A stretch of DNA of 64,000 bases from assembly GCF_001642935.1 (NCBI RefSeq), contig NZ_CP016761.1:3658001-3722000 (forward strand), given 5' to 3'. The stretch's first letter is position 1; each line of letters starts with the position of its first letter. The DNA is from Fictibacillus arsenicus. Lineage in GTDB: Bacteria; Bacillota; Bacilli; Bacillales; Fictibacillaceae. Positions 1 to 64,000 of the stretch are shown here, one piece after another. Below the pieces are notes generated by a model, which ran no database searches, was not told the DNA's origin, and worked only from the letters and a program-made list of their open reading frames with translations. Both the position numbers and the translations under genes were made by a program.

Positions 1-365
1 TCCTTCTCTCTTTTTAGCCATTCATCACAAAGAAAGAATAGCAAAAAAGCACCCACTGCAAATAATCCAAATCCTTTAAGTACTAATATAGTAAGAAAAC
101 CAAAGAATATATGTATGAATCCGGCTATTAAAAAACGTGTGCTATATAGATTTTTTGTCAGGTTTTCCGATAAGAGTGAAACCGGAATACCATAAAATAA
201 ACTACCTAACAAAGCTATTATAAAAATAGGAATTACCTCAATAATAATAGCCCATGAAATACCGTATTTCATAAACTCAGGAATCATTAGTATAATTATA
301 AATAATATAAATATTATAGAGGAATATAAGGCTGCCTCACATTTATCAGTAAAAGTTTTGTTCAT
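1..365 (-). CDS. Multi-pass membrane protein, C-terminus cut by window edge
   Basis: An open frame runs from an ATG at 365 to the left edge with no stop. The start has an AGGATGG ribosome site just upstream. The visible 121 residues contain about three to four hydrophobic segments separated by short polar loops. The N-terminus is short and charged and holds one cysteine. I do not recognise the family. It is a small integral membrane protein of unknown role. The IS element lies upstream of its start, so its own promoter must sit between the IS end and 365. Confidence 0.6.
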   Translation of the reverse strand, partial: MNKTFTDKCEAALYSSIIFILFIIILMIPEFMKYGISWAIIIEVIPIFIIALLGSLFYGIPVSLLSENLTKNLYSTRFLIAGFIHIFFGFLTILVLKGFGLFAVGAFLLFFLCDEWLKREK

Positions 366-490
366 AATTACCATCCTATATAAGGTTGTGAATCATTTCA
401 CAAATAATTATACCAATTATTTCTTTTTCTGGTCTATGGAAAAATAAAAAAACCTGCAGATTAGACTAACCTAGGTAGATGAGACACAAT

Positions 491-542
491 AAAACACCTC
501 CGAAATGATACACTTATTCTAAGTGATAATCGGAGGTGTTTT
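491..542 (+). promoter_or_regulatory. Hairpin sequestering the transposase ribosome-binding site
   Basis: The 12-mer AAAACACCTCCG (491-502) is exactly complementary to CGGAGGTGTTTT (531-542), which contains the GGAGG of orfA. An inner stem, CACTTA/TAAGTG (511-525), has a 3-nt loop. In a transcript reading in from outside, the ribosome site would be buried. Many insertion sequences use this arrangement to stop translation from external promoters. The effect here is inferred from sequence only. Confidence 0.7.
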
Positions 543-545
543 TGC

Positions 546-863
546 ATGGGCAAAAACGTATATTCAAAAGAAACAAAGTGGGCTGTTGTTAAGGATAAAA
601 TGAGTGGCCAATTTACGAATGAAGAAATTATGAATAAGTATGGCATTAAAAATGTTTCGCAAATAAAAACATGGGTGAAATGGTATCGTGAAAATCAAGT
701 ACACCGGTTTAATCAGCCAATAGGCAAACAATACTCTTACGGTCTTGGACCTGATTCAGCTAGTGAAGAGGAAAAAAAGGACCGTCAATTCAATCACTAT
801 AAACAGGAGAATGAAATCTTAAAAAAGTATTTGGAGATCGAAAAGGAGTTGAAAAAGAAGTAG
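546..863 (+). CDS. IS3 transposase OrfA (helix-turn-helix protein)
   Basis: The protein has 105 residues with an N-terminal HTH of the IS3 OrfA type (transposase_8), followed by a leucine-rich helical end (residues about 80-105) that probably forms a coiled coil. The start ATG at 546 follows GGAGGTG. Near the 3' end the heptamer A AAA AAG (821-827) is in the zero frame, and G AAA AAG (851-857) lies just before the stop at 861-863. Either could cause the -1 frameshift needed to make the OrfAB transposase. The orfB frame is open from 827 onward, which supports this. Confidence 0.9.
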   Translation: MGKNVYSKETKWAVVKDKMSGQFTNEEIMNKYGIKNVSQIKTWVKWYRENQVHRFNQPIGKQYSYGLGPDSASEEEKKDRQFNHYKQENEILKKYLEIEKELKKK

Positions 864-871
864 TTCTCCGT

Positions 872-1708
872 TTGGTAAAAAAATTACGAAAAAAGTACAC
901 GGTTACGGCTATTCTAAGCGCGCTAAACGTTCCAAGGTCCACATACTATCGTTGGGTGTCTACTCCATCTAATGATTTGTCTAAATCAGAGAAGGTCATT
1001 ATCTCACTTTGTGAAGAGACTAACTATCGGTATGGACATCGTAAAATTAAGAATTTACTTAAACGTCGATATCAAATTAGTTTGAATCGAAATTCGGTGC
1101 AACGTATTATGCAAAAGCATCATCTACAGTGCCGTGTAAAGCCAAAGCGCAAGTGGAAATCTCAAGGGGAATCCATCATTGTCGCACCAAACATTTTAAA
1201 TCGAGATTTTTCAGCAGCTCGACCTAATCAAAAGTGGGTAACAGATATAACATATGTTCAATATGGTTCTATTACATTGTACCTATCGACCATAATGGAT
1301 TTATTTAATAATCAAATTGTGGCTCACAAGCTCTATACCCATCAACAAGTTCCTCTTGTGGCAGATACCTTAAAAGCAGCTTTGGAATCACGAGGGAACC
1401 CCAAAGGGGTTATAATCCACTCAGATCAAGGAAGTGTGTATACATCCTATGGGTATCAACAACTAATAAAGGATAGGAAATTGGTCAGCAGTATGTCCAG
1501 AAGAGGAAATTGTTGGGATAATGCGGTTATTGAGTCCTTCCATTCCAATCTAAAATCTGAAGAATTTCAATATGTGAAGTTTAATTCTATGCCGATAGAT
1601 AAAATCAGGGAAAAAGTAGATCAGTACATGAAGTATTATAATGAAGAGCGTATACAAGAAAAATTAGGCTACCACACCCCAATTGAATTTGGTAGTATGG
1701 CAGCCTAA
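872..1708 (+). CDS. IS3 transposase OrfB, DDE integrase domain
   Basis: This is the catalytic part of an IS3/IS150-type transposase. The DDE residues sit in WVTDITYV, IHSDQGSVY and NCWDNAVIESFHS. An HTH_21-type region lies near the N-terminus, and the C-terminal YYNEERIQEKLGYHTP block is typical of the group. The listed start is a TTG at 872. The true product is probably an OrfAB fusion made by -1 frameshifting, because the frame is open upstream to the slippery sites in orfA. No internal stops or frameshifts are seen. Confidence 0.93.
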   Translation: MVKKLRKKYTVTAILSALNVPRSTYYRWVSTPSNDLSKSEKVIISLCEETNYRYGHRKIKNLLKRRYQISLNRNSVQRIMQKHHLQCRVKPKRKWKSQGESIIVAPNILNRDFSAARPNQKWVTDITYVQYGSITLYLSTIMDLFNNQIVAHKLYTHQQVPLVADTLKAALESRGNPKGVIIHSDQGSVYTSYGYQQLIKDRKLVSSMSRRGNCWDNAVIESFHSNLKSEEFQYVKFNSMPIDKIREKVDQYMKYYNEERIQEKLGYHTPIEFGSMAA

Positions 1709-1786
1709 CTGGTGGTGTTTTATTATTGTCTCATTTGACTAGGCCAGTCTAGATGATGCAGGTTTTCTAACTGTATATATTTCCAC

Positions 1787-2500
1787 TCAGCCAACAATTT
1801 CACCCAGTGTCTCAGCAAAATTCTTCGACTGTGCAACTGATCCAAACTGCCTTACTTTTTGTTTCGAACCGTAAAAGAGCAGCTCTCCTTCTTTTAAAAT
1901 CAAGAAGGAAGTGCATAGTGTTTCAAGTTCTTGTGCGTCATGGCTGGAATATAGAATCGTCTTTCCTTCACTTCCGAGCTGCCTTAGATCGTTCACGATT
2001 TCTTGTTTTGCAGAAATGTCGATTCCTACTGTCGGTTCGTCAAGAATTAGAATTTCCGGGTCATGCAGCAAGGCGATCAAGATGTTGAGCTTACGCTGAT
2101 TTCCACCTGACAGATGCTTTACTTTTTTATCAAGATGCTCAGCCAGCTTCCACTCCTCACACCTTCTCACCCAGTTTTCCTCAGGTGAATTTTTAGCTAG
2201 CTTCGCAAAAAAACGAAGATTCTCGCGTGCTGTCAGTTCGTGATATACCGCGATTTCCTGTGGTACATAACCGATCTTTTCCCTTATCTTTTTCGTATCT
2301 TTTTTTGTATCCATTTCATCGATTTGCACGGAACCATTTGTGCCTCTCATGATCGTTGCGATGATTTTAAGAAGTGTGGACTTCCCTGCACCGTTGGGAC
2401 CAACAACGCCGACGGTTTCTCCTTTTTGGATACAAAAGTTTATATCTTTAAGCACTTCTTTACGTCCAAACTTTTTTGATAGATTTTCTGCTGAGATCAA
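1787..2500 (-). CDS. ABC exporter ATP-binding protein
   Basis: This 237-residue ABC ATPase carries Walker A GPNGAGKST (residues about 37-45), signature LSGGNQRK, Walker B LILDEPT and a switch histidine in SSHDAQE. It probably powers the two ABC-2 permeases encoded just upstream. The start is TTG at 2500, which overlaps the TGA of the preceding permease (TTGA), with an AGGTGA ribosome site. Such three-gene sets include drug and lipopeptide exporters such as B. subtilis LnrLMN (YfiLMN). The substrate here is not known. The right end of the IS element lies just past its stop. Confidence 0.9.
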   Translation of the reverse strand: MISAENLSKKFGRKEVLKDINFCIQKGETVGVVGPNGAGKSTLLKIIATIMRGTNGSVQIDEMDTKKDTKKIREKIGYVPQEIAVYHELTARENLRFFAKLAKNSPEENWVRRCEEWKLAEHLDKKVKHLSGGNQRKLNILIALLHDPEILILDEPTVGIDISAKQEIVNDLRQLGSEGKTILYSSHDAQELETLCTSFLILKEGELLFYGSKQKVRQFGSVAQSKNFAETLGEIVG

Positions 2501-3660
2501 GCGTTGTCACCTGCCTTCATTGTTGAAAGTCCGTATAAGAGGATGCTGATTCCTACAAACACCAATGGAATCATGACCGTCTCTTGGTTTAAAGCTGAGA
2601 TGATCCAATATTGCGGCGTCCATTGTGCTGCTTTTTCTAAAATACGCGAAAGTTCGTCACTCGGGAAAAAAGTTCCGCTTAAAAGCGATGTTGCGAGTAC
2701 GATAAAAAGTGTTACGGCTTGCCACGTTCGGTTGGAATGAACAAAATAAGCAATCAAAAGTGATAGTGCGTTCAAAAACAATACATATCCAAGCAATGCT
2801 CCAATCGTTGAAGCATTCAACACTAGTTCACCTTTCCACCAGCCAAAACCGGCCATCAGCAACAGGAGTTCGAGCTGAAGAAAAAGTACCCCTAGCGCAT
2901 TTCCTCCCCAGTAAACCGAAAATCCGCCAACTGAATACGGCACCCTTGAGCGCATTCCTGAATCCCGGTCTTTAATCGGCCAGCTATTCCATAAAAAGCT
3001 GAACAGCATAAGCATCACTAGCATTCCAGGTACGTAAATCGATACGGCTTGATTCTCAACGGATTGAGCTTTTTCTTTTGTAGCACCGACCTTATAATCA
3101 ACTGTCATTAATGGTACAGGATCCCAATGCTTATCACTATACGCCCAAGCCTCTTTCCAAACGGAAGCCTGCTCTTTCGCGTCCAGCTTCTCTCTTTTCC
3201 CATATGTTTTTAAGACCGTATTTGCACCGTAAGAATTACTCGATAAACGCTTCACTTCACTCGCAAAAATTTCGCGGACAAGACCGTGTGACAAGGTCCC
3301 ATTGGAAAGACACATCGTCACGAGTTCGTCTTCATCATTTTCTTGAATGCGTTCCATAAATCCTTCTGGTATTAAAAAGCCGATCGCTGCTTTTTGCGTC
3401 TCGATTTCGTTTCGCGCTTGTTCTTGATCAACGATACTAACTGATACTGCTGGATTATCGCTCACACGTTCAATCACAGTCTCGGAGTAATCAGATGCGT
3501 CCTCGTCCACAATCACAACGGGGATTTTCGTTGCGTTTGCCGTTTTTTCAACAGACAGGTCTAAGAATCCGAGCAAAAGCACAGGGATTACAAGCCCTGC
3601 CCAGCTCCACGGACTTTGAAGCAATAATTTTATACGTGTAAAGGCAATTGTCCAGACCAT
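2497..3660 (-). CDS. ABC-2 type exporter permease (second)
   Basis: This is an ABC-2 family permease. One membrane segment sits near the N-terminus, followed by a large extracytoplasmic region of about 170 residues and then five hydrophobic segments. The ATG at 3660, preceded by AAGAGGTTGCC, is preferred to a longer reading from 3747 that would overlap the upstream gene deeply. It overlaps the end of the upstream permease by 31 nt and the ATPase start by 4 nt, so the three genes form one operon. The paired large outer domains suggest a heterodimeric permease. Confidence 0.85.
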   Translation of the reverse strand: MVWTIAFTRIKLLLQSPWSWAGLVIPVLLLGFLDLSVEKTANATKIPVVIVDEDASDYSETVIERVSDNPAVSVSIVDQEQARNEIETQKAAIGFLIPEGFMERIQENDEDELVTMCLSNGTLSHGLVREIFASEVKRLSSNSYGANTVLKTYGKREKLDAKEQASVWKEAWAYSDKHWDPVPLMTVDYKVGATKEKAQSVENQAVSIYVPGMLVMLMLFSFLWNSWPIKDRDSGMRSRVPYSVGGFSVYWGGNALGVLFLQLELLLLMAGFGWWKGELVLNASTIGALLGYVLFLNALSLLIAYFVHSNRTWQAVTLFIVLATSLLSGTFFPSDELSRILEKAAQWTPQYWIISALNQETVMIPLVFVGISILLYGLSTMKAGDNA

Positions 3661-4859
3661 GGCAACCTCTTCTTTATTGTGATAATAAGGATTCCGAAGA
3701 TCCAAAAAACAACGGAGAATCCCATTAATGTGACGACCAAACTCCATTCACCCGCACCTGAAAACAGCGTCTCTACTAATCCATTATGCGTGTGATGCAG
3801 TACGTTTAAAAAGCTCACGCTGCGCCACAGTTCTGGCAAGTATGATAACGGCAATACACTTCCACTCGTTGCCGTCATTCCAACTACCAGCAGAATTCCC
3901 GCTCCCCACTTTGCACCGTTTCGCTGGAAAAGTTCCTGACAAAGGGCAAACAATGAAGAAACGGCTAAACAATAGGTTAGTAGAATGACGGTCGCAAGTA
4001 TGCTCCATGTTTTTGTCACGCTATAAAAAAGCACAATCAAAAGTGCGCATTGGATTACGAGCAGCATGAAAACCGATATGATGTTTCCAAAAAAGAAAAC
4101 CGAAGATCTCACTCCTTGAAGAGAAAGCCGCTCCCTTAATGCGGTTTGTTCCCCTCTTGCGGTTAAGCTCATACCAAACAAACCACCGATCAAAAGCAGA
4201 ATCAATACACCCGAGAGGCTATAGAACTCAACAGGTGTAATGCCTCCAAGCGCACTCAAAGTTTCCGTTTCATAGATCTTGTTTCGGTTCAGCGCTTGCA
4301 GTGTAAAATCGGTAATAATCGCGTCTCGATAAGTAGCAAATTCCTCAGAACTCAGCCCCATTTTTCGCAAATAATGAAAAGCTGCATTCGCTCCGCTTTG
4401 TGCTGCAGAAATCAAGTTAGCGTTCGATACCATCACTTGCTGCAGCAACTCTGCTTGAAACGGGCGTTCTGGATTCCCGATTACCGTAACAGGAATGTTT
4501 TTGCCACGGCGGATCCCATTCGTAAATCCGTCAGGGACAATCACCATTCCTGCAATTTCATTATTCGCCAGCATTTCACTCGCTGTCTTTCCATCAGTTT
4601 TTTGAAAAGAAAGAACGGCTTGCAGCTCTTCGGATTCTTCGTATTGTTTCATTAATATTTTTGTTTCAAAGGTGTTATCTTCATCCACGATTGCGACGGT
4701 AAAGGGCTCGACCCATTGTTTCTCATCCAAAAGAGGCTTCAATCCCAGATACGTGATGCCGAGCAACAAAAGCGGAAAGAGCATCATGGCGAATAGCGGC
4801 ATCGGCTGCTTCAGCCAGCATTTTACCGTTAGATGGGCAATGAGTAACGTTTGCCTCAT
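3630..4859 (-). CDS. ABC-2 type exporter permease (first)
   Basis: This 409-residue ABC-2 permease has the same plan as its neighbour: one N-terminal helix (about 17-37), an outer domain, then five or six helices in the second half. It starts at ATG 4859 after AAAGGAATTTTGTT. It is the first gene of the three-gene export operon. The extracytoplasmic loop with VAIVDEDNTFETK resembles the YhgE/Pip-like ABC-2 subgroup. Substrate unknown; drug or peptide export is the usual role of such sets. Confidence 0.85.
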   Translation of the reverse strand: MRQTLLIAHLTVKCWLKQPMPLFAMMLFPLLLLGITYLGLKPLLDEKQWVEPFTVAIVDEDNTFETKILMKQYEESEELQAVLSFQKTDGKTASEMLANNEIAGMVIVPDGFTNGIRRGKNIPVTVIGNPERPFQAELLQQVMVSNANLISAAQSGANAAFHYLRKMGLSSEEFATYRDAIITDFTLQALNRNKIYETETLSALGGITPVEFYSLSGVLILLLIGGLFGMSLTARGEQTALRERLSLQGVRSSVFFFGNIISVFMLLVIQCALLIVLFYSVTKTWSILATVILLTYCLAVSSLFALCQELFQRNGAKWGAGILLVVGMTATSGSVLPLSYLPELWRSVSFLNVLHHTHNGLVETLFSGAGEWSLVVTLMGFSVVFWIFGILIITIKKRLPWSGQLPLHV

Positions 4860-4935
4860 AACAAAATTCCTTTCGCTTAAGAAGTTTTTAAAAATTTTTT
4901 TCTAATAGATTGTTGTTTTTGAATTATTTTTTAAA

Positions 4936-5137
4936 ACCCTTCGTTGACAAGTTGATTGGAGCGGAAGGTGCGAGACTCCTCGAAAATAAACTTCACATTT
5001 TCTTCGTGCGATATAAAGCTGCCGAAGCCTTCCCTGTCCTGCGGGAGCAGCGTGCAGGTGAGACCCCGCCAGCGCGAAGCGATAGGGAGGCTCACCGCAC
5101 GCCCCGCGGAAAGCGAGTAGCTGGAGCGGAAATCAAC
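4936..5137. repeat. Dispersed Bacillaceae palindromic repeat, copy 1 (with 60-nt insertion)
   Basis: The element is GC-rich and starts ACCCTTC, then GTTGATTGGAGCGGAAGG, and ends CTGGAGCGGAAATCAAC. Its ends, GTTGATT and AATCAAC, are complementary, so a large hairpin is possible. A second copy lies at 47299-47441. Blocks shared by both include GTGCGAGACTCCT, AGGTGAGAC, AGGCTCACCGC and GCCCCGCGGAAAGCGAG. This copy has 60 extra bases (4981-5040) after GAGACTCCT, flanked by TCCT on both sides. Reading frames through this stretch look like artefacts. Similar elements are known to me from other Bacillaceae, without a settled function. Confidence 0.75.
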
Positions 5138-5172
5138 TCTTTCAATGAGCAACAAAGTTTACGAAAATAGGC

Positions 5173-5223
5173 TTTTAAAAAAAGGACAAAGATCAACTTT
5201 ATTTTAAGTTATCTCTGTCCTTC
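5173..5223 (-). terminator. Rho-independent terminator
   Basis: On the minus strand, AAGGACAGAGAT pairs with ATCTTTGTCCTT and is followed by a T-run. It lies directly after the stop of the large membrane-anchored protein gene at 5234. Confidence 0.8.
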
Positions 5224-5233
5224 TTATTATATA

Positions 5234-6862
5234 TTATAGTCCTTGGAACATTTGAGCGTTTTCACCGACAAATTGTTCGATGTTGCGCTGTATTTCAGAC
5301 ATCATGCCCATCATTTCAGCATCGCTCATCTCTGCTACGTTGACAGCTTTATCTTCTGATAACGTAGGGAATTTAAGCTTGTCGCCAAATGTTGTTTTTG
5401 TTTTGATGTTCAATCCAACATTGATGTCGCCCATTGACGGGTCATTTCCGATCAATGTTACTTTATAATCGTGGTTCGCATAATCTTTATCAAGATTCTG
5501 GTCTGCTTTATGCTCGATTTCGATTGTCATATCAGGAAGTTCTATAGGTGCTTCTCCTGCTGGAACAAGCTGTACTGTCCAGTTCGACTTCTTGTCAGTG
5601 CCTTCACCTTTTACATGGAATCCGATACCTTGTGTAGTGCCGTTTTCGTTCACTTCAAATTTCGCTTTAATATCGCGCTTCTTGCCATCGTCGCCTTTTG
5701 GCTCGCTTTCCATTTTCACATCAACAAGCAATGTTTCGCCTTCAGGACCTGCGTTAAGAACCCAAGATGAGTTCGATACATCGCCTTTCGTCCAGCTTTC
5801 AGCCTTGTAGTTCATTGGAACAGCTTCTTCGCCATTAGCGCCGATTTTCATAGATAGGTCACGGCTTACAACTTTATCATCGCCGTCAACAATCACAACT
5901 TGCTTCATTCCGCCAGGGATTTCTAGATCTTCATTAATTGCTTTTTTAGCATCAGTCAGCATTTTTTCAATTTCTTTTTTCGCGTCTTCTTCGCTCATTG
6001 GAGCTGTTGAAGTCATATCGAAATTAAAACCGCCTTGTAATGCTGATTGCTCAGCTAAAGCATTCATGATTTCTTCGTCGTTCTCAACTTTTTCAATAAA
6101 GTTGATCATAAGCGTTTTTGTTTCTTTTTCAGAAAGTGAAACCGTTAACTGGCGAAGCTTCTCGCCTTTAAAGTCAACATCATCTTTAAGTGTTACGTTT
6201 TCGTCTTTCACGCTGTCTGCATACACTTTAGCAAACTCTTCGAACGCTTCATCGCGTGCTTCTTCACTTAGGTCGCCTTCAACCGCTTTAAAGAAGTTTT
6301 GAAGTTTTTCCATTCCAACGTACGCTGGATCGAACTTACGCATTACATCACCAAATTTATTGTTCGGGAAGTATACGTGCTTATCGTAAGCAGCTGGTAC
6401 GCTTAATGCAGTTTGTTTATTGTTTTGGTAAAATTCAGCTTTTACAAGGTCTGTGTTGTTCAAAACAAGTGCCAAGTCAGCTGACCCTTCTTCTTTCTTA
6501 GGATCGTGCTGTGTTGTCATTTTAATTTCACTGTTAGAAAGAATAGAACCGATCATTGCCGCTTCCATTCCGCCCGCCCCAAACATGGACGGATCCATTT
6601 CCACACCAACGCGTGCTTCAGACTTATATGCTTCTTCCAATTGCTTTTCTGAAAGTGCTAATGCATCTCCAAAGCTTTCTTCAAATGACTCGTTCATCGC
6701 TTTGAACGTGTTCATTTCTGATTTCAAATAAAGTTCACGCGGTGATAGATCGATGAACATTGCATATGCCGTTGCCCCAATCGCGATGATCGCGATAAGT
6801 GCAAGTCCAATGATCAACGGACGTTTCTTACTGCCTGTACTCTGATTAACTTGAGTTTCCAT
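5234..6862 (-). CDS. Membrane-anchored extracytoplasmic protein (DUF6583-like)
   Basis: The protein has 542 residues. After a short cytoplasmic stretch with lysine and arginine comes one membrane segment (residues about 15-35). A large acidic outer region follows, rich in lysine, glutamate and beta-prone repeats. No enzyme motif is visible. It resembles Bacillus proteins I recall as DUF6583, but that assignment is from memory and not certain. It has its own terminator and stands alone between the repeat element and a sigma factor gene. It could be an envelope sensor or lipid/polymer-binding protein; this is a guess from topology. Confidence 0.7.
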   Translation of the reverse strand: METQVNQSTGSKKRPLIIGLALIAIIAIGATAYAMFIDLSPRELYLKSEMNTFKAMNESFEESFGDALALSEKQLEEAYKSEARVGVEMDPSMFGAGGMEAAMIGSILSNSEIKMTTQHDPKKEEGSADLALVLNNTDLVKAEFYQNNKQTALSVPAAYDKHVYFPNNKFGDVMRKFDPAYVGMEKLQNFFKAVEGDLSEEARDEAFEEFAKVYADSVKDENVTLKDDVDFKGEKLRQLTVSLSEKETKTLMINFIEKVENDEEIMNALAEQSALQGGFNFDMTSTAPMSEEDAKKEIEKMLTDAKKAINEDLEIPGGMKQVVIVDGDDKVVSRDLSMKIGANGEEAVPMNYKAESWTKGDVSNSSWVLNAGPEGETLLVDVKMESEPKGDDGKKRDIKAKFEVNENGTTQGIGFHVKGEGTDKKSNWTVQLVPAGEAPIELPDMTIEIEHKADQNLDKDYANHDYKVTLIGNDPSMGDINVGLNIKTKTTFGDKLKFPTLSEDKAVNVAEMSDAEMMGMMSEIQRNIEQFVGENAQMFQGL

Positions 6863-7056
6863 CGTTTGGTTGTCCCCCTCTTAATAAATGTATAAGCTTT
6901 TCCCTACCAACTTATTACACTGTTATTCTAAAAAAATATCAGCTTATCTCTCTACTGGCAAAGATGGGTAATAAAGGAATTTCATGCCCACAGTTTTCTA
7001 CTATACCCTAATTATAGAATTATATCCATCAAATTGCGTAGTAAGAAAGGCTGAAT

Positions 7057-7557
7057 TTAATTGGTAATTAAAACCGTCCGAAGCCTCTTGATTGCTGATT
7101 TTCTCCACGATTTCACAGCATAAACGGTAACCCCGTACATCTCCGCAATCTCTGCTTCACTCTTCATCTGAAAAACGCGCTGGTTAACCCACCTTTGCTG
7201 GTTTTCTGTCAGGTGCATCAGATATAGATTCATTGTTTCATCCTCTAAATATGGAATGGTGTCTTCATGAGAAAGAGTCCGGAACGTCATTGATTCGTGG
7301 GGATCTTGAATTTCTTCTGCCTCCTGCCGTCTCGCCTCTCCTCTCAGCTCTTGAAGGATACGGCCTCTGACAAGCAGGTACGCATATGAGGAGAACTGCC
7401 CTTTTTCAGGATCAAACGTTTCGTAAGCTTTCCAGAGTCCTAGTAAGCCAGCTTGATAGTATTGGTCGAAATGTGCCGATAAGTGGTAGAGCCTGATCTG
7501 TGATTTGATAAGAGGATCGTACATAGAAGCGATTTGTTCAAAGGGCATTTCTTTCAT
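7057..7557 (-). CDS. Sigma-70 family RNA polymerase sigma factor
   Basis: This 166-residue sigma factor has region 2 with YYQAGLLGLWKAYETFDPEKG and FSSYAYLLVRGRILQELR (residues about 25-75). Region 4 near the C-terminus has an HTH (EAEIAEMYGVTVYAVKSWRKSAIKRLR). The ATG at 7557 follows AAAGGATG at good spacing and is preferred to an upstream ATG at 7641. Size and domain make-up fit ECF-like or YvrI-like sigma factors. I see no anti-sigma gene beside it. It directs transcription of an unknown regulon. Confidence 0.85.
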   Translation of the reverse strand: MKEMPFEQIASMYDPLIKSQIRLYHLSAHFDQYYQAGLLGLWKAYETFDPEKGQFSSYAYLLVRGRILQELRGEARRQEAEEIQDPHESMTFRTLSHEDTIPYLEDETMNLYLMHLTENQQRWVNQRVFQMKSEAEIAEMYGVTVYAVKSWRKSAIKRLRTVLITN

Positions 7558-7909
7558 GGGAATACATCCTTTTGGAATGTGCGCACATTCGGGGAATTCC
7601 GCGGTATCCTCACTATAAAATTTGAATTTGAATAGAAGCAAAGCAACGTTTTTAAAGAGTTATAAGCTGGACTTGATCAGAAGAAAAATATTATGAGGAG
7701 ATCGTTTATTGAGTTATCCACAGAATAAAGATCATCTGACAAATTACGACACATTTTCGGCGTGGTATTCTCAATAACGAAAAATTTTAGTCGGATTATT
7801 GAGTAAATCAGTCCCAGTTGTGGATAAATAGTGATTTTAAAAAAATTTTATGTGGATGGCTCTTTCCTTTCCTTCTCTGGAACTTATGAAGTGAAAGGAG
7901 GTGAGGCAC

Positions 7910-8128
7910 ATGGCTACAGCAGCATTAATCGATTCCGCAATGCGCTTAGAGCTTGATGGAGGTTTAGACGCAGACAACAAACCGGTGATGAAGTACAAAA
8001 ACTTCGCACATGTAAAAACAACATCGACTCCAGACCAGCTCGAAGCCGTTGCGACTGCACTCGCAGGACTTCAAGTTTATCCACTAGTCGGTATCAGACG
8101 TAACGATTCCTTCGCGATTCAGCAGTAA
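7910..8128 (+). CDS. DUF1659 domain protein
   Basis: This 72-residue protein matches the DUF1659 pattern as I know it: a short N-terminal helix, a KYKNFAHVKTTSTPDQL core and a hydrophobic end with VYPLVGIRRND. The ATG at 7910 follows AAAGGAGGTGAGGCAC; a GTG at 7901 is too close to the ribosome site. It is followed 44 nt later by a DUF2922 gene, a pairing that is common in Bacillaceae. Function is unknown. DnaA boxes lie on both sides. Confidence 0.85.
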   Translation: MATAALIDSAMRLELDGGLDADNKPVMKYKNFAHVKTTSTPDQLEAVATALAGLQVYPLVGIRRNDSFAIQQ

Positions 8129-8172
8129 TGACTGATGTGTGAGGAAAAATATATAGGAAAGGAGGGATTTCA

Positions 8173-8391
8173 ATGGCCAAAGTGCTTGAATTGCAGTTTC
8201 TTAACCAGGAGAACAAAACGGTGACAGTCCGTTTGGACGCGCCAATCGAACCGGTTGATCCCGCAGCTGTTAACGCTGCTATGGACACGGTAATCGCCCA
8301 AAACATCTTCACTTCATCTGGCGGAAGCTATACGAGCAAAAAAGGTGCGCGTATTGTTGACCGTGAAGTGAGTGACATCGTCCTAGGGTAA
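8173..8391 (+). CDS. DUF2922 domain protein
   Basis: This 72-residue protein contains the motifs of DUF2922: LEFLNQENK-like start, TVTVRLDAPIEPVDPAAVNAAMD, and a C-terminal GARIVDREVSDIVL. A strong GGAGGGATTTCA ribosome site precedes ATG 8173. It forms a two-gene operon with the DUF1659 gene and ends at a clear terminator. Small size and pairing suggest the two proteins act together, but no activity is established to my knowledge. Confidence 0.85.
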   Translation: MAKVLELQFLNQENKTVTVRLDAPIEPVDPAAVNAAMDTVIAQNIFTSSGGSYTSKKGARIVDREVSDIVLG

Positions 8392-8424
8392 TTCATAAAA
8401 TAAGTGACTTCAGCGACCGTGAAA

Positions 8425-8466
8425 AAAACCGTCTTCTAGCCAATTGGTTAGAGGGCGGTTTTTAAG
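8425..8466 (+). terminator. Rho-independent terminator
   Basis: AAACCGTCTTCTAGCC pairs with GGTTAGAGGGCGGTTT around an AATT loop and is followed by a T-run. It closes the DUF1659/DUF2922 operon. Confidence 0.85.
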
Positions 8467-8501
8467 GTTGTGGATATTGTTGATAATGTGGATAAGTGTA
8501 G

Positions 8502-8903
8502 CTATTTATACACATGAAGCAGAATTTCACTTTTCGCTACCTGTGGATAAGTTGGGCTTGAAACTCGTATATCGATTGTTACTGATTCTTTTTCTAAAGC
8601 TGAAATGGTTCCTTCGATGGTAACTGTCTCCCCAACAAAAACGGGTGCTTTAAATTTCATTTCATACGATTTTACCCAATAGCCTTTCTGCAGGTAAGGC
8701 TCTACGATATTTGATGTGATCGCCATGGAAAGCATGCCATGTATGATTTTAGCCGGAAATCCTTTTTCTTTTGCAGCACGATCTTCAAAATGAATCGGAT
8801 TAAAGTCTCCAGATACTTCTCCATATTTTCTTACCATTTGTTCTGTTACCTCTATATGGAAAGGTTTGAGTACGTCACCTGCTTTTATAGAATCAGCAAG
8901 CAT
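8502..8903 (-). CDS. MaoC-like (R)-specific enoyl-CoA hydratase
   Basis: This 133-residue hot-dog protein of the MaoC family has the hydratase motif: SGDFNPIHFEDRAAKEKGFPAKIIHGML, with catalytic Asp and His in DFNPIH. Such enzymes add water to trans-2-enoyl-CoA. It is the last gene of the bioY operon and starts 3 nt after the stop of another hot-dog gene. The two may form a hetero-hydratase. Its 3' end contains a perfect DnaA box (8542-8550), probably by chance of sequence or as part of the cluster. Confidence 0.88.
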   Translation of the reverse strand: MLADSIKAGDVLKPFHIEVTEQMVRKYGEVSGDFNPIHFEDRAAKEKGFPAKIIHGMLSMAITSNIVEPYLQKGYWVKSYEMKFKAPVFVGETVTIEGTISALEKESVTIDIRVSSPTYPQVAKSEILLHVYK

Positions 8904-8905
8904 TT

Positions 8906-9283
8906 TTACTCCGCCTCCTTTAGAAGAGTCGATTTTGATGAAAATACAATATGTTTATGCTCGTTTCTGCCAATAAGCTCCTGGTACAAAACGAGAAATT
9001 GACGTCTTCTTTCTACTGAAATCAAGGAAACGGTACATTGAAGTGTATCTCCGATCGAGATAGGATGTTCGTAATGAAACACTTGGTCTTTGTGAATAAA
9101 AGATTGCTCGTGAAACCACGGGACATTGATATATTGATAAAAAATCATCGGAAGAGCAGGCGGAACGTGCTGTGAAGCTTTTGTTGAGATGCTGGCCGCT
9201 TCATAGTAAGCATTAACAAGTTCTTCCGTTACCGTAATTAAAACTGGCAATGTTGTTGCCTCTTCCCACTGTTTAAAATTCAT
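8906..9283 (-). CDS. MaoC-type N-terminal hot-dog dehydratase subunit
   Basis: This 125-residue protein resembles the N-terminal half of MaoC-like dehydratases (FAS1_DH_region type): VTEELVNAYYEA, VPPALPMIFY, and HYEHPISIGDTLQCTV. The ATG at 9283, with GAAAGGTG nine bases upstream, is preferred to a GTG at 9295. It lacks the DFNPIH catalytic loop seen in the next gene, so it probably acts as a partner subunit, as in two-subunit enoyl hydratases. It is co-transcribed after the thiolase gene. Confidence 0.8.
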   Translation of the reverse strand: MNFKQWEEATTLPVLITVTEELVNAYYEAASISTKASQHVPPALPMIFYQYINVPWFHEQSFIHKDQVFHYEHPISIGDTLQCTVSLISVERRRQFLVLYQELIGRNEHKHIVFSSKSTLLKEAE

Positions 9284-9285
9284 AT

Positions 9286-10386
9286 CTATCCACACCTTTC
9301 GAAAAGTGTCGCAATCCCGAGCCCGCCGCCAATACCTAATGTGGCTATACCAAACCGGTCAACTGACGTCATTTCCCTTAGAAGTGAAGTCACTAAAATA
9401 GCTCCTGACGCACCATAAGGATGTCCGAATGCAATCGCACCACCGCCTTTGTTAAGCTTATCCCACGGTATATCAAGTTCTTGAGCGGACGCGACGACTT
9501 GGGACGCGAATGCCTCATTCAGCTCAAATACATCAATGTCGTTTATAGAAAGGTTCATTCGCTGTAATAGTGTGTTTACAGCTGGAACTGGTCCGATTCC
9601 TGGCAAGTTTGGATCGACACCTGCAGTCACAGCATCGATAAACTTTAATTTTGGAGCGAGCTGCAGCTCTTTCGCTTTTTCTTCACTCATTACGAGTACG
9701 ATAGATGCACCATCGTTTAAGCCACACGAATTTGCGGCTGTAACAGTTCCGTTGTCTTTAAATGCAGGTTTCGCTCTTTTAATAATTCTTTCCATAACAG
9801 ACAGCCTCTTGCTACCTTCGTCAATGGGAGGTACATCCTTATAGGCAACGAGTTCTTTTTTAAAGCGATTTTGTTCGATGGATGCAATCGTTCGCTTATA
9901 GCTTAAAAGCGCATATTCATCCTGAATGGCACGGGTTATGCTGTATCTTTCAGCCACGTTCTCAGCTCCAACACCCATATCAGGATCACCTATAGAATCG
10001 GGAGAAAATCGAGCTCTTCTTGGAAACGTTGATGTACTCACAGATTCAGTACCACCTGCTAAATATATGTCTCCTGCTCCAGATTGAACGAGACGACATG
10101 CGAGGTTCACCGCTTCAAGTCCAGAACCGCATTGACGATCAACTGTAAAACCAGGAACGGTAACCGGAAGACCTGCCGTTAAAGCAGATAAGCGCGCAAG
10201 GTTCCCGCCAGGACCAACTGTATTCCCTAAAATTACATCTGACACCATTTCTGGAGGAATGTTATTTTCTCGTAATATATCTTGGATGACAGCAGCCGCT
10301 AGTTTTTCCGCTCCAACATCTTTAAAGTAACCAGCCTTTTTTCCGATCACAGTCCGTTTGGCATCGATAATAACAGCTTTTCTCAT
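9286..10386 (-). CDS. yhfS: Thiolase (acetyl-CoA acetyltransferase, YhfS-like)
   Basis: This 366-residue thiolase has nucleophile Cys86 in VDRQCGSGLEA and His322 in AFGHPYGASGA. The second active-site cysteine, normally in a C-x-GGG-x-G block near the C-terminus, is replaced by Gly351 (ATLGIGGGLG). Thiolases use that residue for proton transfer, so activity may be altered. The gene overlaps the acyl-CoA ligase stop by ATGA. Order bioY, ligase, thiolase matches B. subtilis yhfU-yhfT-yhfS. The symbol is by context and similarity. Confidence 0.85.
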   Translation of the reverse strand: MRKAVIIDAKRTVIGKKAGYFKDVGAEKLAAAVIQDILRENNIPPEMVSDVILGNTVGPGGNLARLSALTAGLPVTVPGFTVDRQCGSGLEAVNLACRLVQSGAGDIYLAGGTESVSTSTFPRRARFSPDSIGDPDMGVGAENVAERYSITRAIQDEYALLSYKRTIASIEQNRFKKELVAYKDVPPIDEGSKRLSVMERIIKRAKPAFKDNGTVTAANSCGLNDGASIVLVMSEEKAKELQLAPKLKFIDAVTAGVDPNLPGIGPVPAVNTLLQRMNLSINDIDVFELNEAFASQVVASAQELDIPWDKLNKGGGAIAFGHPYGASGAILVTSLLREMTSVDRFGIATLGIGGGLGIATLFERCG

Positions 10387-11846
10387 GAACTGAAAACTCC
10401 TTGGCTATAAATCTCTTTTACCTTTGACCGTGCTATTTTTCCGCTCGACGTATAAGGAAATTCTTTTGTAAAAATGATGTGCTTAGGCACTTTAAATGTT
10501 GATAGATGTTTCCTGCAAAACCGATGGATATCACGAACTGTCAGGTCTTCTTTCTCATTTAAGATGATCGCGGCTGAAACCTTTTCTCCCCAATATGAAT
10601 CTGGCATCCCAAAAACGACTGCTTCTTCAATACCATCTAGTGAATGGAGTACATTTTCGATTTCTTCAGGATAAACGTTTTGTCCTCCCGAGATAATCAT
10701 GTTGTTGCTGCGACCAATAATGTACAGATCACCTTCTGCATCTAGCTTGGCCAGGTCTCCTACTGTCAGCCAGCCATCTCCGTCCCACACTTCTTTATTC
10801 GCATCAGGCCGGTTAAGATAATGTGAAAAAAGCATCTCACTTTTTACATAAAGAGTACCTATTTCACCTTTTTCCACTTCGTATCCATCTTTTCGAATGG
10901 AAAGTTCCACATTATGAAATGGACGTCCTACAGATGAAGGCTTTTGTATGGCAGCGCGATGATTGATAAAGCTTACAAAACTCAATTCAGACGCACCGTA
11001 AAACTCAAAAAGCTCTGTTTTAGGAAATAAAATATTAATCTTATCTTTAAGTCCGGGTTCCCATTTGGCTCCTGAGGATATAATTTTCTTTAGTCTTGGA
11101 GTGTCATGCTGATGATCCATTTCTTTAGTAAGTGCAGCAAGCATAGTAGGGACAGCATAAAGAGCTGAAAACTGGTCTGTTTCGATCTCTTTTAAAGTTT
11201 GGGCAGCTGAAAACTTTGGCAGCAGCTTGACCGTTCCGCCTAAATAAAGCGTGCTGATGGCTGCATATAAAAACAAAGAATGCACGAGTGGTCCAGGTAC
11301 AAGTACTGTGTTACTCTCTGTTAGTCCAAAATCTTTTTTACTGCACGCAAAGCTTTTTACCCAAGAACGATGGTTGCGTACAAAGCATTTAGGTACACCC
11401 GTTGAACCTGAAGTAAACCCCATATAAAACAAAGATTCGTCAGTCGAAGTACTACATGTTGATTCATGCATTGCGGATACCAGAATTAACTTTGCACCCT
11501 TATGATTAAATTTGTTCTGCAGGTTTTCTGTCGTTATTATCAGGTCAGGATGACTTTGGGAAAGCCTTTCGTTCAGTTCACATTCTTTCCATTTCAAATC
11601 GAGAGGAATGGAAATCCAGCCTGCAGAAATAGCTCCTAAGAAGTATTGTAGAAAATCAATTCCGTTGGGCAGATATAGTGCTGCTTTTCCTTGAGATTCA
11701 TTAAATGACTGATCCCTAAAAAAAGAAGCGATCTTTTTAACGTTTTTGTTCAACTCTTGATAGGAAACTCTTTCTTTTCCCATTTGAATCGCTGTTTTTT
11801 CGGGATTTAAAAGAGCACTTTTTTGGATTGTATCTGTGATAAGCAC
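10383..11846 (-). CDS. yhfT: AMP-dependent acyl-CoA ligase (YhfT-like)
   Basis: This 487-residue adenylate-forming enzyme has P-loop GFTSGSTGVPK, A5 motif EFYGASE, A7/A8 WLTVGDLAKLD and YIIGRSNNMIISGGQNVYP, and the C-terminal lysine in SSGKIAR. It should activate a carboxylic acid to its acyl-CoA. The start is GTG at 11846 after AGGAGGAATTCTT. It sits 40 nt behind bioY, as yhfT does behind yhfU in B. subtilis. Its substrate is unknown; a link to pimelate or other biotin precursors is suggested by the operon only. Confidence 0.87.
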   Translation of the reverse strand: MLITDTIQKSALLNPEKTAIQMGKERVSYQELNKNVKKIASFFRDQSFNESQGKAALYLPNGIDFLQYFLGAISAGWISIPLDLKWKECELNERLSQSHPDLIITTENLQNKFNHKGAKLILVSAMHESTCSTSTDESLFYMGFTSGSTGVPKCFVRNHRSWVKSFACSKKDFGLTESNTVLVPGPLVHSLFLYAAISTLYLGGTVKLLPKFSAAQTLKEIETDQFSALYAVPTMLAALTKEMDHQHDTPRLKKIISSGAKWEPGLKDKINILFPKTELFEFYGASELSFVSFINHRAAIQKPSSVGRPFHNVELSIRKDGYEVEKGEIGTLYVKSEMLFSHYLNRPDANKEVWDGDGWLTVGDLAKLDAEGDLYIIGRSNNMIISGGQNVYPEEIENVLHSLDGIEEAVVFGMPDSYWGEKVSAAIILNEKEDLTVRDIHRFCRKHLSTFKVPKHIIFTKEFPYTSSGKIARSKVKEIYSQGVFSS

Positions 11847-11886
11847 AAGAATTCCTCCTATAGAAAAAGACTGCCCGGAGGCAATC

Positions 11887-12459
11887 TTATTGGCTGATCG
11901 TTCTATTTTGAGTAAGAGCGGTCTGGTTTTTAAATAATCTTTGTCTTATTTTAACACCAAGTGTTGCTGCAATAACAGCTTTTATCAAATCGCCCGGCAA
12001 GTATGCTAATCCTGAAACTGCCGCTGTCCCCAGGCTGATGTCCATTACAAAAGCAACAACTGGAATACCGCAAAGGTAAACAAAAACGATACCTGCAACG
12101 AAATTGTATAAAAAGACTTTCCACACTTGAAGTGGCTGTCTTGCTTTTTCAATTAATAATCCGATTAGGAAAGCTGACAATGGCCAGCTAAGTATATAAC
12201 CCGCACTCGGTCCTACAAAAACACCTGCACCGCCTCGTCCACCAGCTAATCCTGGTACACCGGCTGCGATCACTAATAAGAATACAATCATACTCATTCC
12301 GCCTAGTCTAGCACCAAGTACCACACCTGCAAGCATAACACCAAGAGTTTGTGCAGTAATCGGCACTGGCGTAAATGGTAATACGATTGGCGGCAGGAAC
12401 CCTAATACAATCATGATTGCTGCAAATAAAGCTACATACGTCATCTCTTTTGTTTTCAT
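11887..12459 (-). CDS. bioY: BioY biotin transporter S component (YhfU-like)
   Basis: This 190-residue BioY protein has about six membrane helices and the family motifs PFTPVPITAQTLGVMLAG, GLAGGRGGAGVFVGPSAGYILSWP and LPGDLIKA. BioY is the substrate-binding part of energy-coupling-factor biotin uptake. It leads the operon and has a BirA-type operator over its promoter, so it is probably repressed when biotin is plentiful. Start ATG 12459 follows GAGGTG. No EcfA/EcfT genes are in the window; shared modules encoded elsewhere would be used. Confidence 0.93.
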   Translation of the reverse strand: MKTKEMTYVALFAAIMIVLGFLPPIVLPFTPVPITAQTLGVMLAGVVLGARLGGMSMIVFLLVIAAGVPGLAGGRGGAGVFVGPSAGYILSWPLSAFLIGLLIEKARQPLQVWKVFLYNFVAGIVFVYLCGIPVVAFVMDISLGTAAVSGLAYLPGDLIKAVIAATLGVKIRQRLFKNQTALTQNRTISQ

Positions 12460-12482
12460 GTATAAAACACCTCGTTGTTTTT

Positions 12483-12527
12483 ATGTTAACTAATATATAT
12501 TTTAAGTTAACATTAAAAGCGCTTCAA
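12483..12527 (-). promoter_or_regulatory. bioY promoter with BirA-type operator
   Basis: ATGTTAAC (12483-12490) and GTTAACAT (12506-12513) form a perfect 8-bp inverted repeat with a 15-nt spacer, matching the layout of BirA operators in Bacillus. On the minus strand, TTGAAG (12527-12522) and TAAAAT (12504-12499) are spaced 17 nt and fit a sigma-A promoter. The operator covers the -10 box. B. subtilis yhfUTS is known to be BirA-regulated, which supports the call. Confidence 0.85.
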
Positions 12528-12649
12528 TGGCAATAATTTATTGTTTTCGCTATAATTGCTTAACAAATAGAAGTTTTTCATAAATAAAAGGTAAATTTAT
12601 AACAATTATGGTAAAATAGGACAAACAAGATGAAGTTGGAGGAAAAGGC

Positions 12650-12829
12650 ATGGAATTTAAAATCGGTGATATCATTGAAACGTTTGACGGATTAAAAGGA
12701 GAAATTACATCTTTATTAACCAACACCGCTGTTGTGGACTTTTCCGTAACAGAAAACTACGAAGAACATTTTGAAGATGCAAAACAAGTAGTCCGATTAA
12801 ACGATATTAGACAAGTAGTGAATAACTAA
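12650..12829 (+). CDS. Small DUF2187-like protein (YkvS type)
   Basis: A 59-residue protein with AAGTTGGAGGAAAAGGC upstream of ATG 12650. The sequence begins MEFKIGDIIETFDGLKGEI and resembles the KOW-like beta-barrel fold of DUF2187/YkvS proteins. It is diverged from bioY and ends at its own terminator. Function is unknown. Confidence 0.7.
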   Translation: MEFKIGDIIETFDGLKGEITSLLTNTAVVDFSVTENYEEHFEDAKQVVRLNDIRQVVNN

Positions 12830-12840
12830 ATATTATACAC

Positions 12841-12882
12841 AAAAAACAGCCTGCTGAATTGAATGAAATGGGCTGTTTTTAT
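12841..12882 (+). terminator. Rho-independent terminator
   Basis: AAAAACAGCC pairs with GGCTGTTTTT, followed by a T-rich stretch, just after the small DUF2187-like gene. Confidence 0.8.
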
Positions 12883-12948
12883 TTATGTTTTTTTTAAAAT
12901 GACGATAGAAAGGAAGTAAAAATATTAAGAGGAAATTAGGGATTACTA

Positions 12949-13626
12949 ATGTTTTTTTCAAAATTATTTTCAAAAAAGAAAAAGCCCGTTCAAACTTCCC
13001 CAGTCAAAACAAAATACAACAAAGCCAACGAACAAATATCAGTTCGCAAGGGAGAACTGGGAGAATACAAAATTACGATCCAATTATCACAGTTTTCAAA
13101 AGAATATAGGGTTCTAAATGACATACTATTACCAAATCCAAAAGCAAAGTCCGGATACTCACAGATTGATCATGTTATCCTTTCCCCTTATGGGATCTTT
13201 GTTATTGAAACAAAAAATTTTCAAGGTACCATCTATGGATCACCAGCATACAAACAATGGCTTATTAATGGAAAGTTTAAATTTATGAATCCCTTTGTTC
13301 AAAATTATGGACATATCGCATGTATAAAAACGTTTGTTGGTCCAAAGTTTAAAGATGCTTTCGTATCAATTGTTTCCTTTACGAAGAGGTGTACCTTTAA
13401 GACAGATTTATCTTATAGAAAAATACAGTCTTCAGAATTAATCATATATGATGTAGAGCTAACAGAAACGATTAAAAGAAAAGAAGCAGTGATTAAATTA
13501 ACAAATCCTATGCCTTTACTGTCAAATGCGGATATTGATGAATGTTATAGGCTTATTACACAGGCAAATATATTTGAAGAAGAAATTAGGAAATTACATA
13601 TTGATACTTTGAAAAGTAAAAGCTAA
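12949..13626 (+). CDS. NERD domain protein
   Basis: This 225-residue protein has a NERD (nuclease-related) domain at about residues 35-150: GELGEYKITIQL, SQIDHVILSPYGIFVIETKNFQGTIYG and MNPFVQN. The D...E-T-K pattern resembles the endonuclease-like core of this family. A lysine-rich N-terminus precedes it. No other domain is visible. NERD proteins occur in DNA processing and some defence genes, but this one stands alone. Its ribosome site (GAGGAAATTAGGG) is weak to moderate. Confidence 0.85.
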   Translation: MFFSKLFSKKKKPVQTSPVKTKYNKANEQISVRKGELGEYKITIQLSQFSKEYRVLNDILLPNPKAKSGYSQIDHVILSPYGIFVIETKNFQGTIYGSPAYKQWLINGKFKFMNPFVQNYGHIACIKTFVGPKFKDAFVSIVSFTKRCTFKTDLSYRKIQSSELIIYDVELTETIKRKEAVIKLTNPMPLLSNADIDECYRLITQANIFEEEIRKLHIDTLKSKS

Positions 13627-13634
13627 ACCTACAA

Positions 13635-13671
13635 AAAATTCCCCAATTCATCAAAGAATGGGGAATTTGTT
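13635..13671. terminator. Bidirectional terminator
   Basis: AAATTCCCCAATTC pairs with GAATGGGGAATTT, with A- and T-rich flanks on both sides. It separates the convergent NERD and YtxH-type genes. Confidence 0.8.
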
Positions 13672-13683
13672 TAAATCCTAGAC

Positions 13684-14280
13684 TTAATATTTGCTCGATT
13701 TATTCGTACCTGAGGAAACAGGATCATCTGCGTTTTTTGATGGAAAGCCTGTATTGTAGTTGCTCAAGCTTTCGTTTTGTGATGATTTGCTTGTCTCTAA
13801 TGGATTTTCCGTTATTTCCGTCCCGGCATCTTTAAGCTTTGAAGTAATATTATTAAGGTCCCCTCTAGCTTCTTTTGTTGTGGCGAATACATCATTCGAT
13901 ATTTCTTTTAATGTGTTGATGTTTCCAAATACATCATTATTCAAGCGCTGATACAATTCTTGAGCATCGGTAATCGCTTCCTTCAGTGTGTTAGAAGCCG
14001 TTTTGAATTGGCTGATCATCTGATCTTTAACCTCACCTGGATTTTGTTTGACCTCTGTTATCATTTTGCTTGATGAATCTTTCAAGCCCACCGCTGTATT
14101 CTTTACTTTTGTTCTTGTATTGTAATCAATCAATGCCAAAGCTCCGCCAACTAGCCCGCCAATTACTATACCTTTTAGAAGCTTGCTGTTTTGTCCGTTT
14201 TCGTATAAACCATTTTGTGTAGCGTCATTTTGATAAAATTCATCTTGATAGATATCTCCTGAATTAAAATTTTGTGCCAT
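13684..14280 (-). CDS. YtxH-like general stress protein
   Basis: A 198-residue protein. A hydrophobic segment at about residues 33-50 (GIVIGGLVGGALALI) is followed by a long polar helical region with repeated TEVKQ, TLKEAIT and LKD motifs, typical of YtxH-family proteins. A GGAGGAAATAAC ribosome site precedes ATG 14280. On the minus strand, GTTTAT (14347-14342) and GGGAAA (14328-14323) are 13 nt apart, a fair match to a sigma-B promoter. Sigma-B control is an inference. The function of the family is unclear. Confidence 0.75.
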   Translation of the reverse strand: MAQNFNSGDIYQDEFYQNDATQNGLYENGQNSKLLKGIVIGGLVGGALALIDYNTRTKVKNTAVGLKDSSSKMITEVKQNPGEVKDQMISQFKTASNTLKEAITDAQELYQRLNNDVFGNINTLKEISNDVFATTKEARGDLNNITSKLKDAGTEITENPLETSKSSQNESLSNYNTGFPSKNADDPVSSGTNKSSKY

Positions 14281-14486
14281 GTTATTTCCTCCTCTAAAGT
14301 TATAGTCTCTTGTAACTACGGATTTCCCTTTTATACGATTGATAAACGTCGCAATGCGCCGGTAAATAATGACTGTGTTAAGATTTCTTGCAAAATCTAG
14401 TTCATTCCAATGAAACTATATCTACATAAAAAGTTCTATTTTTTCGCATACTAGAGGGAAATCAAGCAAGAAGGAGGTTTATTAAA

Positions 14487-14627
14487 ATGGGAAAAGACAG
14501 ACAGGAGAAAAAGCTTAGAGAATCAGGCCGCGTTGAGTCAGACCGAGATCAAAGCTTGAAGTATTCAGGTGCAGCAAAAATGGAAAGCCCTGATGAGGCA
14601 CGTGCTCGTAATCATCAAGATCAATAA
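14487..14627 (+). CDS. Small highly charged conserved protein
   Basis: A 46-residue protein (starting MGKDRQEKKLRESGRVESD) with AGAAGGAGGTTTATTAAA upstream of ATG 14487. It is almost entirely charged and polar with no cysteine. It looks like the short spore or stress proteins of Bacillaceae, but I cannot name its family. It ends at a strong terminator, which supports it being a real gene. Confidence 0.7.
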   Translation: MGKDRQEKKLRESGRVESDRDQSLKYSGAAKMESPDEARARNHQDQ

Positions 14628-14631
14628 ACAG

Positions 14632-14673
14632 CAAAAACACTTGGGAATCCTTCAAAGTCCCAAGTGTTTTTAT
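14632..14673. terminator. Strong bidirectional terminator
   Basis: AAAAACACTTGGGA pairs with TCCCAAGTGTTTTT around an 11-nt loop. It serves the small charged gene on the plus strand and the DUF1648 gene on the minus strand. Confidence 0.88.
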
Positions 14674-15170
14674 TTTAGTTTAATCGATCTCACTATAAAA
14701 AATGCAATTGATGCGGTTATCGTAATAATAAAAATCGGCAGGATCCACAAACCTAAACCGTCATTTTCCCCTTTTGCAACTTCAGTACTTACCCAGCTCA
14801 TATAAACGAAGAAAAAGAGAATTTCATTTTTTATAACATTAAGCATCAGCCGTGAATTTTTATATTGTCTTTCTGCATTCTCTTTGGTTATAAAAAGGTA
14901 GTTATACACATGAGGAAATTTTTCAAGGACCGTTAGTAGCACCCACATTATTGAACCTATCACGAGTAAGATCCAAAGATTAACTTTACTTCCCCAGCCA
15001 TCTGGTTCTCCTGCTCCGTTAAAATGGATCGGAACCGTTCCAGGTATCGAACTCCACTGCATGATTAAGTTTGCGGCACCCGCAATAAACAAAATAATAG
15101 ACACGATGTCTAAAATATTCTCAAGAAAAGTTCTTGGGATTTTTAATTTGGGGCGATTTTCGTAAAACAT
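14670..15170 (-). CDS. DUF1648 membrane protein
   Basis: This 166-residue protein has four membrane helices and the DUF1648 motif SIPGTVPIHFNGAGEPDGWGSK (residues about 41-62) between helices 1 and 2. DUF1648 proteins include SdpI-like immunity proteins. The second half is not clearly SdpI-like. Start at ATG 15170 after a GGAGATGGATGC region. It is a single gene with its own terminator. Confidence 0.85.
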   Translation of the reverse strand: MFYENRPKLKIPRTFLENILDIVSIILFIAGAANLIMQWSSIPGTVPIHFNGAGEPDGWGSKVNLWILLVIGSIMWVLLTVLEKFPHVYNYLFITKENAERQYKNSRLMLNVIKNEILFFFVYMSWVSTEVAKGENDGLGLWILPIFIITITASIAFFIVRSIKLK

Positions 15171-15239
15171 GCATCCATCTCCTCTTTATCATTTATACGG
15201 TTTCTTCCAATTGAAGTTTCATTTAACTGGTTATAAACA

Positions 15240-15272
15240 AAAAAATAGCTGCCTATCGCGGCAGCTGATCAG
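15240..15272 (-). terminator. Rho-independent terminator
   Basis: On the minus strand, AGCTGCC pairs with GGCAGCT around GCGATA and is followed by a T-run. It lies just after the interrupted gene at 15281-15796. Confidence 0.8.
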
Positions 15273-15280
15273 TGTACAAT

Positions 15281-15796
15281 TTATTCTTTGCTTATGATCC
15301 CGTCATCAAAAGAGATATTTTGGAACTGTGATTGACCAAACTTTTTGTACATAATTCTGACTGTCTTTATATCGCTATCCCACTCATAATCGTTCGGTTC
15401 AACTCGTAATACTAAAGAAAAATAATCATCTGGTTTAAATCCCTTTACAGGAAGAAGTGTGTCATTAATCCCTTCTTTTATTGCATCTTCCTCATAATAT
15501 GCTCCGAAATCCGCCTTACTTATAAATGGTTTAATCCCCATTGGATCATCAACTTTTGCTACGATTGTTCCATCACTTTTAATAAATTCAACCTTTTCAA
15601 GCTCAGGAGTACCCATGCCTTCCCACCGAAAATGATAGCTTAAGTAAACCGCTTTTCCTTCTTTAAGAGTTTACTTTCCGATTGTGACATGGCTATACTT
15701 CTCAAACTCACCCTCCTTACTAAAGTAACGAAATGCCAATAGAGTACTGATAACAAATACAAATACAACGATCCACATGATAAGAGTTTTTTTCAT
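15281..15796 (-). pseudogene. Interrupted secreted/anchored protein gene (in-frame TAA)
   Basis: An ATG at 15796, after AAAGGAAAGTTGAT, opens a frame with an N-terminal membrane or signal segment (MKKTLIMWIVVFVFVIS). After residue 41 (VTIGK) a TAA at 15673-15671 interrupts it. The same frame then continues for about 129 codons to 15281 with a folded-looking domain (LKEGKAVYLSYHFRWEG, VEFIKSDGTIVAKVDDP). A single C-to-T change of a CAA codon would explain this. A shorter ORF of 111 residues from an ATG at 15616 could still be translated but would lack the N-terminal anchor. Confidence 0.75.
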
Positions 15797-15888
15797 ATCA
15801 ACTTTCCTTTTGTTGTTTTTCTGTTTTATATTCAGTTAACCTTTCGATAATTCCTTTATGATAACTTTTAGGAAGCAGCGAACAGCTC

Positions 15889-15925
15889 ATAAAAAAAAGA
15901 TGGCTCATCTAAAAGCCATCTTCCT
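15889..15925 (-). terminator. Rho-independent terminator
   Basis: On the minus strand, AAGATGGC pairs with GCCATCTT, followed by an eight-base T-run. It follows the CMD-family gene. Confidence 0.85.
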
Positions 15926-15931
15926 CACCGT

Positions 15932-16375
15932 TTATTTACTTTCAATCCCCATCGCGATGATGAACCAGTTGGCTCCGTTCTTGCTTCCAATTTGGAAAAA
16001 GAGCGCAATGATTTCTTCACGTGTAAAGTGTTCGGTTAATCTGGTGTACATTTCATCCGGCAGCTGTCCGTGATATGCCATGATGTGATCGGCTAATTCG
16101 AGTGCCAATTTGTGACGTTCGGATAGTTCTGCTTCCCCTTTTTTCATCGCTGTTTGCCTTGAAGACTCATCCAGAGTCCCGTAATCCATGTTTTGTCAGT
16201 AGTCGCATCCGTTGTTTGATGCGGAACGCAAACGAAGCATTTCCATCAGCTCAGGTTCAAGGATATTATTGAGCGCGTTGTCCATTTGCTGAAATGCATC
16301 CAGAATTTCGGGAGCATTTGCAAGGGCTTTTTTAAAAGGTGTACCTTCTACATTAACTTCAGGCAGTCGTGCCAT
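15932..16375 (-). pseudogene. Carboxymuconolactone decarboxylase-family protein with in-frame UGA at the redox Cys (pseudogene or selenoprotein)
   Basis: A frame opens at ATG 16375 after AAAGGAGGCTAAAT and reads MARLPEVNVEGTPFKKALAN, then reaches NNGCDY followed by UGA (16198-16196), and continues in frame for 87 codons (QNMDYGTLDESSRQ...) to 15932. In the CMD/AhpD-like family this site is the second Cys of a CxxC redox pair. So UGA replaces a cysteine codon, either by a one-base nonsense change or because it encodes selenocysteine. A stem-loop at 16180-16162 fits the loose bacterial SECIS rules. The rest of the protein is intact (147 codons in total). The neighbouring gene also has an in-frame stop, which favours decay. 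Confidence 0.7.
16162..16180 (-). other. Candidate SECIS-like hairpin after the UGA
   Basis: On the minus strand, GGGACTC pairs with GAGTCTT (five Watson-Crick pairs and two G-U) around the loop TGGAT. The loop begins 22 nt after the UGA and has G in its second position. Both fit the published bacterial SECIS pattern as I recall it. The hairpin lies inside the coding frame, so it may also be chance. Confidence 0.3.
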
Positions 16376-16703
16376 TATTTAGCCTCCTTTTTTTATGTTT
16401 TTCTTCTTGTTTTTAGATTACGATACCTTCTTTCATTTTCCAATTTTTCTGCTTTGTAAAAATATTCAGATATAGTTTTTACATTCGTGTTATGTAATGT
16501 TTACTATCGTAACTCTATCTTAAGATAATAGTTAAGTCTTACATGTTACGCTTTATTCATAGTCACATAGACTCATTCATTACTGTGACGTGGTAAGTTA
16601 TCATTATTTTCAGATAATGTTAAAGGGTTTTGTAGAATATTGTTGAATCCCTATAGCAACCCCAGCCAAGCTTGCTTGGTAAATACATCAGAGGAGTGAT
16701 TTT
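16376..16703 (+). promoter_or_regulatory. Regulatory region upstream of the subtilisin gene
   Basis: There is no gene here. A perfect 12-bp palindrome TATCTTAAGATA (16516-16527) is flanked by AACT and AGTT, so the symmetry extends to about 23 bp. Its distance of roughly 175 bp from the start suits an upstream regulator site. The region is AT-rich, with no promoter I can place with confidence. Confidence 0.35.
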
Positions 16704-17879
16704 ATGTTAAAGCGTTTCGTGGCAGGCGCCGCGTCTTTACCATTATTGATATCTTTAGCTCTTCCGGCTTCGGCTGCTGAACCCGAAGTTCTGGAGGCTT
16801 CATTTACATCTGCTGCTAAACAGCAGGCTGCACCACAGGAAATTATCGTTCATTATAAAGATTCAGTTTCTGCTGCTTCAGCTGAAAATGGTGCTTCAAG
16901 GTTTGGCGAGGTTGTCGATTCAACTGAAGATTTTACTGTTGTAAAGGTGAGCGGCAATGTAGCAGATGCTGTTAAGAAGTTTGAAAGTCTTGATTCTGTA
17001 GAGTACGCTGAGCCGAATACTACTTTACACGCAAGCTATGTTCCAAATGATCCTGATTATAAAACGAAACAATATGCTCCTCAAAAAGTTAGTGCTGAAC
17101 AGGCTTGGGACACTACGCAAAGTGCATCCAGCGTTAAAATTGCGGTGATCGACACTGGCGTTGATTACAACCACCCTGATTTATCAGGAAAAGTAATCAA
17201 AGGTGCAGATTTTGTTGATGACGATAACGATCCGATCGACGAAAACGAACATGGTACACACGTTGCTGGTATCGCTGCGGCTAACACGAATAACGGTGTT
17301 GGGATCGCAGGTCTTGCTCCTAAAGCTTCTATTCTAGCGGTTCGTGTACTGGATGCGGAAGGGAGTGGATCACTGGACGATGTTGCTCAAGGAATTCGAT
17401 ATGCTGCTGACCAAGGTGCACAAGTTATCAATTTAAGTCTTGGCGGTTCAATTGGTTCACAGACTCTTCAAGATGCGGTTAACTACGCTTGGAATAAAGG
17501 TTCGGTCGTTGTTGCGGCTGCAGGTAACTCTGGCGTTGCTCTGCCAAGCTACCCGGCTTATTATTCAAATGCGATCGCAGTAGCTGCTACTGATCAAAAC
17601 GACCAGAAAGCTTCCTTCTCAAACTTCGGTACATGGGTTGATATTGCAGCACCTGGGGTAGATATTTATTCTACGATACCAAATAATCAATATGCGAGTT
17701 TCTCTGGAACTTCCATGGCATCACCGGTTGTTGCGGGTGTAGCAGGACTTCTAGCTGCCCAAGGTAAGAACGCTTCACAAATTCGGGCAGCACTTGAAGA
17801 TACAGCTGATCCTGTAACTGGTACAGGCACGCTGTTCCAAAACGGACGTGTGAACGCAGCAAAAGCTGTTCAGCAATAA
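16704..17879 (+). CDS. Secreted subtilisin-like serine protease (S8)
   Basis: This 391-residue preproprotease has a signal peptide (residues 1 to about 25, ending PASAA), an inhibitor_I9-type propeptide (about 45-110) and a peptidase S8 domain. The catalytic triad is Asp150 (AVIDTGVD), His183 (EHGTHVAG) and Ser337 (SGTSMASP); Asn275 (AAGNSG) is the oxyanion residue. Its sequence is closer to thermitase-like enzymes than to classical subtilisin. A GAGGAGTGATTTT ribosome site precedes ATG 16704, and a terminator follows. The role is extracellular protein degradation. Confidence 0.95.
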   Translation: MLKRFVAGAASLPLLISLALPASAAEPEVLEASFTSAAKQQAAPQEIIVHYKDSVSAASAENGASRFGEVVDSTEDFTVVKVSGNVADAVKKFESLDSVEYAEPNTTLHASYVPNDPDYKTKQYAPQKVSAEQAWDTTQSASSVKIAVIDTGVDYNHPDLSGKVIKGADFVDDDNDPIDENEHGTHVAGIAAANTNNGVGIAGLAPKASILAVRVLDAEGSGSLDDVAQGIRYAADQGAQVINLSLGGSIGSQTLQDAVNYAWNKGSVVVAAAGNSGVALPSYPAYYSNAIAVAATDQNDQKASFSNFGTWVDIAAPGVDIYSTIPNNQYASFSGTSMASPVVAGVAGLLAAQGKNASQIRAALEDTADPVTGTGTLFQNGRVNAAKAVQQ

Positions 17880-17892
17880 ATAGATGTTTCAT

Positions 17893-17927
17893 AGCCTCCG
17901 GACATACATGTTCCGGAGGTTTTTTGT
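17893..17927 (+). terminator. Rho-independent terminator
   Basis: CCTCCGGA pairs with TCCGGAGG around an eight-base loop and is followed by TTTTTT. It ends the protease gene. Confidence 0.88.
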
Positions 17928-17989
17928 TTAAACTTCGCCGCTTTTTGAAACACTGATAAAAAGGTTGAGGTATGAGCGGAGGAATTCCT

Positions 17990-18181
17990 ATGTTTGGTTT
18001 TGGAAAAAAGAAAAAGCATGAGCAAGGCAAGGAAGATGGAACTCAAGTTCAGTCTACTAATGCAGAAAAAAAACAAACCGAAAAAGAAGCAGAAGAAAAG
18101 ATTGTGTATTTCTTTTTAATCAGTACCGCGATATTCGGTGTGGTTTTATTGGTTATTGGTATTTCGAAAGAGTTTACTTGA
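17990..18181 (+). CDS. Small single-pass membrane protein
   Basis: A 63-residue protein from ATG 17990 with AGCGGAGGAATTCCT upstream. An ATG at 17972 is in frame but has no ribosome site. The first half is lysine- and glutamate-rich (GFGKKKKHEQGKEDG). Residues about 38-58 form one membrane helix (FFLISTAIFGVVLLVIGI). No family recognised. The 160 bases after it hold nothing I can name. Confidence 0.65.
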   Translation: MFGFGKKKKHEQGKEDGTQVQSTNAEKKQTEKEAEEKIVYFFLISTAIFGVVLLVIGISKEFT

Positions 18182-18339
18182 TAACTCAAACTTATAACAT
18201 GGTCCTCTTTTTTATAAAAGAAGGCTTTTTTCTGTGAATGAGGGCCACGTCTTCAAACAAAAAAATAGTCGTTTTATGTAGAAGGACTCTAGTAGATTGT
18301 GTCGAATTTTGATTTTAAGAGATGAAAAATAAGTAAAAA

Positions 18340-18384
18340 TCAAAAACGCTCAGGAGGATGTTTTTCACTTCCCCCTAAGCGCTT
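18340..18384 (-). terminator. Rho-independent terminator overlapping the gene end
   Basis: On the minus strand, AGCGCTTAGGGGG pairs with CCTCCTGAGCGT and is followed by TTTTTGATTTTT. It begins within the last codons of the gene ending at 18365. Confidence 0.7.
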
Positions 18385-18661
18385 TGATTTCTTTTTTAAG
18401 TGCATTCAGTTGGTCTTGAATATCTTTCATCTGAGTTTCTTGTTCCTTTGCTTCTTTCTGTTCTTGAATTTTGTCGAGGTAAATCTGCTTGAGTGCGACC
18501 GCAGCAGCTATCGTGGCAAGAAAATCACCTGCTGTAACCAGTGTGGATCCGAACAAAGCGAGTTCAGCGGCAAATGTATCTGCGTCTTTTACGCCAGCAA
18601 GGTAATCTTCTTCTGCAGCTTCCAATATGACGTCGACAACACGTTGGTTCAAGACACTCAC
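18365..18661 (-). CDS. Small hydrophobic-helix/coiled-coil protein
   Basis: A 98-residue protein. The first half has helical hydrophobic stretches (ALFGSTLVTAGDFLATIAAAVALKQIYLDKI). The second half (about 63-98) is a charged coiled coil (QEQKEAKEQETQMKDIQDQL). A GTGAAGGAGTGAG ribosome site lies upstream. I do not recognise a family. It could be a small structural or regulatory membrane-associated protein. Confidence 0.6.
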   Translation of the reverse strand: MSVLNQRVVDVILEAAEEDYLAGVKDADTFAAELALFGSTLVTAGDFLATIAAAVALKQIYLDKIQEQKEAKEQETQMKDIQDQLNALKKEIKALRGK

Positions 18662-18830
18662 TCCTTCACACCTGCTTTTTAATACAATATGCGTTTGCCC
18701 TAGTTGCGGTGCTATAGCCTATTTGGTTTCAAATTTGTTTTTAATTAGCAAATTATTCTTTTTTTCGTCATTGTTTCTTGAATGTGTAGGCATTTCGACC
18801 GATATAAAAGATATTAGGGGAGGTTTGGCG

Positions 18831-19022
18831 ATGGAACAGTGGCTTTCTTTTCGAATTCCGTTTGATATTTTTTCGATCTATATCTTGCTCGCAGCTTTTA
18901 TTGTAGTCGGAATTTTTTCAAGCCTGCTTCGAACAGCCTTACCAGAGTGGTCAGTCAAAATCTTTAGTTACGCAGGGTTTTTAGGAGTCGTTTTTGCTTG
19001 GTTAAAGCTTTTGGAATATTAA
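18831..19022 (+). CDS. Small two-helix membrane protein
   Basis: A 63-residue protein from ATG 18831, preceded by AGGGGAGGTTTGGCG. The longer upstream reading to 18627 overlaps the opposite gene and is not needed. Two hydrophobic helices are visible (about 12-33 and 43-60). No family recognised. It ends at a strong bidirectional terminator shared with the yojO-like gene. Confidence 0.65.
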   Translation: MEQWLSFRIPFDIFSIYILLAAFIVVGIFSSLLRTALPEWSVKIFSYAGFLGVVFAWLKLLEY

Positions 19023-19036
19023 TACTTACATAAATA

Positions 19037-19074
19037 AAACGCCCGTGGTCACGATGGCCACCGGGCGTTTTTCG
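19037..19074. terminator. Strong bidirectional terminator
   Basis: AAACGCCCGTGGTCA pairs with TGGCCACCGGGCGTTT, with T-runs on both sides. It separates the convergent small membrane gene and yojO-like gene. Confidence 0.85.
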
Positions 19075-19075
19075 T

Positions 19076-21004
19076 TTATATGGCTTTGAAAAGGAGTTTT
19101 CTGAGAACTGGCATGAGATAGTCAACAAGTTCAGCAGCACTTGGCACGACAACGTTTTGCGGACCATAGATATTCTGCATGAGCTTCTCTTCTTCCTCTG
19201 TAATTTCACCGTTCGCGATGAACATGCCGATCGTTTCGATTCCAAGCTTTCGTGTACGGGTTACGGCTTCGTGTGTATCGAGTACTCCGTGCGATTCGTA
19301 ATCGAAAGCTGCTGGTTCACCGTCAGAGAAAACGAGCAGAATTTTTTGCTGCTCCGGGCGTTTTGCAAGTTCTTCACCCATCCGGCGGATTGAGTAGCCG
19401 TCGCGGTTATCTTCCTGCGGCTCGAGCTGCATGATGGATGCCCCTGGCTGATGAAGTGAATTTCTGTACGAGATCACTTCATGAAAATAGTTCGGCTGAT
19501 CATCTGTTGTCGCGTCAGCTGCTTCTTCCCAGAAACCTACGACTGAGTGCGGAATTCGGAGAGCTTTTAACGTTTCATGAAAAAGAACGATCCCTTTTTG
19601 CGTCTCTTCCATCTTGTTAAACATCGACGCTGAACAGTCGACAAGTAGCGTGAAGGTCGTGTCCAGTTCATGCTGCGACTCTTGTTTTTTTCTAAAAAGT
19701 CTCGGGTTTTTGTCTGTTGCAAGTCTTGTAAGCTTCTTTCCTAGTCGTCCAAAGTGCAGGTCTTCCCTTGGTGCTGAGCGTTTATGTTCCATCGTTTTTA
19801 GGAAATTCTGTTTGAGCTGTATGACAAATGGTGCAATTTCTTGTTCAAAGAGCTGGTATTGAGCAATTTCTTCTGATGTTGCCGGTTTCGCAGGCAGGGT
19901 ATGCTCTGTAACGTTTTTGTTCACTTCGCCATATCGGTAATGATTCGATGAGTCTGAGCCGGTTTGGTTGTTGTCGGTTTCTGCTTCATGTTCGTTTTGA
20001 GAGTTGAAGTCGTTGTTATCCGTCGTTTGAGCGCTCGTTTGGACGGAGCCAAATACGGCGTCACCACTATCCGCTTCCCTTGCCGCTTCTCCTAAAAGAT
20101 CCGTATTTGTCCCTTGATCAAGGTCCATTTGTAAAAATGAATCCTGCGGGTCAGACGTTTCATCATGCCAGGAAGAATACTCTTCTTTCTCCTGTTCGTC
20201 TTTTTTCTCTTCTTTATCGTCGTCTTTTTTGATGGTTTTTTTCGTTTTTGTCTCCGTGTTGCGGGTTAAGTCATCAAACGTTTCGCTATCATTTTCTATA
20301 CCTGATATTTTCGGTTTATCGCTAAAACTGCGGTAGGCTGTTTTCATGTCTGCAAATTCTAGGTGTTTTTTTGTGATCTCCGCAATTTGAATTACGATTG
20401 CTGCTATATCTCTTGTTGACTCAGCAGTTGTAAGCTGTGCAAGGAATGGACGCAGTTCCTGATAGAGTGTCTGTGTATCAGGCGGCACAGCAACAAAACG
20501 TTTATTCGCTAAAAGAATAACATGGCAAAATAAAGCGTCCAAAATGCGCTTTTGCTGTATATGCTTTCGGTATTCACGGTTGTAATGCACCTGGAACGTC
20601 TCTTTCCGGAGCTTGAACGCATGTGTCATCCCGGGCCTGTTCGTTATGCAAATCTGTTCCAAGCGGAAATCTTCCGCAAAAAGCAGAATCTGTTTTAAGA
20701 ACTCACGGTGCGGATGTGATTTGAGTTCATCGAATGTATTCCAGATCACGTTATCATCGGTATGAAACTGAGTGCCATAACTGCGTAAATAAACGTCGGA
20801 TTTCCAGCCTTCAAGCTGAATCTCCTGTGGGAATGGGTTCCAAAACTGACTGACATGAGTGATCCCCTTCATTCTCTCGAGGTTAGAATGGTATGAGAAA
20901 GACACGTCCATCTTTTCTACCTTTGAAAGGGAACGTGCAAGGTCAATCAACTGCATATGAATGAAAGAATCGATCTTTGTATCCGCAAAAACTAGGAATT
21001 TCAT
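19076..21004 (-). CDS. yojO: VWA-domain protein, YojO/NorD-like
   Basis: A 642-residue protein. The N-terminal half is alpha-helical. A highly acidic and lysine-rich low-complexity linker runs over about residues 235-370. A C-terminal von Willebrand A domain (about 450-640) carries the metal-site motif DCSASM. It resembles B. subtilis YojO and the NorD/CobT group that act with MoxR-type AAA+ ATPases. The partner ATPase gene is just upstream. Probable role: ATPase-driven activation or metal insertion in an unknown target protein. The symbol is by similarity and gene order. Confidence 0.85.
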   Translation of the reverse strand: MKFLVFADTKIDSFIHMQLIDLARSLSKVEKMDVSFSYHSNLERMKGITHVSQFWNPFPQEIQLEGWKSDVYLRSYGTQFHTDDNVIWNTFDELKSHPHREFLKQILLFAEDFRLEQICITNRPGMTHAFKLRKETFQVHYNREYRKHIQQKRILDALFCHVILLANKRFVAVPPDTQTLYQELRPFLAQLTTAESTRDIAAIVIQIAEITKKHLEFADMKTAYRSFSDKPKISGIENDSETFDDLTRNTETKTKKTIKKDDDKEEKKDEQEKEEYSSWHDETSDPQDSFLQMDLDQGTNTDLLGEAAREADSGDAVFGSVQTSAQTTDNNDFNSQNEHEAETDNNQTGSDSSNHYRYGEVNKNVTEHTLPAKPATSEEIAQYQLFEQEIAPFVIQLKQNFLKTMEHKRSAPREDLHFGRLGKKLTRLATDKNPRLFRKKQESQHELDTTFTLLVDCSASMFNKMEETQKGIVLFHETLKALRIPHSVVGFWEEAADATTDDQPNYFHEVISYRNSLHQPGASIMQLEPQEDNRDGYSIRRMGEELAKRPEQQKILLVFSDGEPAAFDYESHGVLDTHEAVTRTRKLGIETIGMFIANGEITEEEEKLMQNIYGPQNVVVPSAAELVDYLMPVLRKLLFKAI

Positions 21005-21029
21005 CTAGGCGAAACCTCCAAAATCATCG

Positions 21030-21067
21030 TGGGAAATAAATTGTAGGGGGTCTGACCCCATTTCCCA
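21030..21067. repeat. REP-like palindrome
   Basis: GGGAAAT (21031-21037) and ATTTCCC (21060-21066) enclose GGGGTCTGACCCC. It lies between the yojO-like and yojN-like genes, in a gap of only 65 nt. The outer arms and core match the copy at 27225-27260 beside the RAYT gene. Confidence 0.75.
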
Positions 21068-21069
21068 GC

Positions 21070-21954
21070 TTACACAAACAGCGTCGCGGCCACGTTGGAA
21101 ACGAGGGCGCGTTCGCGGGCGTCTTCAAGCTTATCAGCGATTGCGCGCTGGATTGCACGCTTCGCCGGCAAGTAAACGGAGAGGTCGGCAGCATCCAGCA
21201 ATGCTCGGATGGATGCGGCATCTTCAGATAGATGGCCAGCTTTCGCCTGACCGATGAGGTCTGAAGAAAGCTGTACAAACTTCGCAAGCACCTCTTCGTC
21301 CTTTTGCTGAGACTGACTTTTTAGCATTTCTTTTAACGTATCCCCCTGAATATAAGGCACCTCGATTACAACGAAACGATTTTTCAACGCTTCATTCAAC
21401 GGCACCGTTCCGATATATCCTTCGTTGATCGCAGCGATCGCATTGAAACCAGGCTGAGCTTTTACCACTTCCCCTGTAAACGGGTTAGCGATCGTACGTC
21501 GATAATCAAGCATACCGTTTAGAATCGGCAGCGTTTCAGGCTTCGCGATATTTATCTCATCGATGTACAAGAAGTGACCGTTGTTCGCCGCTTTTGTTAC
21601 AGGGCCAGGGATGAACTCAATCTCTTGTTTGCCGTCTTTGTAGCTTAGCGTTTTATGACCAAGAAGCGCTTCAGCATCAAGGTCAACTGAAGCATTCACC
21701 TGGTGCAGCGGCTGTCCAAATATACTTGATAGCAGTTCTGCAAGCTTTGTTTTACCTGATCCTGTCGGCCCTTTCAGCAATACATTTTTACCTAACGCAA
21801 GTGCGATAACCGCATCTTCCACGAGCGAAGAGTCAGGTGCTGTGTAGCCCGGCTTTCCGATCAGTTCTTTATATACATCCGGTAATTTTTTTATTCGTTG
21901 AGCCGCCTCATTCTGCAGCTTTTCTTTTATCTCAATCGGGATTTGAAGGTTCAT
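21070..21954 (-). CDS. yojN: MoxR-type AAA+ ATPase, YojN/NorQ-like
   Basis: A 294-residue AAA+ ATPase of the NorQ/CbbQ group. Walker A is [12 protein letters not shown] (residues about 60-71) and Walker B is [10 protein letters not shown] sensor region follows with [10 protein letters not shown] and an AINEGYIGT stretch. It should remodel or activate a target together with the VWA protein encoded next. The pair is organised as yojN-yojO in B. subtilis. A REP-like palindrome separates the two genes here. Confidence 0.88.
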
Positions 21955-22069
21955 TATAAAAAATCCTTTCTTTCATCTATCAACAGTATTTCCAGTAATT
22001 CCGTTCCATAAATCCTTACACAATGTAACATTGTAAGCTATTTCAAGGCAAGTTCATTGTTTATCCACA

Positions 22070-22107
22070 AAAAAAGCTCTGATCTTATTAACGATCAGAG
22101 CACTTTA
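22070..22107 (-). terminator. Rho-independent terminator
   Basis: On the minus strand, AGTGCTCTGATC pairs with GATCAGAGCTTT and a T-run follows. It ends the PadR-HAAS operon. A single perfect DnaA box (22061-22069) lies just beyond it. Confidence 0.85.
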
Positions 22108-22112
22108 TTTAC

Positions 22113-22880
22113 TTATCTAACATCTTTTGTTTTTCTGTATGAAACGTAATAGTAGATAGCGATTCCCACAAACGGAATGATTGATGATAAGATCAATTTC
22201 GTTTCTTGATTAAAGGATGTCAATCTTATTAGTATTTCAGGGGTAAATAAAAGCAAAGGGATAATAATAGAAAACCACGTTTTGCTCCAGATAGATATTC
22301 CTGCAAAAATGAGAACTGCAACGATGGCAGCTGTAATATTCCCCTTTGAACCTAAATTAATCAACATTGGTGAATCGTACATTCTATTCAAAAACATAAC
22401 ACCTAAAAACAGGCTTAACGGTAAGCAGCCGACTAAAAATAAAACCAGCATATTCGAGGATTTTGGTAATTTCATGCTCGCCGTATACTTGAAAGTTTTC
22501 ATATAGACAACTAACAAAACCAAACATACAAGTGGATAACCAATCACTTGAAGTAACGAATATTTAACACCGCCGCGAAGGGAATCTCCTAATAAGATGT
22601 AAGCAAACACTCCCAAGAGGATTATTGGAACATACTTTATCAATCCCATATAGTCCACCCCCATCTCTTGAGATATTTGTTCCATATACTGTTTTGGAGA
22701 TTGACCGATGATATCCTCTGTAGATTTGCCGTGTTTTTGTGCTTCAATTAGATGATCTTCCAGTTCTGATACGATATCTTCAATCTCCTCATCTTTTTTT
22801 CCGCTCGAAAACAAATAAAGTCTGAGATTGTCTAAAAAGTCCTGACTTCTTTTCGAAAGCTTGTTTGGCTGTACGTTCAT
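22113..22880 (-). CDS. HAAS-domain membrane protein
   Basis: A 255-residue protein. The N-terminal 75 residues look like a HAAS domain (LDNLRLYLFSSGKKDEEIEDIVSELEDHLIEA). About six membrane helices follow. Such proteins are usually encoded after a PadR regulator and are thought to form signalling pairs with it. The ATG at 22880 overlaps the PadR stop (ATGA), so the two are translationally coupled. Function beyond that is unknown. Confidence 0.85.
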   Translation of the reverse strand: MNVQPNKLSKRSQDFLDNLRLYLFSSGKKDEEIEDIVSELEDHLIEAQKHGKSTEDIIGQSPKQYMEQISQEMGVDYMGLIKYVPIILLGVFAYILLGDSLRGGVKYSLLQVIGYPLVCLVLLVVYMKTFKYTASMKLPKSSNMLVLFLVGCLPLSLFLGVMFLNRMYDSPMLINLGSKGNITAAIVAVLIFAGISIWSKTWFSIIIPLLLFTPEILIRLTSFNQETKLILSSIIPFVGIAIYYYVSYRKTKDVR

Positions 22881-23212
22881 CCCTTCCCACTCCCTTTCTT
22901 TTGTATGATTAGATGGACGGAACGGCTCAACTGATTCCACCGTTCTATGAAAGCTTCCAATTCTTCCTCTCCTTTTTTCGTTAAGGAATAGTACTTCCTT
23001 CTGGGTCCTGCAGTTGATTTTTTTAGAGTTGTCGTAACGAGCTCTTCTTTTTGCATGCGCAACAGCAAGGGATAGATCGTTCCTTCACTCGTGTATTGAA
23101 ATCCGTATGACTCTAGCTTTTCAGCCAGTTCGTATCCGTACACTTCTCCTTCATTTATGATCGCTAATAAACATCCATCTAGAATTCCTTTTAACATTTG
23201 AGTAGTCGACAA
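22877..23212 (-). CDS. PadR-family transcriptional regulator
   Basis: A 111-residue winged-helix repressor of the PadR type: GYELAEKLESYGF, SEGTIYPLLLRMQKEELV and GPRRKYYSLTKKGEEEL. The start is taken as TTG 23212, preceded by GAGGTGAAACAC. A GTG at 23233 has no ribosome site. Three palindromes CTTGTATTACAAG lie just upstream, one across the -35 box, so it very probably represses its own operon. The signal it senses is not known. Confidence 0.88.
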   Translation of the reverse strand: MSTTQMLKGILDGCLLAIINEGEVYGYELAEKLESYGFQYTSEGTIYPLLLRMQKEELVTTTLKKSTAGPRRKYYSLTKKGEEELEAFIERWNQLSRSVHLIIQKKGSGKG

Positions 23213-23236
23213 GTGTTTCACCTCATTTTTCACTAT

Positions 23237-23325
23237 CTTGTATTACAAGGTAAATGAATAATAAAAAATGTCTTGCATTACAAGATATGCACTTAGTATA
23301 TAATACGCTAACTTGTATTACAAGG
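23237..23325 (-). promoter_or_regulatory. padR promoter with three palindromic operators
   Basis: Three 14-mers of the form CTTGTATTACAAGG lie at 23237-23250, 23272-23285 (CTTGCATTACAAGA) and 23312-23325. On the minus strand, TTGTAA (23323-23318, inside the third box) and TATACT (23300-23295) are spaced 17 nt and form a sigma-A promoter. The second box falls just after the expected transcription start. The layout fits autorepression by the PadR protein. Confidence 0.85.
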
Positions 23326-23338
23326 TATTTATGTAAAT

Positions 23339-23530
23339 TTAATCCATATTTTTATTTTCTTCTTTTTTTATGAGTTCCACTACATGCGGTTTCGGCTCCC
23401 AGCAATTAAACGTATAATCCGGTTTTGTTTCATACCCAAGACGCGAGCAATAGTAATACATACCTTGGTCAGTTTTCTTAGGTTTGAAGTTCACGCATGT
23501 AGCGCAGCAATGGTACTTATTTGTTTTCAT
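23339..23530 (-). CDS. Small cysteine-rich (zinc-type) protein
   Basis: A 63-residue protein with four to five cysteines: KYHCCATCVNF, YYYCSRLGYET and FNCWEPK. The spacing suggests a small zinc-binding fold. ATG 23530 follows AAAGGAAGTG. A GTG at 23539 is also in frame. It lies just downstream of the YdcF-type gene and may be co-transcribed with it. I have seen similar unannotated proteins in Bacillus. Function unknown. Confidence 0.7.
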   Translation of the reverse strand: MKTNKYHCCATCVNFKPKKTDQGMYYYCSRLGYETKPDYTFNCWEPKPHVVELIKKEENKNMD

Positions 23531-23545
23531 AAGAGTCACTTCCTT

Positions 23546-24280
23546 TTACCGGTCCGTGAAGTAGCTTTTTATGATCGCCATATATTCTCTCACATGAGCT
23601 TGGGGAATCGAGGAAATTCTAAGCGGTGACCCGAGCCCTTCCGCTTCAACCCCGACCCGCTTGGCGATCATCTTTGTCCGAAAAAGATGAAAGTCACTTG
23701 TCACGATCAGCACTTGATCGTCAGGCTGAATCATCTCTTTCGTATATAAAAGATTTTCGTATGTACTCGTCGCTTTTTCTTCAATTGTTATACGTTCGGG
23801 ATGGATCCCGTTCTCCATCAGATAATTTTTCATAATGGTACCTTCACTCGTCGTTTTACCGAACCCCAGACCTCCACTTACGATAAAGGTTACTTCGGTA
23901 TGGTTCTCCGCGTATGCTAGAGCTTGATCAAGCCTTCCTTTTAACACGGCGCCTGGACGATTATTCTTCGTACCGCCTCCAAGTACAAGGATGGTGTCAA
24001 TTTTTCCAGAAACCTTCTCTGGATCCGTGTTGGCAGATGAAAGAATAAGAGTTTCGAGAGTTGCAGCAAAAATTAAAAGTGTAAACACAATCGTCAAAGT
24101 AGTTTTCTTATACTTCCTAAAAAAATAGATTGCCGCTTCGTGCTTGTAAAAAAGAATAAAAAAAATCGCACCTAAAAGGAAAAAAACTGCTAGACCCATG
24201 TCCATGTTTGATGTTTGAGCCAGCATGGCAGTGGCATAAACTACAAAAATAATACTGAGTGATAAGAAGAGTTTTTTCAT
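23546..24280 (-). CDS. YdcF-family protein (DUF218)
   Basis: A 244-residue protein with two to three N-terminal membrane helices (residues 1-80) and a DUF218 domain: ILVLGGGTKNNRPGAVLKGRLDQAL, FIVSGGLGFGKTTSEGTIM and VLIVTSDFHLFRT. Family members such as E. coli SanA and YdcF are linked to envelope integrity, with unclear enzymology. The start is ATG 24280. It precedes the small cysteine-rich gene by a 15-nt gap. Confidence 0.9.
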   Translation of the reverse strand: MKKLFLSLSIIFVVYATAMLAQTSNMDMGLAVFFLLGAIFFILFYKHEAAIYFFRKYKKTTLTIVFTLLIFAATLETLILSSANTDPEKVSGKIDTILVLGGGTKNNRPGAVLKGRLDQALAYAENHTEVTFIVSGGLGFGKTTSEGTIMKNYLMENGIHPERITIEEKATSTYENLLYTKEMIQPDDQVLIVTSDFHLFRTKMIAKRVGVEAEGLGSPLRISSIPQAHVREYMAIIKSYFTDR

Positions 24281-24317
24281 AGAATTACTCCGATTGTTAG
24301 ATTCTAACTTCTAGTAT

Positions 24318-24360
24318 ATAGGAAAAAGAAAAAGAGCGGGTGTTTGAGATTCCGCTCTTG
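24318..24360 (-). terminator. Rho-independent terminator
   Basis: On the minus strand, AAGAGCGG pairs with CCGCTCTT and is followed by TTTCTTTTT. It ends the gene at 24372. Confidence 0.78.
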
Positions 24361-24371
24361 ATAATAAAAAT

Positions 24372-24848
24372 TTATTTCGTTATAACTGCCTCAATCGCCT
24401 CAGTAATTTCTTGTTTTTGAGTTTCAGAGATTGAATCAGCTTCATTTTTCATATTTTCTTTAACTGTCTTTAAAGCCTCATTTTTGGTTTTGTTAACCTC
24501 GTTCATTTCCTTTTTGTAATGATTCTCAATTTCTTTCTTTTCAGCTTCAATCACTTTTTCCTTACTGCTGGTTAATTCTTCAGAAGTTTTTGTAATCATT
24601 TCTTGAATATCTACTTTTAGTTGTTCTAATAAAGAATTTTTCTTACCAGTCAATTCTCTATTAATCTCTTCCTTATAGGCATAATTGAGAATTAAATTTG
24701 TGATAGTGTTCGCTAATTCTGGTTTCATTGCGAAAGCAGAAGTTGTCCCCAGCATTAAAGCAAATACAGTTACCAAAATAACTTTCGGCCATTTTTTTGC
24801 TGCCTTAACCTTCTTTGTTCCAAACTTTTCTTTTCGTGATAGTTCCAT
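24372..24848 (-). CDS. Secreted or anchored coiled-coil protein
   Basis: A 158-residue protein. A lysine-rich start and one hydrophobic segment (residues about 22-41, ending TSAFAM) look like a signal peptide or N-terminal anchor. The rest is nearly all charged helix (NREL, KKNSLLEQLKVDIQEMI, KKEIENHYKKEMNEVN), so it is probably a long coiled coil. No family recognised. It has an unusually long, structured upstream region (24849-24960). Confidence 0.65.
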   Translation of the reverse strand: MELSRKEKFGTKKVKAAKKWPKVILVTVFALMLGTTSAFAMKPELANTITNLILNYAYKEEINRELTGKKNSLLEQLKVDIQEMITKTSEELTSSKEKVIEAEKKEIENHYKKEMNEVNKTKNEALKTVKENMKNEADSISETQKQEITEAIEAVITK

Positions 24849-25126
24849 AAAAAATACCCCTTCCTTTTATCATTTGATTAAAAGAAGCGGTCGGTTGCGC
24901 TACTAGCTCCTGCCGTTCCAAGCGCCCAATTACAGAACGGCATTCATTGCTCCACACTTTGTCGAATTTTACCTAAGACTAATTTACCACCCAACCCATA
25001 AACTGTAAACATTTTAGTTTAATAGTAATATGTTTGTAACATATATTAGTAGTTTATTAAAAGGCAAAATAGTTATCTTTTATAATTTTTCTTAGTGCTT
25101 TGTTTGTTCCATTGCATTAGGAAAGA
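24849..25126 (-). other. Gene-free region with possible structured leader
   Basis: A 7-bp stem GCCGTTC/GAACGGC (24912-24918 with 24935-24941) has a 16-nt loop containing GCGCT on the minus strand. That loop could pair with AGCGC a few bases downstream, making a pseudoknot upstream of the gene starting at 24848. I cannot match it to a riboswitch class. The rest (24960-25126) is AT-rich and featureless. Confidence 0.3.
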
Positions 25127-25166
25127 TAGAAAAACGATATCGTCCACCCGAAGTGGACAATATCGC
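25127..25166 (-). terminator. Rho-independent terminator
   Basis: On the minus strand, GCGATATTGTCCAC pairs with GTGGACGATATCG around TTCGG, followed by TTTTTC. It starts right after the panF stop codon. Confidence 0.85.
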
Positions 25167-26606
25167 TTAAAATGTATTTGTCTGGGGTCTGTCCCCCTTT
25201 GTGAAACTCCCCACAATGTATGCAAAGAAAGAAAATACGATCGGCATGACTACAGTGTGCATTCCCCAAAGATTTGGATAGTTGAGGTGAAGCCACATAT
25301 ATGAACCTACCCCGACTACAATAGAAGCTATTGCTCCGTTTGCGTTTCCTCTCTTCCAATAGAGACCCATCACAATCGGCCAGATAAAGGCTGCTTCTAA
25401 GCCGCCAAAGGCAAAAAGGTTCAACCAGATCAACAGATCAGGCGGGTTGATGGCCATCGTAAATACACTCAATCCGACTACTGCTGTAATACCAAAGCTT
25501 AATCTTTTTACAAACCGTTCATCAGCATCAGGTTTTATGTAATTGATATAGACATCCTTGATGATTGCTGAACTTACTAGTAAAAGCACGGAGTCAACGG
25601 TAGACATAACCGCAGCAAGTGGAGCGGCAAGTACGATACCAGCTAACCAGCCAGGCAGTACTTCAAGTGCAAGTAATGGCATAACTTTATCAGGCACTTC
25701 AATGCCCGGTAATATCACTCTTCCAAACACTCCAGCTAAATGCATCCCCAGCATGATAAATCCAACCACAAACGTTCCGATGATCATGGCACGGTGCATC
25801 GCTTTTGAATTTCGGTAGCTCATAGCGCGTACCGATATTTGAGGTAAACCGACTACACCCACACCTACCAAAATCCAAAATGACGATACAAATAAAGGTG
25901 TAAGTGATTCATCTGAGCCAAACGGAGTGATAAGGTTAGGATTTTCTGCCCTCAACTCCACTATGATATTTTCAATTCCACCGCCTGCAACGATGGTTCC
26001 AGCTAGTATAATTACTGTACCGATCACCATTACAACGCCTTGAATCGCATCGGTTATAACAACCGCTCTGAATCCACCCGCTATAACGTACACTAAAACG
26101 GAACCTGAGAAAATGAACAAAGCAGTGGAGTACGATACACCAGTAAATGATTCGATCAGCCTTCCGCCCCCAACCCATTGTGCAGCCATGGCTGAAAACA
26201 GGAAGATAACAATGCTTAATGCTGATAAAATAACAACCCACTTACTATCATATCGGGCTTTAAGAAAATCAATAAGTGTTACAGCATTGATCTTTCGAGC
26301 TACGATTGCAAACTTTTTCCCTAAAACAGCGAGTGTAAAATAACCTGTTACAAGCTGCGCCATCGCGAGAAGAACCCAGCCAAGCCCAAGCTGATAAGCA
26401 GCACCAGGACCTCCAATAAAACTTGAAGCACTTCCGTATGTCGCGACCATCGTCATAGCAAGAACAAAACCGCCAAGCTCACGTCCAGCTAGGAAATAGT
26501 CTTGCAAAAAAGAAGGTCCGCTCTTAATGTGCCTTGATGTATAAATACCAACTAAGAAAACAAGTACTAAAAAGAAAGCTAAAGGAAGAATCACATCCCA
26601 GTTCAT
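25167..26606 (-). CDS. panF: Sodium/pantothenate symporter PanF
   Basis: A 479-residue sodium:solute symporter with about 12-13 helices and family motifs YGSASSFIGGPGAAYQLGLGW and APLAAVMSTVDSVLLLVSS. Length and the adjacent yhdT-like gene match E. coli yhdT-panF, so pantothenate is the likely substrate. Its start overlaps the yhdT stop by ATGA. The last ten residues (KGDRPQTNTF) and the stop are encoded by a REP-like palindrome (25173-25203), so the native C-terminus may have been replaced. Confidence 0.88.
   Translation of the reverse strand: MNWDVILPLAFFLVLVFLVGIYTSRHIKSGPSFLQDYFLAGRELGGFVLAMTMVATYGSASSFIGGPGAAYQLGLGWVLLAMAQLVTGYFTLAVLGKKFAIVARKINAVTLIDFLKARYDSKWVVILSALSIVIFLFSAMAAQWVGGGRLIESFTGVSYSTALFIFSGSVLVYVIAGGFRAVVITDAIQGVVMVIGTVIILAGTIVAGGGIENIIVELRAENPNLITPFGSDESLTPLFVSSFWILVGVGVVGLPQISVRAMSYRNSKAMHRAMIIGTFVVGFIMLGMHLAGVFGRVILPGIEVPDKVMPLLALEVLPGWLAGIVLAAPLAAVMSTVDSVLLLVSSAIIKDVYINYIKPDADERFVKRLSFGITAVVGLSVFTMAINPPDLLIWLNLFAFGGLEAAFIWPIVMGLYWKRGNANGAIASIVVGVGSYMWLHLNYPNLWGMHTVVMPIVFSFFAYIVGSFTKGDRPQTNTF
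25173..25203. repeat. REP-like palindrome inside the panF 3' end
   Basis: TGTATTTGTCTGGGGTCTGTCCCCC has the GGGG/CCCC core and the same left arm (TGTATTTGTCTGGGGTC) as the copy at 27961. It overlaps the last codons of panF and directly follows the terminator hairpin on the plus strand. Confidence 0.7.
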
Positions 26607-26890
26607 CGAGAGTCACCCTCCCCATCATTATCATCTGAGTCAAACGGAACTTCTTTAAAGAAAAACTTCACCATGATAAAAACTAAAATTGTAAAAAAGA
26701 TAAATCCTACGATACAGCTATAAAAAAACCATGCAGGAAAACCTAGTATGTAAGTATACTCCTTAACTGGCCGACCACCTAGTCCATACGCAAAAGCATA
26801 CCACCAAACAAAATTAAGAATTGCCAGCACCGTACCCATAATCGCTTCCTTGTTTGAGATGCGGTATCGCCAGTCATTTCCCTTTTTCAT
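26603..26890 (-). CDS. yhdT: YhdT-family membrane protein (DUF997)
   Basis: A 95-residue protein with two helices (residues about 20-40 and 48-72). The pattern ILNFVWWYAFAYGLGGRPVKEYTYILGFPAWFFYSC is typical of YhdT. It is always found beside panF and is thought to support it. ATG 26890 follows AGGAGGTTATACA. The overlap with panF is ATGA. Confidence 0.88.
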   Translation of the reverse strand: MKKGNDWRYRISNKEAIMGTVLAILNFVWWYAFAYGLGGRPVKEYTYILGFPAWFFYSCIVGFIFFTILVFIMVKFFFKEVPFDSDDNDGEGDSR

Positions 26891-27224
26891 TGTATAACCT
26901 CCTGGACTTACCAAGCTCCTCCATTACTATGGCAAATTCACATACTCTTGTCGAGTTCTTTCGACTTAATAACTTCTATAAGGTTAAATAGATTCCTTGT
27001 TTGGTTTCTCAATAAATAAAACGTTAACGCTCTCTATTGGCGCTAGTTTTCGTTCTTAATTATAAATTAGGCATGTATATGAGTATTTCCGGGGAAATTT
27101 GATAGAATCTGCGGAGAAAATACAGCACTCGACAAAAAAGAGAGAAAAAGAGTTTTCTAAAATTCACAGATTGGTACCGTTTGTATTTCCATTCTTCCTA
27201 TAGCGTTTTACTCGTAATTAAGAA
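26891..27224. other. Gene-free region upstream of the RAYT gene
   Basis: No reading frame has a credible ribosome site. A TTGGTACCG string near 27172 looks superficially like a T-box tail but has no specifier stem. It separates the divergent yhdT-panF operon and the transposase. A REP-like palindrome begins at 27225. Confidence 0.4.
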
Positions 27225-27260
27225 GGGAAATAAATAGTTTGGGGCCAGTCCCCATTTCCC
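27225..27260. repeat. REP-like palindrome upstream of the RAYT gene
   Basis: GGGAAAT (27225-27231) and ATTTCCC (27254-27260) enclose GGGGCCAGTCCCC. It is the same design as 21030-21067, with the same outer arms and a different core centre. Confidence 0.75.
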
Positions 27261-27315
27261 ACAATGCCTTTGCTAGTAGTACAATAAAAGAACAACCCGA
27301 AAGGAGGTGATATCA

Positions 27316-27867
27316 ATTCCTAGAACTCGGCGCATTTGGTACCCTGATGCTGTTTACCATGTGACTACCCGTGGAAATCGCTGGGAACCTCTCTTCTATT
27401 CCCACTTAGATTTCCATCGTTACCTCAAAATTTTAAGTCACTGCGTAAACAAGTATTCAGTTGATCTATTCTCTTATTGCCTCATGACTAACCACACTCA
27501 TCTTCAAATTCAATGCAGCAAGTCCCCACCCGGAGATTTCATGAAAGAATTAAACGAAACTTACGCCATGTATTTCAACAAAAAGTACGAGCTTACCGGT
27601 CATGTGTTTCAAGGTCGATATGGTGCAGAGTTAATTGAAGATCGTTCCTACCTCTTAGACACAAGCCGATACATTCACATGAATCCGGTAGCAGCCGATC
27701 TCGTCATGTTTCCTCTTGAATATCCATGGAGCAGTTACCGTTACTATGTTACTCAATCGGTATGTCCCTTCGTGGAAACCTCAAAGATACTAGAACAATT
27801 TCAGTATTCAAAACCTCAATATCGTGATTACGTAGAAAGCAGGACCTCACCGGTAGCAGAACTTTAA
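27316..27867 (+). CDS. REP-associated tyrosine transposase (RAYT, Y1/IS200-like)
   Basis: A 183-residue HUH protein of the TnpA_REP type: PRTRRIWYPDAVYHVTTRGNRW at the N-terminus, the HUH motif in MTNHTHLQI, a tyrosine in HVFQGRYGAELIE and a C-terminal SRYIHMNPVAA and PWSSYRYY block. RAYTs mobilise short REP palindromes. The best start is an ATT at 27316, eight bases after AAAGGAGGTGAT, which is a full anti-SD match. A GTG at 27307 lies inside the ribosome site. No ATG is available. REP-like palindromes flank the gene on both sides. Confidence 0.88.
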   Translation: MPRTRRIWYPDAVYHVTTRGNRWEPLFYSHLDFHRYLKILSHCVNKYSVDLFSYCLMTNHTHLQIQCSKSPPGDFMKELNETYAMYFNKKYELTGHVFQGRYGAELIEDRSYLLDTSRYIHMNPVAADLVMFPLEYPWSSYRYYVTQSVCPFVETSKILEQFQYSKPQYRDYVESRTSPVAEL

Positions 27868-27916
27868 CCTCATTCTCAACACCTCTAGTATGAAAATAGT
27901 CAGTCATAGCAAGGAA

Positions 27917-27953
27917 AAGCCGGTTAAGTCCTTCTAACGAAGACAAAACCGGC
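27917..27953 (+). terminator. Rho-independent terminator
   Basis: AGCCGGTTAAGTC pairs with GACAAAACCGGCT around CTTCTAACGAA. It follows the RAYT gene by 50 bases. The T-run is weak. Confidence 0.6.
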
Positions 27954-27957
27954 TATA

Positions 27958-27984
27958 ATGTATTTGTCTGGGGTCCCCCTATAT
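27958..27984. repeat. REP-like element downstream of the RAYT gene
   Basis: ATGTATTTGTCTGGGGTCCCCCT shares its left arm with the copy at 25173. The core is shortened to GGGGTCCCC. It lies directly behind a terminator hairpin, as the copies at 25173 and 30730 do. Confidence 0.65.
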
Positions 27985-27998
27985 GTGTAAAAAAATAA

Positions 27999-28027
27999 TA
28001 GACTAGACACAAAATATGGTATATAAT
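27999..28027 (+). promoter_or_regulatory. Likely sigma-A promoter
   Basis: TAGACT (27999-28004) and TATAAT (28022-28027) are spaced 17 nt. It lies 70 bases upstream of the Spo0E-like gene. Confidence 0.5.
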
Positions 28028-28097
28028 TATTACAAGATTTACCGATTTTAATGGTTCAGAAGCAGAAGTGGTTATTATATTTGAGGGGGAATAGACC

Positions 28098-28268
28098 ATG
28101 AGCCGAAGCAATGCTCTTGTCTTAACTACAGAGATAGACGCCATTCGCACGACCATGTATGAGGTAAGTAAAAAAGTTAACAGCCTAGCTGATCCGCTGC
28201 TTGTTCAGTTAAGTCAAATTCTTGATGAAAAGCTAAACAAACTTGATCAAATTAGAGAATGTGCTTAA
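28098..28268 (+). CDS. Spo0E-like aspartyl phosphatase
   Basis: A 56-residue protein with two helices and the Spo0E family core LLVQLSQILDEKLNKLDQI (SQxLD motif). An N-terminal helix is TTEIDAIRTTMYEVSKKVN. Such proteins dephosphorylate Spo0A-P and delay sporulation. ATG 28098 follows GAGGGGGAATAGACC. A promoter with TAGACT-17-TATAAT lies upstream. It is a single-gene unit and implies an endospore former. Confidence 0.82.
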   Translation: MSRSNALVLTTEIDAIRTTMYEVSKKVNSLADPLLVQLSQILDEKLNKLDQIRECA

Positions 28269-28297
28269 TTAACACAACAATATAACTGCAAAATTTA

Positions 28298-28346
28298 CCG
28301 GAGTCCATGTCTGCATTGATAGGAAGCCGGTTTTTTATTGCTATTT
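28298..28346 (+). terminator. Weak terminator
   Basis: ACCGGAGTCC pairs imperfectly with GGAAGCCGGT, followed by TTTTTTATT. It probably ends the Spo0E-like gene. Confidence 0.5.
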
Positions 28347-28391
28347 GCTAGTATTAAATCGTAATCTACCCCCGAAATTTATTAACCCTAC

Positions 28392-29339
28392 TTATTTAAA
28401 TTCCTCCCCTGTCATCACACTCATAAAGTCATTGAAAAAGTAATTGTAATCAAAGTCAAAAGCGATCCGATGCTTTTTTTCCTGTTCACCAAACTCAATA
28501 TAAGGCCTGATGTCAGCAATACTTTGTCCTCTGGCAATCTGTTCATCTCTAAGTACGATATGTATAGGCAGCGTTTTGTAGCTGAACATATCTTCGCGAA
28601 TACTTGCCATCAGAGTTATCGCGTCATGAACAGGGCTTCCTTGAATGCTTGGGTTGTTATTTTTATAGAACTTATAATAGAAGTCCAGCAACGGTTTTAT
28701 AAGAGGAGCTTTTCCTTTGTAGTCAATGTAGTTCACCATCTCTGGTGTTACAATGGCTCGATCTGTCACATTCAACGGGATAATGGTCACGTTGTTCGCA
28801 TATGTAAGCACGACTCTGACTGCAATCGGGTCTCCATGAAAATTCGCCTCAGAAACAGCCGTAACGTTACCCGGTACCCAGAACGCCCCGCCCATAATAT
28901 AGTAAGCCTTCACTTTTTTCATCAAGGATTGGAATAAAATAAACATCGTGGCAAGAGAGGTAAGTCTGCCAACGTTAACGATTATCAGTTCATTTTCATA
29001 TTGATTGATTAAATTTACAATCTCGAAAAAGTTTTCAATAACCCCTTCGTATGTTCCTGGTTCTATAGGACCTAATCCATACTCTCCATGTACTTCAGGG
29101 TAAAATGTTGGCTGCTCACCTGTCATTGGAACTTCAGCCCCACCAATGATTTTTACTTCTTTAGGAAAGTTGAACATTTTAGCAATATAATGTACATTAG
29201 CAATCGTCTTCTCCATGGAAACATTTCCATAGTCTGAAACTACGCCAACTATATCGATTTCGTCATTTAAATACCCGTAAGTCAAAGCTATGGTGTCATC
29301 AATTCCAACATCTCCAAAGAACAAGACTTTTTGCCCCAT
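28392..29339 (-). CDS. Nucleoside hydrolase family protein
   Basis: A 315-residue protein of the IUNH family. The N-terminal metal loop reads FFGDVGIDDT, so the usual DxDPGxDD loses its first Asp but keeps three acidic residues. A middle block AYYIMGGAFWVPGNVT..EANFHGDP and C-terminal SPVHDAITL supply the expected asparagine, glutamate, aspartate and histidine. It should cleave the N-glycosidic bond of nucleosides. ATG 29339 follows AAAAGGGG. No nucleoside transporter is adjacent. Confidence 0.85.
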   Translation of the reverse strand: MGQKVLFFGDVGIDDTIALTYGYLNDEIDIVGVVSDYGNVSMEKTIANVHYIAKMFNFPKEVKIIGGAEVPMTGEQPTFYPEVHGEYGLGPIEPGTYEGVIENFFEIVNLINQYENELIIVNVGRLTSLATMFILFQSLMKKVKAYYIMGGAFWVPGNVTAVSEANFHGDPIAVRVVLTYANNVTIIPLNVTDRAIVTPEMVNYIDYKGKAPLIKPLLDFYYKFYKNNNPSIQGSPVHDAITLMASIREDMFSYKTLPIHIVLRDEQIARGQSIADIRPYIEFGEQEKKHRIAFDFDYNYFFNDFMSVMTGEEFK

Positions 29340-29413
29340 AACAAAAACCCCTTTTAGGTTTTTCTTCTATCCTATTAAGAGGCATGTTTTTTTATGAAAT
29401 TTGCCATTAAAAA

Positions 29414-29830
29414 CTATTCTAAAAATCTTTTCCTTAGCTGTGGTGTCGGAATCATACAGCTTTCCCGTTTCCCAAACCAATTGTACCGGTTATGAGCTAC
29501 CATTTTATAAAAGAAATCACGAATTGTCTTTGGTACTACCATCAATATCTTTCCTGAGCTATATGGGAACTTTAGATATTGCGTTAATTTCAGTACTGCG
29601 TCAGATGCAGTATATTCTTGATTATCGGATATTAGGATCACGGAGTTTGTCTGGTTTGGGTCACGCCCATAATGAGTCAGCAGCTTCTCCCCTGCTTCAG
29701 ACTGGATGGCAGCGAACTTAAGATTTTGGTTCTTCTCGTGTTTTAATATGAATTTCACACTAGAATTACAGAGATTACATACCCCGTCAAAAAGAAGAAC
29801 AGGTTGACATTCTTGTTCAAGATTTCTCAT
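29414..29830 (-). CDS. DCC-family thiol-disulfide oxidoreductase-like protein (DUF393)
   Basis: A 138-residue protein with the DxxCxxC motif in LLFDGVCNLCNSSVKF (residues about 12-27). The rest fits DUF393 (AAIQSEAGEKLL, SDAVLKLTQYL, YKMVAHNRYNWFGK). Members are predicted thioredoxin-like redox proteins. ATG 29830 has GGAGG eight bases upstream and is preferred to ATG 29836. It stands alone. Confidence 0.88.
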   Translation of the reverse strand: MRNLEQECQPVLLFDGVCNLCNSSVKFILKHEKNQNLKFAAIQSEAGEKLLTHYGRDPNQTNSVILISDNQEYTASDAVLKLTQYLKFPYSSGKILMVVPKTIRDFFYKMVAHNRYNWFGKRESCMIPTPQLRKRFLE

Positions 29831-29984
29831 CTGCATCCCCTCCAGTCTATTTAATAGCTAATTCTATTTTACTTTATAATCTGGCATTAAATAAAATTAT
29901 AGTCTTTTATGTACCCATAAATTCCTACTTTTCACCATAATATAGTAGTATAATCAATTGAGAGTTAAGGAAAGGTGAAGAGTA

Positions 29985-30653
29985 ATGAAAATTAAAACGT
30001 TTAAGAAAAAAGCTAAACAGCAGTTAAAAGGCCAATGGGGACGAGCAGCGTTATTCACCTTGCTTTTTGGTGCTATTTATTACGTAATCCCATTGATAAT
30101 TGAAATAAATCTGAGCGGCGGGTTTGAAAATTGGATATCAACTGATGCCACTAACGGCTCTACCGCAAGTACGTTCGTAATTACGCTCGTGCTGCTGCCA
30201 TTATATATCGGATATTTATGGACATTCTTATCCGTCATTCGTACAGGAGAACAAATTAAGTTATCAGGTCTTCTTCAAGCATTTTCAGAGATCAGCATGT
30301 ACTTGAAAATCCTTGGAACATACCTCGTTATGATGGTTTATATGTTCTTATGGTTTCTTCTTTTAATCATTCCAGGTGTCATTAAAGCTTTTGCTTATTC
30401 ACAAACGTATTTTGTGTTAAAAGATAACCCTGATATCGGGATTAATGCCGCGATAACAAGGAGCCGAAAGCTGATGCACGGTTACAAGTGGAAGTACTTC
30501 CTCCTCCAGCTGAGTTTTATCGGGTGGATTATCCTGAGCTTAATTACTGTCGGGATCGGGTTTATCTGGCTTTCTCCTTACCTAAGTGCGTCAAATGCCG
30601 CATTTTATAATGAATTAGTAAAAAAGCAGAGCGATGATGAAGTGGTAGCTTAA
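29985..30653 (+). CDS. DUF975 membrane protein
   Basis: A 222-residue protein with about six helices and DUF975 features: LKGQWGRAALFTLLFG near the start and AFAYSQTYFVLKDNPDIGINAAITRSRKLMHG before the last helices. Function unknown. ATG 29985 follows AAGGAAAGGTGAAGAGTA. A strong terminator and a REP-like palindrome follow. Confidence 0.88.
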   Translation: MKIKTFKKKAKQQLKGQWGRAALFTLLFGAIYYVIPLIIEINLSGGFENWISTDATNGSTASTFVITLVLLPLYIGYLWTFLSVIRTGEQIKLSGLLQAFSEISMYLKILGTYLVMMVYMFLWFLLLIIPGVIKAFAYSQTYFVLKDNPDIGINAAITRSRKLMHGYKWKYFLLQLSFIGWIILSLITVGIGFIWLSPYLSASNAAFYNELVKKQSDDEVVA

Positions 30654-30679
30654 AAAAATAAAAATAAAGTTCAAGGAGA

Positions 30680-30723
30680 ACCCCGGAATTGTCCATTTGA
30701 GATGGACAATTCTGGGGTTTTTG
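30680..30723 (+). terminator. Rho-independent terminator
   Basis: AACCCCGGAATTGTCCAT pairs with ATGGACAATTCTGGGGTT around TTGAG, followed by a T-run. It ends the DUF975 gene. Confidence 0.9.
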
Positions 30724-30752
30724 TATTTGTTTGGGGTCAGACCCCATTTCCC
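30723..30752. repeat. REP-like palindrome
   Basis: TGTATTTGTTTGGGGTCAGACCCC followed by ATTTCCC. It has the GGGGTCAGACCCC core and lies directly behind a terminator, upstream of the ZorA-like gene. Confidence 0.72.
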
Positions 30753-30818
30753 TAAATATTTCCCGCAACTAGGACATATCTATCAGTAAAGAAGACAAGA
30801 CATCTAAGGGGTGGCATT

Positions 30819-32438
30819 ATGGATCAGCTAACGTTAATCGTCGTCGGGGTCATTGGGTTTCTCATTTTTCTCGGTATCGTCGGATATACACAGACTGCCT
30901 ATCATTTCCGTAAATGGAACAAAGAACTGCAGCAGCTTGAAACGAATTCAGAGCAGCAGCCCTACTCACACTGGATTCAGCGTGTCACAACGGATTACAA
31001 ACAGTTCCATCTCGCAGGTGTGCCTCAGCTCAACACACAAGCGCTTATTGAAAAACATTTATATAACGAACGGATTCCGTTGCTCGGCATTTTCCGGGTT
31101 CCTGTCGGAAACATCCAAAAGCTTCTGAGTCAGCTTCCGTCTTTCACCATCATCCTTGGTGTACTCGGAACTTTCATCGGGCTCACGCTTTCCCTTTTAT
31201 CCATGCAAGACACATTAATGACGCTTGGCACACAGCCAGCTGATTCAAATCTTACTTTGAACTCGATCATCTCTTCACTTACCGCACCGTTCGAAGGCAT
31301 GAGTGTTGCCTTTTTTACGAGTATCGCCGGGATTGGGGCTGCGCTTTTCCTCAACCTGATTCAATCTGGCTTTTTTTCACAAGGAACTTCCCTTTCCTAC
31401 ATGCAAAATAAACTTTTAGCGGATTGTGAAGTCTATCTCGATCATCATGTGAACAGTGTACTGATTAACGACAAGCCACAGGATTCTGTTGAGCGGCTGC
31501 TCGACCGCCTGGCTGCCCGAGTGGAGTCTTCTTTTGATAAAACACTTGGGGACTTCGCTTCACAGATGGTTAATTTTACAGCTGGTCTGCAAAAAGCGAT
31601 GGAAGACGTGAACGGCATTTTCGAAGCGCAGCGTCAGCATTCTGAACGTTTTGCCGCTTCCACCACACAGCTCGATGAGTTCGGCCAGCGCTTTAACGAA
31701 ACAACAAAAGAGCTTGGCACGATCCAAAAGACGGTCGATACGAGCATCAATGCGCTCGCCAAAAATATCTCCTCGTTCGAACAGCAGCTTAAAACAAGCA
31801 ACGAGCGACATACACAAGGCCAGCAAAAGTTTGAACAGCTTATCCAGCGTTCCGATAAAATGCTTCAGGAAGCTCAGCGCCGGGCAGAAGAACATGCACA
31901 ACAGATGCTTCGCGGTATGCAAGAACAGCTTCAGCATTACCAGAACCAGCATGACGCGCTAGAAAACCGCCTCGCTCAAAAGCAGGATGAATGGCATTAT
32001 CGTTACTCTGAAAAACAAGGCGAATACGGAAGAGCGTCAGCTGACTTTGCATCATCTGTCGGTCAGCTCGAAAAAAGCTTTTATTCTGCGGTCGAACACA
32101 TAAAACGAGATTTTACAGACCAAGTCCGAAACATTATGGATAGCCAGAGCCGTCAGCTTGCTTCCATTCTTAATAACTCGCAAAACCAGAACAGCCGTGA
32201 TGACGATATGCGTGAACTCGCACGTACGCTTGAGAACCTGCATCAAGGCTTAAACCGCAGCATCACTGACAACAACCGCACCCTATCTGACATGTATCAC
32301 CTCATGCAGCGAATCTATCAAGCTGCCATGAACCAATCGAATCAGGTCGTCTATGAGACTCGAATTCCCCGCCAGCCTGAATACGTCGATGATGAACGTA
32401 TGCCTGAGGTCTCGCAGCAGAATTTTAGGAGACGGTGA
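30819..32438 (+). CDS. ZorA-like MotA/ExbB-family motor protein with long helical tail
   Basis: A 539-residue protein. Three membrane helices are visible (residues about 4-26, 107-129 and 160-183), with the ExbB/MotA-like blocks LGVLGTFIGLTLSLLSM and FEGMSVAFFTSIAGIGAALFLN. From about 215 to 500 it is a long, glutamine- and glutamate-rich coiled coil. This is the plan of ZorA in the Zorya system: a five-helix ion-driven motor stator with a cytoplasmic tail. It is coupled to the OmpA-type partner gene. No ZorC, ZorD or ZorE gene is nearby, so the role may differ from phage defence. Confidence 0.8.
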   Translation: MDQLTLIVVGVIGFLIFLGIVGYTQTAYHFRKWNKELQQLETNSEQQPYSHWIQRVTTDYKQFHLAGVPQLNTQALIEKHLYNERIPLLGIFRVPVGNIQKLLSQLPSFTIILGVLGTFIGLTLSLLSMQDTLMTLGTQPADSNLTLNSIISSLTAPFEGMSVAFFTSIAGIGAALFLNLIQSGFFSQGTSLSYMQNKLLADCEVYLDHHVNSVLINDKPQDSVERLLDRLAARVESSFDKTLGDFASQMVNFTAGLQKAMEDVNGIFEAQRQHSERFAASTTQLDEFGQRFNETTKELGTIQKTVDTSINALAKNISSFEQQLKTSNERHTQGQQKFEQLIQRSDKMLQEAQRRAEEHAQQMLRGMQEQLQHYQNQHDALENRLAQKQDEWHYRYSEKQGEYGRASADFASSVGQLEKSFYSAVEHIKRDFTDQVRNIMDSQSRQLASILNNSQNQNSRDDDMRELARTLENLHQGLNRSITDNNRTLSDMYHLMQRIYQAAMNQSNQVVYETRIPRQPEYVDDERMPEVSQQNFRRR

Positions 32439-32443
32439 CCAGA

Positions 32444-33139
32444 ATGAAGGCGCGTAAATCGTACTTCAACCAAGACGATCAGGAAACGAAAGAAATTTTC
32501 TGGCCGAGTTTTACCGATATGATGGCCATGATGGTGCTCGTGATGGTGTTTATCGCCATACTCGCTTATGTGCAGAGCATCTACAACGCTTATGACCAGG
32601 CGCAGATCAAGCGTGAGCTCGGTCAGGTGGCTGAGGTAAAAAAGCATATTTCTGACCTCATCCAAAAGCAGCTGGAAGAGAATGTCGGAAAAGATAAGAT
32701 TATTCGCGGACCGAATAACACGATATCTGTTGAAGGTAACATTTTATTTGATACCGGAAGTGCGGATATATCTGAAAAAGGAAAGCAGGTTCTCGACCCG
32801 TTAGCCGGTGCGCTCGCCGCGATCATCGAGGAAAAAGACATGAGCCAGTACCTCTACATCATTCTAATAGAAGGCCACACCGACTCTGTCCCTTATGACA
32901 ACTGGTCGCTCTCCACACAGCGTGCGGTTGCGGTCGTCGACTATCTCGGAAAAGCGAACCCAAAACTCGCTAAAAAAGAGTATGCGCAGTACTTGGCAGC
33001 AACAGGGTACAGTGAATATAAGCCGATTGCAGAAGGCAGTTCAGCCGATGCTCTTCAAAAAAACCGCCGCATCTCCTTTCAGATCATTTTGGATGACGAC
33101 AAGTGGCAAAGCAAGCTGAAGGAAATCGTGGAGCAGTAA
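32444..33139 (+). CDS. ZorB/MotB-like protein with OmpA domain
   Basis: A 231-residue protein with one membrane helix (about 22-43) that starts with PSFTDMMAMM; Asp25 there is the likely ion-binding residue. An OmpA-like peptidoglycan-binding domain follows (ILFDTGSADIS, IEGHTDSVPYDNWSLSTQRA, KNRRISFQI). It should be the anchored B subunit of a motor with the preceding gene. The start is ATG 32444. A GTG at 32435 overlaps the upstream stop (GTGA) and is an alternative. Confidence 0.85.
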   Translation: MKARKSYFNQDDQETKEIFWPSFTDMMAMMVLVMVFIAILAYVQSIYNAYDQAQIKRELGQVAEVKKHISDLIQKQLEENVGKDKIIRGPNNTISVEGNILFDTGSADISEKGKQVLDPLAGALAAIIEEKDMSQYLYIILIEGHTDSVPYDNWSLSTQRAVAVVDYLGKANPKLAKKEYAQYLAATGYSEYKPIAEGSSADALQKNRRISFQIILDDDKWQSKLKEIVEQ

Positions 33140-33142
33140 ATA

Positions 33143-33175
33143 CAAAAAGCATCGGTTGCTAAGCCGATGCTTTCT
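33143..33175. terminator. Rho-independent terminator
   Basis: AAAGCATCGG pairs with CCGATGCTTT around TTGCTAAG. It lies between the convergent ZorB-like and AraC genes and probably serves both. Confidence 0.78.
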
Positions 33176-33181
33176 TTATGG

Positions 33182-34051
33182 TTATTTCTTTTTAACCGGT
33201 ATCCAAATCTCACTCCGAAATGTTGGCGAAGTGGTATCTTTATCTGCGTTCCACAAAATCTCAGGTCCTTCCGTCTGTTCATAATTTGACGAAGGAAACC
33301 ACTCAGAGTAAATACGTCCCCACACATTCTGCAGCGTTTCCGGGAACGGCCCAACCGCTTCAAAAACGGCCCAAGTGGAGTCAGCAACCTCGAGCTTCGA
33401 CAAATGATCCGGACATTCCTCCGTTGTCGCTGCACCAATATAATGATCCAGTTCACTGTTCTCAGCAAGTCTCTCCGAAAAATTAGTGGATGCACTGATC
33501 AGCCCTCTTGGCTCGACGTTCGATAAGCTTTTTAACTCGTTGATCAAATCCATATTCAAACTCTGCCACATAGCTGCAATCTCAGGATTTACTCCCTCAT
33601 AGATCAGCGGCACTCTTTTCTTTATCCCCACAATGTGAAATGCATCTTTTTCGAGGATCCGATAGTTCATTTCACTTCCTCCTTTTATTGATAATTGGAA
33701 GGTCATGCGTGGATAAGCTTTTAAAGACTGATCATTTTTCCTGGCTTCGGATGGTGTCACGCCATGCAGCTGCTGAAACGCTTTTGTAAAAGCATCAGGT
33801 GAGCTGTACCCGAATTTTATAGCTACATCAATAATCTTTGCATCACCATGTGCGAGTTCAAAAGCCGCAAGCGTCAGCCTTCGCCGGCGGATATATTCGG
33901 ATAACGGTACACCGGCGAGAAAAGAAAACATCCTCTTAAAGTGGTACTCCGAGCAAAAGGCCCGTTTGGCTACTTCCCTCGTATCAATCTCATACTCTAG
34001 GTTTTCTTCCAAAAACTGAATCGCATCATTCAAACGTTTAAGCGAATCCAC
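33182..34051 (-). CDS. AraC-family regulator with GyrI-like effector domain
   Basis: A 289-residue protein. The first about 105 residues hold two AraC helix-turn-helix motifs ([22 protein letters not shown] and [30 protein letters not shown]). Residues about 130-289 form a GyrI-like small-molecule binding domain ([14 protein letters not shown]). This plan is shared by Rob/SoxS-type and multidrug-responsive activators. The start is GTG 34051 after AAAGGAGGGTTTAGAT. The gene downstream on the same strand is the ZorAB end; the drug exporter lies upstream. Confidence 0.9.
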
Positions 34052-34179
34052 ATCTAAACCCTCCTTTCACCAATAAGGATAGCTGGAGATCTTACTAACC
34101 ACCCAACAATCTATGTATCCATTCTAACGGATTTTCTTACATCAAGAAAAAGAAAGATGACGCGCCATGCTTTTTTCCA

Positions 34180-34217
34180 CAAAAAAAACAACCGCTGCTA
34201 CGGGCAACGGTTGTTCA
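34180..34217 (-). terminator. Rho-independent terminator
   Basis: On the minus strand, AACAACCG pairs with CGGTTGTT and an eight-base T-run follows. It is about 60 bases past the stop of the exporter gene at 34278. Confidence 0.82.
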
Positions 34218-34277
34218 AAAGTTACTATATAAAAGGGGGGGTAGTACTACTATTCCCAACTCACATTTTTTTATTCA

Positions 34278-35240
34278 TCATTTTGCAAGATTGATAGATT
34301 TTTTTTGAACAACTTCTGTTTTTCCGTAATAACTGTGTAAAAACATGCCGAGCATGATAACGAGAACTCCAAATAATGACAGCATCGTTGGTGTGGCGAT
34401 CGATAACAGCCACATTTCGCCTGCCAGTACGAAAATAATTTCAGCTGATTGCGTCGCTTCGACACCTGCTAGTTTCACAGGGTTGTTCGAGCAAAGGTCA
34501 GTTGCCTGGAAAAACAGCACGGTTGCGATGACGCCAGAAGAGATGGCGACTAAAAAGGTTTGCCAAAGCTGGTCTGTTGTCGGTGCCCCGCCTTGAAACC
34601 AGCCAACTACAGCTAAAACAATCCACCATGGGAGCGATGCGATGGTCATACCAAAAGCCCGCTGAAACGCATCAAGCCGCTTGTTCGTAACGATCATCAT
34701 CTTTCGGTTACCGAGCGGATAGGCAATTGCCGCAATGAGAACCGGCAGAACAACATGCAGCCAAGCCGCTCCGTTCACCCCATCCGCTTCCTGAATTTGA
34801 ACAAGCCCGACACCTGCTAATATGAGGACAGAAAAGCCCAGACCTTTAAACGGAATTTTTTGCCGAGATCCTTTGTTTTTTCCTTCTCCTTCATAAAAAA
34901 ACGGAACGAGCAGAGATCCAGCTACAATCGTAATCTGCCAAGTTGCAGCGACGAGCCATGCTTCTCCAAATCCTGCTGCATAAGTGATCGGTGCGTAAAA
35001 CAGAACGAATCCGACCGAACTCCACAAAAACCAAGTTCCAAAACGTGCTTTCAGCTCTTGAAAAACCGGCTTTACGTTTCCTCGCATCCAAACGATGATC
35101 CACAATAACGGAACCATGTAAAAAAAGCGAAGCGATGCACTCCAGTGCCAGCTTCCGCCGCTCAAGTCCATCGACCGGTTCAATATAAATGTGACGCCAA
35201 AGAAAAAGGCGGCAGCAATACCCAACAATATCGGTTTCAT
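34278..35240 (-). CDS. Multidrug resistance efflux transporter (DMT superfamily)
   Basis: A 320-residue protein with about ten helices, of the EmrE-like multidrug family within the drug/metabolite transporter group: FFFGVTFILNRSMDLSGGSWHWSASLRFF and LAGVEATQSAEIIFVLAGEM. The charged loop GEGKNKGSRQK divides the two halves. It should export drugs or metabolites by proton antiport. It is a single gene, perhaps controlled by the nearby AraC regulator, which is an inference. Confidence 0.85.
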   Translation of the reverse strand: MKPILLGIAAAFFFGVTFILNRSMDLSGGSWHWSASLRFFYMVPLLWIIVWMRGNVKPVFQELKARFGTWFLWSSVGFVLFYAPITYAAGFGEAWLVAATWQITIVAGSLLVPFFYEGEGKNKGSRQKIPFKGLGFSVLILAGVGLVQIQEADGVNGAAWLHVVLPVLIAAIAYPLGNRKMMIVTNKRLDAFQRAFGMTIASLPWWIVLAVVGWFQGGAPTTDQLWQTFLVAISSGVIATVLFFQATDLCSNNPVKLAGVEATQSAEIIFVLAGEMWLLSIATPTMLSLFGVLVIMLGMFLHSYYGKTEVVQKKSINLAK

Positions 35241-35361
35241 CTTAATGACCCCCGCTTCACTAAAAAGTATTCATTTGTTTTGTCCAGAATGCCTGTTACA
35301 TAATATTGAAACAATTCTATCACAAGGAAGTTAGGAAAAACTGTTTCAAAGTTTTATAAAC

Positions 35362-35400
35362 ACAAAAAAACGCCTGGAATTTTTTATCCAAACGCTTTAC
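35362..35400 (-). terminator. Rho-independent terminator
   Basis: On the minus strand, GCGTTTGGA pairs with TCCAGGCGT (some G-U) and is followed by TTTTTTT. It ends the metalloprotease gene at 35406. Confidence 0.65.
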
Positions 35401-35405
35401 TTCTT

Positions 35406-35885
35406 TTATCCCAGGGGATTCTTCTCTATAGTTCTTTGTTTCATTACATCCCAGGCCGCTTTTCCGTCTGTTGGATATCCGTTGTGATTGATTGGAATCA
35501 AGGAAAAGAACACGAAATAGAAGGAAAAATACACAAATTGATAGGTGAAGATGCCAGCTTTTATGAATTCCATATGAATGAGCCCATTAACGATCAGCAT
35601 ACTTAAAATAGTAAAAAGGGGACCACCGAGATAAACCGCAACTAAATGCCTTCTTGTATGGTTCTTCAGATTTTCATATTCACACCAGCCATCCCAAAAG
35701 TATAACTTTCGGATATGACATGGACCGATTTTAAACAGGCTGTTGCCGCTTCCTATATGGATGCGTACTTTTCCTCCCGTTACTTTTCCGAAAAAGAGAT
35801 GACCTGCTTCGTGTATGAAGGTTACGATCGGTAATACAAGAAAAAATGAAAAGAAAAACTTCCACATATCCTCAAACCCAAACAT
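35406..35885 (-). CDS. Membrane M50-like metalloprotease
   Basis: A 159-residue protein with four to five helices. It has the zinc motif HEAGHLFFG near residue 25 and a second acidic motif NGYPTDGKAAWDV near the end. This is the layout of small site-2-protease-like membrane peptidases, though the second motif is not the classic LDG form. ATG 35885 has AGGAGGG at good spacing and is preferred to ATG 35891. Substrate unknown. Confidence 0.75.
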   Translation of the reverse strand: MFGFEDMWKFFFSFFLVLPIVTFIHEAGHLFFGKVTGGKVRIHIGSGNSLFKIGPCHIRKLYFWDGWCEYENLKNHTRRHLVAVYLGGPLFTILSMLIVNGLIHMEFIKAGIFTYQFVYFSFYFVFFSLIPINHNGYPTDGKAAWDVMKQRTIEKNPLG

Positions 35886-36034
35886 GTACATCCCTCCTAT
35901 TCCCTAGAATTTTCAATAGTTAGGTATACTGTTACCTATATGCCATCCTCTCACACTAGGCTTTTGACCTGATTTTTTAACAGAAAAAGCAGGAGGAGGA
36001 TTAAATTACCACCGCGAGCTGAATCCTTCATTAT

Positions 36035-36073
36035 AAACGAAAAAGACGAAACCTACATCCAGGTTCCGCCTTC
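36035..36073 (-). terminator. Rho-independent terminator
   Basis: On the minus strand, GCGGAACC pairs with GGTTTCGT around TGGATGTA and is followed by TTTTT. It closes the long dpp-ggt-chr gene cluster. Confidence 0.65.
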
Positions 36074-36075
36074 CA

Positions 36076-36606
36076 TCAAGCTAAAAATACTGCTCCATAT
36101 CCAAGTGATCCAATAATAACAAACACGGGAGAAACTTTAACCTTCTCCATCAATAAAAAGCTTGCTCCAGCCAAGAATAGTGTATGCATCCAGCCCACAC
36201 CAGTAAATGATTCGAAAAAGAATTGATACGCCATGATTCCGAGCAATACAGCGATTGTTGGTTTCACATATGCACTCATATTCTTTACTCTTGGGGAATC
36301 TTTGAATTTATAAACGAGTCCGAGAAAGGCTACCATCAATAAGAGTGAAGGGGCAACTGTTGCAAAAACGCCTACAAGTGCTCCAAGCCATCCGCCTTCC
36401 TGAAACCCGATGTAGCCTGCCATTTTTGTTGCGATCGGTCCTGGAAGCGCGTTACCAAGTGCCAATACTTCTGTAAATTCGGTTACGGAAAGCCACTCGT
36501 ATCGGTCAACCACTTCATTCTCAATCAAAGGAATGGAAGCAGGACCGCCGCCATACCCTAAAATACCTGGTATAAAAAACGCGAGGAAGATGTGCCAAAA
36601 TGTCAT
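36076..36606 (-). CDS. ywrA: Chromate transporter subunit (short CHR family, YwrA-like)
   Basis: A 176-residue half-size CHR protein with five to six helices and motifs GYGGGPASIPLIENEVV and LALGNALPGPIATKMAGYIG. Half-size CHR proteins work as pairs and export chromate. It overlaps the other half by ATGA. In B. subtilis the pair is ywrA-ywrB (chr3C-chr3N), next to a gamma-glutamyltransferase gene as here. The two halves are clear paralogues. The symbol is by synteny. Confidence 0.88.
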   Translation of the reverse strand: MTFWHIFLAFFIPGILGYGGGPASIPLIENEVVDRYEWLSVTEFTEVLALGNALPGPIATKMAGYIGFQEGGWLGALVGVFATVAPSLLLMVAFLGLVYKFKDSPRVKNMSAYVKPTIAVLLGIMAYQFFFESFTGVGWMHTLFLAGASFLLMEKVKVSPVFVIIGSLGYGAVFLA

Positions 36607-37184
36607 CCTGTTTTTTCTCCTTCCCGCAAACGTACGACGTTTTCCTTCTTTTCTTTCACTGGACCAAAAAGGGCATAAGCGAGTAACAGTCCAATTACGA
36701 TGCCTGGATGTACGCCAAGAAACTGCAAAAGCAAGACTCCCGCAAATATGTGAATCAAGCTGATCTTGAGGCCAAGGCTCTTTTTCGAAGCATCAACGAA
36801 CTGCCAAGTTAAAACGGCCAGCATGACAGCAACTACCGGTATAACCCCTTTTGTCATCCCTTGAACCCATGGCTGGTCTTTATAATCTCTTAAAGATGTC
36901 AACAATAGGATCATGAGAATAATCGTTGGGAGCATGGTAGCCAGGAGTGCGATGATGAGGCCGAGAAATCCGGCGACACGGTATCCGATATAGCCTGCCA
37001 TTTTGGTGGCGATCGGTCCTGGCAGCGTGTTTCCGAGCGCTAACACATCTCCGAACTCTTCATCGTTCATCCATTTGTATTTTCCGACCACTTCTTTATG
37101 GACTAAGGGAATAGAAGAAGGTCCTCCCCCGTATCCAAGCATTCCTGACCGGAAAAAGGCGAGGAACAAATTAAGGTAGGTCAT
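36603..37184 (-). CDS. ywrB: Chromate transporter subunit (short CHR family, YwrB-like)
   Basis: A 193-residue partner of the preceding CHR protein, with GYGGGPSSIPLVHKEVV and LALGNTLPGPIATKMAGYIG. It has a short lysine/glutamate-rich tail. ATG 37184 follows AAAGGACTTGATAAC, and the gene starts 42 bases after the gamma-glutamyltransferase stop, so it is probably in the same transcript. The two proteins likely form a hetero-oligomer in the membrane. Confidence 0.88.
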   Translation of the reverse strand: MTYLNLFLAFFRSGMLGYGGGPSSIPLVHKEVVGKYKWMNDEEFGDVLALGNTLPGPIATKMAGYIGYRVAGFLGLIIALLATMLPTIILMILLLTSLRDYKDQPWVQGMTKGVIPVVAVMLAVLTWQFVDASKKSLGLKISLIHIFAGVLLLQFLGVHPGIVIGLLLAYALFGPVKEKKENVVRLREGEKTG

Positions 37185-37226
37185 GTTATCAAGTCCTTTA
37201 TTCTAGGTTGGTTTTGGTTCGTCTTT

Positions 37227-38879
37227 TTACCAGGCAGCAATAGAGCCATCTGTTCTTCCTTCCGTACCTCCTGCGAGAACGCCCGTTTCTGGATCTCTCC
37301 ATATGATCTGGCCGCGGCCGAAGTTCCCCGAATCCATCGCAACCTGTACTTCGTGTCCCCTTCTTGCCAATTCGTCTGCAATATGAGCAGGCAATGAACG
37401 TTCAACTAGTACTTTTTTATCCTCCATCCACTGCCAGCGAGGTGCATCCAGTGAGGCTTGAGGGTTTAAATGAAAATCTACTGTGTTCATCACCACTTGT
37501 ACGTGGCCTTGAGGCTGCATATATCCGCCCATCACACCAAACGGACCGACCGCTTCCCCATTTTTCGTTAAAAATCCTGGGATGATCGTATGATACGTTT
37601 TTTTACCAGGTTCCAGTGCGTTATCGTGGTCAGGGTCTAATGAAAAATCGTGGCCTCTGTTCTGCAGCCCGATCCCTGTTCCAGGAACAACAACCCCTGA
37701 TCCGAAGCCCATATAATTGCTTTGGATAAACGAGACCATGTTTCCATCGTCATCTGCTGTTGCTAAATAGACCGTTCCACCGCTTGGCGGAATGCCTGGT
37801 TCCGGCTGAAGGGCTTCAGCCCCGATCAGCTCGCGTCTCACTGCCGCATACTCCTCAGACAATAACCCTTCAACAGAGACGCTCATTCTTGATCGATCAG
37901 TTACATATTTTTTAGCATCCGCAAAGCCGAGTTTAATGGCTTCAATTTGTTTATGGTACGTTTCGGCTGATTCTTTTTCTGTAATATCAAAGCCTTTTAA
38001 CGTATTCAATGCCATGAGTGCAACGATTCCTTGCCCGTTTGGCGGAATCTCCCACACATCATATCCTCTATAGTTCACTTTGATGGGATCTACCCACTCT
38101 GGATAAAATGAAGCTAGATCTTCACTTCGCAGAAATCCGCCTTGGACTTCAGAAGCTTCGGCAATCTTTTGTGCAAGTGCTCCTCTATAAAATGATTCGC
38201 CGTTTGTTTTTGCGATCTCCCGCAAAGTCTGTGCATGGTCTGGCGAACGCCAAATCTCACCCACTTCAGGAGCACGACCGTCTGGAGCAAAGGTTTTGAA
38301 CCAGCTCTCAAACGCTTCACCTTTCAATTCCCGTTTGTACGTTTCATAAGCTCGTTTCCAGTACTTTCCGAGAATCGGTGTAAGCGGGTAGCCTTCTTCA
38401 GCATACGAAATAGCTGGTTCGAGAACTTCTTTTAATGAAAGTTTTCCGAATCGGCTGGAGAGTTCTGCCCATGCTGCCGGTGCGCCAGGAACTGTAACAG
38501 GAAGCCAGCCAAACTTTGGCATCGCGTCAAACCCAGCCTTCTTCACTTCTTCGATGGATATACCTCTTGGCGCGGGGCCGCTTGAATTCAAGCCATGCAG
38601 TTCACCGTTCACCCAGACGAGTGCAAAAGCATCTCCCCCGATTCCGTTTGAGGTCGGTTCTACAACAGTGAGACAAGCCGCTGTGGCGATCGCTGCATCA
38701 ACCGCGTTTCCGCCCTTTTTTAAAATATCAAGACCTGCTTGTGCCGCTAGCGGCTGGCTCGTTGCGACCATGCCTTTTTTGGCGTAAACGGTCATCCTCT
38801 GAGAAGAATAAGGGTTGTTCAATGCATTGTACGTCAGGTTTTGTTTTTTATGCGGTAATGTTTGATTCGTCTGATTCAT
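37227..38879 (-). CDS. ywrD: Gamma-glutamyltransferase family protein (YwrD-like)
   Basis: A 550-residue Ntn-hydrolase of the gamma-glutamyltransferase family. N-terminal half: GMVATSQPLAAQAGLDILKKGGNAVDAA. The self-processing threonine is probably in SGGTVYLATADDDGN, and the small-subunit block includes SFIQSNYMGFGSG and GVMGGYMQPQGHVQ. There is no signal peptide, so it should act in the cytoplasm. It lies 5 nt after the dipeptide importer genes, which suggests it splits imported gamma-glutamyl peptides. Similar to B. subtilis YwrD in order and length. Confidence 0.88.
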   Translation of the reverse strand: MNQTNQTLPHKKQNLTYNALNNPYSSQRMTVYAKKGMVATSQPLAAQAGLDILKKGGNAVDAAIATAACLTVVEPTSNGIGGDAFALVWVNGELHGLNSSGPAPRGISIEEVKKAGFDAMPKFGWLPVTVPGAPAAWAELSSRFGKLSLKEVLEPAISYAEEGYPLTPILGKYWKRAYETYKRELKGEAFESWFKTFAPDGRAPEVGEIWRSPDHAQTLREIAKTNGESFYRGALAQKIAEASEVQGGFLRSEDLASFYPEWVDPIKVNYRGYDVWEIPPNGQGIVALMALNTLKGFDITEKESAETYHKQIEAIKLGFADAKKYVTDRSRMSVSVEGLLSEEYAAVRRELIGAEALQPEPGIPPSGGTVYLATADDDGNMVSFIQSNYMGFGSGVVVPGTGIGLQNRGHDFSLDPDHDNALEPGKKTYHTIIPGFLTKNGEAVGPFGVMGGYMQPQGHVQVVMNTVDFHLNPQASLDAPRWQWMEDKKVLVERSLPAHIADELARRGHEVQVAMDSGNFGRGQIIWRDPETGVLAGGTEGRTDGSIAAW

Positions 38880-38884
38880 CTACT

Positions 38885-39859
38885 TCACCTCTCATGACAG
38901 GCGATAAAATGGCCGTCATCAATTTGACGCCACGCCGGTTTTTCTGTTGCGCAATGATCTTTTGCGATAGGACAACGGGTATGAAACGGACAGCCAGTCG
39001 GCGGATTGGAAGGACTCGGCAGATCGCCGGTTAAACGGATCCGTTCTCTTTTTCGCCCGACAGCTGGTCTTGGAATAGCAGACAATAAAGCCTCTGTATA
39101 GGGATGTGTCGGATTTTCATATAGCTTCTCTACAGGCGCGAGTTCGACCATCTGTCCTAAATACATGACGAGCACCCGGTTACAAAGGTGACGAACGACT
39201 CCCAGGTCATGTGAAACGAACAAATACGTCAATGCGTGCTTTTCCTGCAGATCTTTTAATAGTTTAATAACTTGGGCCTGTACAGAAACATCGAGTGCGG
39301 AAACCGGTTCATCACATACGATAAAAGAAGGATTGATGGAGATCGCACGGGCGATGCCGATGCGCTGACGCTGACCGCCGCTGAATTCATGCGGATAACG
39401 CTCATAATGATCTTCTTTTAAACCGACTTCGTTTAAAAGCTTGACCACTTTTTCTCTTCTTTCCCGTGCCGGAAGATCTGTATGAATAATAAGTGCTTCC
39501 TCTAGAGCATCGCCAATGCGCTGTTTTGGGTTAAGAGAAGCGTACGGATCCTGAAAGATCATCTGCATCTCTTTTTTGAACGGCTTTAACTGGCGTGCTG
39601 AGTACTTACTGATGTTATTCCCGTTAAAGACAAGTTCTCCTTCTGTCAGAGATTCAAGTCCGAGGATCGTTCGCCCTAATGTTGATTTTCCGCAGCCAGA
39701 CTCACCAACGACACCCAATGTTTCCCCTTTATAAATATCCAAGGTAATACCATCGACTGCCTTTACATGGCTTTTTACCCGCTGAAGCAGACCGCCTTTA
39801 ATGGGAAAGTGCTTCTTTACATTTTTTACGCTATAAAGAACTTGCTCGTCTACCGCCAT
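38885..39859 (-). CDS. dppF: Dipeptide/oligopeptide ABC importer ATPase (DppF/OppF-like)
   Basis: A 324-residue ABC ATPase with Walker [10 protein letters not shown], signature FSGGQRQRIGIARA, Walker B FIVCDEP and the C-terminal oligopeptide domain (SNPPTGCPFHTRCP). The cysteine pattern at the end is typical of OppD/F and DppD/F pairs. It overlaps the preceding ATPase by 29 nt. It works with the second ATPase to power peptide import. Confidence 0.92.
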   Translation of the reverse strand: MAVDEQVLYSVKNVKKHFPIKGGLLQRVKSHVKAVDGITLDIYKGETLGVVGESGCGKSTLGRTILGLESLTEGELVFNGNNISKYSARQLKPFKKEMQMIFQDPYASLNPKQRIGDALEEALIIHTDLPARERREKVVKLLNEVGLKEDHYERYPHEFSGGQRQRIGIARAISINPSFIVCDEPVSALDVSVQAQVIKLLKDLQEKHALTYLFVSHDLGVVRHLCNRVLVMYLGQMVELAPVEKLYENPTHPYTEALLSAIPRPAVGRKRERIRLTGDLPSPSNPPTGCPFHTRCPIAKDHCATEKPAWRQIDDGHFIACHER

Positions 39860-40835
39860 TCTGCCCTACCTCCTCTTGCAGCCAGCATCGTACGTTCTGT
39901 TTATCTGTTACCGAAAAAGTCTTTGGTGATTCACTGAAACATTTTTCAAAAGCATAAGGACAACGCGGATGAAAACGGCACCCGCTGATCTTTTCATTTA
40001 ACATTGGCATCGACCCCGCTATCGGTTTCAATTCAAAATCAGGATCATCTACATTTGGCACAGAGGACAAGAGTCCTTTTGTGTATGGATGCTGCGGGTT
40101 TTCAAAAATTTCTTCTACCCGTCCTTCTTCTATCACTTCTCCTGCATACATAACGATGACACGGTCAGCGATCTCAGCCACAACACCCATGTCATGCGTG
40201 ATCATGATCATGCTCATGTCTAATTGTTCTTTTAGATCGTTCAGCAAATCAATGATCTGCGCCTGTATTGTTACATCCAACGCGGTAGTCGGCTCATCTG
40301 CAATCAGCAAGGACGGATTACAGGATAAGGCGATCGCGATCATCACCCGTTGTCTCATCCCCCCGCTTAATTCATGCGGAAATTGGTTCATCCGTTCTGC
40401 TGGAGACGGAATTCCTACCATCTTCAAAAGCTCGATACCTCTTGCATGGGCTTGTTTCTTTGATAGTTTCTGATGGATCATCAATGGTTCACGAATTTGA
40501 AAGCCAACTGTAAATACAGGGTTTAAAGCTGTCATCGGTTCCTGAAAAATCATAGAAACATCGTTTCCGCGCAGCTTCTGCATTTCTTTTGGAGACATCG
40601 AAGCCAAGTTCTGATTATTAAACGATATGGACCCATCTGTTATTTTTCCGTTTGAAGGAAGAAGCCCCATGATGGAAAGGGCTGTGATACTTTTACCACA
40701 GCCTGATTCTCCAACGATGCAGAGCGTTTCTCCTTTTTTTACTGAAAAAGAGGCGCCGCGGACAGCTGGTAAAAGACCGTCCGCAGACTTAAACTTTGTT
40801 ACTAGATTTGTCACTTCTAACACAGTATCTTTCAT
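39831..40835 (-). CDS. dppD: Dipeptide/oligopeptide ABC importer ATPase (DppD/OppD-like)
   Basis: A 334-residue ABC ATPase with Walker [10 protein letters not shown], signature [15 protein letters not shown], Walker B LLIADEPT and the C-terminal [16 protein letters not shown] domain with cysteines. It is the first of the two ATPases, just after the binding-protein gene. A normal-length family member. Confidence 0.92.
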
Positions 40836-40843
40836 CGTTATCC

Positions 40844-42373
40844 CTACTCTCTATGAACGCTGTATAGTGACCACTGTCCTGTAGGTTCCATCTTAAAGCC
40901 TTTAACTGATTTATCGTAAGCAGCTGATGCGATCCCATGATAGATCGGCAGTACCGGCAGCTGTGTCATTACGTATTCGTCCGCTTTTGTTAAAATTTCC
41001 TGACGCTGTTCCTGATCAACAACAGAACGTGATTGTTCGATCAGCTTGTCGAGTTCAGCATCTTTATAACGGCTTAAGTTTGTTGCATCAATGTTTGCTG
41101 AATGCAGACGCGGGAACAATAGTTCACTTCCGTCACCTGTTACATTCGACCAGCCGGCAATCGTGATATCAAAGTCACCTGTCTTGGATACATCGAGATA
41201 TGTACCCCATTCAAGTGTTTCGATCTTGGCTGGAATACCGACTTCTTTTAATTGAGCTTGAATGACTTCTGCCATGTTCATGTATGATGCTGTGTTCGCC
41301 ACAAGCATCTTGACTTCTTTTTTATCAAACCCGCTCGCTTTAACGAGTTCTTTTGCTTTTTCTTGGTCAAACTTAGGTCCTTTATCGTCTTTCGGATGTC
41401 CGAACACTTCTGGACCGATGAATGAGTTAGAGTAGACGCCCAGCCCGTTCAGTTTTTTCAGATAGCCTTCACGGTTGATCGCCTGAGATACAGCCTGTCT
41501 GAATTTCAGATCGTTCATCGGCGCTTTTTCCATGTTGAAGGCTAAGTAATAAACCGGTGTTCCATCTACTTTTTGTGTTTCCACGTTCTTGATTTTTTCC
41601 AGGCGCGGCATAAGTTCAGGTGCTAACGCGTCAATCAGCTGAACCTTTCCTGTCTGCAGCATAGAGATGGCAGTTGATACCTCTGGAACAACCGTAAACG
41701 TAATCTTCTCCAGCTTAGCTGGCTTTTGCCAGTAATCTTCATTCTTCACAAGTACAATGTCATCACCGTTTACTTTTTCAGAGAACTTGAACGGTCCTGT
41801 TCCAACAGGGTCTTTCATAAGATCTTGTTTTTTGTCAGCTGTCGGTGAAACGATGGCTGCATTTGAATGTGTTAGAGCAGCAAGCATCGGACCGTACGGC
41901 TTTTCTGTTTTTAAAACGACTGTGTGCTCGTCCTGAACTTCGATAGATGAAACAGGTGCTAAAAGAGAGGCACGCGGTGCAGCAGTTGCTGGATCTTTTA
42001 GCTTATCGAATGTGTATTTCACCGATTCTGCATTAAAAGGTGTTCCATCATGGAACTTGATGTCTTTCTTTAGCTTGATCACCCACGTATTCTCATCAGG
42101 ATTTTCATAAGATTCTGCAAGGTGAGGAACAATTTCCCCTTTGTTGTCGCGGACAAATAGCGTTTCATAGATTTGCTCGATAACAGTAGAGGATACAGAA
42201 TCGTTTGTGAGAATTGGAGAAAGTCCTACAACTTTCGAGGTTGTTGCATAGGTTAGCTCTTGTTTAGCATCACCAGCACTTCCGCCTGATGAAGAACTGC
42301 TGCTGCAACCCGTTAAAGCCAAAGACAATACAAAAAGAACCGTTAACAAACTAGTAAACCACTTTTTTCCCAT
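40844..42373 (-). CDS. Peptide ABC importer substrate-binding lipoprotein
   Basis: A 509-residue SBP_bac_5 protein. A lipoprotein signal with lipobox ALTGC (Cys at about 23) is followed by a serine-rich linker. Family motifs include YETLFVRDNKGEIVPHLAESYE, FHDGTPFNAESVKYTFDKL and SQAINREGYLKKL. It should bind di- or oligopeptides, or perhaps glutathione-type peptides given the adjacent gamma-glutamyltransferase. The ligand is not proven. Confidence 0.92.
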   Translation of the reverse strand: MGKKWFTSLLTVLFVLSLALTGCSSSSSSGGSAGDAKQELTYATTSKVVGLSPILTNDSVSSTVIEQIYETLFVRDNKGEIVPHLAESYENPDENTWVIKLKKDIKFHDGTPFNAESVKYTFDKLKDPATAAPRASLLAPVSSIEVQDEHTVVLKTEKPYGPMLAALTHSNAAIVSPTADKKQDLMKDPVGTGPFKFSEKVNGDDIVLVKNEDYWQKPAKLEKITFTVVPEVSTAISMLQTGKVQLIDALAPELMPRLEKIKNVETQKVDGTPVYYLAFNMEKAPMNDLKFRQAVSQAINREGYLKKLNGLGVYSNSFIGPEVFGHPKDDKGPKFDQEKAKELVKASGFDKKEVKMLVANTASYMNMAEVIQAQLKEVGIPAKIETLEWGTYLDVSKTGDFDITIAGWSNVTGDGSELLFPRLHSANIDATNLSRYKDAELDKLIEQSRSVVDQEQRQEILTKADEYVMTQLPVLPIYHGIASAAYDKSVKGFKMEPTGQWSLYSVHRE

Positions 42374-42389
42374 TTGTAATCTCCCCCTT

Positions 42390-43286
42390 TTATTTATCCA
42401 AACTCATTCCTTGATCTAGAGCGTCGCGAAGCGCGTCGCCGACAACATTAAACGCAAATACAACGAGCATGATCGCTATACCCGGAACGACGATCATATG
42501 AGGCGATGTCCACATATACTCTTGTCCTGCAGCGATCATCGCTCCCCATTCAGGAGTTGGCGGCTGTGCACCTAACCCTAGGAAACTTAATGATGCGGTC
42601 GATAGAATCGCCGTCGCCATTCTCATTGTGGCAAAAACGATGATCGGCGCTGCACAGTTTGGCAGAACATGCTTGAACATAATGCGAAGATCGCTCGCTC
42701 CAAGAGATTTCATGGCAATGATGTACTCTTGTTTTTTAATAGAGAGAACACTTCCTCTTACAATCCTTGCACAGGTTGGAATGGACCAAATACTGATCGC
42801 AATGACGACATTTACTAGGCTTGTCCCTAAGATTGCGATAACTAACATGGCTAGCAGAATACCAGGGAACGCAAACATTAAATCTACAAATCTCATAATG
42901 ATGCCATCTAGTCTTCTGTAATAACCTGATAGAAGTCCAAGGATCACACCGCCAACCAGTCCTAGACTTACCGCGCCGATTCCGACAAACAACGAAATTC
43001 TTGCCCCGTATACGATCCTGCTCCAAATATCCCGTCCGTAATTATCCGTCCCGAGCACATGGCCTTCTGTACCAATCGGCAATTCACTCAGTTCCAGGTT
43101 CTGCTTGTTCGGATCAACCCCAACGATAACTGGTGCCGCAAGAGCCATGAAAAGTTGTAAAGCAATGATCGCTAGTCCAACAATCGCCATTTTATTTTTG
43201 ATCAATCGTTTCCACGTTTTTAACAGGGCAAATTCTTTCTTTTTCTTATGTGCGGGCAATTGCTGTGTAACCACTTCTGTTGACAT
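42390..43286 (-). CDS. dppC: Peptide ABC importer permease (DppC/OppC-like)
   Basis: A 298-residue permease with one N-terminal helix, then five, and the OppC_N-type start (LLKTWKRLIKNKMAIVGL). The EAA-like loop is AMKSLGASDLRIMFKHVLPN. It should pair with the other permease. The order permease, permease, binding protein, ATPase, ATPase matches many dpp operons. Confidence 0.92.
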   Translation of the reverse strand: MSTEVVTQQLPAHKKKKEFALLKTWKRLIKNKMAIVGLAIIALQLFMALAAPVIVGVDPNKQNLELSELPIGTEGHVLGTDNYGRDIWSRIVYGARISLFVGIGAVSLGLVGGVILGLLSGYYRRLDGIIMRFVDLMFAFPGILLAMLVIAILGTSLVNVVIAISIWSIPTCARIVRGSVLSIKKQEYIIAMKSLGASDLRIMFKHVLPNCAAPIIVFATMRMATAILSTASLSFLGLGAQPPTPEWGAMIAAGQEYMWTSPHMIVVPGIAIMLVVFAFNVVGDALRDALDQGMSLDK

Positions 43287-43304
43287 GTTATCCCCCCTTC
43301 CCTT

Positions 43305-44246
43305 TTATTCGTAACTGATTCTCGGGTCGATAAAGGCATACACGATATCGACAATAAGGTTTACTAAAACAAAAAGTGTCGCTACAAGAAGAACCGAGCC
43401 TTGTACCATCGGAAAGTCACGGGCCGCAATCGATTCAATCATGAGCCTTCCTACTCCATTAATGGCAAAAACAGATTCTGTAATGATGGTTCCGCCAAGC
43501 AGGAATCCGAAGTTCAAGCCGATTACCGTAATGACTGGTATCATGGCATTTCTTAGACAGTGCATCATGATTACTGATTTTTCGCGAACGCCTTTTGCTC
43601 TGGCTGTTCTTACATAATCTGCCCGGATGACTTCGAGCATTGCCGACCGGCTCATTCGAGCGATCATAGCAGCTGAACCTGTACCAAGTGTTATGGCTGG
43701 TAGTGCAAGCTGTTTCATCCCTTCGATCGTCCAGAACGGTTCAGTAAGTCCGCCTACAGGAAACCACTGCAGGTTGACGGCGAAAATCAGGATCAATATA
43801 GCACCGAGCCAAAAGTTAGGTATAGAGATGCCCCCTAATGCGATGACAGTGCTTAATCCGTCAAACCATGTGTTATGTTTTAATGCAGATATAATGCCTG
43901 TTGTTACTCCGATTACGATTGCAACGATAATACTTGCAATCGCTAGATTCAGTGTGTTTGGAAACCGATCGATGATTGCTTCTGACACTGCTTGTTTCGT
44001 TTGATAGGAGAATCCTAAGTCACCCGTAAAGATACCTCGTAAATAATCAAAATACTGGGTAAGCAATGGTTCGTTCAAACCAAGGTTTTCTCTTATTGCC
44101 TCTACATCTTCCTGGGTTGCAGTTGGTCCGCCTATAATACTTGCAGGATCTCCAGGTGCAATGTGCATGCTCATGAAAACGATAAATGAAATGCCTATTA
44201 ACAAAAGAACTAGCTGGAAAACGCGCCTTACAATCAATCCTGCCAT
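43305..44246 (-). CDS. dppB: Peptide ABC importer permease (DppB/OppB-like)
   Basis: A 313-residue permease with six helices, of the DppB/OppB type: FIVFMSMHIAPGDPASII near the start and the EAA loop RTARAKGVREKSVIMMHCLRN. It is the first gene of the dpp-like operon. The 495 bases upstream of it hold possible control sites and a degenerate repeat array. Confidence 0.92.
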   Translation of the reverse strand: MAGLIVRRVFQLVLLLIGISFIVFMSMHIAPGDPASIIGGPTATQEDVEAIRENLGLNEPLLTQYFDYLRGIFTGDLGFSYQTKQAVSEAIIDRFPNTLNLAIASIIVAIVIGVTTGIISALKHNTWFDGLSTVIALGGISIPNFWLGAILILIFAVNLQWFPVGGLTEPFWTIEGMKQLALPAITLGTGSAAMIARMSRSAMLEVIRADYVRTARAKGVREKSVIMMHCLRNAMIPVITVIGLNFGFLLGGTIITESVFAINGVGRLMIESIAARDFPMVQGSVLLVATLFVLVNLIVDIVYAFIDPRISYE

Positions 44247-44304
44247 TTCCTCTTCACCTCTCCCCTTTTTTCAACTTTTCGATTACATTACGTACATTTA
44301 CATT

Positions 44305-44381
44305 CCGTTTGTTAACCTAAATTAGATTTTGAATTAACAAACGGTTTATTGTTTCTGATTATAAAATATATTCAGAATATT
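44305..44381 (-). promoter_or_regulatory. Control region of the dpp-like operon: 11-bp inverted repeat and CodY-like box
   Basis: CCGTTTGTTAA (44305-44315) is exactly complementary to TTAACAAACGG (44334-44344), with 18 nt between. TATATTCAGAATATT (44367-44381) matches the CodY consensus AATTTTCNGAAAATT at 12 of 15 positions. CodY controls dpp in B. subtilis, which makes this plausible. Neither site is proven. Confidence 0.4.
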
Positions 44382-44530
44382 TTCTATACGTTTTTATAAA
44401 CAAAATAAAATCACGACTATGTTCTTACAAGTTTTGAAAGAATGTGCGGAATTTTGTCCTATTAGAACGGAAAATGTAGTTATTTATACTTATAAAAAAG
44501 TTTCGAGGGGATTGATAGTGCTCACTGATG

Positions 44531-44660
44531 GGGTATGTAACCAGTCGATTGGTTTCCAGGCCGTAATTTTTGATTCTGTAATTATTTATAAGCCGTAATT
44601 TATTTTTCTAGGCTGTAACATTCATTTCCAGGCCGTAATTCTTCATTTATAGACTTTTCG
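44531..44660. repeat. Degenerate approx. 20-nt repeat array A
   Basis: Units centred on AGGCCGTAATT recur. The GTAA anchor starts at 44537, 44563, 44578, 44595, 44615 and 44635, and a weaker unit TTATAGACT follows. The last intervals are exactly 20 nt, the earlier ones are irregular (15-26). It lies between the Lrp gene end and the dpp start. No coding signal. Confidence 0.55.
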
Positions 44661-44676
44661 ACAAACCCACAGCCAT

Positions 44677-44722
44677 AAAAAAGAAAGGCCGCACGCCTAA
44701 ATTACTGGCATGCAGCCTCACC
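44677..44722 (-). terminator. Rho-independent terminator
   Basis: On the minus strand, AGGCTGCATGCC pairs with GGCGTGCGGCCT and a T-run follows. It ends the Lrp-type gene. Confidence 0.8.
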
Positions 44723-44741
44723 CTTTTCTATCATTCTTTTA

Positions 44742-45191
44742 TTATAGTTTTAATCCAGATCTGCTCTTGAATCTTCTTAAAAGAATATGCGATTCCACTC
44801 TGGAAATACCTTTGATTCCATAGAGTTCATTGTTTATGAATTTCTCCAGTGAAGGAAAGTCTTCCACTAATACGTGCATATGTAAGGTACTCGGCCCTGT
44901 CATCTGATAGCAGCTGGCCACACTTGGATTATTCACGAGCTTTTCCGCTACTTTTACGAGGTATGCCGGTTCACAGTCTACTTCGAAAAACGCTGAGACT
45001 GTTTTACCTGCCGCTTCTGAATCAATGACCACGCTGAACTTTTCAATAACACCTGCTTTTCTCATCTGGTTCACGCGCTCCCGAACAGAAACCCGGGAAA
45101 GGTTCAGCTCTTTACCGATCTCTGCATAAGACATTCTTCCATCTTGAGTCAGCAGCTCTAATATTTTTCGATCTGTATCATCTATTTTCAA
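44742..45191 (-). CDS. Lrp/AsnC-family regulator (YwrC-like)
   Basis: A 149-residue Lrp-type protein: HTH IDDTDRKILELLTQDGRMSYAEIGKELNLSRVSVRERV, then an RAM/AsnC ligand domain (VASCYQMTGPSTLHMHV). The start is taken as TTG 45191 after GGTGATTTTA. An ATG at 45224 has no ribosome site. In B. subtilis an AsnC-type gene (ywrC) sits among ywrABD. Here the same set is spread around the dpp operon, so it may control that cluster in response to amino acids. Confidence 0.85.
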   Translation of the reverse strand: MKIDDTDRKILELLTQDGRMSYAEIGKELNLSRVSVRERVNQMRKAGVIEKFSVVIDSEAAGKTVSAFFEVDCEPAYLVKVAEKLVNNPSVASCYQMTGPSTLHMHVLVEDFPSLEKFINNELYGIKGISRVESHILLRRFKSRSGLKL

Positions 45192-45467
45192 TAAAATCAC
45201 CACGTTTACTTTGAATGTGTTCATTGTAAGCGTTATTTTCTAAAAATTCAAATAAGGCTTAGGTGGACAACTGTATTACAACAGATAATCGTCCTCTATG
45301 ATAGGACAAAATGGTTATATACCTGTAAAAACCTTCAAATAGCTAGGACAGATGACTTAATTTAAGAAAAAAACAAAAAATGTTATAAAACAGCTGTTGC
45401 AAAATATAATCTGTTATAATACAATGCATTATAATCAAATCAAACAAAAAAACAGGAGGAATTTAAA

Positions 45468-45599
45468 ATGAAAAACTATCTTGAGCTTCACTTCAATATC
45501 CCAAAGAAAACGTGTGTCGAGTGTGGATGTGTGATTGAGGAGCAGCATGAATCTTACCTTTATGAGTGCGAACGCTGTATCGGAAAACACGAGAGGTAA
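45468..45599 (+). CDS. YhfH-like small zinc-ribbon protein
   Basis: A 43-residue protein with two CxxC pairs (TCVECGC and YECERCIG), the pattern of the YhfH family. ATG 45468 follows ACAGGAGGAATTTAAA. A TATAAT box with an upstream TG (TGTTATAAT) lies about 55 bases before the start. It precedes aceB but has its own apparent promoter. Function unknown. Confidence 0.75.
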   Translation: MKNYLELHFNIPKKTCVECGCVIEEQHESYLYECERCIGKHER

Positions 45600-45670
45600 A
45601 TTTTTTTACACATGTTGTTATATAACAATTAATATTTGTTTCATCTGTTCAATAACATAATCAGAAAGGA

Positions 45671-47272
45671 ATGTCGCTAAAAGTGAAAATTGATACGTCA
45701 AGTCTTCATGTAACAGGAAATACCCCGCCCGAATATGAAAAGATCTTAACACCTGGTGCAATTCTATTCTTAAAATCGCTTCATCTGCAATTTAATTCAA
45801 CGCGAAAAGAACTTTTGGAAAAGCGTAAGATCAAGCAAAAAGAAATTGATTCTGGGGTATTCCCCGCCTTTCTGAGTGAAACAGAGCATATCCGCAACAG
45901 CAATTGGACGATCGCTCCACTTCCTCAGGACCTTCAAGACCGCCGGGTTGAAATTACAGGACCTGTTGACCGGAAGATGATCATCAATGCTCTGAATTCC
46001 GGTGCAAAAGTTTTCATGGCTGATTTAGAAGACTCCAACTCACCGACTTGGGAAAATACAATTGAGGGCCAGATTAATCTAAAGGACGCGGTCAACCGGA
46101 CGATTTCTTTTGAAGGACCAAACGGGAAAAAATACCAGCTCAGGCATAATCCCGCTGTACTAATCGTTCGTCCCCGCGGCTGGCATTTAGAAGAAAAGCA
46201 TATTGTTGTCGACGGAGAACCGATGTCTGGAAGTTTAGTAGATTTTGGACTTTATTTTTATCACAATGCAAAAACGCTGATCGAAAAAAGTTCTGGTCCT
46301 TATTTTTATCTTCCTAAGATGGAAAGTCACTTAGAAGCACGACTCTGGAATGATGTTTTCATCTACGCGCAGGAACAGCTGGGCATTCCGAGGGGTACGA
46401 TTAAGGCGACTGTACTAATCGAAACCATTGTTGCCGCTTTTGAGATGGATGAGATTTTATATGAACTGCGCGATCATTCTGCAGGCGTGAACTGCGGACG
46501 CTGGGATTATATTTTCAGCTACATTAAGAAGTTCCGCAATCAGCCGCACGTGATTCTGCCTGACCGTTCCCTTGTTACGATGACTGTACCATTCATGAGA
46601 TCGTATTCTGTTCTTGCGATTAAGACGTGTCACAAACGGAACGCACCTGCAATCGGCGGTATGGCGGCACAAATTCCGATTAAAAATGATGAGAAAGCAA
46701 ACGCTGCTGCTTTTGAAAAAGTGCGTGCTGACAAAGAACGCGAGGCATCTGACGGTCATGACGGGACATGGGTTGCCCATCCGGGACTCGTACCTGTTGC
46801 TATGGAAGTGTTTGACCGAATCATGCCGCAGCCGAACCAGATCGACCGAAAACGAGAAGATGTCGTTGTAACGGCCGACGATTTAGTGGCTGTACCAGAA
46901 GGCGAAATTACAGAAGAAGGCTTGCGCGTCAACATAAGTGTCGGTATTCAGTACATCGCTTCATGGCTGAGAGGAAAAGGCGCAGCGCCAATCAATCACT
47001 TAATGGAAGATGCCGCTACGGCTGAGATTTCGAGAGCCCAAGTGTGGCAATGGATCCGCCATCCGAAAGGTGTTTTAAGTGATGGACGTAAAGTTACATT
47101 CGAACTGGTAGAGCAGCTAAAGTTAGAAGAAGTTCAAAAGTTGAAACAGCAAATGAGTGAGGATTCATTCAATAACGGCCGGTTTATGGAAGCGGTCGGG
47201 CTGTTCGATGAACTAATCCGCGAAGATGAGTTTCAAGATTTCCTGACTAACAGAGGCTATGACATTTTATAA
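45671..47272 (+). CDS. aceB: Malate synthase A
   Basis: A 533-residue malate synthase of the A type: [50 protein letters not shown]-like block, and [18 protein letters not shown], which carries the catalytic aspartate. It condenses acetyl-CoA and glyoxylate to malate. AGAAAGGA abuts ATG 45671, so a GTG at 45683 could be the real start. Isocitrate lyase follows, giving the full glyoxylate shunt, with a repeat element between. Confidence 0.95.
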
Positions 47273-47298
47273 ATGGATGGTTTAAGGCTATTTATGTG

Positions 47299-47441
47299 AC
47301 CCTTCATTGACAAGTTGATTGGAGCGCAAGGTGCGAGACTCCTGCGGGACGAGTGGGACAGGTGAGACTCCTGAGGGCGCAAAGCGCTAGGAGGCTCACC
47401 GCCCGCCCCGCGGAAAGCGAGCATCTGGAGCGGAAATCAAC
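47299..47441. repeat. Dispersed Bacillaceae palindromic repeat, copy 2
   Basis: This 143-bp GC-rich element between aceB and aceA begins ACCCTTC and GTTGATTGGAGCG, and ends GGAGCGGAAATCAAC. Its ends are complementary (GTTGATT/AATCAAC). It shares many blocks with the copy at 4936-5137 but lacks the 60-nt insertion. A strong hairpin here could reduce aceA expression from an upstream promoter. Confidence 0.75.
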
Positions 47442-47481
47442 CACTTCTACAAAAAAATAAAAACATTAAGGAGAGGGACTA

Positions 47482-48768
47482 ATGACTAATTCACGTGTGG
47501 AGAAGCTTAAGGAAATGTGGAAAAATGAGGAGCGCTGGCAAGGAGTAAGCCGCCCTTATACAGCGGAAGAGGTTATCCGTTTGCGCGGATCGATCGATAT
47601 TGAACATACCCTTGCAAAACATGGGGCAGAAAAATTCTGGAACATCCTTCAAAATGAAACATATGTAAACGCTTTAGGGGCTTTAACGGGGAATCAGGCT
47701 GTTCAGCAGGCAAAGGCAGGTCTGAAAGCCGTATACTTAAGTGGTTGGCAGGTCGCAGCAGACGCCAACCTTTCTGGAAACATGTATCCGGATCAAAGTT
47801 TGTATCCGGCGAACTCTGTGCCACACGTGGTAAAACGTATAAACTCTGCTCTTCAGCGCGCAGATCAGATTCAGCATTTAGAAGGTGGAAATGAAGTGGA
47901 TTACTTCTTGCCAATTATAGCGGATGCTGAAGCCGGGTTCGGCGGACAGCTAAACGTATTTGAACTGATGAAAGGCATGATCGAATCTGGCGCTTCCGCT
48001 GTTCACTTTGAAGATCAGCTGTCTTCTGAGAAAAAATGCGGACATCTTGGCGGAAAAGTGTTGCTTCCGACTCAGACGGCGGTTCGGAATTTGATTTCGG
48101 CTCGCTTGGCAGCTGACGTGATGGGTGTTCCGACTGTGCTGATCGCCCGTACGGACGCTGATGCGGCTGACTTAATTACGAGCGATATCGACCCGGTTGA
48201 CCAGGAATTTATTACTGGTGAGCGTACAGCTGAAGGATTCTATCGTACAAAAGCTGGTCTGGATCAAGCGATCGCGCGCGGTTTGGCTTATGCGCCATAT
48301 GCTGATTTAATCTGGTGCGAGACATCTGAACCAAACTTAGAGCAGGCACAAAAGTTTGCGGATGCGATTCATGAACAGTTCCCTGGCAAACTATTAGCCT
48401 ACAACTGCTCGCCGTCTTTCAACTGGAAAAAGAAGCTGGATAATGCGACGATCGAAACATTCCAACAGCAGCTTGCGGCGATGGGCTACAAGTTCCAGTT
48501 CGTAACTTTGGCTGGCTTCCACGCGCTGAACCACAGCATGTTTGAATTAGCAAAAGGCTACAAATCTCGTGGAATGGGTGCATATTCTGAGCTGCAGCAG
48601 CGCGAGTTTGATAGCGAAATCGACGGATATACCGCTACCCGCCATCAGCGTGAAGTAGGAACAGGCTACTTTGATGAAGTAACACAGCTCGTTTCCGGTG
48701 GTACAGCTTCTACAACAGCATTGAAAGGATCTACAGAAGAAGATCAGTTTCAACAGCAGGAAGCTTAA
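47482..48768 (+). CDS. aceA: Isocitrate lyase
   Basis: A 428-residue isocitrate lyase with the catalytic motif [12 protein letters not shown] (active Cys) and blocks [31 protein letters not shown] and [13 protein letters not shown]. It splits isocitrate into glyoxylate and succinate. AAGGAGAGGGACTA precedes ATG 47482. With aceB it allows growth on acetate or fatty acids. A strong terminator follows. Confidence 0.96.
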
Positions 48769-48810
48769 CTTCGTTGTATAGATAGAATAAGTGAATAGGA
48801 TAAATATAAA

Positions 48811-48847
48811 GAAAGGACAGGAGACGAGTGGCTCCTGTCCTTTGTTG
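48811..48847 (+). terminator. Rho-independent terminator
   Basis: AAAGGACAGGAG pairs with CTCCTGTCCTTT, followed by TGTTGGTT. It lies just after aceA. Confidence 0.82.
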
Positions 48848-48887
48848 GTTAGTTTTACGGTACGTGTTCTTTTATTTGTTACACGTC

Positions 48888-49003
48888 CGCTCAGGCTCAT
48901 TGGGGTTTCGCTCAAAAACGTCGAGTTACGCTCAAGATCCTCTTGCTACGCTCAAACTGCCTTTAGTTTCGCTCAAAATCTTCCTTTTTCGCTCAAAGTA
49001 CCC
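48888..49003. repeat. Regular 20-21-nt repeat array B (core CGCTCAAA)
   Basis: The core CGCTCA starts at 48888, 48909, 48929, 48949, 48970 and 48990, giving spacings of 21, 20, 20, 21 and 20. Five of six cores read CGCTCAA. The 11-13 bases between cores differ in each unit. The alternation of 20 and 21 breaks any reading frame, so the array is not coding. It sits in the convergent gap after aceA. Confidence 0.75.
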
Positions 49004-49021
49004 CTTTACATCATAAAAAAT

Positions 49022-49045
49022 GGGGACAGACCCGGGTCTGTCCCC
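49022..49045. repeat. Perfect 24-bp palindrome, REP-like
   Basis: GGGGACAGACCC is followed directly by its exact reverse complement GGGTCTGTCCCC. It sits 14 bases before the end of the ABC permease gene. The GGGG and CAGACCC blocks relate it to the other REP-like elements. Confidence 0.7.
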
Positions 49046-49058
49046 TACTATTTTACTA

Positions 49059-50018
49059 TTAAGCCTTCACGTCCCGCTTTTGGAAGACGGTAAACGTGAT
49101 TGCGAGCATGACTGCTGTGTAAATCGCTAGCATGCTGATGGAAAACGGAAGAGTTAAATCTTTGATCAGCTGGTTTTGCCCATCAATCAATGTACTGAGG
49201 TCCATGTTCGCAAACAGCGTGTAGATGATCCAGTCTTTGTTCGCGAGGAGCATCACGATCGTGTTTCCTGCAAACATCGTGAACATCGCTACACCAATCG
49301 CGACAGAGTTACTCATGAAGAGTGTTGAGATCATGAACGATAATGCGACTAGTGCAGTTAATTCAATAAATTCTACACCGATGTTCGCAAATACATATTC
49401 TACAACTGTTCGTTCTCTCACTTCCTGACTATCCGTTACGACTAGGTATGTCTGATCAATCCCGCCAAATCCATATGCGAGGCCGCCGACGAGCCATGTT
49501 GTCGCAATAACAACAAGCCACATGACAAACGCAAACCCAAGCGTCGCTAGAAACTTCGACAAAAGAATCTTCCATCTGCTGTAAGGACGGATCAGCAGCA
49601 TCTTAATCGTCCCTTTTGAAAACTCGCTTGATACGATATCACTCGCCACAACGATTACAAACAATCCGATCAAGGATGAAATTGGAGCCATTTCTTTCAT
49701 GTACTTCCACGTTGTTTTTTCATTGGGCGAAATGTCATTTTCAATGGCATATTCGTTTTGCTTGATGTTTGATTCAAGCATATCAATATAAATTTGATTC
49801 TCGTTATTTTTCTTAGCATCTTCCAGTGCTTTCTTATCATCTTCAAGCGTTTGTGTAAGCAATTGCTTCCAGTTATCATTCTCTACTTCTTCAGTCGTCA
49901 CTTTATCGTAAACCGCGACACCGATAATAATTAAAATAGGAAGTGCGATAAAAATCCACGTTCTGATTCTGCTAAAGATCTTAATCCATTCATTCGTTAA
50001 CAGGGACAGCCACTTCAT
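49059..50018 (-). CDS. ABC-2 type exporter permease
   Basis: A 319-residue protein with an N-terminal helix (about 21-40), an outer coiled-coil loop (residues 50-110, rich in lysine, asparagine and glutamate), and five later helices with EFSKGTIKMLLIRPYSRWKI, typical of ABC-2 permeases of the BcrB/NatB kind. It overlaps the ATPase gene by 29 nt. Together they form an exporter; antibiotic or ion export are usual roles. Substrate not known. Confidence 0.88.
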   Translation of the reverse strand: MKWLSLLTNEWIKIFSRIRTWIFIALPILIIIGVAVYDKVTTEEVENDNWKQLLTQTLEDDKKALEDAKKNNENQIYIDMLESNIKQNEYAIENDISPNEKTTWKYMKEMAPISSLIGLFVIVVASDIVSSEFSKGTIKMLLIRPYSRWKILLSKFLATLGFAFVMWLVVIATTWLVGGLAYGFGGIDQTYLVVTDSQEVRERTVVEYVFANIGVEFIELTALVALSFMISTLFMSNSVAIGVAMFTMFAGNTIVMLLANKDWIIYTLFANMDLSTLIDGQNQLIKDLTLPFSISMLAIYTAVMLAITFTVFQKRDVKA

Positions 50019-50940
50019 TCATATCGCCCCCTTTCTTTGTCATCTCTAAGAATCGCTCTTCAAGCGTCTTCGTTTTGCGTTGGATACCAACTACGAGAAC
50101 ACCAGCAAGCACCAGCTGTTTGTTAATCTCTGCAATCGATTTTACGTCAGAAGTCTGAACGATCAGTTCGTTCCCGCTTTCCGCCACAGCCAGCTCAGGA
50201 TTCATGTCAGAAAGAACCTGTTTCGCTTGTGTTAAATCGCCTTCGATCTGGAAATGAACCTTCACATCTGCTTCATCTTCCTGATTCGTGATCTCATCGA
50301 TTCGGACAAGCTTTCCATGCTGAATAATCGCAACACGGTCGCACATCATCTGCATCTCAGCAAGCATATGAGAAGAAACGATAACGGACGTCCCGTTGTT
50401 GGCAAGCATACGCAAATAGTTTCTCAAATCATAGATTCCTTGTGGATCAAGACCGTTAGTAGGCTCGTCTAAGATCAACACGTTCGGCTTATGTAAAAGT
50501 GCCTGTGCGACACCAAGACGCTGCCTCATTCCAAGTGAATATGTTTTTACTTTGTCGTGAATCGCATACTCTAAGTCTACGAGTTTAATTACTTCATCAA
50601 TTCTTTCCTTCGTAACGCCAGGCATGATCCGCGCATATTGCATTAAGTTTTTGTAGCCTGACATAAAATCATAAAGCTGCGGGTTTTCAACGATTGCCCC
50701 GACTTGTTCCATCGCTTTTTCATAGTTTCCGCGAACATTGGTGCCATTTATAAAAACATCACCGTCCGTGATCGAAATCAGCCCTACAATCATACGGATA
50801 GTCGTGGTCTTCCCCGCACCATTAGGCCCAAGCAATCCAAAGATCTCGCCTTCTCTGACAGAGAAAGATAAATCATCAACGATCGTCTTGCTCTTAATCT
50901 TTTTCGTCAAATTTTTAAGTTCCAACGTATGTGTCGTCAT
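49990..50940 (-). CDS. ABC exporter ATP-binding protein (BcrA-like)
   Basis: A 316-residue ABC ATPase with Walker A GPNGAGKTT, signature YSLGMRQRLGVAQ, Walker B VLILDEPTNGLDP and a C-terminal extension of about 90 residues typical of the CcmA/BcrA group. ATG 50940 has AGGAGGAACT upstream and is preferred to 50964. It is the first gene of a two-gene export operon. No two-component system or membrane regulator lies next to it. Confidence 0.9.
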   Translation of the reverse strand: MTTHTLELKNLTKKIKSKTIVDDLSFSVREGEIFGLLGPNGAGKTTTIRMIVGLISITDGDVFINGTNVRGNYEKAMEQVGAIVENPQLYDFMSGYKNLMQYARIMPGVTKERIDEVIKLVDLEYAIHDKVKTYSLGMRQRLGVAQALLHKPNVLILDEPTNGLDPQGIYDLRNYLRMLANNGTSVIVSSHMLAEMQMMCDRVAIIQHGKLVRIDEITNQEDEADVKVHFQIEGDLTQAKQVLSDMNPELAVAESGNELIVQTSDVKSIAEINKQLVLAGVLVVGIQRKTKTLEERFLEMTKKGGDMNEVAVPVNE

Positions 50941-51041
50941 AGTTCCTCCTATCCTATCTCTCAAACATATCCTGCACTATAGATACGATTAAGAATAGAA
51001 AATAGTTTCATAAATTTGTAAAATAATCCATTTTAATGGAT

Positions 51042-51080
51042 AGGGGTGGGGGTAGGGGTCTGACCCCTACCCCCACCCCT
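51042..51080. repeat. Perfect 39-bp palindrome, REP-like
   Basis: AGGGGTGGGGGTAGGGGTC (51042-51060) and its exact reverse complement (51062-51080) flank one central base. It has the same GGGGTCTGACCCC centre as 21030-21067, with longer arms. Its end overlaps the stop codon of the transporter gene at 51079. Confidence 0.75.
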
Positions 51081-51978
51081 ATACCTCCTGCTGTTCAAGT
51101 TTTGTCATTTTTGTTGATATATAGACGCCGCATATTACAAATACTCCGCCTAATGCTTGGTACCAGGCAAGTTTTTCTTCGATAAATAACACTGCAAAAA
51201 TGGCAGCAAACACCGGAATCAAGTTAAGAAAAATTCCTGCTTTATTCGGTCCGACTCGTTCTACAGCTGTGTTCCATGACATAAATGCAACAATAGAGGC
51301 AAAAACACCTGTATAAAGGATCGTCAATATGGAACCTACCGACCATACAATTTCAGTCGTTCTCGCCTCCTGTATAAAGAAAGGAAGCAGAATAAATATA
51401 CCAAGAACCATCGAGACCGCAAAGGTGCTGTATCCTGGTAATTTACCGGCATTTTGTTTTACAAGCAACGAATAAATGCTCCAGCAGATAACAGCAGCAA
51501 TCACAATCATATCCCCTGCGTTAAATGAAAACTTCAGCAAGACATCAAGTGAACCTTGGGAAATAATAATGAGCAGCCCCGCTAATGATAGCACGGTTCC
51601 GATGATCTGATTACGGTTCAACCGATCGCCCAGCATGAAAAAAGACAGTATATAAATGATGATTGGTGTTGAAGTATTAACAAGTGATGCATTTATGGAA
51701 GTCGTGTAATGAAGAGCGATATATAAAAGCGTGTTAAATCCGGCAACACCAGTGAGTGCCATGAGCAGCACAATCGGCCACTTCTTCTTAACAATTGGCC
51801 ATTCTTTTTTAATCATCGGCCACACAAACGGCAGAAAGATAAGGAAAGCTGTGCACCAGCGCAAAAAGGACAGTGAAACGGGCGGCAAACTGCTCGTAAT
51901 CGCCCGTCCGATCACGAAATTTCCTCCCCATATTAAAGTAGCCACAATAAGCAGTACGTATGGATTCACTTTTTTCAT
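51079..51978 (-). CDS. EamA-family transporter
   Basis: A 299-residue protein with ten helices in two EamA repeats (residues about 10-140 and 150-290): LLIVATLIWGGNFVIGRAI and GPNKAGIFLNLIPVFAAIFAVL. Such permeases export metabolites or drugs. ATG 51978 has GGTGAG upstream; a GTG at 51990 is less likely. It is divergent from a second EamA gene, with array C in the gap. Confidence 0.88.
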   Translation of the reverse strand: MKKVNPYVLLIVATLIWGGNFVIGRAITSSLPPVSLSFLRWCTAFLIFLPFVWPMIKKEWPIVKKKWPIVLLMALTGVAGFNTLLYIALHYTTSINASLVNTSTPIIIYILSFFMLGDRLNRNQIIGTVLSLAGLLIIISQGSLDVLLKFSFNAGDMIVIAAVICWSIYSLLVKQNAGKLPGYSTFAVSMVLGIFILLPFFIQEARTTEIVWSVGSILTILYTGVFASIVAFMSWNTAVERVGPNKAGIFLNLIPVFAAIFAVLFIEEKLAWYQALGGVFVICGVYISTKMTKLEQQEV

Positions 51979-52000
51979 CGTAGATCTCACCGCTTTTCTG

Positions 52001-52125
52001 TAGATTAAGTCTATTTAGCGTGCAATAAGGTCTAAATGCGGATGCATTAGGTCTAGATTCAAAAAATTAAGTCTTCTCAGATATAAATTAGGTCTAATTT
52101 GAAATATATAGGTCTTTCGACAAAT
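52001..52125. repeat. Regular 20-21-nt repeat array C (core TTAGGTCTA)
   Basis: The GTCT anchor starts at 52009, 52030, 52051, 52071, 52092 and 52112, giving spacings of 21, 21, 20, 21 and 20. Cores read TTAAGTCT, ATAAGGTCT, TTAGGTCT, TTAAGTCT, TTAGGTCT and ATAGGTCT. It lies in the divergent gap between two EamA transporter genes. The rest of the gap (to 52325) is AT-rich promoter-like DNA. Confidence 0.75.
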
Positions 52126-52325
52126 CTTCTATATTCCTCTTACTATAGCAGTTCTGAATAAGAGCAGTAAAAGTTCTGCTTATCACCAGTAAAATTAGTC
52201 AATTCGCCTTAATCTTAAAATTCCAAGCTTTTTCTCTTTAAAAATTCTTCCAATAAGGTACAATTGAAACTAAAATCATTTTAATACTTTACTTCGTTAA
52301 GTAAAAGCAGAAGAAAGAAGATGAC

Positions 52326-53246
52326 ATGATGAAACCATACCGAACGTATTTGATATTATTCTTTGTTATGATTGCGTGGGGTTTGAACGTAACGGCGACG
52401 AAAATTCTCGTTACGAACTTTTTGCCTGTTACCATCACGGGTATCCGTGTGTTAACAGCAGGATTAACCGTATTTCTGCTTCTTTTTTTAATAAAAAAAG
52501 GCCGATGGCTGACAAAAAAGGAATTCTGGTACGTTTTTGTTGCCTCACTATTTAATGTTGTTGCCCATCACTATTACTTGTCGATCGGACTGACTGGAAC
52601 GACTGCTACAAACGGCGGATTGATCATGGGGATGTCGCCGCTTCTCACGACTATTCTGGCTATCCTTTTTATTGGTACACCTTTAACGCCTCTGCGCGGC
52701 ATTGGTCTTTTGCTAGGATTCACCGGAGTTGCTTTCATCGTCCTTGAAGGCAGTGAGGTTACGGGGATTTCGTTCGGAGATGCTTATATTCTTTTATCAG
52801 TACTCACTCAAGCTGTAAGTTTCATCTTGATTAAACGCGTGGCCCACACGCTCGATCCACGCTTGATGACCGGTTATATGATGGTCATCGGTTCGCTGTT
52901 CTTGATCGTGATCGGACTATTTGAAGAGCCTGAAGGGTTTGCAGGGATCATTGAGAATTCTACCGTCCCGCTATGGCTGATCTATTTCGCTTCTGCCTGT
53001 ATCGCAACAGCCGTTGGGCATATGCTTTATAACGAGGCAATCGGAAAAATCGGTGCATCCGAAGCATCGATCTTCATAAACTTAAATCCTTTCTTCGCAT
53101 TAGTCGGCGCATCACTCTTTTTAAATGAAAAAATCGGATTTCAGCACATCTTAGGCTTTTTACTCATTATCACTGGCGTTCTGTTAGGGTCTGGTGCAGT
53201 TGATGAGATCCGAAACCGAAGACTGCGCAAAAAAGATGCCGCCTAA
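52326..53246 (+). CDS. EamA-family transporter
   Basis: A 306-residue ten-helix EamA protein: LFFVMIAWGLNVTATKIL, GLIMGMSPLLTTILAILFIGTPLT and GASEASIFINLNPFFALVGASLFL. It ends with a basic tail (RNRRLRKKD). Start ATG 52326, or the adjacent ATG 52329, after AGAAAGAAGATGAC. Divergent from the other EamA gene. The two are distant paralogues. Substrate unknown. Confidence 0.88.
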   Translation: MMKPYRTYLILFFVMIAWGLNVTATKILVTNFLPVTITGIRVLTAGLTVFLLLFLIKKGRWLTKKEFWYVFVASLFNVVAHHYYLSIGLTGTTATNGGLIMGMSPLLTTILAILFIGTPLTPLRGIGLLLGFTGVAFIVLEGSEVTGISFGDAYILLSVLTQAVSFILIKRVAHTLDPRLMTGYMMVIGSLFLIVIGLFEEPEGFAGIIENSTVPLWLIYFASACIATAVGHMLYNEAIGKIGASEASIFINLNPFFALVGASLFLNEKIGFQHILGFLLIITGVLLGSGAVDEIRNRRLRKKDAA

Positions 53247-53276
53247 ACTTGTAACATAATAATAAATTCACTATCA

Positions 53277-53309
53277 AATCGCATCGTAATTCGTTGCGAT
53301 TTTTTTTGC
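53277..53309 (+). terminator. Rho-independent terminator
   Basis: AAATCGCA pairs with TGCGATTT and an eight-base T-run follows, just after the transporter gene. Confidence 0.82.
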
Positions 53310-53429
53310 ATAAAAGGGGCTACACTTCGTTTTAGAATGCTTTATAGCCTGCCAAAGGATTGAAAGACAATTAAATCGAATAGTTATAAGGGATGGAATT
53401 TATCTAAAAAAATGGGGGGGAGTAACCAG

Positions 53430-53957
53430 ATGTTTGAAAAATTTAATTTTGACTTAATTTATCGGGAGCGAGATGACTTCACCCCTCTAGTGGTAATGAT
53501 GTGTGGTGTGGCTGGTTCTGGGAAAACGACATTCTCACAACTATTAGAAAAAGAAGGCTTTGTACGTCTATCAATTGATGAAGAAATATGGGCTGTGAAT
53601 GGTCGTTACGGGGTTGATTTCCCACTTGAAAAGATTGAGGAATACAAGAAAGTAGCAGAAAGTAAATTGCGCAATTATTTAATAGAGTTGATTCATGATA
53701 AACAACAGGTGGTCATTGACTTCAGTTTTTGGGATCGTGCAAGAAGGGATCAATATAAACAACTTATTGAAAAGGCCGGCGGTAAGTGGCAGCTTATTTA
53801 TTTAAAAGTTCACCCTGATGATTTGCGTGAACGGCTTAAAATACGGAAAAGACGCTTTGATGCTAATGCGTTCCCTATTACAGAAGAAGTTTTAACTTCC
53901 TACCTTAATGGTTTCGAAATACCAAAAGGTGAAGGAGAAATTGTAATTGAAAACTAA
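53430..53957 (+). CDS. P-loop kinase-like AAA protein
   Basis: A 175-residue protein with Walker A GVAGSGKTTFSQ (residues about 27-38), then SIDEEIWAVNGRYG and VVIDFSFWDRARRDQYKQL, and an arginine-rich lid (RERLKIRKRRFDANAF). This is the plan of small phosphotransferases related to zeta toxins and chloramphenicol phosphotransferase-like kinases. ATG 53430 is preceded by GGGGGGAGTAACCAG. No antitoxin gene is beside it, so a toxin role is unlikely. Confidence 0.82.
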   Translation: MFEKFNFDLIYRERDDFTPLVVMMCGVAGSGKTTFSQLLEKEGFVRLSIDEEIWAVNGRYGVDFPLEKIEEYKKVAESKLRNYLIELIHDKQQVVIDFSFWDRARRDQYKQLIEKAGGKWQLIYLKVHPDDLRERLKIRKRRFDANAFPITEEVLTSYLNGFEIPKGEGEIVIEN

Positions 53958-53965
53958 ACCTATAA

Positions 53966-54001
53966 AATAAACCGAGCAGACAATAATCTGGTCGGTTTTA
54001 T
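53966..54001. terminator. Bidirectional terminator
   Basis: AAACCGAGCAGA pairs with TCTGGTCGGTTT around CAATAA, with A- and T-rich flanks. It lies between the kinase-like gene and the convergent thiF. Confidence 0.8.
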
Positions 54002-54005
54002 TCCT

Positions 54006-55022
54006 TTACCCTATGAACCTATTATAGATGGATTTCGCTTCTGCCGTATTTTTCGTTCCATGAACGAGCGCACGGCCGTCTTTAAAAAGGACGAATCGGC
54101 GGCTGTCACTTTCAACTTCAAGCAAATACGCGTTTCGCCGTACTTTTCCATGAGATACAAGTCTTCTCTCCATCTCTTCCAAGTCGATCTCTCGGTTGTA
54201 AGATGGGCGAATCTGGACCGTATCCCTGCCGCATAACACAGCCGTTTTCAATTCAGCCTTTCTTTCTAAATAAGGATACGCCGGATTAGCTCCACAGGAT
54301 GGACAATCCTCTTTTTTCGCCTTTTCCATTCCCAGCTGCATCTGCTGATTCTCCCAAAGATCAAAGGTTACGATCTTACGTCTAACCGCTTGGAAATCCT
54401 CAACGAGTATCTTTAATGCTTCTGCTGTCTGGTAAGCGACCACCATCTGAACCGCTGGCGCAATGATTCCAACCGTATCACACGTTTGGCCGTTCGCCGG
54501 AATTTTATCAAGAAGACAGTTCAGGCACGGCCCTTCTCCCGGGAGGATCGTATAGCTGATTCCGTAGCTTCCGACACATGCACCGTAGATCCAGGGCACC
54601 TGATATTTTTGAGCCAGATCGTTGATCATGAGCCTCGTCTCGAAGTTATCCGTAGCATCCATAATAAGATCGATTCCCGAGATCAGCTCTTCTGCTTCCT
54701 CGATCCCCATATCCATCACATGAGCCTGGATTTCAACATCACGATTGATCATTTGCAGACGGTTTTTGGCAGCAATAACTTTTGGCAGCTGATTCCTTGC
54801 ATCATCTTCTGAATAAAGCTGCTGACGCTGAAGATTCGTCCAGTCCACATAATCCCGGTCAACGAGGACAATCCTCTTTACTCCTGCACGGGTGAGCGCT
54901 TCAGCACTGGATGCACCAAGTGCCCCTGCTCCAACGATCAGCACGCTCTTCTCCCGTAATTTCGTCTGTCCTTTTTTACCTATCGGATTAAAAAGTTCTT
55001 GTCTCGAATATCTGTCATTCAC
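54006..55022 (-). CDS. thiF: ThiF-family sulfur carrier adenylyltransferase
   Basis: A 338-residue ThiF/MoeB-type enzyme: [14 protein letters not shown] nucleotide site, [29 protein letters not shown], and two zinc pairs (CLNC and CPSC). It adenylates the C-terminus of ThiS. It carries an extra C-terminal domain after about residue 245. The start is GTG 55022, overlapping the thiG stop (GTGA). Last gene of the thiazole operon; thiD is not here. Confidence 0.9.
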
Positions 55023-55786
55023 TTCACACTCAACCCTTCTAAAGGACTGCACGCTGTTGCCGTTTCTTTTCTCGGGATTCTGCCCGCTTCAAACCCTAGC
55101 TGCCCGGCTTCTACAGCCATCTTCATCGCCAGAGCCATCTTCACAGGATCCTTTGCACCTGCGACCGCTGTGTTCAGAAGCACGCCATCTGCCCCAAGCT
55201 CCATCGCAATCATCGCGTCACTAGGCGTACCGATTCCGGCGTCCACGATCACCGGGACCTTCGTCTGCTCGATGATAAATTTTAGATAGAGAGGATTAAT
55301 GATTCCCTGCCCAGAACCGATCGGAGAAGCAGCAGGCATGATCGCATGCGCACCCAGTTCTTCCAGACGTCTCGCCAGCACGACATCATCCGATGTGTAA
55401 GGCAGTACAATGAATCCTTCTTTTAGCAGTTCATCTGTCGCTTTTAATGTTTCTACAGGGTCAGGCAGCAGCGTTTTGTCGCAGCCGATTACTTCTACTT
55501 TTACCATATCACATAATCCGGATGCTTTCGCCAGTTTTGCAATGCGTACTGCTTCTTCAGCTGTTTTGGCACCCGCCGTGTTTGGCAGCAGGGTGTATTT
55601 TTTCAAATCAAGCATCTCCAAAAAGTTTGGCTGACTCGCTTCATAGATGTTCATCCGGCGTACGGCAAACGTTAAAATCTCAGAACCGGAAGCGTCTACC
55701 GCTTTTTTCTGTATCTCAAAATCCGGGTACTTTCCTGTTCCTAAAAGCAGTCTTGATGAAAATGAATAAGGTCCAATATGTAACAT
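55019..55786 (-). CDS. thiG: Thiazole synthase
   Basis: A 255-residue TIM-barrel Thi[40 protein letters not shown] (catalytic Lys), [12 protein letters not shown] and [11 protein letters not shown]. It forms the thiazole phosphate of thiamine from DXP, dehydroglycine and ThiS-thiocarboxylate. ATG 55786 follows GGAGGATGATCTT. Order tenI-thiO-thiS-thiG-thiF matches B. subtilis. Confidence 0.95.
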
Positions 55787-55790
55787 AAGA

Positions 55791-55994
55791 TCATCCTCCT
55801 CCAACAAATCGCACAAGTTCGATTTTGTCGTTTTCTTTTATTTGGGTATTATTTTGTTTTTCGTTCTGGATAATTTCCTCGTTCACTTCTGCGATGATAA
55901 TCTGGTCGTTCAGTTTCAAATGTTCGAGCAGTTCTTTAACTGATTTCAGTGCATCTGGCACCTGTACTACATCGCCGTTGATTTTAAGTTTCAT
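55791..55994 (-). CDS. thiS: Sulfur carrier protein ThiS
   Basis: A 67-residue ubiquitin-like sulfur carrier ending in ...RFVGGG. The final di-glycine is the site of adenylation and thiocarboxylation. ATG 55994 lies inside the end of thiO, with GAGGTG upstream, so translation is coupled. It donates sulfur to ThiG. Confidence 0.92.
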
Positions 55995-57057
55995 ATAAAC
56001 GCACCTCACTTTCTATTTGGTCGGCAATTATTTTACCGGTGACGGGTGACAGAAGGATTCCGTTGCGATAATGACCTGCCGCAACATGTAACCCCTCATG
56101 CTGCGGATGATGGCCGATATAAGGTTTTCCATCTTTGGTCTGAGGACGAATTCCCGTCCATGCTTTTTCAAACGCGGCTTTATTTAAATCGGGGACCATC
56201 TGTTTCGCTCGTTCCATCAATTCAAAAATACCTGCAAACGTAATTTTTTCATCGAATGTATGTGGAACACTTGTGGCACCAACAAAGATTCGGTTGTTTC
56301 GTTTTGGCACAAGATAACAGCCGTTGTATTTTACGGTTCCGTGCAGAAGCGGGTCGCTGGTCATAAACGAAATGCATTCGCCTTTTACCGGAACCATCTG
56401 GAGTTCAGGCAATAGGTTTGAGCTCCACACGCCGCCTGCTAAAATGACGTGATCTGCAAAAATAGTTTTCGAATCTGTTTCAACACCTTTTACCTTGTTT
56501 CCGCTTTGGATGAGTTGAACCGCTTCTGTTTGTTCTTTTACTTCTGTTCCGTAAAACGTTGCGCCTTCCAGGTAAGCTTTTGTCAGTTGTACCGGAGAAA
56601 CCTGACCGTCATTCGGAAAATAAAGAGCTCCAAGTGCTCTGTTTGAGATGGCTGGCTCCCGTTCTTGCAACTGACTAGACGATAGCCAGCTGACCGTTTC
56701 ACCCTGAAGTGTATCCCGTTCTGCCCGTTGTTGATGCCGATCACACTCGTCTTCCTTAAAAGCGAGTTCATAGATTCCATTTTCCATGAGTTCGATGTCA
56801 ATACCGCTAATCTCGTACAGTTCTCGCGACAGATCTCGAAACATCTGCCGACTCATTTTTGCGAGCGGATAGAAAGGATCATCCACATTGAACTCCATTT
56901 GTGCGCCAAGCATGCCAGCTGCGGCACTGGATGCTCTCTCTCCGACTTTGCCTTTTTCCAGCAGAAGAACTTTCTTTTGCTTTTTGGATAGCTGATAGGC
57001 GATGGAACATCCGATCACACCGCCTCCAATCACAATGGCATCATACGTTAAGCTCAT
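55984..57057 (-). CDS. thiO: Glycine oxidase ThiO
   Basis: A 357-residue FAD enzyme of the DAO family: AIVIGGGVIGCSIAYQLSK at the N-terminus and GIRPQTKDGKPYIGHHPQHEGLHVAAGHYRNGILL near the C-terminus. It oxidises glycine to dehydroglycine for thiazole synthesis. ATG 57057 has GGAGGTTTGGA upstream and overlaps the tenI stop. The Bacillus-type aerobic thiazole pathway is thus complete from thiO to thiF. Confidence 0.93.
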   Translation of the reverse strand: MSLTYDAIVIGGGVIGCSIAYQLSKKQKKVLLLEKGKVGERASSAAAGMLGAQMEFNVDDPFYPLAKMSRQMFRDLSRELYEISGIDIELMENGIYELAFKEDECDRHQQRAERDTLQGETVSWLSSSQLQEREPAISNRALGALYFPNDGQVSPVQLTKAYLEGATFYGTEVKEQTEAVQLIQSGNKVKGVETDSKTIFADHVILAGGVWSSNLLPELQMVPVKGECISFMTSDPLLHGTVKYNGCYLVPKRNNRIFVGATSVPHTFDEKITFAGIFELMERAKQMVPDLNKAAFEKAWTGIRPQTKDGKPYIGHHPQHEGLHVAAGHYRNGILLSPVTGKIIADQIESEVRLYET

Positions 57058-57661
57058 TCCAAACCTCCAATTCGCGTTTGTAATTTTTCGCTGCTTCAAG
57101 CGGTGATTCAGCTTCTAAAATTCCAGACATTACGGCAATGCCAGCAGCACCTGTATGAAGAACCTCACAAACGTTTTCCGCCTTAATGCCTCCGATTGCG
57201 ATAACTGGCACCGATGTTTGCTCTACAATATGATGCAACGGCTCAATACCCCTAGGATCTTGCTCTCGTTTTGATTCTGTCCAGAAAACATGGCCATAAA
57301 GGAGGAAATCTGCCCCTTTTTGTTCAGCATTTTGCGCTTCCTCCAAAGAATGGACCGAACAGCCAATCATCATATCTGGAAAAGCTGCCCTGACAAGAGC
57401 TGCGTCCAAGCTGTGGTAAGCTAGCTGAACTCCTTTCGTCTGCCAGCAAACAGCCACATCGACACGATCATTTATGATAATTTTACTCATGGGCACGCCG
57501 TTTCTTTTAAGCTGTTCGAGCAACTGGGTCAGTTCTTTCGCAGTCTTTGTTTTTTCACGTATGTGAAGAGCTGTTATGTATGTATGGATGTCGCGTGCGA
57601 TACGGGTGATCTCATCACCAGTTTGCTTGCCGTTTGTGATGACATGCAGTTGTTTTTTCAC
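57041..57661 (-). CDS. tenI: Thiazole tautomerase TenI
   Basis: A 206-residue TIM-barrel of the ThiE/TenI type. The GHVFWTESK motif supplies the TenI histidine; the ThiE substrate-binding lysine and pyrophosphate-loop pattern is not complete, which favours TenI. It aromatises the thiazole product. The start is GTG 57661. Its ribosome site (GGAGGTGG) is part of the terminator stem of the TPP riboswitch. tenA, which precedes tenI in B. subtilis, is absent here. Confidence 0.88.
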   Translation of the reverse strand: MKKQLHVITNGKQTGDEITRIARDIHTYITALHIREKTKTAKELTQLLEQLKRNGVPMSKIIINDRVDVAVCWQTKGVQLAYHSLDAALVRAAFPDMMIGCSVHSLEEAQNAEQKGADFLLYGHVFWTESKREQDPRGIEPLHHIVEQTSVPVIAIGGIKAENVCEVLHTGAAGIAVMSGILEAESPLEAAKNYKRELEVWNELNV

Positions 57662-57663
57662 AA

Positions 57664-57704
57664 TAAAAAAACCACCTCCTTTATGCAGCAAAGAGGTGGT
57701 TTCA
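57664..57704 (-). terminator. Riboswitch-controlled terminator overlapping the tenI ribosome site
   Basis: On the minus strand, AAACCACCTC pairs with GAGGTGGTTT around a short loop, followed by TTTTTTT. The 3' arm contains the GGAGGTGG of tenI. Ligand-bound TPP aptamer should favour this stem, stopping transcription and also hiding the ribosome site. Confidence 0.82.
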
Positions 57705-57748
57705 CAAATTTTTAGCGGATAATATCGTTAAAGATCTGTTCCACACAC

Positions 57749-57838
57749 CACTTCCCTACGCTGGTTCTAACCAAATCAGGTTCCAAGGGTCTTAAAGTTC
57801 ACTTCAATCTCAGCCTTCTAAAAGGCACCCCTAGTGGC
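57749..57838 (-). ncRNA. TPP riboswitch (THI element)
   Basis: On the minus strand it has the conserved blocks of the TPP aptamer in order: AGGGGTGCC, GGCTGAGA, GACCCTTGGAACCTGAT, and CCAGCGTAGGGAAG. It lies 90 bases upstream of tenI, with a terminator between. It controls the tenI-thiO-thiS-thiG-thiF operon by thiamine pyrophosphate level. Confidence 0.96.
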
Positions 57839-57899
57839 AATAAGTATTCATTTTTTATATTTTCATTCTATCGTTTAAGGGCTTACATAACAACCGGTT

Positions 57900-59198
57900 T
57901 TATAACAATAAATACGCGAGTGGAGTCGCTAAGATTAACGCCAACACCGTACGCTGGAACCAGATCAGCACAAGCTTCGGCAAACTGACCGGAATATCCG
58001 TTGACAGCACACACGGAATACTTGCTGAAAAGAACAGTATAGAAGCTACAGAAACAACCCCGATTACAAATTTTGTTACAAGTGCTGCTTCGGCAACAAG
58101 CAATGCTGGCAGGAACATCTCAGCAACTCCGATTGACGCCGCTTTCGCAGCAAGCATGGCATCCGGAAGCTGAAGCGCCCATGTGATTGGATAGAACACG
58201 TAGCCAATCCAGTCAAAAACAGGCGTGTATTCTGCTAACAATAGGCCGATCAGACCAACGCTCATGATCGAAGGCAATATACTCATCGCCATCACGAAGC
58301 CGTCTTTTAAGTTGGACCAGATATTAGTCAAAAAAGCAGGAGCGTTCTGTGATGAATCCATCGCATTTCTCCACGCGGTTTGCAGATATTTCTCGGTTAC
58401 CACTTCCTCAGGGTGACCTTCGCCATCTGAGTACGTATCATCCATTCGGCTTAAAGGACGGATTCGAACCGTAATTGCTGTTACAAGGAATGTCACGACA
58501 AGTGTCGTCCAGAAGTAGGTGTTCCACATTTCCATGAGACCGAGCGTGTTTGCCACAACGATCATGAACGTTGCAGAAACGGTAGAGAACCCTGTCGCGA
58601 TAATGGCCGCTTCTTTCACCGTATACTTTCCTTCTTTAAACACGCGGTTCGTGATCAGAAGGCCAATGGAATAGCTTCCTACAAATGAGGCAACGGCATC
58701 AACCGCTGACCTGCCCGGTGTTTTCCAGATGGGCCGCATGATTTTTTGAACGAGCACTCCAATGAACTCCATCAGACCATATCCTACGATAAACGCTAAG
58801 AACACCGCTCCGATTGGAACAAGCAATCCTACAGGAATAACGAGTTTTTCGAATAAAAACGGCCCCATGTTCGGGTCGCTTAACCAGCCCGGACCCCATT
58901 CAAAATAAAGAAGAACGGCTGCAACCAATCCCACAACTTTTAACAGAGAGAACGTGGTTGTGACCCGGTCTTTGTTCCACGTTTTCGTATAAAAAGGATA
59001 AACAGCGCCAAGAAGAATAACGAGCAATGCATAGAGCGGAACGGCTTCACCCGCCGTATCCCTTACCCAAGTCACGAGGTGATCGAGCGGAATAGACGAC
59101 TTTCCTTTGACCGTAATCGGAATGAAGAACATGAAAATACCAACTGCACTGAACAAAAGAAATTTTAAGGAATGAGACCAGGAACCTGCAGTTTTCAC
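57900..59198 (-). CDS. YjiH-family membrane protein with nucleoside-recognition (Gate) domains
   Basis: A 432-residue protein with about ten to eleven helices. Two Gate-type (nucleoside_recognition) regions are seen: VDAVASFVGSYSIGLLITNRVFKEGKYT and LPDAMLAAKAASIGVAEMFLPALL. YjiH-family members are putative transporters with no firm substrate. The start is GTG 59198 after AAAGGGAGTTGAAAGAA. A longer frame to 59366 begins in sequence with no ribosome site. It is not part of the thiamine operon, as the riboswitch separates them. Confidence 0.85.
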   Translation of the reverse strand: MKTAGSWSHSLKFLLFSAVGIFMFFIPITVKGKSSIPLDHLVTWVRDTAGEAVPLYALLVILLGAVYPFYTKTWNKDRVTTTFSLLKVVGLVAAVLLYFEWGPGWLSDPNMGPFLFEKLVIPVGLLVPIGAVFLAFIVGYGLMEFIGVLVQKIMRPIWKTPGRSAVDAVASFVGSYSIGLLITNRVFKEGKYTVKEAAIIATGFSTVSATFMIVVANTLGLMEMWNTYFWTTLVVTFLVTAITVRIRPLSRMDDTYSDGEGHPEEVVTEKYLQTAWRNAMDSSQNAPAFLTNIWSNLKDGFVMAMSILPSIMSVGLIGLLLAEYTPVFDWIGYVFYPITWALQLPDAMLAAKAASIGVAEMFLPALLVAEAALVTKFVIGVVSVASILFFSASIPCVLSTDIPVSLPKLVLIWFQRTVLALILATPLAYLLL

Positions 59199-59396
59199 TT
59201 CTTTCAACTCCCTTTCCGTGTGATAAGCCCGCCGTGCCAGGCTCTCTCTACAGTTTATCGGGACAAAGTTCGAATTATGCCGAGTCCTGCTTGTACAATT
59301 TTTATAAGTTATTTTCCCTTTCTGTACCTTTTCATGTCTGATTATCACGTGTCTAGGGAATAACATTTACATAATCAAAAAACAGGAGTGTTTTGA

Positions 59397-59666
59397 ATGA
59401 AGTATTTTATTAACGTTAATAAAAGTGTGGAAGAAGAGTATGGAAAGATGTTTGTTTATGATCCTGACCGCAACAAGGAAAACGAAGATGAACTTGAAGT
59501 GCTAAACAACCTGGACGAACAGGATCAAGGCAAGCCTTATATCTTTCCGAAAAGCTTTTTGTTAGAGGTTTCGGCTGAGGATTATGAGAGGTATGCTGAG
59601 GTTAAAAAGAGGAATGGAGATGTGGAGTCGGTTACGGAGTCGATTTTGGAAAGATATAAAAGGTAA
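59397..59666 (+). CDS. Small acidic protein of unknown family
   Basis: An 89-residue acidic protein (KSVEEEYGKMFVYDPDRNKENEDELEV at the start). It has no cysteine and no membrane segment. ATG 59397 follows ACAGGAGTGTTTTGA, and a strong terminator follows, so it is very probably a real gene. I do not recognise a family. It may be a small soluble protein of the type common in Bacillus. Confidence 0.7.
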   Translation: MKYFINVNKSVEEEYGKMFVYDPDRNKENEDELEVLNNLDEQDQGKPYIFPKSFLLEVSAEDYERYAEVKKRNGDVESVTESILERYKR

Positions 59667-59667
59667 A

Positions 59668-59698
59668 GAGCTGCCGAATTTGGCAGCTCTTTTTTCTC
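59668..59698 (+). terminator. Rho-independent terminator
   Basis: AGAGCTGCC pairs with GGCAGCTCT around GAATTT, followed by TTTTTTCTC. Confidence 0.88.
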
Positions 59699-59858
59699 TA
59701 TGAACCAAAGTCTCTGGTCTATGGGTCAAACTAGGTTTCAATGGGTCAAACCTGCCTATCTATGAGTCAAAATGCACGCTCAATGAACCAATTCTATTTC
59801 TACGAACCAAACTGGCAGCTCTATGAGTCTAAACTGCCCATTCCCCACTCAAATAGGA
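59699..59858. repeat. Regular 20-21-nt repeat array D (core CTATGAGTCAAA)
   Basis: Units read CTATGAACCAAA, CTATGGGTCAAA, CAATGGGTCAAA, CTATGAGTCAAA, CAATGAACCAAT, CTACGAACCAAA and CTATGAGTCTAA, with a decayed eighth. The ATG (or ACG) anchor starts at 59701, 59722, 59742, 59763, 59784, 59803 and 59824, so spacings are 21, 20, 21, 21, 19 and 21. It fills the convergent gap between a small gene and the CAP-domain gene. An open frame through it is a by-product. Confidence 0.75.
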
Positions 59859-59884
59859 TGCCTCATGAAGAGACATTCTATTTT

Positions 59885-60784
59885 TTATGGACGAATAAAC
59901 ATCTGCGTCCAATACGTCTTATAACCTGTTGTACCTTTTATATAACCCACACCGATTTGTGTGAAGTTATCACTCAAGATGTTTGCTTTGTGACCTGTGC
60001 TATTCATCCAGCCGGTCATAACGGCACTCGTGGTCGTATAACCTGCGGCAATGTTCTCCCCTGCAGAAGTGTACGAAATGCCAAACTGCTTCATCATATC
60101 AAAAGGTGATCCATATGTTGGCGATGTGTGGTCAAAATAATTTTTCACGAGCATGTCACGGGATTTTTCTCTCGCCACATTGCTTAATGTTGGGTTCAAG
60201 GCTAACTCTTTCTTACCATAACTTGAACGGTATTTGTTTACGGAAAAGAAGGTTTCAAGCTCATAAACGTTTTGTTTACTGATTGATGCAGTAGACAAAT
60301 GTGTTTTGTAAGTAGGATCTGCTAGATGAAGTGACCCTGTTTCTTTATAAGTTGCTGTATTCGTACTTCCATTCCAAAGCACGTCATATCCGTATGCTTC
60401 TCCAACTAATCGAAGCGGTATGTATGTTCGATTGTTTATGACAACGGGCTTAACGTCAGATTGCTGAATGTAGTATTTATTGCTATATTGCTTTTCTAAA
60501 AAAAGTGATTGTGTGTTTAATGCTAGTTTAGCTGTTGTACCATATTTCGATAGCTGTGAGGTAACAGCGTTTGTGTCAGGATTCCACTTCACATCGGCAT
60601 TCATGGATTCAAAAACCGGTCTCAGCGGAACTAACAATCTATTATTTTGAACAATAGGTTTTGCGTCCGGAAAAACAACACTCTCATTACCGATCTTCAC
60701 GTTAAAAGATTCTGCAGCTGCGTCTGTGCTGTAGAGCCCTAAGAAAAATAGACTTGCAGCAAGTAGACTCCCCAAAAATTTCAT
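59885..60784 (-). CDS. Secreted CAP-domain protein with copper-amine-oxidase-N stalk domain
   Basis: A 299-residue protein. A signal peptide (about 1-24, ending TDAAA) precedes a copper amine oxidase N-terminal-like stalk domain in two repeats (LLVPLRPVFESMNADVKWNPDTNAV and TYIPLRLVGEAYGYDVLWN). A CAP/SCP domain (about 170-299) has the usual His and Glu positions in FDHTSPTYGSPFDMM, AGENIAAGY and GHKANILSDNFTQIGVGY. YkwD-type secreted proteins have this end domain. It is probably a cell-surface or spore-coat-related protein. Confidence 0.9.
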   Translation of the reverse strand: MKFLGSLLAASLFFLGLYSTDAAAESFNVKIGNESVVFPDAKPIVQNNRLLVPLRPVFESMNADVKWNPDTNAVTSQLSKYGTTAKLALNTQSLFLEKQYSNKYYIQQSDVKPVVINNRTYIPLRLVGEAYGYDVLWNGSTNTATYKETGSLHLADPTYKTHLSTASISKQNVYELETFFSVNKYRSSYGKKELALNPTLSNVAREKSRDMLVKNYFDHTSPTYGSPFDMMKQFGISYTSAGENIAAGYTTTSAVMTGWMNSTGHKANILSDNFTQIGVGYIKGTTGYKTYWTQMFIRP

Positions 60785-60875
60785 ACTCTTCCCCCCTCTA
60801 AAATCATATATGAATATAGCATATATACACTTCCAAAAATGCTCAAAACTAGAATAGTAAAGAAAATGTAATGAA

Positions 60876-60913
60876 AAAAGATGCCGTCGGAATTTTAATC
60901 CAGCAGCACCTTC
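60876..60913 (-). terminator. Rho-independent terminator
   Basis: On the minus strand, AAGGTGCTGCTGGA pairs with TCCGACGGCATCTT (one mismatch, some G-U), followed by TTTT. It ends the amylase gene. Confidence 0.72.
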
Positions 60914-60919
60914 TCTTTA

Positions 60920-63900
60920 CTAGTTTTTAATAATAGTCATCGGAATATCTTTCGTGTTCTTCCCAATTGCCCCGCCGTCATTTTTAAAGATTTCAGATTT
61001 GTTTTCTTCTGACGGCTCAATGTGGATGTTCAGCTTGTTCTCTCCATCAGTCAAGTTAACTGTATGCGAGAACATCATGTCATCATTGATCGTGACTGCT
61101 TCACCGTTAATCGTCATCACGCCTTCTTTAATCGCATTTCCTTTTAGCGTGATCGTGTCAGATGTTACAGTTTGGCCGTCAGCATGTGATGTTACGACAA
61201 CCGGCATGTCGATCCAGCGCAGGATCTTATTTTGAACAACCATCTCGTTGCCGCCTTGGTTCGTAACAACAAAGCTCAGGTCCGTTCCTGGTGCGCCGTA
61301 GCCGTAGTAGCTCACGTCATCATCGTTTGGGTTAGCTGGCGTGTGGTCAGCAAGCCCTTCTTGATCCCACGAGCTGTTCTTCGCGTACTTGTACGTAATG
61401 ACTTCGCCTTCTTGCGCTTCAAACGTGTATTCATAATCGTTCGTTACAGCACCACCGCGCGTCATCTTCCACGCACCTGTGTTCCAGCCGTTTTTGCTGC
61501 CCGGCATCGTGATATCTACGCCCTGTGGTGTATACGCTGGTGCGTTTACTTTCATCGTTACTTTTACCATCACAAGGTCAGGCATTACGGTTACCGCATT
61601 TGACTTCACGCTGTTCCCTGATTTGTCGTAGATGTGCACTTCGTATGAATATGTTTTGCCATTAGTTACGTTCATGTCCTTGTAAGTTGATGAGTTCGTA
61701 TCCAGGATCTGATCGATCACTTCTCCGTCTCGGACAATGGTGAACAAGTATGGCTCGTTCGCTCCTTCAACTGACCACTTTAAGTTCACTTGTCCAGACT
61801 CTTGAGCTGGTTCTTCTAAAGTGACAGAAGATGCCGGAGCTGTTGTGTCGTCACCTTTTGTGAACGTTACGGATTTTGTTTCACTCGTTACCCACGTTCT
61901 TCCTAGATCTGTCGAGAACGCGTAGCGGTATTCATACGTTCCTTCGTTAAACGGCAGGAATGTACCGCTGAAACTGTTGAACTCGCCGTTTTGCGTTGTG
62001 TAGCTTGCTGGATGTGATGTCCATGTGTCCTTGCCTGGTTCCTTCACTTGAAGTTCGGCTTGCAGACCTTCCGCTAAATCACTTTCTGTTTCACCTTTTA
62101 TAAAAATGTCAGCTGAAACGTTTTGTGATTTGGAAAGATCGATCACACCGTTTTGAAGCTCCGTTACATTAGCAATCTCATAGTTTCCTTCTTTTAAAGC
62201 AACGTGCGGGATTGCTGCATCCGATTCTGTTTTCACAGATTTGTTATTGTTCTTGTCGATCGCAACTACCCCGAAATAGTATTTGCGGCCGTTATCTAAG
62301 CCATCAATTTTGATAGAATTACCTTTTGTCTCTGCGACCTTTTCATAAAAAGCCCCAGAGATTGTCGTTTGGTAGACTGCATAACTTCTCGCGTCGCCTT
62401 CCCATGTCAGCGATACTGAGTGGCTAGCTTCCGTTGCCTTCACGTTCGTTACCGCTTCAGGACTCTTTAAGATCTGTCCTTTGTCTGACACGAGCATGCG
62501 TCCGCTCATCGCAGGAACGGTTACTGTCAGCTTGCCGTCTTTCACGCTTGCTTTGTATGTTTTATCGAGCTGATCAGTCAGCTTCACGTTGTTTACGATC
62601 AGCTTTTTCACATCTAGCTCAACTGTTTTTTCTTCACTGCCGCGGTTTGTGATCACTACCGCTGCGTTCTTTTTGTCAGTACGTGTGTATGTCAGCACGT
62701 CTTTTTCAGCGTATAAGTGATTTAACTCACCATAGCTGAACAGATTATGATAGTAAGCACGAACTTTACCGATTTCTTGATAATGCTTCACAAGTTCCTT
62801 ATCTTCAGAACCCCACGGATATGTTCTGCGGTCATCGGGATCCTTTGAGCCTGTAACGCCAGCTTCATCTCCATAATAAACGGTCGGCGCTCCGGCATAG
62901 CCCATCTGTAAAATCGCCGCAAGCTTCAGACGCTTCACGCCAAGCTCATGGTTATAATTCGGATCCAGCTCAGCACGTTCGTAGGAGTCTGTACCGTTTC
63001 CAAGCACAAAAGCAGCACGAGGTGTATCGTGCGATCCCATCAAGTTCATGAGCGCGTAGAATGCTTCCTGCGGGTAATCTTCAAAAACAGCGTTCAGCTG
63101 ATCTTCAGCACCCTTTGCGTTCCCGTTCTTTAAGTAGTCGATCATCGCACCGCGGAAACGGTAGTTCATTACAGAGTCGTAAAGATCGCCAAGGAAGTAT
63201 TCAGACGCATCATCCCAGATCTCGCCAAGGATCAACGGATCGTCCTTCTTGCCTTCTTTTAGTTCGTCACGGAACTCTCTCCAAAACTCGGTATCTACTT
63301 CGTTCGCTACATCCAAGCGCCAGCCTGATGCACCGCGGTCCAGCCAAGATTTTGCCGCAGAATCTTCGTCATACATGATATAGTCCGCGAATGGCTTGTT
63401 ATTTAACTCAGAATCATAGTCTACTGCTTCACCTGGAATCGATTTGATCTCTGGAAGTGAATCGAATCCCCACCACGCTTGGTATTTATAGACACCGTTC
63501 ACTTTTTCGTTCTCGATGTTAAACCAGTTGTGGAAGCCGTATGAACTGAATTTCTGTCCTTCTGCTGTGAACTTCTCTTCAGTTTGTTTCTTCGCTTCTT
63601 CTTCTGTTAAGCCTTGCTCGTTCATAAGATCATAAATGCTTGCCCAATATTCGTAAGCACCAACCGTGTCGTATTTTCCGTAACGGTCAAAATAGATCGA
63701 GTCGTCACCAACGTGGTTGAACACGCCGTCTAAGATCAGGTGCATCTTGCGTTTTTTCAGTTCTTTTGTAAAAGCTTTGAATTCTTCAGGTGTTCCAAAC
63801 ATCGGATCGATCGCCTTGTAGTCTGTCGCATCGTACTTATGGTTCGATGCAGCATGTGCGATCGGGTTCAAGTAAAGTGTGTTCACGCCAAGAGATTGAA

Positions 63901-64000
63901 TGTAGTCTAGCTTCTTTTGGACACCGGCAATGTCACCGCCAAAGAAATCGTTCGACCAGATCTCGTCGCCTTCGTATCCTTCTGTTTCAGCTTGACGCGG
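60920..64000 (-). CDS. Large secreted GH13 amylase/pullulanase, N-terminus cut by window edge
   Basis: At least 1026 residues; the frame is open to the right edge, so the signal peptide and N-terminal domains are missing. The GH13 barrel carries LILDGVFNHVGDD, GWRLDVANEVD (nucleophile Asp), LGEIWDD (acid Glu) and LMGSHDTPR. Two fibronectin-III-like domains follow (about residues 515-600 and 720-800 of the visible part). Next comes a starch-binding CBM20-like block (ITMPGSKNGWNTGAWKM) and a C-terminal Big-like domain. No LPXTG motif. It should degrade starch or pullulan outside the cell. Amylopullulanase-type enzymes have this layout. Confidence 0.9.
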   Translation of the reverse strand, partial: PRQAETEGYEGDEIWSNDFFGGDIAGVQKKLDYIQSLGVNTLYLNPIAHAASNHKYDATDYKAIDPMFGTPEEFKAFTKELKKRKMHLILDGVFNHVGDDSIYFDRYGKYDTVGAYEYWASIYDLMNEQGLTEEEAKKQTEEKFTAEGQKFSSYGFHNWFNIENEKVNGVYKYQAWWGFDSLPEIKSIPGEAVDYDSELNNKPFADYIMYDEDSAAKSWLDRGASGWRLDVANEVDTEFWREFRDELKEGKKDDPLILGEIWDDASEYFLGDLYDSVMNYRFRGAMIDYLKNGNAKGAEDQLNAVFEDYPQEAFYALMNLMGSHDTPRAAFVLGNGTDSYERAELDPNYNHELGVKRLKLAAILQMGYAGAPTVYYGDEAGVTGSKDPDDRRTYPWGSEDKELVKHYQEIGKVRAYYHNLFSYGELNHLYAEKDVLTYTRTDKKNAAVVITNRGSEEKTVELDVKKLIVNNVKLTDQLDKTYKASVKDGKLTVTVPAMSGRMLVSDKGQILKSPEAVTNVKATEASHSVSLTWEGDARSYAVYQTTISGAFYEKVAETKGNSIKIDGLDNGRKYYFGVVAIDKNNNKSVKTESDAAIPHVALKEGNYEIANVTELQNGVIDLSKSQNVSADIFIKGETESDLAEGLQAELQVKEPGKDTWTSHPASYTTQNGEFNSFSGTFLPFNEGTYEYRYAFSTDLGRTWVTSETKSVTFTKGDDTTAPASSVTLEEPAQESGQVNLKWSVEGANEPYLFTIVRDGEVIDQILDTNSSTYKDMNVTNGKTYSYEVHIYDKSGNSVKSNAVTVMPDLVMVKVTMKVNAPAYTPQGVDITMPGSKNGWNTGAWKMTRGGAVTNDYEYTFEAQEGEVITYKYAKNSSWDQEGLADHTPANPNDDDVSYYGYGAPGTDLSFVVTNQGGNEMVVQNKILRWIDMPVVVTSHADGQTVTSDTITLKGNAIKEGVMTINGEAVTINDDMMFSHTVNLTDGENKLNIHIEPSEENKSEIFKNDGGAIGKNTKDIPMTIIKN

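Follow-up and report, generated by a model that had tools for sequence, protein, structure and literature searches.

Intergenic arrays of unrelated words on a common 20–21-nt lattice in Fictibacillus arsenicus

Four arrays in the window

The window, a 64,000-nucleotide stretch of the F. arsenicus chromosome, holds four intergenic arrays of short repeated units (Table 1), set among genes of unrelated function. The neighbours encode transporters, isocitrate lyase, an Lrp/AsnC-type regulator, a YkwD-family protein and an 89-aa protein without a match, and most of these genes face away from the arrays. Array 1 occupies a codirectional gap and array 3 a divergent one; arrays 2 and 4 account for the two convergent gaps reported in the initial annotation. 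The same annotation had placed the arrays outside genes. This is so for 34 of the 36 arrays found in the genome scan, over which no ORF of at least 100 aa runs, but not strictly for array 2, which overlaps a 100-aa ORF, or for an array at L011:6209, which lies in a predicted 270-aa ORF. In view of the 20-nt steps, the ORF over array 2 is implausible.

At spacings of 19–21 nt, arrays 2, 3 and 4 comprise six, six and seven units, respectively, so that the near-exact 20–21-nt spacing and unrelated cores originally claimed for three arrays are borne out. They were recovered as chains of five to seven units under four relaxed scan settings, each of which gave zero chains in 30 shuffles of the window. 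Array 1 fell below the thresholds. It is of the same kind as arrays 2–4, and the decay attributed to it from the start comes down to two 4-base losses.

Table 1. Array features by position in the window, with core starts and the steps between them in nt
Feature	Position	Strand	Description	Core starts (steps)
Array 1	44559..44647	−	five units, TTACRGCYTATAAAT type on − strand, head B class, decayed	RGCYGTAA-like: 44559, 44575, 44591, 44611, 44631; head 44650 (16, 16, 20, 20, 19, including head)
Head B of array 1	44648..44666	−	TGTCGAAAAGTCTATAAAT	
Terminator-like hairpin 5' of array 2	48812..48843	+	from the sequence, by eye	
Head A of array 2	48857..48887	+	ACGGTACGTGTTCTT...TTACACGT	
Array 2	48888..49001	+	six CGCTCAA units	CGCTCA: 48888, 48909, 48929, 48949, 48970, 48990 (21, 20, 20, 21, 20)
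GGGGACAG palindrome / terminator-like hairpin 3' of array 2	49022..49045	.	from the sequence, by eye	
Array 3	52003..52109	−	five full units, TAGACCTAAT on − strand	RGTCT, six: 52007, 52028, 52049, 52069, 52090, 52110 (21, 21, 20, 21, 20)
Head of array 3	52108..52124	−	TTTGTCGAAAGACCTAT	
Array 4	59697..59853	+	seven ATGRGTCAAA/ATGAACCAAA units and a last CACTCAAA; no head recognised	ATGRGTCAA/ATGAACCAA: 59700, 59721, 59741, 59762, 59783, 59802, 59823 (21, 20, 21, 21, 19, 21); then CACTCAAA 23 further

Spacing, spacers and A/T rhythm

A scan of 864 kb of the F. arsenicus genome (G000) found 36 arrays of at least four units at a spacing of 19–22 nt, and 2, 0, 1, 0, 1 and 0 at 11–14, 15–18, 23–26, 27–30, 31–34 and 35–38 nt. 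The period of 19–22 nt stands out, and three shuffles of the 864 kb contained no array. Of this DNA, 400 kb had been selected for proximity to sequences matching array 1, so that this part is biased. Evenly spaced sampling of another 400 kb gave 15 arrays (two scan settings united), which implies roughly 150 per genome. About 15 core types can be told apart by eye in G000. All ten sister genomes sampled contain arrays, and other Bacillales contain a few, on the same lattice with unrelated cores, so that the pairing of one spacing with many words first noticed in the window extends well beyond it. Outside the Bacillota, 71 loci (514 kb) gave 13 arrays at 21–22 nt, nine at 13–14 and six at 9–10, a set that is no clean control because selection of the loci rested on a CGCTCAA triplet and some of them carry coding or heptamer repeats. 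A small sample of E. coli K-12 (200 kb) gave no array in any of five period ranges, and blastn found no match to array 2 in plasmids or phages and none to array 1 in plasmids.

When clusters were collected from 1.567 Mb of Fictibacillus DNA without any spacing rule, the steps were 20 (110 cases) or 21 nt (136), with five of 19, none of 22 and two of 23; skipped units appeared at 40 (12), 41 (8) and 42 nt (15). Steps of 12, 15, 18 and 24 nt, among others, also entered the count and are assumed to represent coding repeats. In G000, where 31 of the 36 arrays could be used, different units share 31% identity in their spacers, close to the 26–28% that we estimate for unrelated DNA of this composition. 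Since the lattice is strict though the spacers are near-random, free drift should have broken it.

The A/T content of the arrays is autocorrelated at 10, 20, 30 and 40 nt. Its 10-bp harmonic was stronger than in any of 500 column permutations for G000 (36 arrays), for other Fictibacillus (55 arrays) and for 15 Bacillales loci (19 arrays), and reached p 0.002 in stretches from other Bacilli (10 arrays). For the spacers, a clear A/T phase was seen in Fictibacillus other than G000 (42 of 52). In G000 itself it was weak (19 of 31, p 0.012), and for other Bacillales it did not reach significance (12 of 24, p 0.13). The resolution of this test is poor, since test periods of 12.5 and 14 scored too in Fictibacillus. 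Together with the strict lattice, the 10-base rhythm upholds the helical phasing proposed from the window alone.

Gene ends, heads and the exchange of cores

The majority of arrays lie downstream of a gene. Where both neighbours were called, 13 of 34 arrays occupy convergent gaps, compared with 90 among the 482 gaps that measure 150 bp or more, and an inward-pointing terminator-like hairpin lies within 120 bp of 22 of the 36 arrays, compared with 13.6% of random genomic windows (a control that is not gap-matched). Array 2 sits between two terminator-like hairpins.

Many arrays begin at one of about three fixed heads, and the unit looks like a half common to the head joined to a half that varies between arrays. 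The arrays are thus not wholly independent, which qualifies an early suggestion that one process, and not the copying of one element, lies behind them: the common lattice and unrelated cores speak for it, the head classes and head-like half-unit do not. Head B contains TGTCGAA, presumably a 0A-box-like (Spo0A box) word; head C does not. The unit of family A is some 147 bp long and dispersed; at least about 35 matches are listed in each of five genomes (G000, G002, G007, G013 and G014). Head orientation is biased relative to replication. Head A is on the leading strand at 6 of the 28 G000 sites listed, and head B at 16 of the 20 sites that have no more than one mismatch (including three weaker sites with two mismatches makes this 17 of 23). 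Composition was considered as the cause of this bias and rejected, as the strand on which the core is richer in G follows no general rule: it coincides with the leading strand in 18 of 32 arrays, with four ties.

The downstream position would also suit elements that act at the RNA level, the array being transcribed and its repeated word bound as RNA. In codirectional gaps, head B lies on the gene strand in 9 of 12 cases, which is compatible with RNA, whereas head A does so in only 6 of 11. No fold was detected in the eight strands of the four window arrays (z from −1.34 to +0.93), and terminator-like hairpins flank array 2 on both sides. A role as RNA is therefore very unlikely indeed.

Spread of head and array by a transposase would account for the dispersal of family A, and single-strand transposition would also produce the replication-biased orientation. 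The enzyme could be RAYT-like, from the single-strand HUH group, or TnsB-like, with the arrays as its tandem sites; all 18 Fictibacillus genomes carry a Y1 transposase gene. The window contains a RAYT-like gene, as do sister genomes; GGGGAC-type palindromes, not arrays, adjoin it, and no chain of at least three units was found around it in the window or at L303 and L304 (3 of 18 genomes). PF09299, the Mu C-terminal domain, was found in 4 of the 18 genomes and not in G000. In the orthologous gaps inspected by eye, whose borders are eroded, no target-site duplication, paired inverted ends or MITE-like terminal inverted repeats were seen, and array 3 has kept its gap throughout the genus. Genomes with RAYT yielded eight arrays in 37 stretches (694 kb) and genomes lacking it none in nine stretches (164 kb), numbers that are too few to assess co-occurrence and that leave out two weak-RAYT genomes and five genomes of the same family with unclassified RAYT status. 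Mobility of this kind is unlikely.

Alignment of orthologous gaps, where units might have expanded or exchanged their cores, revealed both: whole units are gained and lost between species, and at five orthologous heads the core varies by species with head and lattice kept. CGCTCAA, TTTCACGCAG and CACCGGTAA all occur at one such head. The orthologue of array 2 in G007 has the same spacers, that in G014 has its core switched to CACGCA, and the orthologous gaps of G002, G003 and G006 lack the array. By eye, array 1 corresponds elsewhere to two units, one unit, a remnant or none. Array 3 is kept at its gap in eight of nine aligned species, and G013 has a remnant; at the gap of array 4, other cores occur in G013 and G003, and none was seen in G007 or G002. 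One core may also recur at many loci of a single genome (CGCTCAA in G000, GCGTGRAAC at three G014 loci), as would be expected of operator arrays if a separate core served each of several paralogous regulators. Against such operators stand the unrelated, mostly outward-facing neighbours of the window arrays and the switching of cores at orthologous sites whose neighbouring genes are unchanged, which make them quite improbable.

For the same unit across species, at five loci that keep their core type, core differences number 77 of 1013 (7.6%) and spacer differences 400 of 1382 (28.9%), so that cores change about four times more slowly. Species with no array or another core were left out, as were array 3 units not common to all five species used; being confined to same-core loci and species, the comparison understates core change across the genus. 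Ordinary minisatellites, arising by tandem duplication of about 20 nt and decaying neutrally, might explain why unit number differs among species and why Lysinibacillus, Filibacter and Halobacillus have long arrays of near-identical units. The slower cores, the single period, the strict lattice with its near-random spacers and the conserved heads already disfavour this origin, and we consider it highly improbable.

Phased platforms and known systems

The explanation that we favour, with a probability of about 0.4, is that the arrays are helically phased platforms of protein-binding or bending DNA at gene ends. Such a platform would begin with a fixed head. Each unit after it would span two helical turns (20 or 21 bp): a constrained core of some 10 bp, facing the same side of the helix in every unit, and a second turn of free spacer. 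No binding protein was found for the arrays; the most likely reader would be one DNA-binding protein or a small set of relatives, assembling along that face, and it might start at the head and bend or wrap the DNA. Because the platforms are found mainly 3' of genes, with convergent gaps a frequent location, their role is probably structural, in insulating neighbouring transcription or in anchoring supercoils or the nucleoid, and not in the control of single genes. The turnover of units between species and the arrays of identical units in other genera agree with this explanation; array 3, in a divergent gap with a start codon 14 bp away, counts against it.

Core switching is the main puzzle for the platform. 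One protein could not easily read CGCTCAA and its two counterparts at one orthologous head, and G000 by itself has some 15 core types. It is possible that a shrunken array regrows from a variant unit, whereby the core would be switched as head and lattice stay; alternatively, it may be copied from another array with the same head. A further reading, somewhat unlikely, is that Bacillales chromosomes carry a class of elements whose conserved property is the lattice itself: two-turn spacing and equality of units would be selected, the word would be exchangeable and switched as a set at orthologous heads, and recognition would depend on phasing and self-likeness.

The findings suggest a type of DNA platform that has not been described before and whose spacing would be what is read. 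Bacterial intergenic DNA is usually classed by sequence families; here the family is a spacing, and unrelated words share one 20–21-nt lattice within one genome, and the same holds among sister species and across further genera of the order. Should selection act on the lattice and on the likeness of units rather than on the word, sequence-based search tools would miss such elements, and reading of DNA by phase, not letters, could be probed with simple mutants in spacing. For such tests, the core switches at orthologous heads offer a natural series.

The early opinion that no known class fits has held: iterons, CRISPR, REP/RAYT and Tn7-like ends all failed the tests applied, and a literature search found no description of such arrays. 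An Rfam search of window positions 44000–60000 gave eight matches up to E 1, among which a TPP riboswitch (57736–57842) alone reaches the cut-off; no match covers an array unit, and two sub-threshold matches abut arrays 2 and 4. REP/BIME sequences with RAYT (PMC3733652) are, like the arrays, many short intergenic elements, and a further resemblance is the presence of a RAYT-like gene in the genome. The REP/BIME unit is palindromic, whereas the arrays have no palindromic unit, fold into no hairpin by the z values given above and do not flank the RAYT gene in the three genomes examined.

The ends of Tn7- and Mu-like transposons, a TGT terminus followed by tandem 20–22-bp sites, resemble head B and its units. 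A Tn7 right end (TGTCGA head with tandem sites) was rejected on the lack of a PF09299 gene in G000 and because no inverted pairs were seen; the arrays instead show long vertical retention. STAR elements of staphylococci are intergenic arrays of one GC-rich short word with variable stretches between. Compared by description, they share with our arrays the repeated word and variable stretches and differ in that here one lattice carries many words, with heads. CRISPR arrays also alternate a repeated word with variable stretches of constant length, but their repeats and spacers are each at least 23 nt long; here the word is about 10 nt, the stretch about 11 nt and the whole unit only 20–21 nt, and the variable stretches are common to orthologues. 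Iterons of theta-replicating plasmids are direct repeats of about 20–22 bp in helical phase, of one sequence, at the replication origin and beside a rep gene. Helically phased direct repeats are what the arrays have in common with them; in place of a single array at an origin, the F. arsenicus chromosome carries many (36 in the 864 kb scanned), with many cores and, in the window, unrelated neighbours.

Spacing and distribution of the arrays

The array lattice, a unit spacing of 20-21 nt, is a genuine feature that is both constrained and shared; the word repeated on it can be exchanged. The common period ascribed to the window arrays in the initial annotation proves to be genome-wide in Fictibacillus arsenicus (G000; single contig, 4,055,461 bp, of which the window spans bases 3658001-3722000): a chain scan (10-nt windows, at most two mismatches, at least four units) found 36 arrays at 19-22 nt in 864 kb, versus none in three shuffles; the six further period ranges scanned gave 0-2 arrays apiece. 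Evenly spaced samples totaling 400 kb held 15 arrays, a density that would put the whole genome at about 150.

In 119 clusters called without a spacing rule from 1.567 Mb of Fictibacillus DNA, single-unit steps were of 20 (110), 21 (136), 19 (5), 22 (0) and 23 nt (2), and steps at double spacing of 40 (12), 41 (8) and 42 nt (15). Further steps in these clusters, including 12 (22), 15 (11), 18 (19) and 24 nt (9), look like coding repeats. Within the window, arrays 2, 3 and 4 are strictly spaced as claimed, if over a slightly wider range (19-21 nt) than the 20-21 nt proposed; the array described as decayed is array 1, with two 16-nt steps, which retains three lattice units and its head, the fixed sequence at the array start.

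A scan of related genomes, also proposed initially, recovered arrays in ten sister Fictibacillus genomes (7, 8, 10, 7, 9, 5, 4, 1, 2 and 2 in 30-95 kb each) and in seven genomes of other Bacillales. Other periods gave 0 or 1 array per range in the sisters, except for three at 15-18 nt in G006. Eleven of 55 sister arrays lie inside ORFs of at least 100 aa, mostly of 101-142 aa; one within a 466-aa ORF is probably coding. The other Bacillales (51 stretches, 969 kb, 48 genomes) yielded nine arrays at 19-22 nt, none at 11-18 or 23-34 nt, one at 35-38 and two at 39-42 nt, and none in three shuffles. Their steps are 21 (33), 20 (17) and 19 nt (1), and one array lies within an ORF, of 182 aa. The pairing of unrelated cores with a common period extends to these genera, as TTATCTAGAA, TTCGGTAATA, TGTTATAT, ATACTTGCGA, ATCCAGAATT and TCGCTATAAA illustrate.

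Among the matches listed in a three-CGCTCAA pattern scan, Lysinibacillus contaminans has 49 units, Filibacter 27, Halobacillus 20 and Sporosarcina luteola 17. Long arrays at L131:4440-5457 and L092:5087-5489 consist of higher-order blocks, each made of several units, which shows that units have been duplicated in groups. Collinsella stercoris (L094:6802-7173) has chains that step strictly by 19 nt, perhaps a separate lattice.

Heads, unit anatomy and DNA-level signals

Features of the window and recurrent sequence elements
Feature	Location	Strand	Description
Array 1	window 44559-44647	-	
Array 2	window 48888-49001	+	
Array 3	window 52003-52109	-	
Array 4	window 59697-59853	+	no head recognized
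Head A			ACGGTACGTGTTCTT-N8/9-TACACGTTCGCTCAA
Head B			TGTCGAAAAGYCTATAAAT
Head C			TGTCGACTCGYGAGTAT or TGTCGACTCGTGGTTAT
RAYT-like Y1 transposase gene	window 27307-27867	+	Y1_Tnp 49 bits; NF047646 60 bits, below cut-off 80
GGGGAC-type palindromes flanking RAYT-like gene	window, about 27241-27262 and 27970-27983		
GGGGACAGACCCGGGTCTGTCCCC palindrome	window 49022-49045		hairpin past array 2
TPP riboswitch	window 57736-57842	-	84.5 bits
GCTCGCTTTCCGCGGGG...GTGAGCC-type repeat	L008:12250 onward; L037:489 onward; gaps of G002, G014		dispersed

Exact head A occurs in at least 7 of 299 Bacillales genomes and, among the matches listed, in Fictibacillus only; head B (at most one mismatch) occurs in 3 of 200 Bacilli genomes, with 20 sites in G000 and one in each of two others. 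By eye, head-adjacent units have half in common with the head (GTTWC for A, CTATAAA for B, AATYC for C), and the other half is variable. Head A arrays with mixed cores, and two head A arrays in tandem with unlike cores, were seen at L013:7690 and L031:10098-10248.

Between-unit spacer identity is 0.31 in G000, 0.32 in other Fictibacillus and 0.36 in other Bacillales. At five orthologous loci with core type kept, differences number 77/1013 in cores versus 400/1382 in spacers, counts that are not independent because they run over species pairs.

Eight array strands showed no advantage in predicted RNA folding over shuffled sequence (z -1.34 to +0.93). The A/T content of arrays is autocorrelated at 10, 20, 30 and 40 nt, and its strongest harmonic within the unit is that of 10 bp; purine content carries this harmonic in G000, weakly in other Fictibacillus and not beyond. 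Spacer A/T phase matches that of the core in 42/52 cases in other Fictibacillus, weakly in G000 (19/31) and not significantly in other Bacillales (12/24). A helically phased platform, in which two-turn units place each core on the same DNA face, would account for the lattice, the free spacers and the A/T rhythm; it is as yet without an explanation for how unlike cores are read.

Array gaps in G000 are convergent (13), codirectional (19) or divergent (2), and two have no left neighbor. The sign change of the G000 GC skew falls between 2.13 and 2.31 Mb. The leading strand carries head A at 6/28 of the G000 sites listed (p 0.0037) and head B at 16/20 (p 0.012), the presence of adjoining units having been checked for part of the head B sites. 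In convergent gaps pooled over species, with orthologues counted repeatedly, leading-strand heads are 2/17 for A and 7/7 for C.

Unit number and core switching between species

Alignment of orthologous gaps, suggested in the initial annotation as a way to see expansion or exchange, reveals both a change in unit number (array 1) and core swaps (five heads). Array 1 has five units in G000, two in G007, one in G002, a remnant in G014 and none in G013. Array 3 is kept at its gap in 8/9 of the species aligned, and G013 has a remnant of it; BLAST hits in G017 pass over it. The orthologous head of array 2 carries core CGCTCAA in G000 and G007 versus CACGCA in G014. At L024:7247 the head is followed by CGCTCAA in G000, G002, G007 and G013, by a TTTCACGCAG-like core in G014 and G003, and by CACCGGTAA with GTGACCACC in G012 and G010. 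The G013 head at C88:57406 has CGCTCAA in G013, CACGCA in G014 and G002, and CACCTGTAA with GACCACC in G010. Core TCCCACGTTA at L043:7836 is found in G000, G014, G007 and G013; G002, G003 and G010 have other cores there, with varied heads. At L024:5248 the core is GAAGGMTCATAAA in G000 and TTACGGCCTATAAAT in G007, and within the G010 and G012 arrays cores grade between these two. Different cores occupy the array 4 gap in G013 and G003. Switching may proceed by shrinkage and regrowth, or a different array that shares the head may serve as the template for copying.

The dispersed GCTCGCTTTCCGCGGGG...GTGAGCC-type repeat lies in gaps like those of the arrays, at times replacing an array.

Relation to known elements

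The RAYT-like gene, of a transposase type tied to REP elements, is present as one syntenic-looking copy in Fictibacillus genomes. The palindrome past array 2 resembles those flanking this gene and is conserved in sister species. As initially supposed, none of the known element classes tested fits the arrays. Within the openly accessible journal literature, to which the search was confined, the arrays are rated a categorically new kind of element, because spacing is their defining property and no class tested matches them.
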